Shown here: in pieces, positions 1 through 64,000 of the stretch
Layout: the number at the start of each line of letters is the position of its first letter
Position numbering within the stretch: position 1 is the stretch's first letter
Source: Ceratodon purpureus
Lineage: Eukaryota > Streptophyta > Bryopsida > Pseudoditrichales > Ditrichaceae
Length of the DNA: 64,000 nt
Direction of reading: 5' to 3'
Assembly: GCA_014871385.1 (NCBI GenBank)
Contig: CM026421.1
Coordinates: 14,754,548 to 14,818,547, forward strand
Made by a program: the position numbers and the translations under genes
The notes under the pieces: model-generated
Databases searched by the model: none
What the model was told of the DNA's origin: nothing
What the model saw: the letters and a program-made list of their open reading frames with translations, nothing else

Positions 1-1
1 C

Positions 2-379
2 TTGGGTGACTATTCGGTGGTGAGTACATGTGTAGGTCCTACTGTGGATAGAGCTGAAAACATGCATGATGATTCCGTGGTTCCTCCAAGAGTTGGATGA
101 TACTGCGAGCTTCGCACTTCTGGAGTACTTCCAAAGATTTCAAGTCCGTCGTGGAAACCGAAGAGCTTCACTCCAAGCCAACCAAAGAAAGTTTGGAATG
201 TGTCGAATCCATACAGAGGTGCGGTTGGGGACGGAAAGATGTACGTGTCACTGCTGCGAAAGCCTTATGTGCGACCCAGTGTGCCTGCGTCGACGGAGAC
301 TGAGATTGGAATCAACCTTCAAGACCACGAGGGCTGGGAGAGGCTAGATTTCTTGGAAGAGTACACAGAGAACGGCTAA
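2..379 (+). pseudogene. C-terminal part of an unknown E1 protein, homologous to 53279-53779, with in-frame stop
   Basis: Reading from position 2 gives about 125 codons that align with the unknown protein encoded on the minus strand at 53279-53779. Shared segments include LGDY near the start, AENM, NPYRGAVGDGKMYVS, INLQDHEGWERLDF and an acidic tail. The frame contains a TGA at 98-100 where the E2 copy has a proline codon, and it ends with TAA at 377-379. The 5' part lies outside the window. The gene points inward from the inferred E1 left terminus, as its homolog does in E2. I recognise no domain. The TGA makes this a likely pseudogene unless a splice site removes it. Confidence 0.6.
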
Positions 380-1245
380 GTTGAGCAGTAGCGCATAGGG
401 TAGCGTATGTAAATGACTGCTGCGGTGAGGCCTGGTATTAGACTTGGAAAGCTTCAAGTTATCACAAGAATAGGTTGCAAGGAGTGATGACATCTTGGCA
501 TTGTCTTGTTAGATTCCCAAATGGCTAGGGTGCGATGATTTGTAACAACTGTGTCGACGAGCAATAAAGGGATGATTAAGGCGTTAACGAAAAGGCCCTC
601 CATTATATCCCCTCATATTATAAGCCACCGTTGGAACTTTCGGAAGGAAACTGGAGGAGGTGGTCGGGGGGTAACCACGACATGGATGAGTGGCCTAAAC
701 CCATTGTAGGATCCGACAGCAACATTCTGGGATCTGTCCATCAGGGGTACTACGGACATGGGAACAGAGCTGCAGTGGCATGGAATTCCGACAGCCGGGT
801 TACCACAATATCCGGTCCAGATGATACCTAGCCAGATAATAGTTTGAGTACTGCCCGCATGGGTGTCGGTTCGCATCGGGGACGAGGAATTCATCATGCA
901 CGCCCGCCTAAAGTGCGGAATGGTCATGGGGATTGATGAGGAAGGTTTTGGTTGATTGATAGAAGCGTTATAATACATACAGTGCAATTTGCAAACCTCA
1001 TATGTAAGGAGTGGTGCTGATTTCAAAGTGATTATGTATGTATTAAAGGATCAAAATGAGAACAATACAATGATTCTCGCAAAGGCCTCTTGCGAATCTG
1101 CGATCAGTTCACGCTGTCTACTTCCTTCTCATATACTCATATACGTAGGTGAAAATTTGATGTCTCTCTGCATACGGCTGTCCCTCAGCAACCTAGCGGG
1201 CCATGTACTACGGAGGACAATACTGGAATGTTGCAACAATAGATG
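380..1245. other. E1 spacer with one palindrome repeat
   Basis: No supported gene. At 705-718 lies TGTAGGATCCGACA followed after 27 bp by GGTAC (746). The surrounding 610-830 block is related to blocks at 2400-2600 and 2870-3080, including GAGTGGCC-AAACCC before the palindrome and GACAGCCGGGTT after it. Confidence 0.6.
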
Positions 1246-1920
1246 TCAAACGGGAACTTCCTTCGCCACCTCTGATACAGACTGCAGACTTGGACCTATC
1301 ACAGAACTATCACAAATCCATCTTTCGCCATTTCGTTTCCATAGAGAAATCATGCGCAGAGTAGGGCACTGCATCGAAGGGTTGTCAACAACATTAAGAA
1401 CCTGCAGCCCCGAATACGCTTCCTGGCGGTACGTGTCCCTCCAGAAATCGACTCTGAGAAACGTGACTGGGTCGGGTGGGGAGGGCTGCGCAAAACACAA
1501 CGTGACGCTGTTGCCGTCCGGGAAGAACCCCACCTGACTCAGTCGATGGAAGGTTGTGGACTCACTCGGAGGAATATGAGGTGTCATGATTCCTCCAGAA
1601 GGTGCTTCCTGAAAACCTTGGCCAGGTACCCAGACGAAAAGCATGATGCACCTCATCTTCTTTGGAGCGTCAGTGGAATGAAAAAATTGATCATCATAGA
1701 GCGCACTGCAGGTAAACACCTTCAAAAGCCACGTCTTAAAATTCTGAGACCAATCCTCAGCGGACTGATAGAGTGAAAACTCAATCTTGGCCTGCGCGGA
1801 GGGCTTGCGAAACACTATATCCCCGATCTGCGGATCCATCATGGAGCTGGTGTCTAACATAATTCGCGATCTAAGGCCTAGGCTAAAGGAAATCGGATTC
1901 ATTGCGAGGTCTATTGGCAT
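1246..1920 (-). CDS. Conserved unknown 224-residue protein, E1 copy
   Basis: A single-exon open frame of 224 residues, more than 90% identical by eye to the E2 copy at 51811-52485. It lies downstream of transposase T1 on the same strand, as the E2 copy lies downstream of T2. A TATATATG box at 1955-1962 is also present at the same relative place in E2 (51762-51768). The protein is rich in Trp, Phe and Pro (for example VWVPGQGF, HIPPSEST, VDFWRDTYRQEAYSGLQVLN) and has no repeat, signal peptide or membrane segment that I can see. I do not recognise the family. Both copies stay open while the neighbouring transposases have stops, which suggests purifying selection or recent exchange. Confidence 0.75.
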   Translation of the reverse strand: MPIDLAMNPISFSLGLRSRIMLDTSSMMDPQIGDIVFRKPSAQAKIEFSLYQSAEDWSQNFKTWLLKVFTCSALYDDQFFHSTDAPKKMRCIMLFVWVPGQGFQEAPSGGIMTPHIPPSESTTFHRLSQVGFFPDGNSVTLCFAQPSPPDPVTFLRVDFWRDTYRQEAYSGLQVLNVVDNPSMQCPTLRMISLWKRNGERWICDSSVIGPSLQSVSEVAKEVPV

Positions 1921-1954
1921 CAGGTGGAAATGACCCAGCGTTCTGCAATAACCT

Positions 1955-1962
1955 CATATATA
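1955..1962 (-). promoter_or_regulatory. TATA box of the 224-residue gene, E1
   Basis: TATATATG on the minus strand, 35 bp upstream of the ATG, within a stretch conserved with E2 (CTCTATATATGAGGTTA). Confidence 0.55.
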
Positions 1963-2463
1963 GAGATCAGCCCACAGGCAGTATGAGTGAGCCGCCGGCA
2001 ATTACGATACTGCTGTAATGGTTTAGGGTGAAAAGGTGCGGTGAATCATCGTCCGAGGAATACGGCAGTGTTAAGGCTGTATTAAGGTGAGTAAACTGAA
2101 ATTTATGAAACCGAGGTCATTATGATGGCGCACATGTCAGTAACCTCCTTCAGATTGCTTCACTGTCGATTACCATGGGATTACCAATAAAACAACTTCT
2201 AGGCGTTAAAGTCCTAGATTCCTGTTTAGGGCTAAAGACCTGCACCTAGGTTTGAGGCATCAGATCAATGCTTTGGCTGCGGTTATTACAGTGTTATCGG
2301 ATACCTGCAGAGTTAAGTCATCAAGACCGCCCACTGTTCTCAACAATCATTACTATTTACTACTGTCGTCAGTGGCAAAATCCCAACTCGCTGTCCATTA
2401 AATACCTATGCAACGAGGGCCGACCGAGGCCACCCACGACATTCGTTATGGGCAAAAACTCAC

Positions 2464-2477
2464 TGTCGGATCCGACA
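2464..2477. promoter_or_regulatory. 14-bp palindrome TGTCGGATCCGACA
   Basis: Perfect dyad, centred on GGATCC, followed by GGTAC at 2506. The same bipartite arrangement recurs at many places in E1 and E2. Confidence 0.6.
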
Positions 2478-2958
2478 ATCGCTTTCGGAAGGAGGTCGAC
2501 ATCGGGGTACTGCGGCTTGACGGTCGGAGCTGGAGTCCATTAGAAACTCGGGGGCCTGGTAAAAGTAGCCCCCCGGGCTTGCTCTTACTGCCCCCTCTTA
2601 CTGTGGAGCGCGCTTGAAGTAACATGGGTGCCAGTTCGATGAATTAGAGAACCCATTGAAAGTGGGAAGATGCTAGATGATTGAGAATTTGTTTACGGTG
2701 AACATGAGATCAATGCCGTGGCTACGGTTATATTCGATAATAAATGCGGAGTAACCGGCCACCTGCATCGTACCATCATCTAAACGGCTCTGTGCGCTCA
2801 ACAATTATATTTTTTAACCACTGGAAGATGGATATTGGTGGACGAGAAATACCTCATCTCTCATGAGTGGCAATAACCAAAGGAGGGGTCCGTCAGAAAA
2901 CTATCCGACGAGGGTCGCCTGGCGCCACCCGCGACATTGCTGAGTGGCCAAAACCCAC

Positions 2959-2972
2959 TGTCGGATCCGACA
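2959..2972. promoter_or_regulatory. 14-bp palindrome TGTCGGATCCGACA
   Basis: Perfect dyad, followed by GGTAC at 3001. Confidence 0.6.
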
Positions 2973-3515
2973 ATCACTTTTGGGAGGAGGTCGAAAGCGG
3001 GGTACTGCGGCCTAGCCCTAAGAGCCGGAGTGGCAATGAAACCCGACAGCCGGGTTGGAATGGCACTCCGGCTGGCTCACACCCGGCCCATTATTAATGT
3101 ACAGTGGGGTTATCTATCGCGGCTGCCGGTTCCATGATTGAGACAGCCCATTCAGAGTGGGACGTACGTAGATGAATGATATTTTGCTAGATGAGTGATG
3201 ACTGTCTGACTGTCCCGGCAGCCATGTAAACCGAGACATTTGCGTAAGTGCAATATGAGTGAGAAGGCATATTTCACACGGAATATTAATATAGATGTAT
3301 TTAAGAAGCTGTAATGAATGTCATACATGGATGCATGCATCAACGGTCGCGCATCTGAGATTTGCGGAAAATGAGTAGTGCCTTCTCCCTTATTCTAGAA
3401 CGTAGATAGTATAACGAAGTCGTCAAGGTAGTCGACCCTAAAGTTGGAGCGAAGCCGGTTCATGATTCGCATCCACGGGAGTTGGGCTAGGAGGTTGAAG
3501 TGGCAACAACGATCC

Positions 3516-6500
3516 TTAGAATGTTACTAGCTCAAGAAGGCCGCTCTCGAGGATCGTCTTCACTTCGTTAAAGCTGAGAGTTGGAGCATGGATGTAAGAG
3601 TCCCGATGCATTTCAAGGTTGCATATCGCGTTGTAGATGTAGTAAAGATGCTTGCAAGGGACCCAGGGAGGACGTTTTCCAAGGGACTTCACGGACATCT
3701 CCTTGAAGTTGGGGCAGGTGCATCCGGGCTCGGGGCCAACTGTGATCTTGTACAAGTTTGACTCGGAAACAGTCTCGGAGACAAGGCTGATTATGCAACC
3801 AAACCCAGGTGTTGGTATCATTGTCACGGATTGGATATGAACCGTGAGTAGAAGCGACGACGCCCAATTGTTCTCGTGCTCGGTTCTAGGTACCCGGTTG
3901 CAGCGACGAATCTTGAAACCTCCACGCACAGTAGGATAAACTCCAGGAGCATCGGGTACAACCAAGTGCGAGAGTTCAAACCGTGGCCGCTGTGGAATGC
4001 TGCCGTCGCCGTCATGGAAAACTCGTTGAGAGGGTAGCTCCTGACGTTGAGGTAGTCTAAAACCTGCAGCCTCTAGGTCCAAAATCTCTCATTTTGTCAG
4101 GCGAGTTCCACGCTTCACGGGCCAGATAAGCGGAGGGGGCGCCATGCTTGAGACCCAATTCCGTTTCGTGCCCATGACGCATCTCTGAATGTCGTCGTTA
4201 CAGAAGCAGAACTGCATCCATTTCTCACGATCCTTCCTGACTTCTGTAAAGGTGCCCCAGTAGTATGGCACAACTGTGGTCTTCCCTCCGCGTACGAGCC
4301 TGGCCTTGCACTTCTTGTTTGTCTTTGCCTGCTGTGCGAAACATGCCTTTGCACAGCCCTTCGGCAGCCTGACAAGATGCCACTTACTGTCGTCCACGTC
4401 CGTCTCCTCTACTGCAGTTACGTGTGGACGAGTCGTATTCTCGTCGGGGCTTCGGACGGGCGAAGAGGCTGCGTCCACAGGTACCGGTCCAGCTTCGACC
4501 CAAGCACGCGTCTTCCTAGTGGCCACCCGTGGTTGTGAGAAGTTTACTTTGTCGGGTCTGTGAGAATCGTATTCGGATCCAATTGGTTGATCCAGCTTCC
4601 GCTTCGTTGAGCCAAAGACCTCTTCGCCTTCTCTGTGGGGCTGACGGGAGAGCATCTGTGGAGCGTCGTCGAAGTGTTCCGTGGCATCAGCAATACGTTT
4701 GGGAATGCCCGACTTCTGAGCCCGCCGTAAACGGAGCTCGGCTTTGCTCGGTCCTTTACCTGGGTTTTCTCCTCTGAGGTAGGCGCTATAGTTCGTGCAC
4801 TGCATGAAGCCCCGGACATAGTCGTCGACTGTGGCCGTGTACAGGCTTATCCCACGGTTGCCTGACATCTGAAGCCAGATATTATGGACAGTCTCTGAGA
4901 GGTTGCACGACGGCATCTCGTCCTTCTCCTCGTCTGTGAGGTTCTGCATTCAAAGAGAATTCCATGAATTTAGCAAGCTCTACGTTCAGTGGCAGCAAGG
5001 GAATCGAATAGAATGACAAGTTTAGCGGAAGAGGACTCACTAATTGCATGTAACCGCCCCACTGCCGGTACCGATAGTGCCAAAAGACGAGCCACTGCTC
5101 CAGATGTTCGAGTCCAGCAGGTGTCGAGGCCGCGGATGAAATCCACCAAGAACGGATGGCATGGTAACGAATGTCGGCATCCTCCCATGTCTTTGCATCT
5201 CGATACTGCCTGCACAAAGCGTAATGTTGCCTTTGGAGATCGTGACCTCGAATGTGAGCCTCCGTATACTTCTTCAATGAACTTGCCCAGTGGAATTGGC
5301 AGGTACGCTCACGGTCGGGCATTGGATCGTCCGCGTTTCCGTTTCCATATATTACTCGAACAGCGTTCCAATTGGCCTGTGCGCTGTCCGCCATGAAGCC
5401 TTTAAAATTGACATTATTCACCTTGTGCTTTGCCATTACCCCGTTCAGACCCCGCCAGAGCAAACTCTGCGCCCGAGCGTCCTCCGACTGCATATCGCAT
5501 ACGGCAACTGTCATAACACGGCAGTATTGGGAGTCATACACATCACATGCCATTGTTGACCAATCCTTCGTTCGCCTGACGTGATCAAACATGATCCACG
5601 CATCTTCCAAGTCTCCGCCAGGCTGCATCCGCTTCACGAGATCCACCCCTGACCCGGGGCCCCTCTCCGACATCTTGAAGACAAAGACCTTCTCGCCCTC
5701 CGCCCCCTGTCCCGAAAATTTGTTCTCGTGTATAAACTCCCATTTGCTGCAACCTCGCAGCGCGGCTATCCCGTCCATTACTCCCTTGTTGCCGACGGAT
5801 CTGAAGGTCGTGAAGTCGTTCTTCAGACCTGGCCTGCTAAGAGGATAATAGAGCCTAAACGCCTGATCGAGCTCCTCATCCGAAAGATATTTACGCACTT
5901 CGCCGGGTTGGGCAAGGAGGAGGTCACTCAAGAAGTCCTTGCTAGCTTCCAATGCAATAGAAGAGGTTTTGCCCTCTGGATTCTGACCGACATGCGACTC
6001 GACGAGGTTGAGGATCTTCTGTTTGCTTAACCTGCAGTCAGCGTATCCTACGGGATGGTCGTGCGTGCCGATATGGATGCACGCACGGGTCATGTCAGCC
6101 CCCCCTAGGACGTAGTATATTCTAGCAGGGCATTGGGCGAGGCATTGCGGAGGAGTCTTGCATATCTTACACACGAGCGTAGACTTCGCAGGGGGATCAC
6201 AACTTACCTGGAAGGGGGTCAGCGACACTCCATCCCACTCAGCCTCGTTGACCTCGCTCAGACGGTTCTCCCCTCGTTTGCGAAAGTCGCAATTGTCATT
6301 GCAGCATCTCAGATGCCCTGCACAAACGGAGTATCGAAACGTAAGCCCAGAGTCGTTGGAAATATTGGACGTCATCGTCTTACACCACGGATGTCCGTCG
6401 TACTTCTTGTCCATTCCTGCCATTGATTTTGCCGTCGATGGAGTCGCGGGGGGCGCGGGAGGAAGCTCAAAAAGCACATCGCCATTGAATTTGCCCGGAA

Positions 6501-7056
6501 GGAAGGGTACCCGCTCTGTCCTCAGCGTAATGAAGTTCAGCCTGGACAACGCATTCTTGGCGCCGGATCGTGAAGCTAGGCGCTTGAGACAAGAGACGAC
6601 ACTCGGGCTACCTAAGGATGACTTCTGCGTCGGTATGGGGTGCTCTTGCGGAGTTCTTAACAAATCGTCCGATTCCCTGAGCACATGGATCTCTTCTACC
6701 ACTCGATCTAACTTCGCGGCCTCAGTACCAGGACCTGCATCCACAGTTGAAGTCATTGAGCGCCCGGGTGTAAGTATCTCAGTCGATGCTGCCCATCGGT
6801 CTGGAGTTAGTCCCCTAGCAACATACTTTCTGGCCTCCAGAAGCCACTCTCTCCCTTCAGTAGTCCTACTGGGCATCTGATAAACCGTGTGAACCAAATT
6901 CCCGCCGTCATCGACAACCTCCTCCTCTAGATGGATGCTCTCCAGCACAAGGTTGTATCTGACACTTAGAAGACCAGCGCTAACGGATCCGACTCCCTCG
7001 GCATTACAAGGTACATGGAGAGGAACTTCATGCCCCTCAGCTCGAATTTGCGCCAT
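3516..7056 (-). pseudogene. T1: MULE transposase of E1, one premature stop
   Basis: Two exons, 7056-5041 and 4943-3516, joined by a GT-AG intron (donor GTGAGT, acceptor TGCAG); 1,148 codons in all. Exon 1 encodes a Cys/His-rich region ending in HIGTHDHPV, the core motifs IMFDHVRR and FMADSAQANWNAV (first and second catalytic Asp of the DDE core) and RTCQFHW (the C-x2-H of MULE cores). Exon 2 encodes a SWIM zinc finger (CTCPNF then CKHLYYI). Such proteins bind element ends and catalyse cut-and-paste transposition in the nucleus. A TGA at 4089-4091 interrupts an otherwise open frame after LTK; the frame resumes EILDLEAAGF as in T2. It lies head to head with P1. SIM-like IHVLRESDD is present. 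It is probably non-functional. Confidence 0.88.
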
Positions 7057-7480
7057 GGTCGCGAGAAATCAGGATTAAACTATGGAGACGCGACGAATGG
7101 TGAGTCCCATATACAGACTGCGCTTAGAGCGTGGTGTTGAAGGAACTACAATCAGCGGGATTCCGACCGCATCATTACCAAATTACGGTTGAACAAAATT
7201 GGTTAGGGACTTAAGAAGGAGGACTATTTTAAAAATTAGAGGGATTTGTGATATTTAATTATGCAGCGCTTTTTACTAGGAGCCGTCAAAGAGGATGTCA
7301 TAAATGCAGGTCGTGATGTTTGCACATAGTGCAATTTTACCACATCCAGTAATTGGCATTCACTCGTCTCATTCATCTATCCGAGTGGAGTAATGTCCTC
7401 ACTTCTCTCGTTCCATACCTTTGGGCTCGGACCAGAATGAGCGGAGCCGTCGACAGGGTTGACAGGTCTCACCGTCAACA
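7057..7480. promoter_or_regulatory. Divergent promoter region between T1 and P1
   Basis: 424 bp separate the start codons of T1 (minus) and P1 (plus). A TATATGGG-like box on the minus strand lies near 7109-7116. The equivalent T2/P2 gap is 442 bp, so head-to-head spacing is conserved. Confidence 0.5.
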
Positions 7481-8799
7481 ATGCCTAAGTCACGCTGCAT
7501 GGGGGAGTTGAGCTCACCCAAGCAGGCTACACCTGCGAAAGGGAAGAGGACGACGAAGAAGAAGGGGTTGATTTTGACAGATAGGAAGCGCAGCAATAGT
7601 AAGCAAAGTAATAGTAAGGTCAGTAAGGGAACCCGATCCGTTACGGCAATTCTTGGGGACCCTCGTTGTGATGTAGGGGGATGTCCGAGCTCGAACACAC
7701 GGGAGTCTGGCACCGAAGTAAGCAGCAGCCATCGCTCGGAAGGACATGTGGCGATTGACGATTCGACCGGGGTGGTGCATGACCTCGGCGATGATTTGGT
7801 GAATGAGAGACCTCATTCAGATGTAAGCTTCCCTGCATGACTTCTTGGTACGTTCTTTTGAAGTGGTTCTTGGCACAGTTGAGATTGAGGATTGGAGGTA
7901 CTCTATTTACATGATTGTATGGACAGCTTCTTTTCATGATAGCTTAGTGGTACTCGATAGCGGCGGCCTACAGTGATGTGACTGAGACCCTTCGAAAGTA
8001 CCCACGATCATGTAATGGTAAGCACGAAACGCGGCTTGTGGTGATGTGATGTTTAAGGTTTTAAAGAATTATGGGTTCGATTAAAGTCATCATTGTTTGG
8101 TGGGTTTTAGTACGCGGTTTTGGTTGAAGCCATCAGTGAGGGTTGGTGGCAAGGACAATAGAGCCGCGGCTAGGTTTGGGGATGAGAGCCGCCGGATCGC
8201 TGAGGTGTGCTTATGAAGCTATTGCTGGCTGGCTGTTTCGGAGCATAAAGGGCGAGGGGGCGCTCGTGAGCTATCCACAGACACGGGGTTTGGGTGAGAA
8301 GAAAGAGGGAGGAGAGCCTTCGAGTGTGATAAGAGAAACATGTTTGTATTGTTCGTGGGTTCTGTCAAGCCTGAGATTTAAATCGTTGTTAGCTTTATAG
8401 CATGTGAGGTTATGGAAGATTAGGACAGTGCTCACGGAGGACAGAGTGTGCAACGCTTGTTGGAGGGAATTGGTGATCGACTGCTGCATTGTTTTTGTTG
8501 GTTTCAAGGTGTCAAAGCTCCGTTGAGCAGCTTTTCGAGAAGGCTTCAAGTCGCATGCACAAGTAATGGAGGTAACCGAAATGGTAGCGTCGCGGATATA
8601 GGGAGAAATAGATGAGTTAGGGTTGAACATCATTTAGGGTTTTTGGCATGTTGTTTCGGGAGAGGATGTTTTTAGGGTTCTTTGCATGTTATTTATCGGC
8701 GTCTTATGATGTACCCGCATCTCTGTGCAGGGAACGATCAAGAACCTTGCTGATGTGGTTGTCGAGAACGCGGCCACAGTCAACGCCGTGTTGGAAGAC
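7481..8799 (+). pseudogene. P1 (5' part): ParB/methyltransferase-like gene of E1, split by E2
   Basis: Exon 1 is 7481-7822 (114 codons, basic and Ser/Lys-rich, ending HSD at a GTAAGC donor). It aligns with P2 exon 1 (32027-31689) in the segments MPKS, LTDRK, RSV-x-ILxD and RHSDVS. Intron 1 is 7823-8730. Exon 2 starts at 8731 after CTGTGCAG and encodes GTIKNLADVVVENAATVNA, matching P2. E2 interrupts it at 8799, within Val-Leu-Glu-Asp. Phases are compatible (0/0). The rest lies at 54052-58803. P1 faces away from T1. Function is discussed under P2. Confidence 0.8.
8788..8799. repeat. Target-site duplication of E2, left copy
   Basis: GTGTTGGAAGAC, identical to 54040-54051. It encodes Val-Leu-Glu-Asp of P1 in frame. 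Twelve bases is slightly long for a Mutator-type duplication, so 9-11 bp plus chance matches is possible. Confidence 0.85.
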
Positions 8800-8933
8800 G
8801 GGCATTCTGGTGTGGCAGCGGCGAGCAGTGAGCAGTGAGCGGTGAGCAGCCAAAAAACGCACCGGGGGTCAAAAGTGAGCAGACAAAAAACGCACCGGGG
8901 ACCCTATGACCGTGGAAAAAATTACCGCCGGGG
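8800..8933 (+). repeat. E2 left terminal inverted repeat with 33-bp periodic CCGGGG
   Basis: The outer part is built from GCGAGCAGTGAGCAGTGAGC-type short repeats. The inner part has CCGGGG at 8862, 8895 and 8928, exactly 33 bp apart. A subterminal block GACCCTATGACCGTGGA starts at 8900. The right end 53906-54039 is the inverted counterpart. Such regularly spaced words in a terminus are typical of multimeric protein binding; the binding protein is inferred, not shown. Confidence 0.85.
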
Positions 8934-9056
8934 TTCCTATAAACCCATGAGCGAATGAAGTTGAAAAATGAAATTTAGACACCAAGATTCGAGAATCCGC
9001 AAAATATATATAATGAAAAAAAATTGTACATACTAAAAATGATTCTTAGAATCACC

Positions 9057-9077
9057 GGGGGGGGGGGGGGGGGGGGG
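9057..9077 (+). repeat. Run of about 21 G, start of inner E2 left arm
   Basis: Uninterrupted guanines following ATCACC, so the stretch begins as a CCGGGG word like those of the terminus. It could form a G-quadruplex. Length in an assembly is unreliable. Confidence 0.8.
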
Positions 9078-9109
9078 CTGTCACTGTTCTCGGAATTGGA
9101 AGGCTTAGG

Positions 9110-9718
9110 CTACTCATTATCCTGTACCCAATCAAAATCTTCCTCTAAGAAAGCCGATGGTCCGGGAGCTCCATTGCCAAAATCAACAACGTTGTCCGTA
9201 GAAGTCCATGTTGATCTAAGTCTTGGAATGTAGTAATGAAACAGCTCGGGTTCTAGACATGATATCCCGGAAGCACTCTCAACACGCCTGAGTGTGCGAA
9301 CGTCGTCCTCGGTCCAGTCTATCTAGCCTCGATTTGATCGGATCACTTGACGAAGCTGCTGGACGTCAGAGAACATGTCCACCTCCTTACCAGGCCGTCG
9401 ATCTTTGAACTTGTCGGTCACTCTCGAAACGAACTCCCTCAGCTCCCAATTATGCCATGGTAACCCGTCCTGCATCCAGTGGAAGAAGAAGGGTAAGTGA
9501 GGTACACAATCTTGCAGAAAATGCAAACACCTAACTTAAACCGAAGGGAGTAAAGTAAATTCAAAGATATTCAAATCAACAGAAGAGGCAATGAATCGAA
9601 CCCGGAGCATTTCTGAAGTTGGAGGCATCGAAGACTTGATCTCCTCTCGTAACGAGGTATGGCTAGTGGACGAGGATTGAACATGCTGGGCAGAGGGGGG
9701 AGACTGATCCATGACCAC
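9110..9718 (-). pseudogene. Unknown broken gene at the E2 left end
   Basis: An exon on the minus strand runs from 9469 (after CTGGATGCAG) to a TAG at 9110-9112. It encodes DGLPWHNWELREFVSRV, then DMFSDVQQLRQVIRSNRG, a TAG at 9323-9325, then IDWTEDDVRTLRRVESASG and an acidic C-terminus ending WVQDNE. The frame is otherwise open for 120 codons. A probable upstream exon starts near 9718 (MVMDQSPPSAQHVQSSSTSH), but its donor is unclear. No family recognised. It lies about 300 bp inside the terminus and reads toward it. Confidence 0.45.
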
Positions 9719-10008
9719 GGTGTTTGCAAGAGAATGAGAGGAACGATGAATTGAAGCTTAGGTCTGCAATGTAATTCGGAAACAAGCTAAGGGGCTGGGA
9801 GAGAGAAGGAGCAATGCGTTTGTATGAGGTACCTCCTAGCAACTAATAAGAGGCTCAGCCAACGGTGGAGGAAACCAATCATAAATATTAGCTCTTAAGT
9901 GGAGGATAATCAAAACAATTTTGGCGGCCATGGCACATTGAAATAAACACACACGTACGGATATACTGAATGCCTTACCCTTCAACATCTTAGTCTCCCA
10001 AAACATGA

Positions 10009-10022
10009 TGTCGGATCCGACA
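10009..10022. promoter_or_regulatory. 14-bp palindrome TGTCGGATCCGACA, upstream of the 10185 gene
   Basis: Perfect dyad 163 bp before the start codon of the 10185 gene. GGTACTGCGC follows at 10051 (28-bp spacer). Confidence 0.6.
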
Positions 10023-10184
10023 GTCAAAAACTGGACTACAATGTTATTGAGGTACTGCGCATTAATGTGTGAGTTTAGGGTTAACCTGTTTGGATTTGGA
10101 GGATGTGATCTCAAGTTTGTCTCTCTTGTGTTATCACTTTTTTTTGTGATTCGTTTTTAGCCTCCTTAGTTTGAGAATTGTAGA

Positions 10185-10814
10185 ATGGACTTCGCAGTGA
10201 TCACCGACTTGTTCAGCCAGAGTTGGGTCACGCCCGAGTCAGCGATGGCTGAGCTCTTTCCAGACCTCATGCCCGAGTTGCATCGAGAATACATTGAGAA
10301 CTCGGACTGGTGCTATGACTACATGACGCTGCTTGAGAACCTGCGACAAAGAGGTGATCGATGGGTGCTGCTGATTGATTCCATGCCAGCATGGTCGGCG
10401 TATGTGGTGGCTTTCAAAGAGTCGCGAGATGCAAGGAAGCGGAAAGACGAGTGGGGTACAGGTATGGTTCATGCATACTGGACTGAGGCCCTCACGTTGT
10501 TTATGACAGACCGGGTTATCCCATTTGAGATTGACGAGAAACTTGTAGAAATGGAGCTCCGGGATCTTTCATTGCAGCAGAAGGTACTTTTGCGTGACCA
10601 CCTGCGAAATAGTTACACCATGGAGGTGATGGGCCCTCCTCCGGGCTACAGCATTGGCCAGTCCTCCATCTCTGGACCAGGGTCTTCATCCAACGAGAGG
10701 AAAGTGTTTCCTAAGTATTGGGCACCACGAGCACTGCGTTGCGGTCTTCTCTCGTGGCCTTTCCGAAGGAAGGTGCATCTCAACGCGGTGCTTGGAAAGC
10801 GATCACCTCAGTAA
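10185..10814 (+). CDS. Unknown 209-residue protein of the E2 left arm
   Basis: Open frame from ATG at 10185, preceded by a T-rich stretch ending TTTTTAGCCTCCTTAG. The protein is acidic and Trp-rich in the first 130 residues (SQSWVTPESAMAELFPDLMP, DWCYDYMTLLENLRQRGDRW) and has a Gly/Ser/Pro linker and a basic tail (SWPFRRKVHLNAVLGKR). I recognise no domain. A GTAAAAG directly after the stop and a possible acceptor near 10960 mean that a further exon could replace the last residues. Its promoter region holds a perfect palindrome at 10009. G+C is higher than in the surrounding AT-rich arm, as expected for coding DNA. Confidence 0.5.
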   Translation: MDFAVITDLFSQSWVTPESAMAELFPDLMPELHREYIENSDWCYDYMTLLENLRQRGDRWVLLIDSMPAWSAYVVAFKESRDARKRKDEWGTGMVHAYWTEALTLFMTDRVIPFEIDEKLVEMELRDLSLQQKVLLRDHLRNSYTMEVMGPPPGYSIGQSSISGPGSSSNERKVFPKYWAPRALRCGLLSWPFRRKVHLNAVLGKRSPQ

Positions 10815-11724
10815 AGGTAAAAGCTTGGCAAGAATTCCATTTAGGTCTACTGATATTTTCTAGCGTGTGGAATCGAAATGGGCGTACCATGCATGTTTTA
10901 GTCGCGTTTCTTGATAATGAATTGCAGATTTAGTTTGTGCTAATAATTTGGTGCTTTGCAGGTCTCCAACTTAATCTCCAGTAGGATACACCAAGGTGTC
11001 ATCTTTCATTGAGTGAGAGTTTTCCAAGGCATAAAGTATGTATTATATAGTTTCCACACATAGTTCTGAAACCTTTGCAACAATGTCGAAGTTGCTACTA
11101 CAACAGTTTTTTAGAACTAGAACTTTGACTTCCATTGCAGTTGGCACATGAAGTGAATTTATTTTCAGTGTCATGCATTAAATCAACTTATAGAGTTAGG
11201 AACAGCCAGCATGATTTTTACGTTCAGTTTTAAAAGATCTACGTTCTGAAGCGTTTTTGTTCAAGTTTAGGAATAGAAGTGTGCATCTGCAGCCACCAGA
11301 ATGGGATTGGCATGTATATATCACGTCGCATTTTCTAGAATTCAGAATATTGAATGTAATAGGAAGACGTGCAAGTGCTTGCACAATTTTGGATGAATAG
11401 AGTGATTGGCCATCAATATAGTAATCCCTAGAGTCTCTTGACAATGTCCAATTTTCATTTTAAGTGACCATTCATTTCTGTAAAATATTATACTTCAATT
11501 GCGCAAGACTTATCACATCACCTGAGTTTGCGCAAAAAGGATAGCTTCAGATGTTAAGTCCGATATTTCATTTACAAAATTTACATAAAACATAGGGGAC
11601 GCATAGATCCCTCTATAATAACATAGTGTATGTAATGAAACCTAATTAGATATTCCCAGTATCTAATTTGGCACAAATACCGTTAAGCATTGAGGTCGTG
11701 AGTTTGTACTCCTACAAAGCAAGT
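10815..11724. other. AT-rich spacer
   Basis: No convincing gene. A possible acceptor (TTTGCAG) near 10962 could belong to a second exon of the 10185 gene. Confidence 0.4.
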
Positions 11725-12189
11725 TTACTCGTCAGTATCATTGTCAGAGTCACTCAAGAGGATGAGTGAAATTCCATGACCGTCGACAACGGTAGCAAAG
11801 TCCTTCGAACTCACTACACTAATAACAGAGCTATCATTATCAGAATCGTAGCTGTCATCTTCCGAGCGCAGGTCATCCTCTTCGTTGTCAGCGGCATGTT
11901 CTTCCATCCAACGCTGCACCCATGCAGGGATGCCGTCATCAAAACTTTCAACTTCGAAGCACAACGAATGTCCATGGCCTTCGATGCAGATGACATTGAG
12001 CCTGTCACCTTTCCCTTCGGATGCGGGCGGGCTTACCCCTTTTGGGACACAGCCCATCTTAGGTGGCTTAGGCGACTGATTGCTGGAAGCCTTTGACACA
12101 TGATGCACCAAAGCTGTGGGGCAGGAACAAGCAGGGTCGATCACGCACTTTTGGCAGGGCAATGTATTGCTAGGAGGGAGGTTCGCCAT
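11725..12189 (-). CDS. S1: small Cys-rich acidic protein with SUMO-interacting-like tail
   Basis: 154 residues. The N-terminus has C12-x2-C15-x5-C21-x-C23, the same spacing as S2 (16366-16830), and could bind one zinc ion. The middle shares ICIEGHGHSLCFEVESFDDG with S2 (there MCVEGHGRSICFEVKSSDDG), then IPAWVQRWMEE. The C-terminal third is strongly acidic and ends ISLILLSDSDNDTDE, a hydrophobic core followed by acidic residues as in SUMO-interacting motifs. An AG (TCTTGTCAG) directly precedes the ATG, so a non-coding 5' exon is likely. No known family. Copies with shared flanks suggest repeated duplication within E2. Confidence 0.65.
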   Translation of the reverse strand: MANLPPSNTLPCQKCVIDPACSCPTALVHHVSKASSNQSPKPPKMGCVPKGVSPPASEGKGDRLNVICIEGHGHSLCFEVESFDDGIPAWVQRWMEEHAADNEEDDLRSEDDSYDSDNDSSVISVVSSKDFATVVDGHGISLILLSDSDNDTDE

Positions 12190-14730
12190 CTGACAAGAGA
12201 ATTTTAAACATGTAAATGAAGGATTTATTTAAACATATTAAAAGAACCAAAAGTAAGATAAGAAGCAAACATCGCACAATAGAAGTATAAATGACTAAGT
12301 TTCTTGAAGATTGGGTGCACCATCTACCTTGACTAATCAGACGGTGATAATAATGCAGCCTTGAGAGTTAGAGAGAAATCTTGAAATGCCACAATGTCAT
12401 TGACGTTAAGCCCTTCAGAGAACACGGAATAACCAATATTAGAGGCGCTATGAAATGCTACGGAAGATCACCCATTCATGCCCGGAATCCCTTACAAACT
12501 ATCTCAACTTACAGAAACTTGATCCGGTTACATCCGAGAATTATCAACTTCTAGGCAAGATACACAATAGCAAAGATCGTAAGTTGTGAGTATGATCACC
12601 TTCTAGGCATCAGACTAGTTACATATAACAAAAGCATTTCTACCATTTTACGAACGGGAACCAAAAGGATGGCCGAAATTATCAAAGAACACGGAAAAAG
12701 AACAAGGCAGAAGACAATTGAGCTAAACACGAATAGCTAGGAACTTACCTGATCAAAGAAAATGGTGCGAATATAAATCCCGTATGGAATTCATCTATTT
12801 ATAGCAATAAACTTGCGGCGTCCTGGAATTAAAAAAAGGCGGCTAGGTCAAGGCACCCGCGGGCCCAAGCTCTTAGGGTTAGGGTAAGGGCTTAATGCAA
12901 TGAACAAAATCTGCGCAGGTCCTTAAAATCTCGCGGCAATCCATGCGCGAGACGGAGGTCGGAGATATGGGGCTGATGCTCAAACCATCTGTCGGATCCG
13001 ACAAATGGTATTGAGCTTCATTATCTACCGCCGGGGTTGACAGTTTTCCCCCGTAGTTGGGGGTCAGAGAAGGTCCGCATTAGTTGATACCCGGGCAGGG
13101 TTAGAACCGAGTGAGAGCAGGGATAGCAAGTGGGTTGTTGGGTTCGGGTTCTGGGTAGATACTAATGGGGGCAGGGCTCAACGAATTAATTCATTTCAAA
13201 GTTTTGGGCTGATTTTGGGCGTCTGCAAAGTGAGATATTGAAATGTCCTCTTGACCAAATAATATACATTTCCTGTAAGGGAAATGAAGCGAATCTTGTA
13301 GTCAATATTATGTCACAAAATTTGATCGAGTGATTAGACAATGAATGAAAGACATTGTATTAATAAAAATTTATAAAAAGTTATAAGATGTCCAGTATTT
13401 GCTGGCAAAGGATTAAAAGGATGATACTTAAAACAACAAACTAAAAACAAGTCAGTCGAACGAGAAAACTACATTAAGGAAGTGTACCTTTCTTGTAAGG
13501 GAAATGAAGCTAATTTGATGGTCAATATTGTGACATCAACATTTGGTCGAATATTTAGACAATGAATGAAGGAGAATGAATTTCGTTTAACACATCACTT
13601 CAAATAATATGTATTCTTTATATACTAATTATGTTAAGTATCTCCTTTAGAAAAGATATGTACGATAATAATAATAGAAACGCAGCACAAATGTACAGAA
13701 ACCAATGGGATGGAGATGTAATGTTTGATGGTATTAAAAAAAGGAAGTGAGATGTTCAACACTTGCTTGCAAAGGATTAAAAGATAATACTAATATCAAC
13801 AATCGAAAATAGGTCATTTGAACGAAATATTTACATTACCGAATTTCGAAATCGCAAAAATTAACTACGTAAGAAACCAAGACGCAGAAGAGCCCTGTTG
13901 GTGAACCCCGGCGGTTACACTAATGAGCCTAAAACTTCAGAAAAATCCGTCAGATGGATTCTGAGCTTTGCGAGAACCGCCGGGGTTGGGGCTGGGTGCT
14001 GCTCGGAAGGTGCTTCTGAACGGTCTGAGACTTGTGAACGTTAGTTGACTTACGAACGGGGTCCTGCAATAGGAGACATATGATTGGGGTCATACAGGTG
14101 ACTAACTATTTACAGAACATACTCGTTAAATTAAAGAACAAATATATGAATTGATACTTTTACAATATTCAGTACAAGGTAATAGATTTCATAATAAGTT
14201 TAAACCATAAATACGAAAAGGAATTTGTGAACTCAAAGTGGAAAGAACGTTAATACAATATAAAGTAGAAAATCAAAAATGAATAATTAAATAAAAAAAA
14301 ACCGTCAATAAAAATTTAAGAAAAATGAAAGTACTGATAAATATATTAGGCATAGAGGTATTAGGGTTGTGTATGCTATAAGCCATCACCATGTGCACAC
14401 CTTAAAAGAATTTTTCAATCTTTCAAAATTATTAAGAGGATTCATATCTATAAGACTAATTAGAATATTCATATTTTCCGTCTATTAGTGATATTATTTT
14501 TGAAAAATGAAAGCAATGACGATTGTAATATATGCTATTTCTACCTTTCATAACTAAAATTGCTATTTTTACCTTCCATAATTAATGTCAGTATTCATAA
14601 TTTTACAATCTATTACTAATAGTGTTTTGAGTACAATTTTAAAATAAGAGGATTCAAAATGATATGAAGTGGATTACGGATTTTTTTAAGTTCAATAAAT
14701 ATATTAGAAATGCCTCTTCATCATGAAATT
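12190..14730. other. S1 upstream region and AT-rich spacer with dispersed repeats
   Basis: Contains a block at 12745-13090 related to 17770-18240 and 21935-22270, and a block at 13871-14010 related to 19885-20043 and 23470-23628. The palindrome at 12990 is followed by CCGGGG at 13031. No supported gene in the remainder. Confidence 0.6.
12990..13036 (+). promoter_or_regulatory. Bipartite motif: TGTCGGATCCGACA - 27 bp - CCGGGG
   Basis: Perfect palindrome at 12990-13003 and CCGGGG at 13031-13036. It lies upstream of S1 on the opposite strand, in the same place as the 18151 and 22167 copies relative to S2 and S3. Confidence 0.6.
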
Positions 14731-15762
14731 TCAAAGGTCCAAGTGCTCTACTCTTGGACGCTTTGCTGGTTGATCTTCATCGTCAGGTTCTCTTGTCCGC
14801 TTTCGTATTGGAACCCAGTCGAATCGTTTTTCCCAAATTGATGCCGTTTGTCCGCATCCAACTCGGTCCAGCCATATCCCTTCATAATCTGCTTTCCATG
14901 CGCAATCTATACAGTCGATAGGCATTGAAACGTGGTTCACTAGAGGAGGTTTCCATATTTTAACATCTCTACGATATGCCATACTCCCCAGGTCTTTAAA
15001 TTTGCATATCCAAGGCGAACTATGTAAACGCTCGTCGGTGCGTGGATTTAAGGATATGTAAAAAAATCGTTCGGAAATGTGTGCTCGAAGTCGTCCTGGA
15101 ATTATCACGTTATTCATTGGGGCATCCATAACTCCATATGTAAGCAGTAATTCATCATCGAGATCATTGAAAATAGACACTCTATACTCCTTCAGAAATT
15201 CGTGGTGGTCCTCGTCCTCCTTCCATTGCTTAAAAAGCTTGTACTGATGTCTATCGCTAAAAGGATGGAACTGAGAAACATACAGACCATCTCGTTCAAT
15301 ATTCCATCGACAAAAATATGTATCAGGGCTGGGACCTTGTTCACAGATTGGACAGTTGTCATCGTTGAAATTTGCATCTTCGTGCCGCATAAGACGAGCA
15401 TGTGGATGCTCCCAGATGCACATGTAATTAATCTCATATTTTTTGGCACAGTTCCATTCGCAGATTTCGTATTCAAAATTGCAAAACAAATTATCTTCAA
15501 AATCGAGAAGACCGCGGCCAACTTCGACAGATGCATGAGCTTTGATTTGATCAAAGACGACATTTTGCTTTATTGGCACACCACGATCATATTGCTTTTT
15601 GAAGCAATCTAGCCATACCTTCTTGTGCATATTATTTGTAATTTCAACTGGTGACAATACATTCTGTATAATTTCCTCATCAAATGATTGTACTTGTCGG
15701 AAAGTTGTCAGAATTAAGACATAGAATAGAGGAAAAACGCATTTAAGTCTATGATCTGCCAT
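14731..15762 (-). CDS. Unknown 343-residue protein of the E2 left arm
   Basis: A long single frame in very AT-rich surroundings. Residues 8-24 are hydrophobic (CVFPLFYVLILTTF), which could be a signal peptide or translated intron. The middle is Cys/Trp/His-rich (CNFEYEICEWNCAKKYEINY, CIWEHPHARL, NCPICEQGP), suggesting metal binding. The C-terminus has a bipartite basic nuclear-type signal (RKRTREPDDEDQPAKRPR). Signal peptide and nuclear signal conflict, so the true start may be downstream or the first exon misjudged. I recognise no family. It lies between S1 and S2 on the same strand. Confidence 0.5.
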   Translation of the reverse strand: MADHRLKCVFPLFYVLILTTFRQVQSFDEEIIQNVLSPVEITNNMHKKVWLDCFKKQYDRGVPIKQNVVFDQIKAHASVEVGRGLLDFEDNLFCNFEYEICEWNCAKKYEINYMCIWEHPHARLMRHEDANFNDDNCPICEQGPSPDTYFCRWNIERDGLYVSQFHPFSDRHQYKLFKQWKEDEDHHEFLKEYRVSIFNDLDDELLLTYGVMDAPMNNVIIPGRLRAHISERFFYISLNPRTDERLHSSPWICKFKDLGSMAYRRDVKIWKPPLVNHVSMPIDCIDCAWKADYEGIWLDRVGCGQTASIWEKRFDWVPIRKRTREPDDEDQPAKRPRVEHLDL

Positions 15763-16365
15763 GCTATTAAGTATATGTGAATTCTAATTGAAGATTAGGA
15801 AATTCAAAATTACGAGGACGGAACTTTTTTGTTTCAAATGTTCACAAAAAGAGTTGTGCATGAATTCCATCCTTCCATATCACTCATGATGCCTTATCAG
15901 TAAGAGATATACCCTTTGAATATAGAGAACGGTTTAGCATAATAGTTATTTAATTCAACTTCCTTCTTCAAATTACTTTGGAAGCCATTTCAGTAAGAGT
16001 TATACCCTTTGAATATAGAGAACGGTTAAAATAGCAGTTATTTAATTCAGAGATTACCAGTACTTATCCCGCACACTACCCGAACACTTGCAGTTAATGC
16101 TCATATTTAAAAACTTATAATTTAAATGTATGCGACTATACTAATGAAATCTGAGGAATAAAATGAAACGGAAAATGGACAGAATCATTCTGAAATGAAT
16201 AGGGCAAGCAAATAATATTTTTTTTAGCCGATATATGTACTTTAATAAAGTTACAAAAATTTACAAAATGGAATGCTAATAAAAGCGTCAGTAGCGGTAC
16301 AAGAAATGTACACAAGGAAGAAAATATACTATGCCGAAATTTCACGTAGATCTAAGGAAATACAT

Positions 16366-16830
16366 CTAGTCATCCAAGTCACTGTCATCGTCGCTAAGAA
16401 CGATGACATAGGACTCCGGACCATCCACCGTCGCTTCGGTATCCTCCTCTGCAGCGTACTCCAGGAAATCAGAGTCTTCGCCTTCTGGAACATACCCGTC
16501 ATCCTCCGGGCAGTACTCATTTCCGTCGCCGCCTGCAGCAACCGCATCCATCCACTTCTGCACCCAGTCGGGGATGCCATCATCGGAACTCTTTACTTCG
16601 AAGCAAATGGAGCGCCCATGACCTTCCACACACATTAACCGCATCGTCTCCTTGGGCTGGGGTGGTAATTCCTCATGCACGGCTGGGAGCTCGTTGTGAG
16701 GCAATGGAGTGACTCCTTCTCCAACTCCAGAGTCAGGAACTTGGCCACCTCCGGAACTGGGACAGGTGCACGGTCCGAGCCCAACGCAGGTAGTGCAAAC
16801 CATTGGAACTCTTGAAGAAGGATTCGCCAT
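16366..16830 (-). CDS. S2: small Cys-rich acidic protein with SUMO-interacting-like tail
   Basis: 154 residues, the same length as S1. It has C12-x2-C15-x5-C21-x-C23 at the N-terminus (VCTTCVGLGPCTC), a variable Pro-rich linker, the shared MCVEGHGRSICFEVKSSDDG and IPDWVQKWM segments, an acidic region and the ending SYVIVLSDDDSDLDD. That ending fits the SUMO-interacting consensus very well: V/I-V/I-x-L followed by Ser/Asp. The ATG follows an acceptor-like TGTTAACAG, implying an upstream non-coding exon. No known family. It probably acts as a nuclear adaptor; that is inference from the motif alone. Confidence 0.65.
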   Translation of the reverse strand: MANPSSRVPMVCTTCVGLGPCTCPSSGGGQVPDSGVGEGVTPLPHNELPAVHEELPPQPKETMRLMCVEGHGRSICFEVKSSDDGIPDWVQKWMDAVAAGGDGNEYCPEDDGYVPEGEDSDFLEYAAEEDTEATVDGPESYVIVLSDDDSDLDD

Positions 16831-17224
16831 CTGTTAACAGGGAATGAACAGAGAAGAGTTTAGTCCTGTCTTGCCAAAAGAGCGGAGAATGTGTCCTACT
16901 GCTACATAATTCGACCCATCATCACTCTAGAAATTTGAATAAACATCGCCAGCGCTGGGGCCGGGAGATTTGTCATGGTATCATGATCCTCCGCTATATC
17001 GGGCAAGCCAGAATTGGCCTTTTATTTAATAAATACGTCCCTTCCTGGCAAGCCTAGTCTGGAGTTTGTGCATGGTTTAGCTGTATATTTACCACGGTTA
17101 TCCGAGTCGCAAGGTACCATTGAGAAACTATAACTGAGTTTTGAGCCATTCGAAGTTTCACAGTACAACAGAGTTTATACTTAAACAAGCATGGCTTAAT
17201 CTATCAGAAGAGCATAGAACTCAA

Positions 17225-17335
17225 ATAACCGCAAAGACCAAACAACACCGACTGACCAAACAACGCCGAAAGACCAAACAACACCAAAAGACCAAACAAC
17301 ACCGAAAGACCAAACAACACCGAAAGATGCAAATA
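17225..17335 (+). repeat. 18-bp tandem repeat, unit about GACCAAACAACACCGAAA
   Basis: About six degenerate units. An open frame across it would encode a Lys/Thr/Gln repeat, but I see no support for translation. Confidence 0.7.
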
Positions 17336-17394
17336 ATAAAAATGAAGACCACCACCCCGCAAAGACTGAACTGATTTAACTTACTGAACGATAG

Positions 17395-17465
17395 TGTCCG
17401 AACTCACTGTCCGAACTCACTGTCCGAACTCACTGTCCGAACTCACTGTCCGAACTCACTGTTGA
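17395..17465 (+). repeat. 13-bp tandem repeat, unit GTCCGAACTCACT
   Basis: Five near-perfect units. Confidence 0.8.
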
Positions 17466-18150
17466 TTATTGTTCGAGCTCACTGCCGATCATTCCCCAAA
17501 CCTATTATCTAGAAAAACAGACATTACTACCTCTTTGAAATTATATTCAAAACGAAATCAATTGTAAAGGTATAAATAAATACGCACAATGCCAAACTTT
17601 GAGGTATCAATGTAGGAAACAAAATAGAAATGCCGCAACCTAGCAAAAGAACGTGCAATATTAGAATCACAGATGCTTATAAGGGGGCAGCAACAAGCTA
17701 CTATTGGAAATCAACAAAGACAAAGTAAGAAGAGGTTGCTAATATCTGAAAGTTCAACTTACTGACAACTTGCGTAGAGATCAAACCAAAGATGTAAGCC
17801 AGAGGGATCCGAGGGGAATTTATAGGATAATATCCGGCGAGAACATGGCAGGGACGCCAGGGAAAAACGGTGCAGCGGCTTGGGCACGGCGGTCAGGGCA
17901 TGCGTGGTCAGGTGCAGTGGCGGCTAGGTCAGGGCATGCTTGGTTTGGTGCAGAGCATTTAGGTCTGAATGCATGGTTCTTGACCCCGGTAGTTCTGGCA
18001 ATGGGCTAGAAAGACCTTTCGGATCTGACAGATGGGTTTCGCAAACTACGGTATTCAGGACATGGTATTATGGTGCGCGCAACCGGTTATGGGGAATAGT
18101 ATTGAAGGCATCTCCCTACCCGGTGACTTTCAGGTGAGACGACAATCGTC

Positions 18151-18197
18151 TTTCGAATCCGACAGTTCATATTTGCTTGAGTGAGATGACGCCGGGG
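18151..18197 (+). promoter_or_regulatory. Bipartite motif: TTTCGAATCCGACA - 27 bp - CCGGGG
   Basis: Degenerate palindrome at 18151-18164 and CCGGGG at 18192-18197, with a spacer of exactly 27 bp. Confidence 0.55.
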
Positions 18198-18488
18198 TTC
18201 CACTAAAATCCGAGCGGAAATCTGGATATCCCCTAGATATCCACGCGGTCCTTGGTTGATATCCACGTTGATCTAGTATAGTTCGTCGTTGTGTAATAAA
18301 GATGGCATGGATTTAAGGCGGCCTTGTTTTTGAACGCGATGATGTCAGGGTTAGGTTTAAGGAGGACAGGATATCTGCGGCGGCCCATGCGGAGAATACT
18401 TAGTAATAGAGTCTGCGGAAGTTGCGAAGGCTGTAGTTATTCGTTGCTAGTTGTTTCAGAGCATTAAGCCTTAGAGATTTATTTTGTA

Positions 18489-18968
18489 TTGCTTATCAGA
18501 AGCGTAATTGTTCAAGTGATTCGGATGTCGATGCAGGTGAATAAGAGTCGTAGAGAACAGCTTATATGTCGATACTCTCGGCTTATTGCAAAATCAACTT
18601 GTTATCTAGAATCATTGGAGAGTGGAAATCTTGGAGAAACGCCAGAGAGTCCACAAATGGGCGTTTACAATCGTGACGATGTCCGAGACGGTTTCGAGCA
18701 AGAGAGGACTGAGTTTCGGAGAGTAATCAATGAACTCCCGAAGACCGTAGACATCTCTAAAGGCGCACAAGAGTATATTACTTTGATGGAGGAAGTTTTT
18801 GAGATTCTGATTTTGCCTGGTTATATGCCCCCACGGTTTATTTTTGAGAGTGTAACAGGGCTCAGGCTGATACCAGATGAGGAAGTATGTAACTGTCCCA
18901 ATACAGAGGCCATTGTGAAGGAGTATTACGACGTTGGTCTTGGTGCTTGGGTGCTGCAGCTGTTTTAG
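18489..18968 (+). CDS. Unknown protein of the E2 left arm, probably one exon of a larger gene
   Basis: Open frame of 159 residues. An acceptor-like TCGATGCAG at about 18536 suggests that coding may start with VNKSRREQLICRYS rather than at the first Met. The C-terminal two thirds are acidic, with a predicted helical segment (AQEYITLMEEVFEILILPGY) and the ending DVGLGAWVLQLF. No domain recognised. It is transcribed opposite to S2 and S3. Confidence 0.4.
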   Translation: MLIRSVIVQVIRMSMQVNKSRREQLICRYSRLIAKSTCYLESLESGNLGETPESPQMGVYNRDDVRDGFEQERTEFRRVINELPKTVDISKGAQEYITLMEEVFEILILPGYMPPRFIFESVTGLRLIPDEEVCNCPNTEAIVKEYYDVGLGAWVLQLF

Positions 18969-20808
18969 CGCATTAGGTCTATTCGGCAGTTGTATTAACA
19001 CGTTTTGAGCAAATTGGAGGTGATATAGAATGATTCCTACTTTCGTAGTTTACGGGATGTAGTACAAGCGAGTACTTGTATTAAATAATTTATATAACTT
19101 ATATGAAATCCTTTTTTTGTGGTCACAGATTCTTGCAATTGAGTATTAGTGGTTTATTTTACACCACGATGTATTAAATAATAGCCTTGCATCAAACATT
19201 GGAAGTATTATTGAATTATAGTGTTCTGAATGAAACATGATTTAAGTGTAGCAGATATAAAAGGCATCATAGAAAGATCGATAAGTAAGTGTAACAGGAT
19301 GAATAAATGAAAGCACAATAAAATTGAAATAAGATACTTACATTGGATGATTTCATAAAATCAACGATTGGAGGCATGATTAAGGTGAATCAAAAAGTCC
19401 AGGCATCTAGAAATGAATGATCAAACGAGTAATAATGAATGATAATAGGCGATAATGTAGAAAATAAAAGCATCAAAAATGTTTGATAATAAGCGGTAAA
19501 TTAGAAGACAAAAGCATCAAACATTGGAAGATTAGAAAAATGACGGAGTAAATAATTCAAAGGATGACAGAGGTAAAACAAACCAAAAAAACGTTTATGC
19601 TTGACTGATTAAGAGGGTGAAATACTGATGTAATGAACTTATGAAATATCAAACTAAATATAAAGAAGTACATTTATAATCGTTAATGAAAGGCGGGTTT
19701 TTTTAAACAACAAATATGTATTACAAGTATTTGATAGAAGTGGAGTAATATTAGAGAACTTCAAAAATGAAAAGATGAGGGGCTTTATTCATCATTGTTT
19801 TTGTGCACGAATGTCAAAACTTAAGAAAAAATCATAAAGGAAGTAAATGAGCTCCGATAAAACTAAACAAGAAGTTTAAACGGGCACATGAAACCAAGTG
19901 CCAAACTGCGGACCAAACTGCACGTAGAACAAAGCTGAGGGAGACCCCGGCAGTCATTCTGTCAAGCTGAAACCATCTGTCGGATCCGATAGAAGGTTTT
20001 TCAGCATTATGAAAACCGCCGGGGTCAGGAGTAGGTTCCACACGGTATTAGGATTGCTACATGCGGTTGTGGGCATATTCAAGAAATGTACATTCGAGTA
20101 TAAATGAAAGGCTTGAAGACATGAACAACATTAAAGATGCGCACAGTTAGTATAATATAAAAGAAAATTATCTGAATGAGAATGAAGTGTGCAAATTTTA
20201 TTAAATATAATAACAATAGATAACAAAATAAGAAAATTGTTTTAAGTTAATAAACAGTATGTATGAAAGTCAAGCATAAACATGAGTTAGATGATGGAGA
20301 AGGTAGATTTGTAAAACTTAGGGTGATTTATTAAGAAGAATATCTGTATACGCCAAGATACTTAAGCATAAGTGAGAAGCTATGAGTTTGAGAATTGTGA
20401 GAAGGAAAAATACTATGAAGTTGATGTGTTTATTTATTGATAAAATGTCTGAATGGATAGAGTGATATGTGCTCGTGTTGAATTCTATTGAATGATAAGT
20501 GTATAAGAGTCAAGTTGAAGAAATCTACGTATTTAAATTTTTAACAATGAAATAAGTAAGGTATGTAAATAATTTCATCATTCATTTGGATGATTTAATG
20601 ATTAATATGAAACAAGAAACGGATCATAAACTAGTAATGAACATACTTTTAAACTACAGAATCGTATCAGTGGTATTTCAAAGTAGTAGATACATATCCA
20701 AGATTATAATTTGCATTGTATTTTGTCCGTTTGAAAATTGATATTGCCTCTATTGTATTCGAATATAATTTAAAATAAGAACTCATTGATCATCTGCGCT
20801 TTGCGGTA
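18969..20808. other. AT-rich spacer with one dispersed repeat block
   Basis: No gene seen. The block at 19885-20043 (GAAACCAAGTGCCAAAC to AACCGCCGGGGTCAGG) matches 23470-23628 and, more weakly, 13871-14010. Confidence 0.55.
19978..20024 (+). promoter_or_regulatory. Bipartite motif: TGTCGGATCCGATA - 27 bp - CCGGGG
   Basis: Near-perfect palindrome at 19978-19991 and CCGGGG at 20019-20024. Confidence 0.6.
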
Positions 20809-21768
20809 CTATCTACGTGATGCAGCACTATAATACTCCCGAGCCTGTCTACAATTCCAGGGGCGTCGCCTCCTCCAAAATCGCCTGGTTCGTTGGGCAG
20901 GGCAAGGCAGTATTGCCGGAAGGGCAAAGACCACATGGGCTGGCCTCCTCACTCTAATAGGCGAGGATGGCGAGGGAGGAGACATCGGCGTTGAATCCTG
21001 TGGAGGAGATGTGGGTATGTAGCCAGGGGAGGTAGGCACATACACTGGGGATGTAGGCATATAAACTGGAGAGGTAGGCATGTATTGTGGAGAATGGACC
21101 TCGAACGGTCCACAACCTAAACCGTCAGGGCTTGCTCTGGCACAGGTACAGTACTGCTGATCAAATGAATCCGAGAGATCGGAAACATTAATTACGGGAA
21201 TTGGGGTGGAGATTGACTTCTCAGAAGAATCAGAAAACACCTAGAATACAAGAAGTCATTAGAAGGTTATATTCCACTCATAAATGACAGTTGAGCAAAT
21301 AATTTACAGGCAGAAGTCTTCTATGTAAATCAGTGCAATACAAGGTTCAATGTACTATTAATTAAGTACCTCGTTCTCTGCAGGAGTCGGTACTTGATTA
21401 CGGCTCCCCATGTTATCCTCAGAGGACTCCTAATCCATAACCAATGAGAAGAGTTTTAGAATTAAAAGCATTCTCCAAGCAAGGTAGAACAACCTCGGCC
21501 CCCCACCTCAATAACCACCTTATATAAGCTTACAATCAAACAAATTCACAAATGCAAGGCCCTCTATCCCCTCCCACCCCTCCTTCCCCTCCCACCCCTT
21601 TCGGCCCTCTATCCCCTCCCATCGGCCCTCTATCCCCTCCCATAAAGAAGATCAGAACTTGTTTTCATAGTCACCTTCGGAAAAGCTACTAACCTTGCTT
21701 GTCGGCATAAAACCCTGGCTTCGCACGTGGATCACAAGACACTCGTTGCACGTTGGTAACTGTCGAAT
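20809..21768 (-). CDS. S3: protein with four RNA polymerase II CTD-like heptads
   Basis: Three exons in phase: 21768-21694, 21429-21370 and 21240-20809, all with AG acceptors and GT donors. The last exon encodes SIM-like PVINVSDLSD, a CTC motif, four heptads YMPTSPV-YMPTSPV-YVPTSPG-YIPTSPP, a Ser/Pro-rich stretch (TPMSPPSPSSPIR) and a basic Arg/Trp-rich tail (RRFWRRRRPW). The heptads keep Tyr1, Pro3, Thr4, Ser5 and Pro6 of the polymerase II CTD consensus YSPTSPS but lose Ser2 and Ser7. The E3 locus at 43695-44126 encodes a clear homolog. The first exon (IRQLPTCNEC) resembles the S1/S2 N-terminus but has lost the ATG, so further 5' exons are probable or the start is lost. Confidence 0.6.
21555..21650 (+). 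repeat. Pyrimidine-rich short repeats, CCCTCTATCCCCTCCCA
   Basis: About five degenerate units in the first intron of S3. Confidence 0.65.
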
Positions 21769-22166
21769 CTGCAAAACAAGAGAAGAACGACAAATCAGCC
21801 CGGCCACGAGGACTGAATCTGTAAAGGAGCGAAGAAATAGAACTAAGCTACGAGAAGTCGATGCAAGTTGAGAATGCACAATAAGTAGAGCAATATAACA
21901 AAGCGAGGAACTTACCGAAAGAAAACGAGGTAGCAAGCGTCAGATTAGTAAGAGAATGGATATACTTATAGCCCTAGAATGGCGGCGTCTTGGAAACCGA
22001 AATGGCGGCTAGCCGGGCTAGGGCAGTGCATGCGAACCGAAATTAGGCCATGGCATCAGGTCAGGGCACTTGCGGTTACGAATCGAGACTGCGCGGTTCC
22101 CTAAACAAGGCGGAAATCCAAGTGTGTGATCGAGGTCACTGGATTTGAGGTAAGGCAGAAATTGAT

Positions 22167-22213
22167 TGACAAATCCGACAGATGGAATCGCAGTTCTCCA
22201 AATATCACCGGGG
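22167..22213 (+). promoter_or_regulatory. Bipartite motif: TGACAAATCCGACA - 27 bp - CCGGGG
   Basis: Right half of the palindrome kept at 22167-22180; CCGGGG at 22208-22213. Confidence 0.5.
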
Positions 22214-23560
22214 GCGTAGGCTGTTGATGACATCCATAGGTGTCCGATAAGGTTGCTACCCGGGCACTTGGGGGAGATGCTTCTAGAGGTACTTGGGGGA
22301 CAGTTAAGGGTTCATCGAGTGTGCATGACTTATGTGGTGCATATTCGAAGTTGTCGGAATGGGTAGGGTAAAATGTGTGCATGCCTTCCATAATGGATTT
22401 TCAGAGGTCATATGCCCATTTATGGAATCAGAGGATGGTTAATATTCTTTCAAGGAAAGGACTATAATACAAAACAGTAAGCAACGTTATAATGATGTAT
22501 CTAGTTTGTTTATTTTCTTAAGATATCTAAATTGGTTACCTTATAAATAAATAGAATATTGAAACATAAAATGAATTGTAAGGTACATGGTAAAATGAAA
22601 GGAGCAAGATCAAGATTTAAGGAACTTATCAAAGACAAAAATAAAATAAAAATTAGCGTAATTAAGAGAGGGGATGGAAAAAAAAAGAAATAAGTACAAT
22701 GTCCTTTAGATTATCGTGTGATAGATAAATATTTTGAAGTTGGTGAAGAAATATTTAATAACCGAAGATGATGGAGGAGTGGTAGAATTGTAAAAGTTAG
22801 GGTGAAGAAAATAGCCATTGACGATCGAACACCAAAGGAAAAGAAGGATTAATGTTCGAGTGAATGTTAGCATGGTGAAATGAAACAAGAAATTGAGTCG
22901 TCAAGTATAACTTAAGATGTATAAATAAAGTACTGTAAAATCAAAGAAAGATAAATTCATTTGCCAATTACAAGAATTAGAGAATGAATGTACAAAAGAA
23001 TGATAAAAATGAAACAGAAAGAAAAGTTATAAAAAAATGACTGCTTAAAACAGTAATTGAATGAACAAATGCAAGCATTTTAAATTTGGAAAATAATGCA
23101 TCATACATTTGAAGAATCATAGGATGGCAAAGGTGAATCAAAAATAGAAATCTAGTTACTTGCTACTGTGAGGGATGAGATTGACAAAAATTGAATGCGC
23201 CTGGAATTTTTTGAAGCATTAAAAGCATATGGGAACTGATGTCATTTATTTTTCATTTTGTAAAGATATATGAAATAGTCCAGAGCCTCTAAAGTAGACT
23301 TGTGATGATCAAGTTATTACAATTTAAGAATTGACGATTTAACCAGGATAAAATGATACCATTTGAAGATAGATTTAAAATAAAAACTTCATGGATAAAG
23401 GAATGAGAATTGCTAGTGTGGGCATGATTGATATGTAAGGGCGAGTATCGAACCATATGAAACTACGCAGAAGAAACCAAGTGCCAAACCGCGAACATAA
23501 TTAAGTATAGAACGGCGCTGATGGACACCCCGGCGGAAATTCTCGCTAGCAGAAACCAGC

Positions 23561-23607
23561 TGACGGATTTGACACTAGGTTTAGGCGCTTCATGAGAACC
23601 GCCGGGG
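23561..23607 (+). promoter_or_regulatory. Bipartite motif: TGACGGATTTGACA - 27 bp - CCGGGG
   Basis: Degenerate palindrome at 23561-23574; CCGGGG at 23602-23607. Confidence 0.5.
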
Positions 23608-24280
23608 TCAGGGGCACGTTCCGCGCGGAGATGGGGTTGAGACTAGCGGTCATGGGCATTATCTTACAGCAACGGAACTATGGATATAGCATTGCGACTT
23701 GCGGTTCGCCGGTAGCAGACATTAGATAACCGCCTCGAAGAAACAAATTGTTTCAATCACAATAACATGAGCAAATGCGTGCGTGTATTAGACGATTAAT
23801 TTGATGATTATTACAAAATGTATAATAAGAGTTACATAAATATTCAGGGCAGGTAGTTTAAAAAATAAAATGGTGATTGAAAGGCGTAAACATTGAATTC
23901 CTGAATACTGTTACAATTGATAAAAGTTGTAAGAGGGAGTTCACAAGTAAAAGAAGATGAAAAGAACAGACTACTAATAGGATAGAAGATAAGGATAAGG
24001 ATTATCAATTAAAATATTTGAAATAGATGACGAGCATGTATACAAAGTAGATTTTGACAAATATTTCACTATTAGCATGAAAATGGAGAGAATGGAGTTG
24101 GTATAATGAAAAATTGTCTAATTATTGCAATACAAAATCAAAATTTACTGAAATTAAATAACCTATATTCAAACAAAGTAAACAGGCTGCATTGTTGAAC
24201 TAAAAAACAATATCATTAAAGATCCGTAATACATAGAGAATAACTGAAAATCCAAAATTCATTGACGTGTAAAATTGCAA

Positions 24281-27200
24281 TCACTCTGGATCAACAAGAA
24301 TGCTATGAGTAACTACTTCGGCTTCAATATCCACAAAGTTTAGGACTCGACCATCGTATTTTCTACGCGTAAATTTCTTCATTATGGGAGACTCCACATT
24401 AGATTGAAATTGAGCCCCCAGCTCGGCATACTCTGGAAGTCGTAGAATATCAGGTGATAGTGCAATCTTCTTGATGCACTCGTTAATTATCCCCCCGGAA
24501 CGCGGACTTAGCGGTCTGCGACAACAACCGTATCAAAAAACAGATTCATATTGTACAAAATGTCTCATTTAGAAAATGTCTATTCAAAATGTCACATTTA
24601 GAAAATGTTCATTGAAATACTCACTTACTCGTCGTCGCTTTCCTCAGTCATCATGGCGATGAATTTATTCACCGGCTTAGGGGTGGCCAGAACTTCTTTT
24701 TCGATCATCGGCTTGATCGGTACATGGGATGAATCCGCCTTCGGAAGAGGCAGTGGCGGCAGAGCCAACTTCTTAAGGACTTCTGTATACAGCTCAGGAT
24801 CATCCTCAAGTGCAACTATGTTCCGTCCTGACTGCCGGCATGCTTTGATTGATGCACCTGATAAAATTGAGTGCCTCTCTGTTAGATTTTAGTAGTTTCA
24901 AATTTCAATAAAAAGGCCTTGTTCAAAGTTACCTCGCATGTGCAAAAACGACGAGACTTACCCGTTCCGGCGCCGATATCGACGACGACGTCACCAGGGT
25001 CGGTGGTGGCTCTGATTAAGCTCTCGATGAACAGCACGTCTTTCTCCCTCGCTCCTCGCCATGGCACCTCCTTGCGCATCGTCTGTTGCTCCAGCGTAAC
25101 CCAATTTAGGATGACATCACGGTCAACGATGTCGATGCTCTTTTTCTTGTAATCCTCGGGTGTCGGTCTGAATTCAAAGCTGTTATTCGAGGATAATGTG
25201 AGAAGTTGCACCTTAAAGAAGCATGTTGTCATGCCGCTTATTTTTGCGGAGCGAAGAAGCAATCTATTGATGCCTGTCCACGACCTCTCAGACTTCAATT
25301 CAACCACTTGATGAAAATCACGAATCTCGTCCTCAATTTCGCCATTGTCATCCGGATGGATAATGATCACACACCCCTGGTCTTGGAGAACGAGTTTAAC
25401 AAAGCCAAAGACGGCTGCAAGGTAATTGTCGCCTCTGCTGTTCCAATCTGGAATCTCGTCCTCATCGGATATACCAGGGACCGGTAGACCCTCCGGAATA
25501 TCAATGATAATGAGATCTGCCAATCCACCCCCCCGAACACTCTTCCCGTCCTTCATCCGGACCCGTTGAGGGGTGACGCTCCGAATCCACTGGACCATGT
25601 CGTTGAAAGCCTTTGGCATGCTTTTCAACCTCATTCTAGGATTTGCCTTCTGCCACTCAGTTATTGATTCATTCAGAATCAACTCATGAACAGGGCATCT
25701 TGCTTGAGGTGCGCTGACGTCTGGCTTCTCAGCATGTCCAATCCTTGGAGAAAATGTCCCATTCTCCGCACCATTCGGCTCAACAGTCGCTGGGTCCGAC
25801 TTCTTCCCCCTGCTCCTCTTCTTCACTCGTTCCTGGTGGGACTCCTTCGATGCCGACTTCGCTCCCCTCTTCCGTTTCTTTGTGTTCGCATCCCCGGCAC
25901 CAGTGGATGTCGAAACACCTTGTGTATCCTGTTCTGGCTCTGCATCATGAGCAGGAAGTGCTTCATCTGAAATATCATGGGTGTCGTCTTCCCCATCTTT
26001 CCTCTTGGTAAACATCTCCCTTATAGCCTTCTCCTCAGCAGTTACAAATGACTTTGGGCACTCGATATACCAGCAGCACTCAATCAGATGGTTCAAATTG
26101 AACATCTTCCGCTGGTTGGTTGTGAAGATGAACTCGGAATTCGATGTCTCCGTCCAGCTGAACCACGGAGGTGGTATACTCTTAACTACACCAGCTGGGA
26201 TGAGCTCCCGCTTAAAGTACCGATACAGACATCGTTTCCAAGCCATGTCGGTCGCTGGTTGGGAATTGAATGGTTGCGACTTCGAATACACATTAGCTCC
26301 AGTGAAGAACGACAAGTATGCCTTCTCCCATAGAAGCACACGCCACTTCTCGATGTACTCGGCCATAGGAGTGCGCTTGGAGTTAATGTCTTCCTCTGCA
26401 TCGGAACTGGTTGCCAACCAGTTGAGGCACTCTTTCTCGACTTCGTCTTCCAACTGATACAAAACAATCAACTTAAGAGTGAGACACAAATAACTAAAGA
26501 GGAAGCCATCGGCTATAACCTCGAATCAGTGTAACAACCCAGAGTTCTAGAAATGATGAACTACACTTACGTTTGCCCAAAATGCAGCTTTTGTAATCCA
26601 GGGGTTAAGCACTTCAATTGAGCAAGGTGATGGTGGAAACTTCAATGTTTTCCTTGAACTCGCCGACCCGTTCCACCACCTCAGCCATTTCGCTTTTGTT
26701 TTGGCCGACACCTCAGATGTTGCAATTGCTTGGAGCTTGTCGATGGTCATCTCAACCTTGGTTTGGTGCCGATCATAATGTCTTTTGATCTGAAAATCAA
26801 CAGCATCCCAAGTAATCAGACTAGTGAAGATTAGAATCCGAGAGACATCATTGCATCGAATACCAAATTTCCTCATAACAGAGCATTAACTATCTATGTA
26901 AAATCATCATTTTCTTTCATAGAAAGTGTGTTAGATCACCGCTAAAGGGTCCAACAGCTGATCTGTCATACGAATGCAACACAGTACCATGTAAAGAATA
27001 CGATATAGATTTCATCTATCGGATGAGACAGATGATTTATCAATGCTAAGTTTCCGAGGTACCTTGGGGTATTCGAAACATAAAAATCATGTAATGGATT
27101 TCAGAGAATATTTCTTGAGTCATATAGTCCACAATACCTAGCTAGGTGAACACAAAATAATTCTCTGTCGGATTTCAGAGATGATTTTTGATCGCCAACT

Positions 27201-30200
27201 TGACAAGGTACCTTGCGGAAGTCGACACATCAATATCGTCTGTCAGATTTTTGAGATTATTTCATGTCTCCAAGTTTCCAAGGTATCTAGGTAGATTGAC
27301 ACAAATAACCATCTGTCATAGGTTTTAGATTGTTTACGATATCTAATTTCCTGACGTACCTTGAGGAACTGGCCACATTGAATTCAACAGTCTAATTTCA
27401 GAGATTATTTCTACTGTCTTACTTCCCACAGTACCAAGGTAATTTGACACAATCAAAACCATATGTCGAATTTCAGAGCTAATCTAAACTCTCCAACTTG
27501 ACAGAGTACCCTGCGGTAATCGACACATTAAAATCATCTGACACATTTTAGAGATTATTTCTTCGGACAAACATTCCAGAGTACCCAGGTAAATGGAAAC
27601 AATAAAATCATCTGTCGGATTTCTAAACTTGTTTGCTATCACCAACTTGACAAGGTACCTTGAGATGATTGACACTCGAAAATCATCTGTCGGATTTCCA
27701 AACTTGTTTGCTATCACCAACTTGACAAGGTACCTTGAGATGATTGACACTCGAAAATCATCTGTCGGATTTCTAAACTTGTTTGCTATCACCAACTTGA
27801 CAAGGTACCTTAAGATGATTGACACTCGAAAATCATCTGTCGGATTTCAGAGATAATTTCTTGCGACTAGTTTTCCAGAGTACCTAGGTAAATGAACACA
27901 GAAAAACCATCTGTCGGATTCTAAAGATGATTTCTCGACTCAAACATTCCAGGGTACTTAGGTATTTTTCGCATTTTGAGGCACATTTTCCTTTAAATTA
28001 TTAATAAAACACATCATAGTGCAAATAATTGATCCAAATCATCAAAATGTATGTAAAATCTCTGTGGTACCTTGCTACCATGAGTGTTATAAATCGATCT
28101 GTCGGATTTTTTTGAAAATTTCCGCGAGCTCAATGGGCACATCCCCTCGGAAATTGAACGTCCGAAATTTCTTACAAAAATCCGACAGATCATTTATAAG
28201 GAGCTCAATAGGCACATCCCCTTGGAAATTGAACATCCAAAATTTCTCATAAAAATCCGACAGATCATTTCTGCGAGCTCAATGGGCACATCCCCTCGGA
28301 AATTGAACGTCCGAAATTTCTCATAAAAATCCGACAGATCATTTTTAAGGAGCTCAATGGGCACATCCCCTCGGAAATTGAACAACCAAAATTTCTCATA
28401 AAAATCCGACAGATCATTTCTTCGAACTTAATGGGCACATCCCCTCGGAATTTGAACGTCCGAAATTTCCCATAAAAATCCGACAGATCATTTTCGCGAG
28501 CTCAATGGGCACATCCCCTCGGAATATGAACATCCGAAATTTCTTACAAGAATCCGACAGATCATTTTTAAGGAGCTCAATGGGCACATCCCCTTGGAAA
28601 CTATACATCCAAAATCTCGCATAAAAATCCGACAGATCATTTCTACGAACTTAATGGGCACATCCCTTGGAAATTATACATCCAAAATCTCGCATAAAAA
28701 TCCGACAGATCATTTCTACGAACTTAATGGGCACATCCCCTCGGAAATTTAACATCCAAAATTTCTCATAAAAATCCGACAGTTCATTTCTACGAACTTA
28801 ATGGGCACATCCCCTTGGAAATTATACATCCAAAATCTCGCATAAAAATCCGACAGATCATTTCTACGAACTTAATGGGCACATCCCCTTGGAAATTATA
28901 CATCCAAAATCTCGCATAAAAATCCGACAGATCATTTCTACGAACTTAATGGGCACATCCCCTCGGAATCCGAACGTCCAAAGATTTAAAGAATAATCCG
29001 ACAGACCATTTTTGAGATTCATTTCCACTCATCACCTCGAATTTTAGCGTCCTATATTCAAAGAATAACCCAATTGATCAACTCCAAAGTATTTACCTCG
29101 TTCTGAAATCCCTTGCCATGGACTGGATTTGCAACGGCTTGCTCTCTGTTGAACTTTGTTTGCAGCCTATCCTTGGCTTCCTTCACGGCCTTGTCCACAG
29201 CTGCCTTTATCTCGTGCCCTGAATCATCACCAGGGTGCTCGTTGATCCAAATTTGAGAAGCCTCCTCTGCGACTTGGGCCAATGTTGCCTGTTTCAGTCC
29301 ACGTGCCATTAACATCTCGAGACTTGAATCATCCAATTACGAATTGACAGCACTGATTTCTTATAACACTTACGCTGTGTAAAAACGTCACAAATACTTC
29401 TTGAGGCATCGAGTGCCACGACTTCTTAGTTGAACTCTTCGTGCGCGCCAGAAGATCCGGCGTTAGAATTCCACTCCTTTCCAGCTCCTCCACAGACATT
29501 TGCCCGTACGTCTGAATCTTGTGTAGAGTGTGCGGCAGCCTTTCTTTGACGTAAGCATCCTCATTGGCCCTGTGTCAAATACAACACACACTTTTTTAAT
29601 ATCAAAGATTCTAAATTTCTATGTCATTATATCCAATATCAACATCCGGAGAAAAGGGAATACTCTTGCACAGTTTAAGACTCACTTGTTGATGGCATGC
29701 ATTGCTGTCACTAGAGCTTCACGGCTTCCCTTCACATCGAGCAGAATGCAGTCCGGCCTTCCGTTTGCTTTAGCCCATTCAAGATCATCTGGGTATTCCA
29801 CTTCGATGAACTCCCGCCATGCCCTTGTGCGGTGGTTACCATCAAAGACATAAAACATCTTTCCTGTAAGATCTTTTGTCTCCCTGTGCTGCCTGATCTC
29901 ATCCTCGAACGCAGCGTTCAACACCTTCCAAGCGTTACACCATCCTGACTTCATCTCCTCGGTGACACTTGCGACGTCCCCCATGTGCGATGTATCTGCA
30001 ACATAAAATGCCCCAGACCCGGGTCTTATGCCGTTGAAGAACTCAGCTTGCAACTTCTGTACATCACTCTGCATTGCTGGACGCACGAAATCACATGGGA
30101 TTAACCGGCATAAGGGAATCTTGATCATTGAATATTGGTGAGGTCTGCGGCGCATTTTGAGTAATGCAGCGTATGGGTCCGGTTTCAACTCCTCCCTGAA

Positions 30201-32027
30201 TTGACGGAATGCTTGCCGAACATTCACAGGCTTTCGAGGAGGCTCAATCTCTTCCACCTGCCCCCCAAGGCTCAATAGAGTATCGGCGCCGGCTTCGCCA
30301 TCACCAACTTGGGTCTGATCCTCGGTCTGATCGTCATCCTCCTTGCTGTCCTTGTCCTTGCTGGGTTCTTGCTGAAACCAGTCCTCCTCCGGCTGCTCAC
30401 GCGAGCCATCCTCCTGCTGCTCACGCGAGCCGTCCTCCTGCTGCTCACGCGAGCCCTCCTCCTGCTGCTCACGCGAGCCCTCCTCCTGCTGCTCGCTCGA
30501 GAACCCCGCCTTTTCCACTTCATCATCTCCTTCGAGCAAGGAGCCCATAAAGTTTACTTTTGGAGGGGCCCTGCCATTACGGATGGGAGGTTGCGAACTA
30601 CCCATATCCTCGTCCATGAAGGAACCTCTCGGAATATCGTCTATCACGCTCTTCACTGCCTCTGTGGCCGCGTCTACCATATCGAGGGAAGTGCTCATCG
30701 CGCCCTGCAAGGTAGAGGCACGTTACATGCAAGTCAATAGAAGGCCGCATTTCAGAGCACAACAAATACACCCAAATGCGAAGCATAACATCATAAACCC
30801 TAAAAAGTCACAAAAACCCTAAGCAACACTTACAGATGTAATGCGTATTATATGGCAATCCGTCACTAGTCGTTGTGCACTCCCAATGATTAAAGCCTTG
30901 AAAAAACGCCGCTCTTGACACCCACAAACCCTTCTCGGCCACAATAATTCAGACCTCGCACTATCCACCTAAACCTTGCAACGGCAACCCAGATGGAGAT
31001 GTGCTCTGAAGCCGCCCCTCTCAGACCCTCTCAAATCCTATACTTACACCATTTCAGCATACCCTTAACCTACCAAAGAACCTCACTCCAAACCCCCTCC
31101 ATGCATCTGTGACCTCCAACACGACAACCCTCAGCAGACTGAAGAGCAAGGGTTCCCGTCTGTCAATTTATGCGTGCTCACTCCCTTGCCTCGAGAGGCT
31201 TCTAAGTCACACTTCTTGCTCACACCCTTTCCACGATTAGCTTCTAAGCCACACTTCCTGCTCGCGGCGGCCCCCACTCTACCCTCAACGCGACAACCAT
31301 CAATTCCTACAGCTAACTACAATGATGACCGCACCAACTTCCTACTCAAAGTTAAGTATGACAATGACTGTGATGCATGCCAAGAACCTACAAACTTTTA
31401 AAACCCTCATAACCCATTAGTACACACCGCGGCCGGCTTCAACCCGGTTGGATGATGACTACATCCACTCCCTCCTCTACGCCCAGCGTACCATGAAAAT
31501 TGCGACGGCAAACTATTAAACCATAAACATTTATCATGACGATCACACCACTCACTATTCTGAAGCCGCAAACCAGTCCTACGAGTACTTCATCCCGACC
31601 TGGCACTGGCTAGCAAAAATCTTGCTGATCAATCATGATGCTACAGCTGCGTCTAGAACGTACCAAGACATCGTGCTGGCAAGCTTACATCAGAATGTCG
31701 CGGCTGAAGAATGGAACTGGCGTGTAGATCGCTGAACACCCGCCTTGAGACGGCCACCGTCATTTGCCTGTCGACGAAGTGATTGCTGCTAACTTTCGTG
31801 GCCGATCCTCCAGTGTTGACGCTCGGACACCCTTCAATCTTGGATCTCGAGTCTCTGAGAATCGAGCTTACTGAACGAACAACCTTGCTTTGACTCTTGC
31901 TCTGACTCTGATACTTCCTGTCCGTCAAGCGCAACCCCGTCTTACTCTTTCTGCGCTTCTTCCCTGATCTCTCCTGGGTTTCTTCACTGGGGGAGCCTAA
32001 CCCCCCACTCCGATGTGACTTAGGCAT
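24281..32027 (-). CDS. P2: intact ParB-like plus DNA-methyltransferase-like protein of E2
   Basis: Eight exons: 32027-31689, 30704-29686, 29569-29374, 29288-29097, 26789-26571, 26453-24962, 24857-24629, 24515-24281. They sum to 3,921 nt, an unbroken 1,306-residue frame. Residues 1-113 are basic. About 184-216 is an 8-residue repeat (EQQEEGSR). About 305-455 resembles the ParB/sulfiredoxin fold (IKIPLCRLIPCDF, FDGNHRTRAW at about 400, then a helix AINKANEDAY like the ParB EN segment). About 847-873 is a basic nuclear signal. The methyltransferase-like part has LIIIDIPEGLPVPG (about 973), where active N6A/N4C enzymes have DPPY/SPPY, then PWRGAREKD and DPGDVVVDIGAGTGASIKA (SAM motif I) with ALEDD. 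Motif order is beta-class. Activity is doubtful because of DIPE; DNA binding is plausible. Confidence 0.75.
27000..27845 (+). repeat. 75-bp tandem array in P2 intron 4, TGTCGGAT - 27 bp - GGTACC type
   Basis: Near-perfect units start at 27671, 27746 and 27821 (GACACTCGAAAATCATCTGT); degenerate units extend left to about 27000. Each unit has one half-palindrome TGTCGGAT and one GGTACC. At 27688 the gap after the 14-bp window is 27 bp. Confidence 0.85.
28080..28990 (-). repeat. 75-bp tandem array in P2 intron 4, TGTCGGAT - 27 bp - GGGGAT type (minus strand)
   Basis: About 12 units with ATCCGACAGATCATTT at 28180, 28255, 28329, 28404 and so on, 74-75 bp apart. The rest of each unit (GGGCACATCCCC and so on) is unrelated to the adjacent array, yet period, core and spacing are the same. 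Frames across the array are translation artefacts. Confidence 0.85.
30320..30510 (-). repeat. 24-bp minisatellite coding EQQE(E/D)GSR in P2 exon 2
   Basis: Four to five in-frame units followed by an acidic segment. Copy number is likely variable between alleles. Confidence 0.7.
30705..31688 (-). other. P2 intron 1
   Basis: 984 bp between a GTAAGC donor and a TTGCAG acceptor. P1 has an intron at the same place (7823-8730). Nothing else supported inside. Confidence 0.65.
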
Positions 32028-32469
32028 CTGTGACGGTGAACGTAAAACTTACTTCGAAGACAAAACCGGCTCATACTCTTATCAGATCCTTGATGCATTG
32101 AGAGAGAAATGAACCTCAACCGTGCTATGTTGAAAATGACTAAGGCCAACGTTTGATGCACTTAGGCTAAATGTCCCCCACCGAACTCTGAGTTCGCCTA
32201 TTAATTGAGGTTCCATAGGGCGTCATAGGCTTTGCCATGACGGTTTCTTCTCATAGACGATTTATTTTTGAATCTGTCAGTCATTAATGCTGATTGTGTG
32301 CCCAAAATAAAAGCTGTTCAACTATATTCTGGGACATGATACTGGTCTTGAACCACGCTGCAATGGTGAACTATCACGTACTTGGTTACAAAACTCTTAA
32401 ACCACCCAATGCAACAGCCTTCCTGCTTCACTTCGGCTCTTCCACTCTGTGCACATCATACCCGTAGAG
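32028..32469. promoter_or_regulatory. Divergent promoter region between P2 and T2
   Basis: 442 bp between the start codons of P2 (minus) and T2 (plus). No obvious TATA box for T2. Spacing equals that of the T1/P1 pair. Confidence 0.5.
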
Positions 32470-34137
32470 ATGGCTCGTATACGTGCTGAAGGTCACGATG
32501 TTCCATTCTGTGTCCCATGTAATTCGGAGGGTGTAGGGTCGATTACCGCTAGCTTGTTGAGCGTGAGATACAACCTTGTTCTTGAGTCCGTCCATCTTGA
32601 GGAAGAAATTGTCAACGACGACGGCGAACTGATTCAAACTGTATATCAGATGCCGATTAGAGCTAAGGATGGTAGGGAGTGGCTTCTTGAGGCCAGAAGA
32701 TATGTCGTGAGGGGACTCACTGCGGATCGTTGGGCTGCATCCACTGAGATATTAACACCGGGCCGATCCATGACATCGACTGTCGATGTTGGAACCGAGC
32801 CAAATCCTCCTGTGAAACAACCCGTAGCTCAACGCATTCATGTCCTAAGTGAGTCAGATAAGGATGATTTCGTTACGCCGTCCCAAGCTCAGCCTAGTTC
32901 TTCGCAGAAACCAGTATCGGGTAGCTTCAGTGTCATCCCCGGCCTTATGCGTCTTTTTTCCAAACCCGGAGCGAGGAATGCATTGTCGAGGTTGGACTTT
33001 AGAGCACTTCAGAGGGATCGGGTGCCATTTCTACCGACCGAGTTTAACGGGGACGTGCTCTTCGAGCTTCCACCAATCCCTGATCGCGGCACTGCAGCGA
33101 GCGCAAAGTCGATGGCAGGGATGGATAAGAAGTACGACGCACATCCATGGTGCAAGACCATGACGACCAACATCACAAACGACCAAGGACTGACTTTCAG
33201 ATATTCTGTATGTGCAGGTCATCTGAAATGCCAGAACGAGAAGTGCGACTTCTTGCTTCGAGGAGACAAACGCAAGATGGAGGTGAACGAGTCTGAGTGG
33301 GACGGTGTCACGCTTACCCCGTTTGTCGTTGGTTGTGATCCTCCTCCGAAGTCCACACTTGTATGCAAAATCTGCAGATATCCCCCGGAATGCATCGCCA
33401 CGTGCCCTGCAAGGATGTACTACGTGCTCGGGAATCCTGCGATGTCACGTGCGTGTATCCATATCGGTACACATAACCACCCTGTTGGATACGTTGAGTG
33501 CAGGGAGACCAAGCAGAAGGTTCTCGACCTACTCGAGTTGCATATGCAGAACACTCCGTACGCCAAGACATCGGCCCTAGCTCTAGAGGCGAGTAAGGAT
33601 TTTCTGAGTGAGTACCTCCTAACTGCACCGGGGGAGAAGCGGACCATTCTTTCGGACGAAGAGTTGGATGAGGTGTTCAAGAAGTATTATACACTCAGCA
33701 AGCCCGGGCTTAAGAACGCCGTGACGACCTTCAGGGGGATCGGTAACCTGGGCATTATCGACGGCATCGCTGCCTTGCGGGGCTGCAGCAAGTGGGAGTT
33801 TATTCATGACAATAAATTTCCCGGGCAGGGTTCTGAAGGGGACAAGGTTTTTATCTTTAAGATGTCCGAGAAAGGTCCCGGGTCGGGAGTGGACCTTGTA
33901 AAGCGAATGCAACCTGGCGGGGATCTCCAGGATTCCTGGATTATGTTTGATCACGTCAAGCGCACAAAGGGTTGGACAACCATGGCATGTCATGTCTATG
34001 ACTCTCAGTATTGCCGGGTCATGACTATCGCCATTTGTGATATGCAGTCAGAAGACGTGAGGGCCCAGACCGTGATGTGGCAATTCCTGAACGGAATAAT
34101 GGCAAAATATGGCTATGACAAAGTCAACTTCAAGGGC
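32470..34137 (+). pseudogene. T2 (5' part): MULE transposase of E2, split by E3
   Basis: The ATG at 32470 is chosen because MARIRAEGHDVP aligns with the T1 start MAQIRAEGHEVP; an ATG 21 bp upstream is not conserved. 556 codons cover the N-terminal domain, SIM-like RIHVLSESDKDD, the Cys/His region (CAGHLKCQNEKCDF, CKICRYPPECIATC, HIGTHNHPV) and the first catalytic Asp in IMFDHVKR. E3 enters after Phe-Lys-Gly. Translation into E3 would add an artefactual tail from the terminal repeat. Confidence 0.88.
34129..34137. repeat. Target-site duplication of E3, left copy
   Basis: TTCAAGGGC, coding Phe-Lys-Gly in T2. It is identical to 48865-48873. Confidence 0.9.
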
Positions 34138-34352
34138 GAGGGAAGCTTGTACGTGAGCGGAGAGCGCAGAGCGGAGAGCGGTGAGCGCAGATTTGGAGAG
34201 CGGAGAGCACAGAATGGGAGACAGAACCTTAAAATAGCACTTTTTTTACTAAAAATAAATTATAAAATTAGAAGATCCGAATATTCTTAGTATATTTTTG
34301 GGAAGTTACTAATTTTAGTAATTTAATTGACCCTATAACCGTGGACTAATTA
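34138..34352 (+). repeat. E3 left terminal and subterminal inverted repeat
   Basis: It begins GAGGGAAGCTTGTACGTGAG and continues with GAGCGGAGAGC/GAGCGGTGAGCGCAG short repeats. A subterminal GACCCTATAACCGTGGA block lies at 34329 onward. The inverted partner is at 48680-48864. The outermost 11 bp match only partly between the ends. Confidence 0.85.
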
Positions 34353-35125
34353 CAGTATTTTCATTGAATTTGTAGTTCATATTCTCCTTTCTTGGTGATT
34401 AATTTTTTATCGTGCACCAATTACTATGCTCCAGCTCCTTCTAACTTGTTCAGGCATACAGTAATTCCCCTTATCTCCTTAAATTTATATGCAAATTACT
34501 ACTTAAAATGTTTTGGTATTGAACCTCTGAACAGGGATCAAGTAACATTTAATTTCATAACATTTTCTTAACATTGCTAGAATTCATCCACTATAGTCTA
34601 CATGCCTTTTCCTTTTTTTTTTTTTTTTTATTTATTTTTTTTTGAAATTTGTTTTGTATTTTTTATAAAATTTTCTTTATTCTATCTATCTTGTTAGAGG
34701 GGTCAAAAGCCTCCTTGCATTTGATTCTCTCCTTCATTTTATTTTCAAAAACATTTTATTTTCACATTCAATTTGTTGATCTCCTTCATATTATTTTCAA
34801 CCTTCATTTTAAATATTGCTATTCTTTTCTTTAATCTTTTTAATTTCAATTTATATAAATGTTTTTTTTTTTTTTTTTAATTTTTGTTTTTTTTTTTCTT
34901 TCTTTAATTTTTAAAGAAAAATTTAAATGCTAAATTACCTCTGCTAAACCTTCATCTTTTTCCATTCGGTTTAGGAGGATGACAACTTTTAAATGAATGA
35001 ATAGCCGATTTTCAAGGGCGCCAAGCATCTTCTTCAGGGATATTTAAGATAAGAGTAGGGAATGTCTCTGCCTCTTTTGTATTGGTGTTATGTGAAGCTC
35101 TTTTCCGTAGTGCGGGACAGCACCT
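34353..35125. other. E3 left non-coding region, AT-rich with poly-T runs
   Basis: No gene. Long T runs near 34612-34630 and 34863-34910. A TATTTAAG box near 35041 probably serves the 35126 gene. The E4 copy (59019-59783) is nearly identical apart from T-run lengths. Confidence 0.6.
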
Positions 35126-35578
35126 ATGGAAGACGTCAGAGATATTGTTGTTTCACTCGCTGACGATGTTTGTCCATTTCAACCATATGTTGAGGTGGAG
35201 GACGAAGAAGAGGTGATGGCCAACAGCCAAGGGCGTCCGTCGACATCGGATGTTGCGGTACAACCGGATGTAAGAGCTGACCCTCCACGTTCAGAAAATT
35301 CGGATGAAATCATAGTGCTAGTGAAGGACGCAGATGTGCCTTTGCAACCACATGCATACTCGAAGGTTGGAAAGATCCCAAGGGGAACCTATTCCAGGGA
35401 ATCAGTGAATCGGAGGCGGGGAGGTGGGCCATTGCTGAAACGATCATACCAAGGACATTTGCCAAGTGTGGGAACGAAAGTGAATGCGAATGTAGTTTCT
35501 CCTGTAGTACAGTCAGCGGCTGGCAGTCCTGCTGATAGTGTAGTGGGCAACCCTAAACGTGTTAGGTTCGAAGATTAG
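35126..35578 (+). CDS. Unknown 150-residue protein, E3 copy
   Basis: Single exon from ATG at 35126, about 85 bp after a TATTTAAG box. The E4 copy (59784-60236) differs at about nine residues, all frames kept. Features are an acidic N-terminus (YVEVEDEEEVM), SIM-like DEIIVLVKDAD, a basic Arg/Gly stretch (SVNRRRGGGPLLKRSYQG) and the C-terminal KRVRFED. No known fold; it looks largely disordered and nuclear. It reads inward from the terminus and converges on T3. In E1/E2 the same place and orientation hold an unrelated protein. Confidence 0.65.
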   Translation: MEDVRDIVVSLADDVCPFQPYVEVEDEEEVMANSQGRPSTSDVAVQPDVRADPPRSENSDEIIVLVKDADVPLQPHAYSKVGKIPRGTYSRESVNRRRGGGPLLKRSYQGHLPSVGTKVNANVVSPVVQSAAGSPADSVVGNPKRVRFED

Positions 35579-35832
35579 GACATCTAATAACAAGTATATG
35601 TTTGCCTTAATAAAGGGTACCTGTCAGGGGATACGAGGTATATAGTGCACTTCTTCAAGATACAATATATTGAAATAGAATGCAATCAATGTGAACGCCA
35701 AAGCCTTTAATATAATGAAAAAGTCAATACAGCTTCTCAATAGCTGACTTAGTATATGGTATATTACTAAAATCATTCACTACGTGACAAATGGCCATTG
35801 TGGAAATGGAAGTTCTAAAGTAGGAGGGCTAC
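35579..35832. terminator. Convergent 3' region between the 150-residue gene and T3
   Basis: 254 bp of AT-rich DNA with AATAAAG just after the plus-strand stop (about 35611), a plausible polyadenylation signal. Confidence 0.35.
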
Positions 35833-38800
35833 CTACTTCTTCGCCAAGGCGTGACGCAAGATTCCACCCTCTAAGAGTAGCTTGACCTCATTGAAGCTGA
35901 AGGTAGGCGCATGGATGAAAAGCTCCGCTTCGGGATCACGGTTGCAGACCTTCAAGAATATGTAGTATAGGTGCTTACAATACGTGAACTGAGTCTTCCC
36001 ACGGAACGTAGTCATTGTCTTCTTGAATGCTGGGCAAGTGCAACTAGGGTAAGAACTGATGGTAATCTGGTACCGTGTGATGTGTGGAGCGACGCCCGAA
36101 TCCAGCCCAATGATGCAACCGTGGCCCGGCTCAGGTATCATGGTGACGGAACGGAGGCGCCCTTTAAGAGATTCGGAGGAGCCCATGGAGAGTCGCTGCG
36201 CTTGATTGGGACGAGTGGCAGTGCGCTTCACCATCTTGCCGTCTCTCTTGCCTGGGTAGCGGTCAGCGTCTGCAGGGACTGGCACCGAGCTGAGATTTGC
36301 AGGGGGCGGGGCAGAGGAGAAGAGGCGTCTTGGGGAGACCGGCTTCTTGGGCGGAAGTTGAAAGCCTGCTGCTTCGAGGGCAAGAATCTCAGTCAGTTTT
36401 AGGTTAGTACCTAGTTTCACTGGCCAGACCTCTGGAATGGAGGGGAATTCCTGGTCCTTTGAGTAGTGCGCTACCCACTTGCGCTTAGAGCCTTTCACGC
36501 AGCGCTCAATATCGTCGGAGCAGAAGAAGAACTCAGTCTTCTCCACTAGGTTCCTGCGATAGTTAGTCCAGAGCCCAGTGTAGGTCGGTGCAGCTGTGCA
36601 ATGGGGCCCCCTGACGATTCTCTCACTGCACTTCTTCTTCGTTTCAGCTCTTTGGGCCCAGCAGCACTTTGCAGAAAGTTTGTGAAGTCTCGAAATGTGC
36701 CACTCCTTCACGTCGACCTTGGTTTCTTCAACCGCGTTGACATGGCGAATGCCGCCCTTGTTCACTGGTGAAGGTAAAGGGGAATCAACTTCCTGGGCAG
36801 GAGATTGGGTACGTTCTACCTCGGGGTCGTCTTCGGAGTCGTCTTCCACAATGACAGGCATCTGCATAGGGCGAGCCCTGACGGCACGTCTTGGGCCTCT
36901 TGGGCGTGAGAAGTTTGTCTTATCCGGGCGATGGGACTCCTCGTCAGCTCCGATAAGGACGTCGGCTTTTCGCTTCTGTGAACCGAAGACTTCCGCTCCA
37001 GGCATGATAGGCTGACGGGTGCAGAACTCATCCGCGCCTGGCATATCGAGCATTGGCTTGTCGAGCAGTGTAGGATTTCCCCATTTCTTCGCGTTGCGTT
37101 CAGCCATCCGAAGCCTGAGTTCCTTCTTAGATGGTCCTGTTCCACCGACGTCACCTTTGAGGAACTGGTAGTAGTTGACAACCTGTAGAAATGCCCGAAC
37201 GAAATCGTCCACGGTAGCAACGTAGAGGTCGTTCCCGTTGTTTCCTGAAGCTTGGAGCCACTTGTTGTGAACTGTTTCGGCGAGGTTACAGGTGGGCATC
37301 TCTGTGAGTTCTTCTTTCGTGAATTTCTGCAGATTTGACAGTAGATGCCGTTAGATTCACCGATTACAGTTTTGTAGGTTAGGGCTAGGAAACCAGTATC
37401 AAAAACATGAAAACAGAGTGCAGAGATAATACCTCGGTCATGAATCCCCCCCACTGGCGGAAGCGGTGGTGCCAGAATGACAGCCACTGATCGAGTTTGA
37501 TGAGCCCGCTCTCGCCAACGACCCCGGTGGAAGCCCACCATGCTCGCAACGCGTGGTACAGAGTTTCCGCCTCTGCCATGCTGGTCGCATTCTTGTACTG
37601 AGTGCACATCTTCTTGTGCTGTTCCCAGAGTTCTTCGGGAAAGTGCTTCTGCGTATACGCCACCATGTTCTGAGTCCAGTGGAACAAGCACGACCTCTCC
37701 CGGTCCTCCATTGGGTCCTCTTTGTTGCCATTGCCGTAAAGGATTCGCACTGCATTCCAATTCGCCTGTGCGTTATCCGCCATGAACCCCTTGAAGTTCG
37801 GCGCTGCAACGCCATTGATCTCCATGACCAGGTTCAGGTTTTTCCAGAAGACGAGCTGGGCGTCCGTGTCCTCGGACTGCATGTCGCAAGTGGCGATTGT
37901 CATCACGCGGCAGTAGGTGGCGTCGTACACATGGCACGCCATGGTCGACCAATCTTTGACGCGTTTGACATGGTCGAACATGATCCATGCGTTCTCCAAG
38001 TCGCCACCAGCTTGCATACGGCTGACCAAGTCGACACCACTTCCCGGCCCGACCTCCGACATCTTGAAGAGGAAGACTTTGTCACGCATAGATCCCTGAC
38101 CAGGAAACCTATTCTCTTGGACATACGCCCAGAGACTGTTACCACGGAGCTTGGTGATACCGTCCATGATTCCGTACCTTACGAATTTTTTGAAGGTGGC
38201 GACTTTGTTGCGGATGTTGGGCGACGCCATGTCTTTGCATCGATCCAGAACAGGAACCAGCTCCTCCATCGTTAGTTTCCTCGGTGGTGCATCCTCGGGC
38301 TGTAGAAGGTAGCTCCCGATGAGGAGTTTGCTCGCCTCCAAGACAACGGCGCTCTTCGTTGCTTTGTTGTTCATCTCTACCTGCTCTTCTATTAAGCTAC
38401 TAATCTCTGCTTTAGAGTCTCTGTAGTCTCCAACTTTCACTGGATGATCATGTGTTCCTATGTGAATACAAGCTCTAGTCTGATTCGGTTTGCCCACAAC
38501 GTAATAAATCTTAGCCTCGCATGTAGCTACACATGATGGAGGTTCTTTACATACCTTGCACACTAGCGTGGAGTCAGATGGAGGAGGCTGGTCCATGACA
38601 AAAGCTTGCAGGGTACAGCCTTCGAACTCAGTCTCGTTGACCTCGAAGATCTTGGGAACACGCTTCAGGAAGTCACACTCCTTGTTGCTGCAGCGCAGCC
38701 ATCCGACGCAGGTGGAACTTCGAAAAGAGAGTCCGAAGTCGTTTTTGATGTTTGTTGTGATGGTCTTGGTCCACAAGTGTCCGTCGTATCGTTTGTCCAT

Positions 38801-39511
38801 TCCCTGCATAGACTTGGCGGCGAGCTTAGAGGATCCTGCAGCAGCTGGGGGCAACTCAAAAAGAACCGGACCATCAAACTTCGCAGGCAAGTACTCTACT
38901 CTCTCGTGTGTAATAGTGGAATAGTCTATCTTCTTCAAAATGTTTTTGGACCCACGCGTCTTAGCAATCTCTTTAAGGAGCGGAACAATGCTAACTGTGA
39001 CCTGGGACAATGGAGGAGACACAATGGAAGGAGGAGCATCTGCGTGGACCTTAGGCACCAACTTCACAGGACTGACTTCGTCATCAGAAGAGAGAGATAT
39101 GACGGTCGGAGGAGGTTTCTCTACATCTGAAGTCTCGGTACCAGGCTCGACTTTGACTTTGACATCACGAGGTAAGGGAGTCTGAATTGTGCAAGTAGAA
39201 GAGCGACGGGGGGTGAGGATCTCAGTGGATGCAGCCATAAGAGAATCAGTAAGACCATAGACTCTATAGGATCCAGGGAGAAGTCTCCACTGCAACATGT
39301 TGTTCTCATCTCTCACTGAAGGTTGCCCGAGGGTGTGGGTAACCTCGGCAGTACCGTCGTCAAAGATCTCCTCCTCTATACTGATGGAATCCTCACGAAA
39401 ATGGAATCTGAGACTGAGGCGAAGAGAGGACACCGTAGCTAGACCATCGTCATCTACGCGAAACCTAAGAGGGATGCCCATGCCTTGGGCGTACAGACAG
39501 ACCATCCCCAT
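35833..39511 (-). CDS. T3: intact MULE transposase of E3
   Basis: Exons 39511-37433 (693 codons) and 37326-35833 (498 codons) give 1,190 residues. It has SIM-like TVISLSSDDE at about 136-145; a Cys/His region at about 268-356 (C268, C274, C279, C318, C321, C327, C331, HIGTHDHP), reminiscent of WRKY-GCM1 fingers found in MULE transposases; catalytic D513 (IMFDHVKR) and D579 (FMADNAQANW), C608 and H611 (CLFHW), and the third acid probably Glu647 or Glu649; a second SIM-like PVIVEDDSEDD at about 849-859; and a SWIM finger with C1122-x-C1124 and C1143-x-H1145. Both exons are open, so it may be active and could mobilise the broken copies in trans. Confidence 0.92.
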
Positions 39512-40306
39512 ATTCGCAGGGAAGTCAATTATACTAGAGGTTGAAGGAAGGAGAGTGAGTGTACTAGCAAAGCAGTATCGCGAGAGCGAAGTGAGAGGAA
39601 TGATGCATCGCTGTTGATCATTTTATTCAAATTGGAATGTCCATGTGGACGACTAGGTAATGATTCATTCTGCTACGTAACGAATGTATGATTAAAGAGA
39701 GACGGCGCTAACTAATTATGATGTTGCTTTTTGCAGGCCCATAAATATGTAGTAAGATTTTTAGAATATTGCTTCGCGTATTTGAATGGTGGAGCAGATT
39801 CTATTTTTTATGGGGTGTGATTGGATTAAAAAGAGCCGTCTTTTTCTTCTGCATTTAAAACAATAAATATATAGAATTTGAATTAATCATATTCAAGCAT
39901 TAGTTATATATGTATAGGACTAATGCAAGCATATGATTTATTCAAATTCTATATTTTATGCAGTGTTAGGGTCCTCTATTTTCATAATAGATTGCTGGAC
40001 AGACAGACTGTGAGTGAGATTAGAGTGAGCCGTCACTTGCATCCATATTTAATACTAGTATTCCTGTGCTTAATTCAAATCTTTTAATATTTTGTGGGCT
40101 TGGTTTATTCTCTTCCAATATAGATTGATTTCATCAGCTTTGAATCTAAATGCATTTATTTATAGTTTTTATAAATTTAAGTAGGTTAAGAATAAGGTAA
40201 GTATTTAGGGCGGAGTCAGAGGGGTTGAAGTTTTGGGATATATAAGATGAAGGGATGTTAGAAGGAGACCTTTATTGTGAGGAGAGTTCTGTAGTTAGTT
40301 AGACAC
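39512..40306. promoter_or_regulatory. Divergent promoter region between T3 and the P3 locus
   Basis: 795 bp. A TATATAAG box at 40239-40246 lies 60 bp before the ATG at 40307. The rest is AT-rich without further genes. Confidence 0.6.
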
Positions 40307-43300
40307 ATGAAAGAGAGTGGAGGGTCATCTCCCTCCACTTATGCTTCTCGCAAACCTAGAAGAAAAGCTTTCGGGACAGATTTTACGAATAGGAGAGCGA
40401 GGAAGAGGAGAGAATCACGTAGAAAGGTCAACGCAAGAGGCAACCTGTTGAGTGCACCTCTGAAGGTTCGAGGGGCTGGGCTGCCTTTGGCAATTAAATT
40501 TTGTAGCATTCGCAAACTCATTCTAGAGTCTATAGTGGAAATTAAAGAGGAGGTATTAGATGTCACGGTTGGCAACCACTCTGTAGCGAACATGAACGAT
40601 AAAGATAATGAGATGACGGAAGTTTTAGGGTTTAATGGTTTAGAAACACCACAGTCTCCGCAGCCTTCGTTTGGATTAAATGGGTCACTTCCTGAAGTAA
40701 GAGCTTTAGGATCAACAGAGGATCAACTCTCCACTGAAGTAAGTTCTTCACCTTCGTTATATTCTTGAATGTGACTTGTTCAATTTCTAAATGTGATTGC
40801 TTCATTTATGTTGTTACTGTCTCATATAGTGTTTTATGTATTCCAAAGTCTTAGACATATTTTCAATGTACTTGTAACGCAATTAAATTGGGAATTCCCT
40901 TGCTTTATGTCTTGCAAATTCTTCAGAATATATTTAACCTAGTTTTCCCACCATTAAATTTCAAATTTTCCTTCTCAGTGTTTTTAACGTTTTTTTTTTG
41001 AGGAAGTGGACTGAGGGAGGGGGTTCGAGGTTTGCAAAACAAAGTGGAGGACTGCGAGAGGAAGTGAGTGGAGAAATTGAGATAGAAGGTTCAAGTGAGT
41101 GGCGAGGAAGAGCTGCGAGAGCGAGACGAGCAATTATGGAAGAAGGGGAGGCCGTAGATCGAGCATTTGCGGCCCGTGAAGCGTGTACAAAAAGTGGGCA
41201 AGGAGGCGTTGGTCGAAGTTCGCGTGCTGTTGGGCGGGGTAGGAAGGAGGTTGGGAGGGGACGGCGTGGTGGTTCGGGTCGAAGGGTGCGTGGTCGAGGG
41301 AGGGAACTAGGGCGAGGTTGCGTTGCTGCGGAGATGGAGCTCGCTGCTGCGGAGACCGAGGCCGACAGGGAGCACTTGGAGGAGCCGCGGGTTGAAGAGG
41401 ACACCGAGCAGGAAGAAGCGCAGGAGGACAACCAGCAGGACGAAGAGGAAGACCACGACGACCAGGATGGAGAGGAGGAGGACGAGAATGGGGAAGATGA
41501 GGAAGACGACGACGACAACATCGACGTTGAGGTGTGTCCTTCTGCAGGTCTGCGTGGTAGTGGAGATTGGGTTTTTGGGTATTGGTGTTTAGGGTTTGTG
41601 GGTATTGGTATTGTGGGTTGAGAATGGGAGAGGGAGAGGGACAGGGAGTGACGGCGCGCGAGAGGGACAGGGAGATGGACAGGGAGTGACGGCGCAGGAG
41701 AGGGACAGGGAGAGGGAGTGAGAGAGGGACAGGGAGTGACGCGAGGGAGAGGGAGAGGGACAGGGAGAGGGACAGGGAGAGGCTCCGCCCCAAGGGGCAG
41801 GGCCGAGGATGCGCTCTAGTTTTTTTTTTAATGTTCAGAATGTGTGCCTCTGAGAGGGCTTTCGGCCCCGAATGTTGCTTGGAGCCTGCCGATGGGTGCA
41901 GCTGCAGAGGCTCCGCCCCAAGGGGCAGGGCCGAGGATGCGCTCTAGCTTTTTTCTTTTGTTCAGAATGTGTGCCTCTGAGAGGGCTTTCGGCCCCGAAC
42001 GTTGCTTGGAGCCTGCCGATGGGTGCAGCTGCAGAGGCTCCGCCCCAAGGGGCTGGGCCGAGGATGCGCTCTAGTTTTTTTTTTTGTTGAGAATGTGTGC
42101 CTCTGAGAGGGCTTTCGGCCCCGAATGTTGCTTGGAGCCTGCCGATGGGTGCAGCTGCAGAGGCTCCGCCCCAAGGGGCTGGGCCGGGGATGCGCTCAGG
42201 CTTTTTGTTTTTATGTTCAGAATGTGTGCCTCTGAGAGGGCTTTCGGCCCCGAATGTTGCTTGGAGCCTGCCGATGGGTGCAGCTGCAGAGGGTCCGCCC
42301 CAAGGGGCTGGGCCGAGGATGCGCTCTAGCTTTATTTTTTATGTTCAGAATGTGTGCCTCTGAGAGGGCTTTCGGCCCCGAATGTTGCTTGGAGCCTGCC
42401 GATGGGTGCAGCTGCAGAGGCTCCGCCCCAAGGGGCAGGGCCGAGGATGCGCTCTAGCTTTTTTTTTTATGTTCAGAATGTGTGCCTCTGAGAGGGCTTT
42501 CGGCCCCGAACGTTGCTTGGAGCCTGCCGATGGGTGCAGCTGCAGAGGCTCCGCCCCAAGGGGCAGGGCCGAGGATGCGCTCTAGCTTTATTTTTTATGT
42601 TCAGAATGTGTGCCTCTGAGAGGGCTTTCGGCCCCGAACGTTGCTTGGAGCCTGCCGATGGGTGCAGCTGCAGAGGCTCCGCCCCAAGGGGCAGGGCCGA
42701 GGATGCGCTCTAGCTTTATTTTTTATGTTCAGAATGTGTGCCTCTGAGAGGGCTTTCGGCCCCGAATGTTGCTTGGAGCCTGCCGATGGGTGCAGCTGCA
42801 GAGGCTCCGCCCCAAGGGGCAGGGCCGAGGATGCGCTCTAGCTTTTTTTTTTATGTTCAGAATGTCTGCCTCTGAGAGGGCTTTCGGCCCCGAATGTTGC
42901 TTGGAGCCTGCCGATGGGTGCAGCTGCAGAGGCTCCACCCCAAGGGGCTGGGCCGAGGATGCGCTCAGGCTCTTTTGTTTTTTTGAGAATGGAAGAGGGA
43001 GAGGGAGAGGGACAGGGAGTGACGGCGCGGGAGAGGGACAGGGAGAGGGAGAGGGACAGGGAGTGACGGCGCGGGAGAGGGACAGGGAGAGGGTCAGGGA
43101 GTGACTGCGCGGGGAGGGAGTGCGAGAGGGATATGGAGAGGGACTGAGGGAGAGAGACAGGGATTGAGGGAGAGGGACAGGGAGTGAGGGAGAGGGACAG
43201 GGAGTGAGGGAGAGGGAGAGGGAGTGACGGCGCGGGAGAGGGACAGGGAGAGGGACAGGGAGTGACGGCGCAGGAGAGGGACAGGGAGAGGGAGTGAGAG

Positions 43301-44126
43301 AGGGACAGGGAGTGACGCGAGGGAGAGGGAGAGGGACAGGAAGAGGGACAGGGAGAGGGACAGGGAGAGGGACAGGGAGAGGGGCTGGGCCGAGGATGCG
43401 CTCAGGCTCTTTTTTTTTTGTTGAGAATGTGTGCCTCTGAGAGGGCTTTCGGCCCCGAATGTTGCTTGGGGCCTTCAGTTGGGTGCAGCTGATTTCTCCA
43501 TGAACCTAAGCTTCATTTTATTGTGTGAAATTTAGGAGTCTGAGGATAATATTGGGAGCCAAGCACAAGTACCCACTCCAGCGGAGACCGAGGTACTTAA
43601 GCATTTTAGCATTTCCGAAATTACTTGTGTCATTTTATTACTGTTTAACTTTTCTTGACATTGGAATATAACCTTTTTAATCTTCCATCTATAGGTATAT
43701 TCCGATGCTCCAGAGCTGTCTGCCAATTCCCCCATATCAGTAATCAATGTTTCCGACCTTTCGGATTCATTTGATCAGCATTACTGTACTTGTGATGTAG
43801 CAAACCCTGTAGGTTTTGGTACTGTACCTTTAGCGGTCCATTCTCCACAGTACATGCCTACATCTCCAGTGTTCATGCCTACGTCCCCTGTCTATGAGCC
43901 TACTTCCCCTCCATACATGCCCACCTCTCCTACACAGGATTCACCACCGATGTCTCCACCCTCTCCATCATCGCCTATCAGACTTAGGCGGCCAGCTCAT
44001 GTTGTGTTTGCCCTTCCGGCAATTCTGCCATGCCCTGTCCAACAAACGAGGCGTTTCTGGAGGAGGCGCCGTCATTGGAACTGTAGACAGTCTAAGGAGT
44101 ATTATAGGCGATCGTCACGTCGATAG
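40307..44126 (+). CDS. CTD-like protein of E3 (one product of the P3 locus)
   Basis: Model: 40307-40738, 41007-41531, 43536-43592, 43695-44126, all phase 0, 481 residues. Exon 1 is basic (RKPRRKAF, RRARKRRESRRK). Exon 2 goes from Arg/Gly-rich to strongly acidic (EEEDENGEDEEDDDD). The small exon (SEDNIGSQ, VPTPAETE) and the last exon match S3 (ESSEDNMGS and so on). The last exon has SVINVSDLSD, four heptads YMPTSPV-FMPTSPV-YEPTSPP-YMPTSPT, SPPSPSSPIR and RRFWRRRRHW. The exon 2 acceptor (GAGGAAG) is weak, so exons 1-2 are less certain. A polymerase II CTD mimic that engages CTD-binding proteins is inference. Confidence 0.55.
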
Positions 44127-47100
44127 AGTCTTCAGGCTTATATGATATTGTACTTGTTGTATTCAAATTATCATTATGAAGTGATTTTATATTTCTCTAT
44201 TTTGCAAGACTTTCTAAGTTTTGATTCCAACATTAATCTGCACATCGTTTCGCAGGTTACTCAAACACAAGAAGTGTTGGTAAAACAATCTTGTCCTGAA
44301 GACTTGAAGACTGCTTTTGATGGCGAATTGGAGCACCGTAAACAATACAAGCTGGACTCCATTGGGGTCATCAACAAACTCAGGATTCAACCTGAAAGGA
44401 AGTCCCGCTTGATGGTGCCCCTGTGCAGGATGATATCAATGGCCAAGGTTAGACCAGTGGGCGAAATGGGGGTACAGCACTTGGAGCGGGAGTTTGTTAA
44501 GGGGTATAGAGATGGGGACCGCGTCATGTACATCTCCATATACAACAGTGAAGAGCAGACGAAGGATGTTACGGAGGAGACCATAGCTAGTTGGAGTTCT
44601 TTATGGAGGGCCGCGAGTGATCGTTTTGATGATGAGATCCGTGGAGACGAGGAGTGGATGCAATTCACCAACAAGATGTTCTTTGTCTGGGAAGGTAACC
44701 ACCGCCTCGCTGCCTGGCTCCGACATATAAACAAGCACCATGCGGACGACCCAGCATGGCACATCTCAGTACATTGCATTATACTAGACCCCCGCGGCCA
44801 TGTGGGCAAGTTGCTTCACGCCATGCACGACATTAACTGGTAAGTATCTCCGTTGTTATCCTTCTTTGTGCACACTCAAACCTTTGAGCTACTGCATTTT
44901 ATTGCTCTAATATTCAACTTTGTTTATCAGGTCAACTGAGAATGACCATGTCAAGAGTAATCTTCCAGCAAAGTTGTTTCGAATCCGCTCATTCGGGTTA
45001 ATGAAACTGGAGGAATTTAAAGACCTCCTCAGCCCTGAAGAATATGATGCATGTCTGAAACACAAGCCACCAAATCCGTCCTGGTTTCCCTTGACAACCA
45101 AGATTTTTATAGCATTTCTATACCGTGTAAGTTTTGCCGCCATCCATTCTTCGCTTCTGCAACTTGGATAAATTTCAATATCCTGATAAAAACTTTTGTT
45201 TCAACAGCGGGAAATCGCACAAGCCTCCGACGACGCAGCGAGGGCCTACTATGAGAAGACACCAGAGGAGGATCAAACTGCAAATGGAGTTTGGGAAGTC
45301 ATGAATGAGGCATCTGAGAAAATGGTCGAATCCATCAAGAAGAAGGACTTTACCAAGTACTTGGCCATTGCGAATCCCAAGAATGGTGACGACTTCCTCA
45401 ATGAGGTGAAACACTCACTAATGCCATTTATAATACTTCGTATGTCAACGTGATTTCCTTAATTCGTAGCCTCTAAAACAATCACTCTTCATGCAGATCA
45501 ATCGACATTACAGTGACTTCTCTAAACCGGAGATGACCGTTGAGAAGCTACAGAAAATTGTCCCAGCAGCAGTTGAGCCCAAATACAAGGCTCGCTGGTT
45601 GAGGTGGTGGAACTCATCCCCAAATTCCAGACTATCATACAGATTCCTTCCGCTCGAATTCAAGGAAACCGACCTCGACCCTTGGTTGAACAAGGCTTCA
45701 TTTTGGGCTGGGGTATAATTTCTACATTTATTATTCAAATTACATTATAGTTTTTTTTTTCCATAACTCGTACCTCGTCGCTAATATATTCTCGTCTATA
45801 TTATAGTTGGAGGAAGCTGTCATCAACGAAGTCGATGGCATTTGCAAATCAGAGAACCTCATCATCAATTGGAAGGATTTTCCTGATGTCCAAGAACCGG
45901 GGGCTTATGTGGAGAGTTCACGAATTCTTTTATGGGACAAGGCCTTCCCGACGTTCCTTGGTAAGCAGGCTGAGAAGGTTTATGACAAGAAGTCTAACTT
46001 CGCTAAATTCCCTGGAACCTCTGAGGTTGTCAAGCGGGTTACTTACCGGTACGTATGTTATCTTCATCTCATTCGTTTTCCGCCATAATGGGCTGTTTAT
46101 TTTTCACTGATGCTAACCTTCTCTTAAAATTGTTTTCTTAGGTACTTTAAGAGAGAGCTTGTTCCAAAAGGCGTCCTCACCGTCCAGCAGCTTCCCAGCT
46201 ACTTCCTTGCTTGGACGTCGAGAACCTCGGACCAGTGTATCTATTCTCCACAACAGTTGAAAAGGTACAAAGCTCCCCACTTGCTTGAGGGATGCTGGTA
46301 CCTTGATTGTTTTCGCGGTTTCACTATGGACTCTGAGGTGGACATCAAGACTTTACATGATGCCGGTGAGGTAGTCGCCGAAGAACTGGTGGATGCTACT
46401 GAAGAAGACGGAGGCCCTGAAGACCAATCATCGGCTCCTCCACCGAAGAAAGGGAGAGGAAGGCGACTGAAATCTTTGCGATCACATTCACAAGCTTCGC
46501 AGCAAACTGGTGCGGCGTCTTCCGCTCCAGAGCAGACGGCTCCAGAGCCCTCTCCAGGTAATGTGGTTACGAAGCCTTCTTCAACTTCTTCACCGGGTCC
46601 TTCCTCGATCAGTGCTTCGGAGATCACCAGAGGTCTCATTGAGCAGAGGAAGGCCAAACTATATCCCCAACCAACTTCTTCCGCTGGAGCTTCGATTTCC
46701 ACACAAGTTTCCGTCTTCAACTCATCTGTGGATTCCATGTTACGGCGAAATAGGAGACAGGAGAGAAAAGGTGGCGACCCGGATTGGATCAAGACTCAAG
46801 ACTTCATTCGCAAGGTTTGTTCCTATATTTTGACATTTAATGGATTCTGCCACCTCTACTCGCTATGTAGTTACTAACTCTGCTTTCTTGTTTCCTCAAG
46901 TTTGGAGCAGGCCGCGAAAACATAGTTGGGGACCGGTGCAAACAAGAGGACCATCTGGGAGTCGACTTGATCATTGCCGACATCCCTGAGAATCTTCCCG
47001 TCCCATCCGTTTCCGTTCCCCCCACGAGTATTCCGCCTTGGAACTCTCGCTACAAGGATTATTTGTACGACATCTTCCATTTTGCAGATGATTTCCTGCA

Positions 47101-48217
47101 GAAAGATGGTGCCATCTGCCTCATCTACAACATTGATCAGAAGCTGGCTAAGGATATCGAGGAAGAAGCTGCTAATGGTGGATACGTGCTGTTCAAGGAC
47201 TGGTGGGGTGTCAATGTACTCGGCCTGACTTCTCCAACGAACCCCGAGAACTTGGTAATTTTCCTAAACATACCCTTCCCTTTACTGATTGATAACCCTT
47301 CCGCTTAATTTTACTCACTAGTTTTGCTTGACTGCAGACTATGCGGTTCTGGATTCGCGTCTACGTTCGTAGTGGCAGTACTTTCTCCTTCCAGACGAAG
47401 AAGGAAGACCTGATACATGGGCTTCTTAACATTACCGTGAGTGATGCCATTTTCAACTTCACCGATGTGGATTCGCAGCTCATGAATGGGGAGGTGCCGT
47501 GGAGAGGCGCAAGGGAGAAATCCATTGACATGATGCAGGGCATACTTGAGGAGCTGTCAAAGCCCGGCGACATAGTTGTTGATTGGAATGCTGGGACAGG
47601 TAACTATTCATGCATATCTTTGCTGAATTATTCCTCTCGTTTTTACCACAGTTTCTCATTTCTTTGTATCTCTCCGAGTTTCAGGAGCCTCCATCAAGGC
47701 GGCCCAGGCTATTGGTCGTCACATTCTCGCTTTTGAGGAGGACGAAGCCATATTCAACGCCCTTCTCAAACCATCCGCCATGGGCCCTCCTAAACATCCA
47801 AGGCCGGCAGCAGCAGGCGAAGCGCCTCCAAAGAGACCAAGACCTGATAAGTGGTGTAAGTCTTCTATTCTACGTTCAAATTATCCAAGCATTACTTCTC
47901 TTTGCAGCTCTACGTACTCGATGTAACCACAGTCGGTTCTCTATTGCAGAGTAGTTTCAGCATCACCGCCACGTGTGCCAAGTGCAGTGTCCACTCCATC
48001 GTGGCGTCTTCATTCCAGCCCGATTCAGCCTTTCATACTTCCGGACTACGCAGAGGACTTAGCACAGGCGTTTCAATCTGGAGCCCTTACATATGTTCCT
48101 AGTCGGCCAACTACTTTTGATCCCAGAGCCCTTCTATTCGTCGATGACGAGGCGGTAGAAGGAGATTCGGAGTCATCTAGTTCTGAGAGTGAAAGTAGCG
48201 ACTGTAGCATGTTGTGA
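40307..48217 (+). CDS. P3: ParB-like plus methyltransferase-like protein of E3
   Basis: Exons 44256-44839, 44931-45126, 45208-45405, 45497-45712, 45807-46048, 46142-46814, 46901-47254, 47338-47599, 47685-47855 and about 47961-48217 join in phase to 1,051 codons. The first has no Met before the ParB-like domain, so I splice it (phase 0) to 43592, skipping the CTD-like exon, giving about 1,388 residues. An alternative start is the in-frame ATG at 44142. Motifs are LMVPLCRMI and VWEGNHRLAAW (ParB-like), LIIADIPENLPVP (catalytic position), VPWRGAREKSI and IVVDWNAGTGGASIKAAQAI with AFEED (SAM motif I). The C-terminus is acidic with LLFVDDEAVEGD. Two extra introns split the methyltransferase part compared with P2. 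Confidence 0.65.
41620..41800 (+). repeat. Purine-rich short repeats (GAGAGGGACAGG)
   Basis: Irregular 6-12 bp units at the left edge of the 128-bp array, continuing at 42985-43385. The purine/pyrimidine strand bias is strong. Confidence 0.8.
41825..42975 (+). repeat. 128-bp GC-rich tandem array in an intron of the P3 locus
   Basis: Nine units with TCGGCCCCGA at 41862, 41989, 42115, 42244, 42372, 42500, 42628, 42756 and 42884, mostly 128 bp apart; a tenth partial unit lies at 43449. Each unit ends in a short T-rich run after GATGCGCTC(TAG). Long frames exist on both strands because the period is not a multiple of three and stops are few; I see no evidence that they are genes. Confidence 0.9.
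42985..43385 (+). repeat. Purine-rich GGGACAGGGAGA repeats
   Basis: About 400 bp of near-pure purine strand, built of GAGAGGGACAGGGAGTGA(CGGCGC) units. It could form triplex DNA. Confidence 0.8.
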
Positions 48218-48679
48218 GGTTGAAGGAGGCTTCGGTCTACTGTTGTTTTCATTTGATTTGATTTGATTTAATTGGATTTCATTGCCTATTCCTTCGTCTA
48301 CTCTACTTCCCTGAACCTAAACTTGTTATAATTCTCATGTCCAATTTGTCTCCGTGTTTGTAAAGGATGAAATGTCACAACTGTAATGCTCAAAATATAA
48401 TATGAAGAATGAAAAATATAATATAAAGAAAGAAGGACTTCACGAAGTTTTCAAACCTTGCCTCCTTTATGTTCTGTGATATTTGTTTTTTCCCTTGTGC
48501 ATTTACATAATCCTATGAAAGAATTATTTGTTTGGTCTTAAACTTATCGACTGATCATTGTATCTTGCCTAAACCCATGACAAATCTTCAGGAATGCACG
48601 CATGACGTCATCATGACATCAGCCCTAATTTGTATCTTTGAGAATAAACGTAGTAAATTCTTACCAGAGATAATCTCTA
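48218..48679. other. P3 3' region
   Basis: AT-rich, no gene. It lies between the P3 stop and the subterminal repeat of E3. Confidence 0.5.
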
Positions 48680-48864
48680 ATTTCCACGGTAATATACTCT
48701 TTTTCTAAAAAAAGTGTCAAACTTAAGCCTTAATTTAGTAATTTTCCACGGTTTTAGGGTCTACTTTGCTTTTGAAAATTTTCCTAAAACTCAATTCTGT
48801 GCTCTCCATTCTGCGCTCACCGCTCTCCGCTCTACGCTCTCCGCTCACGTACGAACTTTCCCCC
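48680..48864 (-). repeat. E3 right terminal and subterminal inverted repeat
   Basis: The complement starts with GTACGTGAGCGGAGAGCG and reaches the block GACCCTAAAACCGTGGA (48739-48763). A second CCGTGGAAATTAGAG-type block lies nearby at about 48680. Confidence 0.85.
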
Positions 48865-48873
48865 TTCAAGGGC
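48865..48873. repeat. Target-site duplication of E3, right copy
   Basis: TTCAAGGGC. T2 continues directly with Phe-Met-Ala-Asp, as in T1. Confidence 0.9.
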
Positions 48874-50767
48874 TTCATGGCGGACAGCGCCCAGGCCAAC
48901 TGGAACTGTGTGCGGAAGATCTATGGAAGTGGCGACGCGACGGTTCCAATGCCAGACCGTGAGCGTACGTGCCAGTTTCATTGGGCAACCTCACTTAGGA
49001 AGCACACTGAGGCTCACATCATCGGATCAGATTTGCAGAGGCAGCATTACGTGCTTTGCAAGCAGTATCGTGATGCAAAGAACATGGAAGAAGCCGACAT
49101 TCGTTTCCACGCGATCCGAGCATGGTGGACCTCCTCAGGCGCTACTACTGCCTCCGGTCTTCGTGACCTCGAACTCTGGCTCGTATTTTGGCACTTTAGA
49201 TATCGGCAGTGGGGAGGCTTCATGCAATTGGTGAGTACAACATCTCTTTTTTTATCCAGTCACTTAATACACTTATTTGACGTAGAATTGATTGAATCAG
49301 CAATTTCTTTGATTGCAGGACCTTACGGACGCCGAGAAGGACGAGATGCCCTCTTGCAACCTCTCGGAGACTGTGCACAATATATGGCTTCAGATGTCGG
49401 GCAATCGTGGCGACAACATCTACTTTGCCACGGTGGACGATTATGTCAGGGGCTTCATGCAATGCACTAACTATAGCGCCTACCTGCGAGGTGAGACCCC
49501 GGGTAAGGGACCTTGCAAAGCCGAACTCCGTTTACGGCGAGCTCAAAAATCAGGGATTCCCAAGCGCCTTGCCGATGCCACTGAACACTTCCATGACGCT
49601 CCACAGTTGCTCTCCCGTGAGCCGCATCGCGAAGGCGAGGAGCTCTTTGGGTCCACGAAACGGAAGCTGAATCATCCGATCGGATCCGAATATGACTCCC
49701 ACAGGCCGGACAAGGTAAATTTTTCTCAACCTCGTCTGAGCACTAGGAATACGCGAGCACGCAAGGAGCCTGATGCTGAACCAGAGGATTCACCTCCACA
49801 AACGGTCCAAGCGGCACCCCCATCGCCAGTCTCAAGCCCGGACGAGAACAGGAGTCGTCATCACGTAACCGCTGTGGAGGAGACGGATGTGGACGAGAGT
49901 ATGTGGCACCTTGTCAGGCTTCCAAAGGGATCGGCGAAGGCGTGTTTTGCTCAATAGGCGAGGACGAATAAGAAGTGCACGGCGAGGCTCATACGGGGAA
50001 AGAAGGCTACAATTGTGCCATGCTACTGGGGCATCTTCACCGACGTCAGGAAGGATCAGCAAAAATGGATGCAGTTCTGCTTCTGTAACGACGACATCCA
50101 GAGATGCGTCATGGGTACTAAGCGGAACTGGGTCTCCAGCATGCCCCCTCCCCCGCTTATCTGGCCTATCAAGCGTGGCTCTCGCCTTTCAAGGAGGGAG
50201 ATACTTGACCTCGAGGCAGCCGGTTTCAGACTCCCTCAACGCCAAGAATTACCCGCTCACCAAGTTTTTCACGACGGTGCATCTCTCCCACAGCGGCCAC
50301 GGTTTGACCTCTCGCAGTGGAGTGTACCCCCAGCTCCAGGAATATATCCCACGGTGCGAGGAGGATTCAAGATTCGGCGTTGTAACCGGGTGCCACGAAC
50401 AGAGCACGAGAACAACTGGGCCTCATCTACTCTACTCACCATTCGAATCCAATCAGTCACACTCATACCTAACCCAGGTTTTGGGTGCATCATCAGCGTT
50501 GTCTCTGAGACCGTATCGGAGTCTAACGTCTACAAAATAACAATTGGCCCGGAGCCCGCCTGCACCTGCCCCAACTTCAAGGAAATGTCCATCAAGTCGC
50601 TAGGAAAACGACCTCCCTGGGTGCCTTGCAAGCATCTCTATTACATCTTCAATGCTATATGCAACCTTGATATTCACCAGGACTCCTACATCCATGCTCC
50701 AAGCCTCAGCTTTAACGAGGTCAAGGCTATTTTTCAGAGTGGCCTTCTTTCGCTTATCAATGTCTAG
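48874..50767 (+). pseudogene. T2 (3' part): transposase core end and SWIM finger, one premature stop
   Basis: Continues T2 with FMADSAQANWNCV (second catalytic Asp) and RTCQFHW up to 49230. The intron is 49231-49318 (GTGAGT to TTGCAG), and exon 2 is 49319-50767. A TAG at 49955-49957 (FAQ-stop-ARTNKK) stands where T1 has Gln; CAG to TAG is a single C-to-T change. The frame is otherwise open to the SWIM finger (CTCPNF, CKHLYYI). Apart from the E3 insertion and this stop the protein would have 1,157 residues. Confidence 0.88.
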
Positions 50768-51810
50768 GTTTGCTTCTGATGTGTCTTTTTCCCCTACCTT
50801 CATCCTAGGGCGCTCGGTACGAACTCGGTGACATTTTTATTCCTATTACGTCACAGATTAAAGCGGTGGCAAAACTGCTCGTATTCATGTCGGATATTCA
50901 GATCATGTGTTGGCATGAGCATCGTTTAGTATACGGTTCAATCCAGACATTTTTGTATATTTGTATTTATTTCTATAAATATTCTAAGTTTTCCCAGAAA
51001 TTGATCTACTTTATGCGCCAACGATAGTAAAATTTCTTATTATCAATGGTATCCAATCACACCGAAGACATAGAATGCACATGCTCTCACTTCTCTGCTA
51101 TCTAACTGTTGCATCCATCCAAACGCCGTCGCAATTCTCATCCCGAAAAACGTTGTCGTCATGGCATAATGAAGAATTCTGATATTGGGCCGGGTCCCCC
51201 TCATCACGGCCCCTTCCCAAACCCGGCTGACGGTTTTTTTGAGTCCACTTCGTTCCCCTCCCGCGGCAGGGTACCTTGCCTCAAGTCCGTCCCGGAAATC
51301 ATCTGACGGTTCCGGCACTACGTTCTGGGTTTGAACCAAAACCACGGGTGGCGCCCTTCCAGCACTTCAGAGAACTACCCTATGGGTAACAAAATGACAT
51401 CTCAGTAATTTAAGTCCGGTAAAATTCATGTTGATCTCCCGGATGACACAATATTGCAGGGATCCTACTGCCGGATTTTTTGGCAGGTATATATCCCGTT
51501 ATATAATCATCCCGTTTGCTCCATTAAGAGAGATATATGTATTGTATTCTAAATGATGATTAGATAATGTTTTGGAGGTCATCGAAATGCACGCTTTCCT
51601 CATAACCAGAGTTCAAAAAATCTCGGTTAACTCACCTGAATCCTGCCAGACTGCCGCCGAATTCGTGAGAGTACGATACACCTCAATCGATAAAGCTGTA
51701 TTCAATTACCAATGTTTCATTGCTGATTCCGGCGCTCTGTGATTGCTTGTGGGATGGTCTCTATATATGAGGTTAGTGGAGATCGCATAATCATTCTCAG
51801 CTGAAGCCTC
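50768..51810. other. E2 spacer between T2 and the 224-residue gene
   Basis: No gene. A remnant palindrome (TGCCGGATTTTTTGGCA) lies near 51469. Confidence 0.45.
51762..51769 (+). promoter_or_regulatory. TATA box of the 224-residue gene, E2
   Basis: TATATATG, 42 bp upstream of the ATG, conserved with 1955-1962. Confidence 0.55.
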
Positions 51811-52485
51811 ATGCCAATGGACCTCGCGATGAAACCAATCTATTTTAGCCTAGGCCGTAAATCGCGAATTATGTTAGACACCAGCTCCATGATGGATCCG
51901 CAGATCGGGGATATTGTATTTCGCAAACCCTCCGCCCAGGCCAAGATTGAGTTCTCACTCTACCAGTGCGCTGAGGATTGGTCTCAGAATTTTAAGACGT
52001 GGCTTTTGAAAGTGTTTACCTGCAGTGTGGTCTTTGATGATCAATTTCTCCATTCCGTTGACGCTCCAAAGATGATGAGGTGCATCATGCTTTTTGTCTG
52101 GGTACCTGGCCAAGGCTTTCAGGAAGCACCTTCCGGAGGAATCATGACACCTCATATTCCTCCGAGTGAGTCCACAACCTTTCATCGACTGAGTGAGGTG
52201 GGGTTCTTCCCGGACGGCAACAGCGTGACGTTGTGTTTTGCGCAGCCCTCCCCACCCGACCCAGTCACGTTTCTGAGAGTCGATTTCTGGCGAGACACGT
52301 ACCGCCAGGAAGCGTATTCGGGGCTGCAGGTTCTTAACGTTGTTGACAACCCTTCCACGCAGTGCCCTACGCTGCGCATGATTTCTCTATGGAAACGAAA
52401 TGGCGAAAGATGGATTTGTGATAGTTCTGTGATAGGTCCAAGTCTGCAGTCTGTATCGGAGGTGGCGAAGGAAGTTCCCGTTTGA
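51811..52485 (+). CDS. Conserved unknown 224-residue protein, E2 copy
   Basis: Same length as the E1 copy (1246-1920) and nearly identical; the differences are scattered conservative substitutions (for example MPMDLAMKPIYF versus MPIDLAMNPISF). It lies downstream of T2 on the same strand and converges on the 53279-53779 gene. No recognised domain. I see no homolog in E3 or E4, so it marks the E1/E2 subfamily. The conserved reading frame next to a broken transposase argues for function independent of this T copy. Confidence 0.75.
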   Translation: MPMDLAMKPIYFSLGRKSRIMLDTSSMMDPQIGDIVFRKPSAQAKIEFSLYQCAEDWSQNFKTWLLKVFTCSVVFDDQFLHSVDAPKMMRCIMLFVWVPGQGFQEAPSGGIMTPHIPPSESTTFHRLSEVGFFPDGNSVTLCFAQPSPPDPVTFLRVDFWRDTYRQEAYSGLQVLNVVDNPSTQCPTLRMISLWKRNGERWICDSSVIGPSLQSVSEVAKEVPV

Positions 52486-53278
52486 CATCTATGTTGACAG
52501 CATCGTGATATAGTCGCTGTTTTGTAACAGGGTATATTCGTTGTACTGCTTTTAACTTGCTCCCTTAATACATATGTAATCACTTTGATATCAGTCTATC
52601 TTTGCGAAGCTTACATTTGCACATTGTTTGAACCACTACACTTTAATTCTTGAACCAAATTAACAGCAGACTGTGCATCATCAAGCCCCGTTTCACAAAC
52701 CAAGTGTCTGTGTATGTTGAGTTCTTTGTCACTAAACTGTCCCACAAACTATTTTCATTTCCTATCTCACTATAATCCAGGTACCACCGGCTCCAGATGA
52801 TGCAGTAGTCCGGCCGTCGGAGTCCCATGACACTCGGTCGTCCTTCCCTTCACCCTACTACCTTAGTACCGCACCCCTACCATTCTCCTGTATGTGGCTG
52901 ACGGATTCGTCAGTAAGTTTAGTCTTGCCAACAATATCGAGGGTGCCCACCCGTTCAGGACTAACATTGGAATTGTAGAATTACGTCACGGTAACTTATG
53001 GTTTCATAATTAATATAAAAGTTCATAACGCAGGCCGCCCTTTGCACTACGTCCTTGTTACGGATCTTAATTGTACCCAGAATGGAGGTGAAACATCACA
53101 TTAGATCGAGTAAAATTGAAATGTCAAAATTGAAATATTTTCTCGCCCCCCATGTCATTCTTTATTGTACCCAGGTTCGTTAAGATACATGATAACGACA
53201 TTTAGATTTCCTAGGCTCGGACGATGCTACGGCTGCAACCACTAATGCAGTTTACACTTAAATATTTTGTTAGCCTTA
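52486..53278. other. E2 spacer
   Basis: No gene. A degenerate palindrome (CTGACGGATTCGTCAG) lies near 52901. Confidence 0.45.
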
Positions 53279-53779
53279 CTACTGCTCAACGGCAATACTA
53301 TCTTCTCCATCAACAGAAAAGTCTAGCCTCTCCCATCCTTGGTGTTCTTCAAGATTGATTGCAGTATCAGTCGCCGATATGGTTGGCGTTGTTGGTCTCT
53401 CTAAATGCTTGGGCAACTGCGACACGTACATCTTTCCGTCCCCAACGGCACCAGCATATGGATTGGCCGCGCATCTCAACGTCCTTGTCACGATCGGTCT
53501 CATCATCTTTGGCTTCCAACACGGACTTGCGATCCTTGGAATGTTCCTCGAACCGCGAAGCTGAAAATATGGGCCTGCTCTTGGAGGAATCAAGTTCTCC
53601 ATGTTTTCCGCTTTGTCGATCACAGCCACTTCCCTTCCAGACTGAATCGAGTAGTCACCTAGGTTTGAGAGGATATCAATTACTTCGCACTCTTCCGCAC
53701 TCGGAACCCAAGCTTCACAGTCCTCTTTCACCATCCCCATGCCGCTAATCACTTGCGCACATCTGAGGTACCTCAACAT
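53279..53779 (-). CDS. Unknown protein next to the E2 right terminus
   Basis: About 166 residues if translation starts at ATG 53779 (MLRYLRCAQVISGMGM); the open frame extends upstream to 53854 without ATG. Homologous to the E1 remnant at 2-379 (shared LGDYS, AENM, NPYAGAVGDGKMYVSQ, GWERLDFS). A TATATAAC-like sequence near 53866 inside the inner terminus could be its TATA box, so the terminus may carry the promoter. No known domain; acidic C-terminus. Confidence 0.6.
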   Translation of the reverse strand: MLRYLRCAQVISGMGMVKEDCEAWVPSAEECEVIDILSNLGDYSIQSGREVAVIDKAENMENLIPPRAGPYFQLRGSRNIPRIASPCWKPKMMRPIVTRTLRCAANPYAGAVGDGKMYVSQLPKHLERPTTPTISATDTAINLEEHQGWERLDFSVDGEDSIAVEQ

Positions 53780-53905
53780 TCTATGGTCGCCCAAGAGCGT
53801 CTGTCGGATTTTACAGTCTTTCCGCTGCCAATACTTGGGGGCGGTACCTCGCAATTTCCACGGTTATATGCCACACATGCTCGACAAATTTCCACGGCCA
53901 TGGGT

Positions 53906-54039
53906 CCCCGGTGCGTTTTTTGCACACGAAAATATTGGCCCCGGTGCGGTTTTTGTCTGCTCACTTTTGACCCCCGGTGCGATTTTTGGCTGCTCACCGC
54001 TCACTGCTCACTGCTCGCCGCTGCCACAGTAGCATCGCT
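53906..54039 (-). repeat. E2 right terminal inverted repeat
   Basis: Inverted copy of 8800-8933. On the plus strand CCCCGG occurs at 53906, 53939 and 53972, again 33 bp apart, and the block complementary to ACCCATGGCCGTGGA lies just inside. Confidence 0.85.
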
Positions 54040-54051
54040 GTGTTGGAAGAC
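54040..54051. repeat. Target-site duplication of E2, right copy
   Basis: GTGTTGGAAGAC, identical to 8788-8799. The P1 reading frame resumes directly after it. Confidence 0.85.
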
Positions 54052-55539
54052 ATACAGAAGGGATCGATTCGGGACGAGTATATGGACAGCTCACAACCGC
54101 CGACCGTCGCGGTTGGTGGTCAAGTTGGCTCCGACGTCTTCATGGAGGACTTTGTGGATGGGGACGATCACGCGGAATCGGATAACCCACGTGAGGGTTT
54201 GAATCCGACCGGGGAGGAAGAGCCCAAAGGACCCGACGACAAGATCGATGCCGACGCGGTTGTTGCATCAGGCGAATGTGAGGCCGAGGCTGCAACAGGC
54301 GAGGGTGCTGAAGCTCTGATGAGCATGTCGGCCGAAGTTGGAACGGGGGAGGGTGCAGCAGCGGTCCAGTTGCAACCTGCGGGGCGAGTTGGGGTTAACG
54401 AAGCACGAAGGCAGATTCGATCGGAAATGCAGCTGGATCCCTATTTGGCACTTTTAAGAATGAGGCGTAAACCAGACAAGTTGTCATTGATAAAGATTCC
54501 TCTATGTCGATTGCTGCCATGTGATTTCGTTCGACCCGCGATGCTCAGTGACGTTCAGAAATTGCAGACCGAGTTCTCCAATGGGATAAGGCCCGGCTCA
54601 GGGGCATTCTACGTTGCGGCAACGTCGCATATGGGCGAGGAGACACTTGTGACGGAAGAGATGAAGTCTTCCTGGTGTTCAGTGTGGCATATCTTGAACA
54701 GCATGTTCGAGGCGGAGCTATCAAAATACGAGGAAACTCGTGATCTTAGTGGGAAGATGTTCTACGTCTTTGATGGTAATCATCGGACAAGGGCGTGGCG
54801 CGGGTTTATCGATATGGAGTACCCAGATGACTACGACTGGGCATATGCAAATGGAAGACCGGATTGCATACTGTTGGAGGTGAAGGACAGTCGCGAAGCG
54901 CTAGTGACAGCTATGCACGCGATCAACAAGTAAGACTTCCAATTTTCAGCTTGTTCCATTTTTATGCAGTCCAGGGTTTTAACTTCCTTAATTGTCCTAA
55001 TGGAACTAACATCTCTGCCTATGCAGGGCCAACGAGGAAGCTTTCATCAAAGAGAGACTGCCTCACACACTGCACAAGATTCAAACCTATGGAGGCATGT
55101 CCGCTGAGGATTTGGAAAAGAGTGGTATTTTGCCCCCAGATCTCATGGCCCGAACGAAGGCGGCTCCCAAGAGGTCGTGGCATACCATGCCGCACGAAGT
55201 CTTTGTGTCCTTTCTTCACGCGGTAAGTAACTCAGAATTTCTGAATTCCGAAGATGATGATTGGTTCATTGAGGTACAGAAACAAATATTGACATGTCAA
55301 TTTACTCAGGGGACACTGGCCCGAGTCGCTGAGGAGGCAGTGCAGCTCTGGATTACAGAGCACCCAGACGAAGACACCGGGGCTGAGATGAAGAATGCTG
55401 TGGAGAAAGCAGTCAAAGAAGCGAAGGATAAGTTGCAAAGCAAGTTCCAGAAGGAGCTGTCGGTGGCAAACCCGGCGCACGGAAAGGCGTTTCATGCTGA
55501 GGTATGTCCCCAAATTTGCGCATGGGTCTCCTAGAACTT

Positions 55540-56510
55540 AGAGATCAAAAGAGCATTGTCCGATCCGATATTGGTAATTCTGTTCAAGTAATATCGTGGT
55601 AACGTGTGTTCCTTAAATATTATTGTGGAAAATCTGTGTTGTTCAGTGAGGTACTTTTACAATTTTGGGAAAGGGTCTCGTAAGACAGAGAGGTCAAAAG
55701 AGCATTGTTGGATCCGACAATGATAATTTTTAATCTGTAATGTTGCGGTACTTTGTGTCCCTGAAATTTTATTCTCGAAATTCTCTAATGTTCAGTAAGC
55801 TTTTTTTGTAAATTTGGGCAAGGGTCACGTAAAACTTAGAGAACAAAAGAGCATTGTCGGATCCGATTTTTGTAATTTTGTTCAAGTAATATCGCGGGAC
55901 TGCGTGTCACTCAAATTTCATTCTCGAAATTCTCTGCTGTTCGGAGAGCTATTTTTTTAAATATGGGCAAGGGTCTCATAAATCCGAGAGGTCAGAAATG
56001 CATTGTCGGATCCGACAGTCGTTATTTGGTTCAAGTAATTTTGCGGTACTGTTGGTCCACGAGATTATATTGTCGAAATTCTCTGCTGTTCGGAGAGCTG
56101 TTGTTTTTAATTTGGGCAAGGGTCTCGGAAATCCGAGAGGTCAGAAATGCATTGTCGGATCCGACAGTCGTAATTTGGTTCAAGTAATTTTGCGGTACTG
56201 TTGGTCCAGGAGATTTCATTCTCGAAATTCTCTGATGTTCGGATAGATATATTTTTTAAATGTGGGCAAGGGTCTCGGAAATCCGAGAGGTCAGAAATGC
56301 ATTGTCGGATCCGACAGTCGTAATTTGGTTCAAGTAATTTTGCGGTACTGTTGGTCCAGGGTATTTCATTCTCGAAATTCTCTGATGTTCGGATAGATAT
56401 ATTTTTTAAATGTGGGCAAGGGTCTCGGAAATCCGAGAGGTCAGAAATGCATTGTCGGATCCGACAGTCGCAATTTGGTTCAAGTAATTTCGCGGTACCG
56501 TGTTAAATTG
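55540..56510 (+). repeat. 150-bp tandem array A in P1 intron 4, palindrome - 27 bp - GGTACT
   Basis: Palindrome windows start at about 55557, 55706, 55855, 56004, 56153, 56303 and 56453, spaced 149-150 bp. Perfect TGTCGGATCCGACA occurs in the last four, each followed after 27 bp by GGTACT or, in the last, GGTACC. Confidence 0.88.
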
Positions 56511-56649
56511 TATGGTTATATGTCCAATATCACCCAATTATTGGACAAATGAGCTTAAATTCATGATACCGGCGTTAAAAACTAACTCTACATGCTAGAA
56601 TTCGTGAAAATAGTGCAAGTCCTGTGATATTTGAACTACCACGAATCGT

Positions 56650-57720
56650 ATTATAGGATCCGACAATGGTTTTCGGAGAACTAAAAGTGCAGGGGTCTTC
56701 AAAAAGTTTGATCTTCAAAATGCTCTGTAGGATCCGACAGCGGTTTTTTTCGGTTTTCAAATGTTGAGGGGATGTCGTTTTTCTCCGGATGCATGTTCTG
56801 TAACTTTAATAATCGGTGCCAAACTCTTGAGATTTTTGCGAGGGGTCTTCAAAAAGTTTGATCTTCAAAATGCTCTGTAGGATCCGACAGCGGTTTTTTC
56901 GGTTTTCAAATGTTGAGGGGATGTCGTTTTTCCCCGGATGCATGTTCTGTAACTTTAATAATCGGTGCCAAACTCTTGAGATTTTTGCGAGGGATCTTCA
57001 AAAAGTTTGATCTTCAAAATGCTCTGTAGGATCCGACAGCGGTTTTTTCGGTTTTCAAATGTTGAGGGGATGTCGTTTTTCCCCGGATGCATGTTCTGTA
57101 ACTTTAATAATCGGTGCCAAACTCTTGAGATTTTTGCGAGGGGTCTTCAAAAAGTTTGATCTTCAAAATGCTCTGTAGGATCCGACAGCGGTTTTTTCGG
57201 TTTTCAAATGTTGAGGGGATGTCGTTTTTCCCCGGATGCATGTTCTGTAACTTTAATAATCGGTGCCAAACTCTTGAGATTTTTGCGAGGGGTCTTCAAA
57301 AAGTTTGATCTTCAAAATTCTCTGTAGGATCCGACAGCGGTTTTTTCGGTTTTCAAATGTTGAGGGGATGTCGTTTTTCCCCGGATGCATGTTCTGTAAC
57401 TTTAATAATCGGTGCCAATCTCTTGAGATTTTTGCAAGGGGTCTTCAAAAAGTTTGATCTTCAAAATGCTCTGTAGGATCCGACAGCGGTTTTTTTCGGT
57501 TTTCAAATGTTGAGGGGATGTCGTTTTTCCCCGGATGCATGTTCTGTAACTTTAATAATCGGTGCCAAACTCTTGAGATTTTCGCGAGGGGTCTTCAAAA
57601 AGTTTGCTCTTCAAAATGCTCTGCAGGATCCGACAGCGGTTTTTTTCGGTTTTCAAATGTTGAGGGGATGTCGGATTTTTCTTGACGCATGCCGTGTAAC
57701 TTTGAAATTTGGTGACTTGA
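56650..57720 (+). repeat. 150-bp tandem array B in P1 intron 4, TGTAGGATCCGACA - 27 bp - GGGGATGT
   Basis: Seven units with GATCCGACAG at 56731, 56881, 57030, 57179, 57328, 57477 and 57627 (149-150 bp). The unit sequence (AAAAAGTTTGATCTTCAAAA, CGGATGCATGTTCTG) is unrelated to array A. A linking palindrome at 56652 lies 74 bp before the first unit. Confidence 0.88.
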
Positions 57721-58803
57721 TTTGTAGATTAAAAACCACTACGACAAACATCCGACGAAGGTGGAGATGAGTTTGGACAAATTGCTTATGGTTGCCACTA
57801 CTGAAGCACTACCCAAAGCGAAGGCAAAATGGCTGCGAATGTGGAACGGGTCAGAGAGTTCTCGAAAGACGGTAAAGTTCCCTGCGAGTCCGTGCTCGGA
57901 GAATGTGCTCGGCCCCTGGCTTTCAAGAGCTGCCTTCTGGGCTAATGTAAGAATCTCGTGCTTAGCTTCGTAAATGTCCACCTTCATCACTTCGTTTTAT
58001 ATGGGAGATTCTACTAATATCTCTGTCTAAATCTCTTTCTTTGGGCTTATGGAATCTACAGATTGAGGAGGCCGCGGAAGCTGAGTGCTCAACTTGGCTT
58101 GAAACAATTGAAAAGGAAGAAGAGGCATCTGAATCCGGCCCCAAGATAAGGCCCAAACGAGTCTCCATGGAGACTTACATGGAGAAGTGGCGAGTGCTCC
58201 TTTGGGAGAAGGCGTACGGGGCATTCTTTACAGGTGCCAATGCTTACACAAGATCTCTTCCCTTCGCGTCGCAAGCTGGAACTGACATGGCTATGAAGAG
58301 GCTGGTCTATAGGTACTTTAAGCGGGAGCTCATCCCAGCTGGAGTGGTAGACGCGTACCCAGCAGCCTGGGAGAGCTGGAAGGAGACCAACAACTCGGAG
58401 TATATGTTTACAGTGAACCAAAGAAAGGTATACAACTTGCAGCACCTCAATGAGGGATGCTGGTACCTAGAGTGCCCAAAGACTATGGTCACTGAGGAAG
58501 AAAAGGCAATCAAGGAAGTTGGAACAGCACACGAAGAAGAAGGATGGCGAAGAGGAGGTGAGTGAGTTCGTCGACGACATCCTCCCCCCAAATTTAGACA
58601 GTCTACCCAACTCGGATGCGCATGCTGTGTCCGCGGAGACGGGGGCTGCAGATGCAAGCGCGCGCAAACGAAAGAGAGGGGGTCAGCCGAAGACGACGTC
58701 AAGGGAGACCAGTAAGGAGCCACCGCAGAACAAGGAGCCATCGCAGAGGAAGAGGACGGCGAAGAAGCCAGGGAATCAGAAGGCTGAGACCACAGCACCC
58801 GAG

Positions 58804-59018
58804 GAGGGTAGCTTGTACGTGAGCGCAGAGCGCAGAGCGGAGAGCGGTGAGCGCAGATTTGGAGAGCGGAGAGCACAGAATGGGGGACAGAACCTTAAAA
58901 TAGCAATTTTTTTACTAAAAATAAATTATAAAATTAGAAGATTCGGATATTCTTAATTTATTTTTGGAAATTTACTAATTTTAGTAATTTAATTGACCCT
59001 ATAACCGTGGACTAATTA
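58804..59018 (+). repeat. E4 left terminal and subterminal repeat
   Basis: It starts GAGGGTAGCTTGTACGTGAG and is nearly identical to 34138-34352, including GACCCTATAACCGTGGA at 58994 onward. Confidence 0.85.
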
Positions 59019-59783
59019 CAGTATTTTCATTGAATTTGTAGTTCATATTCTCTTTTCTTGGTGATTAATTTTTTAACGTGCACCAATTACTATGCTCCAG
59101 CTCCTTCTAACTAGTTCAGGCATACAGTAATTCCCGTTATCTCCTTAAATTTATATGCAAATTACTACTTAAAATGTATTGGTATTGAACCTCCCAACAG
59201 GGATCAAGTAACATTTAATTTCGTAACATTTTATTAACATTGCTAGGATTCATCCACCATAGTCTACATGCCTTTCTCCTTTTTTTTTTTTTTTTTAATT
59301 TTCTTGAAATTTGTCTTGTATTTTCAATAAAATTTTCTTTATTCTATCTATCTTGTTAGAGGGGTCAAAAGCCTCCTTGCATTTGATTCTCTCCTTCATT
59401 TTATTTTCACAATCATTTTATTTTCACATTCAATTTGTTAATTTCCTTCATATTATTTTCAACCTTCATTTTAAATATTGCTATTTTTTTCTTTAATCTT
59501 TTTAATTTCAATTTATATAAATGTTTTTTTTTTTTTTTTTTTTTTCTTTTTTTTTTCATTCTTTAATTTTAATAAAAAATTTAAATGCTAAATGACCTCT
59601 GCTAAACCTTCATCTTTTTCCATTCGGTTTAAGAGGATGACAACTTCTAAATGAATGAATAGCCGATTTTCAAGGGCGCCAAGCATCTTCTTCACGGATA
59701 TTTAAGATAAGAGTAGGGAATGTCTCTGCCTCTTTTGTGTTGGTGTTATGTGAAGCTCTTTTCCGTAGTGCGGGACAGCAGCT
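59019..59783. other. E4 left non-coding region
   Basis: AT-rich with poly-T runs (about 59280 and 59523). TATTTAAG box near 59698. Counterpart of 34353-35125. Confidence 0.6.
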
Positions 59784-60236
59784 ATGGAAGACGTCAGAGA
59801 TATTGTTGTTTCACTTGCTGACGATGTTTGTCCATTTCAACCATATGTTGAGGTGGAGGACGAAGAAGAGGTGATGGCCAACAGCCAAGGGCGTCATTCG
59901 ACAACGGATGTTGACGTCCAACCGGATGTAAGAGCTGACCCTCCACGTTCAGAAAATTCGGATGAAATCATAGTGCTAGAGAAGGACGCAGATGTGCCTT
60001 TGCAACCACATGCATACTCGAAGGTTGGAAAGATCCCAAGGGGAACCTATTCCAGGGAATCAGTTAATCGGAGGCGGGGAGGTGGGCCATTGCTGAAACG
60101 TTCATACCAAGGACACGCTCCAAGTGTGGGAACGAAAGTGAATGCGAATGTAGTTTCTCCTGTAGTACAGTCAGCGGCTGGCAGTCCTGCTGATACTGTG
60201 GTGGGCAACCCTAAACGTGTTAGGTTTGAAGATTGA
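59784..60236 (+). CDS. Unknown 150-residue protein, E4 copy
   Basis: Same length and layout as 35126-35578, including the acidic N-terminus, SIM-like DEIIVLEKDAD (here with Glu in place of Val, which fits the motif better), RRRGGGPLLKRSYQG and KRVRFED. The substitutions are few and the frame is intact. It is transcribed inward from the left terminus toward T4. Confidence 0.65.
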   Translation: MEDVRDIVVSLADDVCPFQPYVEVEDEEEVMANSQGRHSTTDVDVQPDVRADPPRSENSDEIIVLEKDADVPLQPHAYSKVGKIPRGTYSRESVNRRRGGGPLLKRSYQGHAPSVGTKVNANVVSPVVQSAAGSPADTVVGNPKRVRFED

Positions 60237-60490
60237 GACATCTAATAACAAGTATATGTTTGCTGTAATAAAAGATACATGTCAGGGGATACGAAGTATA
60301 TAGTGCACTTGTTCAAGATAGATTGTATTCAAATAGAATGCAATTAATGTGAACGACAAAGCCCTTAATATAATGAAAAAGTCAATACAGCTTCTATATT
60401 GCTGACTAAGTACATGGGATATTACTAAAATCATTCACTACGTGACAAATGGCCATTGTGGAAATGGCAGTTCTAAAGTAGGAGGGCTAC

Positions 60491-63400
60491 CTATTTCTTC
60501 GCCAAGGGGTGACGCAAGATTCCACTCTCTAAGAGCAGCTTGACCTCGTTGAAGCTGAAGGTAGGCGCATGGATGAAAAGCTCCGCTTCGGGATCACGGT
60601 TGCAGACCTTCAAGAGTATGTAGTATAGGTGCTTACAATACGTGAACTGAGTCTTGCCACGGAACGTAGTCATCGTCTTCTTGAATGCTGGGCAAGTGCA
60701 ACCAGGGTAAGAACTGATGGTAATCTGGTACCGCGTGATGTGTGGAGCGACGCCCGAATCCAGCCCAATGATGCAACCGTGGCCCGGCTCAGGTATCATG
60801 GTGACGGAACGGAGGCGCGCTTTAAGAGACTCGGAGGAGCCCATGGAGAGTCGCTGCGCTTGATTGGGACGAGTGGCAGTGCGCTTCACCATCTTGCCGT
60901 CTCTCTTGCCTGGGTAGCGGTCAGCGTCTGCAGGGACTGGCAGCGAGCTGAGATTTGCAGGGGGCGGGGCAGAGGAGAAGAGGCGTCTTGGGGAGACCGG
61001 TTTCTTCTGCGGAAGTTGAAAGCCCGCTGCTTCGAGGGCAAGAATCTCAGTAAGTTTTAGGTTAGTACCTAGTTTCACTGGCCACACCTCTGGAATGGAG
61101 GGGAATTCCTGGTCCTTTGAGTAGTGTGCTACCCACTTGCGCTTAGAGCCTTTCACGCAACGCTCAATATCGTCGGAGCAGAAGAAGAACTCAGTCTTCT
61201 CCACTAGGTTCCTGCGATAGTTAGTCCAGAGCCCAGTGTAGGTCGGTGCAGCTGTGCAAAGGGGCCCCCTGACGATTCTCTCAGTGCACTTCTTCTTCGT
61301 TTCAGCTCTTTGGGCCCAGCAGCACTTCGCAGAAAGTTTGTGAAGTCTCGAAATGTGCCACTCCTTCACGTCCACCTTGGTTTCTTCAACCGCGTTGACA
61401 TGGCGAATGCCGCCCTTGTTCACAGGTGAAGGTAAAGGGGAATCAACTTCCTGGGCAGGAGGTTGGGTACATTGTACCTCGGTGTCGTGTTCGGAGTCGT
61501 CTTCGACAATGACGGGCATCTGCATAGGGCGAGCCCTGACGGCACGTCTTGGGCCTCTTGGGCGTGAGAAGTTGGTCTTATCCGGGCGATGAGACTCTTC
61601 GTCAGCTCCGATAAGGACGTCGGCTTTTCGCTTCTGTGAACCGAAGACTTCCGCTCCTGGCATGATAGGCTGACGGGTGCAAAACTCATCCGCGCCTGGC
61701 ATATCGAGCATGGGCTTGTCGAGCAGTGTAGGATTTCCCCATTTCTTCGCGTTGCGTTCCGCCATCCGGAGCCTGAGTTCCTTCTTGGATGGTCCAGTTC
61801 CGCCGACGTCACCTTTGAGGAACTGGTAGTAGTTGACAACCTGTAGAAAAGCCCGAACGAAATCGTCCACGGTAGCAACGTACAGGTCGCTCCCATTGTT
61901 TCCTGAGGCTTGGAGCCACTTGTTGTGAACTGTTTCGGCCAGGTTACAGGTGGGCATCTCTGTGAGTTCTTCTTTCGTGAATTTCTGCAGATTTTACAGT
62001 AGGTGCCGTTAGATTCACGGATTAGAGTTTTGTAGGTTAGGGCTAGGAAATGAGTATGAAATAAATCAAAATAGAGTGCAGAGATCTTACCTCGGTCATG
62101 AATCCCCCCCACTGGCGGAAGCGGTGGTGCCAGAATGACAGCCACTGATCGAGTTTGATGAGCCCGCTCTCGCCAACAACCCCGGTGGATGCCCACCATG
62201 CACGCAACGCGTGGTACAGAGTTTCCGCCTCTGCCATGCTGGTCGCATTCTTGTACTGAGTGCACATCTTCTTGTGCTGTTCCCAGAGTTCTTCGGGGAA
62301 GTGCTTCTGCGTATACGCCACCATGTTCTGAGTCCAGTGGAACAAGCACGACCTCTCCCGGTCCTCCATTGGGTCCTCTTTGTTGCCATTGCCGTAAAGG
62401 ATTCGCACTGCATTCCAATTCGCCTGTGCGTTGTCCGCCATGAACCCCTTGAAGTTCGGCGCTGCAACGCCATTGATCTCCATGACCAGGTTCAGGTTTT
62501 TCCAGAAGACGAGCTGGGCGTCCGTGTCCTCGGACTGCATGTCGCAAGTGGCGATTGTCATCACGCGGCAGTAGGTGGCGTCGTACACATGGCACGCCAT
62601 CGTCGACCAGTCTTTGACGCGTTTGACATGGTCGAACATGATCCATGCGTTCTCCAAGTCGCCACCAGCTTGCATACGGCTGACCAAGTCGACACCACTT
62701 CCCGGCCCGACCTCCGACATCTTGAAGACAAAGACTTTGTCACGCATGGATCCCTGACCAGGAAACCTATTCTCCTGGACATACGCCCAGAGACTGTTAC
62801 CACGGAGCTTGGTGATACCGTCCATGATTCCGTACCTGTTGAATTTTTTGAAGGTGGCGACTTTGTTGCGGATGTTGGGCGACGCCATGTCTTTGCATCG
62901 ATCCAGAACAGGAACCAGCTCCTCCATCGTCAGTTTCCTCGGTGGTGCATCCTCGGGCTGTAGAAGGTAGCTCCCGATGAGGAGTTTTCTCGCTTCCAGG
63001 ACAACGGCGCTCTTTGTTGCTTTGTTGTTCATCTCTACCTGCTCTTCTATTAAGCTACTAATCTCTGCTTTAGAGTCTCTGTAGTCTCCTACTTTCACTG
63101 GATGATCATGTGTTCCTATGTGAATACACACTCTAGTCTGATTCGGTTTGCCCACAACGTAATAAATCTTAGCCTCGCATGTAGCTACACATGATGGAGG
63201 TTCTTTACATACCTTGCACACTAGCGTGGAGTCAGATGGAGGAGGCTGGTCCATGACAAAAGCTTGCAGGGTACAGCCTTCGAACTCAGTCTCGTTGACC
63301 TCGAAGATCTTGGGAACACGCTTCAGGAAGTCACACTCCTTGTTGCTGCAGCGCAGCCATCCGACGCAGGTGGAACTTCGAAAAGAGAGTCCGAAGTCGT

Positions 63401-64000
63401 TTTTGATGTTTGTTGTGATGGTCTTGGTCCACAAGTGTCCGTCGTATCGTTTGTCCATTCCCTGCATAGACTTGGCGGCGAGCTTAGAGGATCCTGCAGC
63501 AGCTGGGGGCAACTCAAAAAGAACCGGACCATCAAACTTCGCAGGCAAGTACTCTACTCTCTCGTGTGTAATAGTGGAATAGTCTATCTTCTTTAAAATG
63601 TTTTTGGACCCACGCGTCTTACCAATCTCTTTAAGGAGATGAACAATGCTAACTGTGAGCTGGGACAATGGAGGAGACACATTGGAAGGAGGAGCAGCAG
63701 CGTCGACCTTAGGCACCAACTTGACGGGACTGACTTCGTCATCAGAAGAGAGAGATATGACGGTCGGAGGAGGTTTCTCTACATCTGAAGTCTCGGTACC
63801 AGGCTCGACTTTGACTTTGACATCACGAGGTAAGGGAGTCTGAATTGTGCAAGTAGAAGAGCGACGGGGGGTGAGGATCTCAGTGGATGCAGCCATCAGA
63901 GAATCAGTAAGACCATAGACTCTATAGGATCCAGGGAGGAGTCTCCACTGCAACATGTTGTTCTCATCTCTCACTGAAGGTTGCCCGAGGGTGTGGGTAA
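60491..64000 (-). CDS. T4: MULE transposase of E4, 5' end outside the window
   Basis: Exon 2 is 61984-60491 and exon 1 runs from 62091 to beyond 64000; by alignment with T3 the start codon would be at about 64169. Open throughout and nearly identical to T3, with the same catalytic (IMFDHVKR, FMADNAQANW), Cys/His, SWIM (CTCPAF, CKHLYYI) and SIM-like (TVISLSSDDE, PVIVEDDSEHD) segments. Intron donor GTAAGA and acceptor CTGCAG. Likely functional, but the missing N-terminus cannot be checked. Confidence 0.9.

Follow-up and report, generated by a model that had tools for sequence, protein, structure and literature searches.

What kind of signal is a palindrome that is followed, again and again, by a short G-rich word at one fixed distance? 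The question is raised by a window of 64,000 nt (the whole stretch of DNA analysed) from Ceratodon purpureus (GCA_014871385.1, CM026421.1, 14,754,548-14,818,547, forward strand), for which the original prediction had described a one-way bipartite motif: a palindrome, a spacer of 27 bp (28 in a few cases) with free sequence, and one of the words CCGGGG, GGTAC or GGGGAT. The palindrome TGTCGGATCCGACA has 8 exact copies in the window, where none is expected; at 0, 1, 2 and 3 mismatches we counted 8, 9, 6 and 8 copies, versus 0, 0, 0.25 and 1.65 expected in a first-order Markov sequence. In 18 of these 31 cases one of the three words begins 27 bases 3' of the palindrome, and in six 28 bases 3', so that the gap is 27 or 28 in 24 cases; among the 14 palindromes that lie beyond the two arrays described below, 10 show this gap. 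The fixed gap therefore stands. All eleven coordinate pairs proposed beforehand are present in the sequence, although position 27688 of the pair 27688/27729 is a 5-mismatch form of the palindrome, and the minus-strand pair 28187/28146 is a half-palindrome.

The preferred gap is also seen genome-wide. We searched 362,488,568 bases for the exact palindrome only, and all counts are lower bounds: at least 591 copies were found, versus 0 for the reversed pattern used as control. CCGGGG, covered at gaps of 12-42 bases, follows at 100 or more places, with a gap of 27 in 92, 28 in four and 37 in four. For GGTAC, covered at gaps of 0-28, at least 292 places fall at 27-28 versus four at 0-26 (gap 26 twice, gap 15 twice). 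The expectation that the gap distribution would not be flat is borne out for CCGGGG and, within gaps of 0-28, for GGTAC. Ten exact palindromes in the genome carry CCGGGG on both sides. Many of the genomic places are copies of one another.

A symmetric position weight matrix (PWM), built after collapsing array copies to representatives, finds 47 sites in the window versus 0.2 expected (Table 1). The signal is a mirror-symmetric dyad of about 75 bp with the form B-27-A-27-B, where A is the palindrome and B the outer word. Read outward from the centre, each half-site is T-CCGACA-G-nn-G-n-TTTT-n-G, followed by about 14 loosely constrained bases and a G-rich word of the CCGGGG, GGTAC or GGGGAT class, in which GG occupies +35/+36. 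The arms match in blocks at 0-7, 10-18 and 32-37 from the centre, and these blocks return at intervals of about 10.5 bp (permutation p 0.005; the power peak is small). Of the bipartite motif, then, the gap survives and the one-way form does not: we rejected the directional motif as the general form in view of the two-sided profile, though exact words stand on both sides of only 4 of the 31 window palindromes, and just seven have one to their left at 27/28. A hairpin or RNA reading was also rejected, because the mid-spacer (18-32) is near chance and arm complementarity is confined to the blocks.

Nor is the spacer free, as had been supposed. Conservation extends over its first 10-11 bases and, counted outward from the centre, over +10 to +17, and across sites with unrelated spacers the blocks are kept while the mid-spacer stays near chance. 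The held-out test used seven exact palindromes with unrelated spacers, reducing to four distinct ones. When 35 CCGGGG spacers were reduced to 8 at identity below 0.5, and the CC adjoining CCGGGG was excluded, the 99.9% null was reached only at +13.5 (borderline) and +16.5, and the 99% null at +11.5 and +12.5. The spacer part next to A is a predicted contact too.

The two facing elements to which the motif had been assigned, E1 and E2, are better described as three elements: O on the outside, Q (45 kb) inserted in the S gene of O, and N, which is inserted in both; we abandoned the former layout because Q interrupts the match to S2 (8725-8811, then 54037 on) and the target duplications fit. Q is flanked by the 9-bp duplication TTGGAAGAC (8791-8799 and 54043-54051; 12 bp are shared counting GTG), and N by the 9-bp duplication TTCAAGGGC (34129-34137 and 48865-48873). 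The terminal inverted repeats of Q span 104 bp with 8 mismatches (97.8% identity in the first 90 bp), and each terminal region carries CCGGGG three times in 33-bp steps; the string TACCGCCGGGGTTCC, from 8923, is common to the terminal region and the internal dyads. About 47 bp could be aligned between the terminal inverted repeats of N, and a blastn search of the R1 copy revealed none for O. Excerpts of PMC6446971 give a target site duplication of 8-11 bp as a criterion for Mutator-like elements (MULEs), and Q and N have such duplications as well as terminal inverted repeats. A SWIM zinc finger, which is given for many MULE groups though not for all, is matched below cut-off (PF04434, E 0.14; CxC..CxH in 35833-37299). 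O and Q are taken to be related giant Mutator-like elements. A viral or prokaryotic origin was rejected, since tblastn found no relative of T or of the transposase alignment in IMG/VR and none of P1 in GTDB genomes; the 14-mer does occur in 47 IMG/VR stretches, at one place each, which we take as chance.

Table 1. Elements, genes and dyad sites in the window (scores are PWM bits)
Feature	Location	Position	Strand	Remarks
Dyad, palindrome 705	O, X1/Y1 3'-3' spacer	674..749	.	43.5 bits
Dyad, palindrome 2464	O, P1/X1 spacer	2433..2508	.	54.3 bits; also at the corresponding place in three further genome copies
Dyad, palindrome 2959	O, P1/X1 spacer	2928..3003	.	60.0 bits
P1, transposase-type gene	O	3516..7056	-	several exons; 49% identical to T over aligned exon
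Q	exon 1 of O's S2	8800..54042	.	45.2 kb including N, about 30.5 kb without N
Q left terminal inverted repeat	Q	8811..8914	+	CCGGGG at 8862, 8895; third at 8928 just inside
Dyad, palindrome 10009	Q	9978..10053	.	42.6 bits
Dyad, palindrome 12990	Q	12959..13034	.	46.0 bits; CCGGGG class
Dyad, model-only	Q	13908..13983	.	36.9 bits; degenerate centre, sides CCGGCGG and CCGCCGG; CCGGGG 74 bp apart
Two dyads, palindromes 18017 and 18151	Q	17986..18195	.	35.6 and 43.5 bits
Dyad	Q	19947..20022	.	58.0 bits; CCGGGG on both sides, 74 bp apart
Dyad, palindrome 22167	Q	22136..22211	.	46.1 bits
Dyad	Q	23530..23605	.	51.8 bits; CCGGGG on both sides, 74 bp apart
S1-M1	Q	24882..30710	-	putative single gene; array in intron between S and M parts
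18-site array	Q, putative S1-M1 intron	26986..29034	-	tandem repeats, PWM, splice-like borders, flanking exons
P2, transposase-type gene	Q	32449..50767	+	split by N
N	Q's P2	34138..48864	.	14.7 kb; dyad-free
Dyad	Q, P2/X2 spacer	51273..51348	.	37.6 bits
Dyad	Q, X2/Y2 3'-3' spacer	52868..52943	.	36.7 bits
Weak site, palindrome 53802	Q, Y2 5' end	53771..53846	.	16.7 bits including itself; within listed ORF 53279-53854
Q right terminal inverted repeat	Q	53925..54028	-	CCGGGG at 53972, 53939; third at 53906 just inside
S2-M2, part 3' of Q insertion	O	54037..58803	+	exon 1 starts 8725
15-site array	O, putative S2-M2 intron 55502-57727	55526..57666	+	tandem repeats, PWM, splice-like borders
N second copy	O's M2	58804..64000	.	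runs past window end; 96.4% identical over 5.2 kb; dyad-free

Two arrays hold 33 of the 47 sites, and the remaining 14 lie outside them at unrelated spacings. The arrays read as occupying the same intron of the putative S-M gene in O and in Q, and each contains both the GGTAC and the GGGGAT class. Steps are mostly 74-75 bp in the Q array and mostly 149-150 bp in the O array, where the GGTAC class is followed by the GGGGAT class. Two sites fall in 3'-3' spacers and none of the 47 in the two divergent P/S spacers. At the left end of Q the first 1.2 kb is free of dyads; at the right end a weak site lies 0.2 kb and another site 1.1 kb from the tip. The site at 53802 is weak, scoring 0.0 and -0.6 bits once left out of the model, and it was excluded from the held-out models. 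With the PWM, neither N nor the windowed part of its second copy yields a site reaching 8 bits, and N contains no cognate perfect palindrome with 7-base arms. Duplicates occur among the single sites (2464/2959 and 19978/23561), as they do among the array units.

What might read such a site? A protein with two DNA contacts, or a fixed oligomer, had been proposed, and blockwise symmetry with its recurrence near 10.5 bp supports this, except that the unit read would be a dyad and not a directional motif. An element-made homodimer or homotetramer is likely to bind the dyad, with subunits on the same DNA face at about each turn. The transposase P could plausibly read the outer word, because CCGGGG also sits three times in each Q terminal region; it would do so through a GCM/WRKY-like zinc domain, predicted in the structure model of its relative T (structures were compared by VIA-align). 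T itself is an unlikely binder, because its own element, N, has no dyad site. The most likely of several functions is that bound complexes would mark the element's own noncoding DNA and hold it open or under common control, with the arrays raising the dose.

The main texts of PMC5735166 and PMC10398659 describe VANC proteins as self-specific anti-silencing factors of VANDAL (Mutator-like) elements in Arabidopsis, with target motifs of 8-9 bp in introns, intergenic and other noncoding DNA, in tandem repeats that diverge between related families. By analogy, we tentatively favour the dyad as a candidate binding site of element-encoded protein(s) for element-wide chromatin control, in the manner of VANC-like self-specific anti-silencing. 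Like VANC targets, the dyads form a family-specific motif in noncoding regions (one weak site, at 53808, overlaps a listed ORF) and in tandem arrays; as in the described VANDALs, where other VANDALs lack the motif, there is a related element without it, here N. Unlike the 8-9 bp targets, the dyad spans 75 bp, is two-sided and has a fixed helical spacing, and those main texts mention no dyad or spacing of VANC motifs. A fuller scheme, possible but rather doubtful, would have the dyad read jointly by two proteins of the element, the transposase at the outer words and another at the palindrome, with the intron arrays in a methylase-like gene (the M part resembles N6/N4 DNA methylases; PF01555, E 0.0024, below cut-off) serving as a self-marking, anti-silencing or copy-sensing device.

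Several other readings have to be weighed. The dyads could be a transposition enhancer, P binding the terminal repeats and, with a second domain, the internal dyads, which would help unite distant ends. CCGGGG, including the string from 8923 on, is indeed common to Q's terminal regions and internal dyads, the zinc domain in the model of T would suit such a role, and synapsis may require assistance in elements of at least 30 kb. However, the sites are distributed throughout the element, with a concentration in an intron distant from its ends, the GGTAC and GGGGAT classes are unlike Q's terminal word, and the related 14.7-kb N does without dyads, so we consider this unlikely. Autoregulation, with S-M or another element protein on the intron array and spacers blocking or tuning transcription as a roadblock or intronic enhancer, seems improbable as well: the same intron of the same gene carries the same two word classes in O and Q, but with the divergent P/S spacers empty, only two sites in 3'-3' spacers and other sites kilobases away, the distribution fits it poorly.

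It is very unlikely that the palindromes are parS-like sites bound by a ParB-like S protein in a partition- or replication-like system. The sites are clustered palindromes, and S has a GNHR motif that we take to resemble the ParB box; yet six S sequences have no Pfam ParB match, no ParB appeared among solved structures up to E 10, and the elements are chromosomal insertions. With these searches and a poor structure model (mean pLDDT 40), calling S a proven ParB is unsupported. Quite implausible, too, are neutral repeats, that is, satellites and dispersed duplicates whose spacing was kept by common descent alone: array units and several single sites are duplicated and many genomic places are mutual copies, but descent alone does not produce matching sides, nor conserved blocks around a near-chance mid-spacer in sites with unrelated spacers, and O and Q share the layout despite differing at 304 of 553 third codon positions in P. 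A nucleosome-phasing or centromere-like satellite with a 149-bp unit would suit the array steps but not the 14 dyads outside the arrays, and is the least credible of all.

Repeated element-specific motifs are also known from CACTA and hAT elements, where short subterminal motifs, direct and inverted, are bound by an element protein (TNPA of En/Spm, Ac). Those sites lie near the ends, whereas the dyads are mostly internal (33 of 47 intronic), those in Q show no subterminal concentration, and only CCGGGG reaches Q's end regions. The phage Mu transposase binds an internal enhancer, and in this enhancer and in P1 parS (A and B boxes) two word types at a fixed helical distance are bound by one protein complex. 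The dyad shares that geometry, but the Mu and P1 sites are prokaryotic and single-locus, and here hundreds of copies lie in eukaryotic transposons. No occurrence of TGTCGGATCCGACA or TCGGATCCGACAG was found in the papers searched. Among the matches listed, titles and abstract openings on Mutator-like elements with ParB, giant-transposon or methyltransferase themes and on transposon-encoded N6 methyltransferases, and passages of PMC6431247, describe no counterpart.

Two open questions in the field are by what means a transposon distinguishes its own copies from other genomic DNA and what keeps DNA transposons of very large size active. The favoured reading, self-specific anti-silencing through an element-made binder, bears on them with a recognition code legible from sequence: a dyad of fixed geometry, represented in a single genome by hundreds of natural variants, with a related dyad-free element as control. 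If the transposase bound the dyad together with a partner, one code would link recognition of the ends to marking of the interior. Q is large when set beside the Pack-MULEs of Jiang et al. in the excerpts of a review of giant transposons. The two arrays have CpG observed/expected ratios of 1.00 and 1.21, versus 0.88 in window positions 1-31000 and 0.74 in N, a difference that is only suggestive.

The palindrome on which the original prediction was built is far from a chance occurrence: it is found in the window 8 times exactly, 9 times with one mismatch and 6 times with two, where 0, 0 and 0.25 are expected. A symmetric profile derived from 18 representative window sites describes a dyad of about 75 bp, in which TCCGACA near the centre is followed, on both sides, by G.TTT at +10 to +15 and G at +17, after which conservation is slight up to a G-rich stretch at +32 to +37. 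Complementarity between the arms (random 0.25) is 0.77 at positions 0-7, 0.43 at 7-10, 0.47 at 10-18, 0.31 at 18-32, 0.61 at 32-37 and 0.26 at 37-48. With sites of related spacers excluded, the T-tract block exceeded the random 95th percentile in 14 of 19 right and 14 of 19 left arms, the outer word in 11 and 8, and the middle spacer in only 2 on each side. This block-wise conservation, together with the symmetry of the arms, indicates contacts along part of the spacer. The predicted freedom of the spacer sequence therefore holds for its middle but not for the conserved T-tract beside the palindrome. Similarly, the supposed one-way pairing of palindrome and word gives way to a two-sided word in the profile, yet the word is often clear on one side only: an exact GGTAC, CCGGGG or GGGGAT stands at 27 or 28 bp on the right of 24 of 31 palindromes, on the left of 7 and on both sides of 4. 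The blocks recur with a period of about 10.5 bp (permutation p 0.005), though the power peak is small (0.064, vs 0.053 near 15 bp).

The fixed gap was confirmed for CCGGGG, and against shorter gaps for GGTAC, in a scan of the genome (362,488,568 bases in 151 contigs, with the window at C1:14754548-14818547). The exact palindrome, whose counts are lower bounds, occurs in at least 591 places, against about 1.4 calculated by hand from genome length alone and 0 for a reversed-pattern control. Among CCGGGG words at gaps of 12-42 bp, 92 of 100 lie at 27, 4 at 28 and 4 at 37, and ten palindromes are flanked by CCGGGG on either side at a gap of 27. GGTAC follows at gaps of 27-28 in 292 places, vs 4 at 0-26. 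Many of these places are copies of one another, so the counts are not independent events. In the sampled stretches, exact palindromes with spacers unrelated to those of the window mostly retain the profile: outside the palindrome, three of four distinct examples exceed the random 99th percentile, and the fourth (6113390) falls between the 95th and 99th. The model also recovers sites outside its training set, among them C1:6093694, where a degenerate palindrome is flanked by CCGGCGG and CCGCCGG. Enrichment inside the elements was borne out for the sampled regions. Of the 33 exact palindromes in regions R1-R4 beyond the window, 7 are flanked by G-rich words on either side, 22 have such a word on a single side and 4 have none (wider set GGTAC, CCGG, GGGG, GGGT; background 6.8% per side). 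Three other copies of the outer element, O, repeat the paired sites at a distance of 495 bp and have arrays in the intron with differing copy numbers, with 27 or 28 units in the GGGGAT-class array of the C1 copy; a site like that at 705 is present in the two C2 copies only.

Within the window, 47 sites score 8 bits or more with the symmetric model, vs 0.2 expected in second-order Markov sequence. On leave-one-out, 17 of the 18 model sites still score at least 19.8 bits; the weak site at 53802 scores 0. Eighteen sites lie in the apparent intron of the S1-M1 gene of Q (the 45-kb element inserted in O), 15 in the corresponding intron of S2-M2 of O, and 14 in other gaps. None overlaps an exon in a manually compiled gene table based on ORFs, exons and homology, which is incomplete at 8.8-24.8 kb and cuts gene Y2 at 53750; site 53808 falls within the Y2 ORF as listed (53279-53854). 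No site of at least 8 bits was found in N, the element present in both O and Q, or in the in-window part of its second copy, and the divergent P/S spacers (7057-8724 and 30711-32448) hold no dyad, with one half-site at 31769. Both introns contain GGTAC-class and GGGGAT-class arrays, in opposite order along the gene and with different unit sequences; array steps are 74-75 or 149-150 bp plus a few multiples, with two exceptions (199 and 262).

The dyad geometry points to a protein complex. By analogy, the distribution of the sites (introns, intergenic gaps and arrays, with none in the related N) comes closest to that of VANC targets in VANDAL elements, as described in PMC5735166 and PMC10398659. 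CpG observed/expected is 1.00 and 1.21 in the two arrays vs 0.74-0.93 in the larger stretches, a low CpG loss that is weakly consistent with open DNA. Among other readings, an enhancer of transposition and autoregulation through the intron are both unlikely, and equally so; a partition-like role is more doubtful still. Neutral repeats are marginally less probable again, and of these four readings fit worst with arms that are both conserved block by block.

The outer word recurs at the ends of Q: each terminal region holds three CCGGGG words in steps of exactly 33 bp, the third left copy, TACCGCCGGGGTTCC, having the same form as at internal dyads. The word is enriched in the left part of Q (19 vs 5.8 expected) but not in N (3 vs 3.9). 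Its presence both at the ends of Q and at internal dyads ties the CCGGGG-class outer word to a likely transposase site.

Coordinates of the elements, their copies and the terminal CCGGGG words
Feature	Coordinates	Remarks
Element Q	8800-54042	terminal inverted repeats and target duplication
Q terminal inverted repeats	8811-8914 and 53925-54028	104 bp, 8 mismatches; first 90 bp 97.8% identical
CCGGGG, Q left terminal region	8862, 8895, 8928	
CCGGGG, Q right terminal region	53972, 53939, 53906	
Element N	34138-48864	splits P2 of Q; target duplication TTCAAGGGC
N, second copy	starts near 58804	within M2 gene of O
O copies outside the window	C1:6.07-6.12 Mb, C2:7.95-7.99 Mb, C2:11.49-11.53 Mb	

The division of the window into units E1 and E2 was not upheld, as the split S gene and the target duplications support nesting instead. 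The S gene of O begins on the plus strand at 8725, with 29 residues that are 86% identical to the P0122 start, and resumes at 54037 (99% identity); Q sits between. Its target duplication is TTGGAAGAC, with 12 bp common to both sides if GTG is counted. The ends of O were not found by blastn in the R1 copy. As far as the window extends, the genes of O and Q follow a common order (Y, X, P and a divergent S-M) and read as spliced. Together with a eukaryotic small-subunit rRNA fragment, the spliced appearance of the genes marks the window as eukaryotic. In P, 304 of 553 third codon positions differ in the compared exon, vs 25 of 225 in X (1246-1920 and 51811-52485), which makes a recent exchange of X between the two element families probable.

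S and M (24882-30710 and 54037-58803) read as a single gene, in which S contributes the GNHR motif and M a region resembling N6/N4 DNA methylases, and N has relatives of both; a DNA methylase borne by a transposon of a plant-like genome would be of interest in its own right. Q also contains a diverged 5' piece of eukaryotic small-subunit rRNA (16700-17221, minus strand). The piece lies just upstream of a small ORF with an acidic product (16366-16830) and beside 18-bp and 13-bp tandem repeats. The 13-bp repeat, TGTCCGAACTCAC (17395-17462), resembles the dyad half-site taken together with the flank on its left (ACTCACTGTCGG in the site at 2464). The product of this ORF and that of a second small acidic ORF in Q (11725-12189) look alike by eye, and the two are probably duplicates. 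Another Q ORF (20809-21240) encodes RNA polymerase II tail-like heptads (YMPTSPV), and part of N (43740-44126) matches it at 82% identity. N, which lacks dyad sites, has a 128-bp tandem array of its own (41778-42991), and its terminal repeats are AG-rich. In the model of T, the relative of P in N, the N-terminal domain (residues 1-87) resembles ubiquitin-like folds, for example that of the N-terminal domain of TDP-43, and may form an oligomerisation module.
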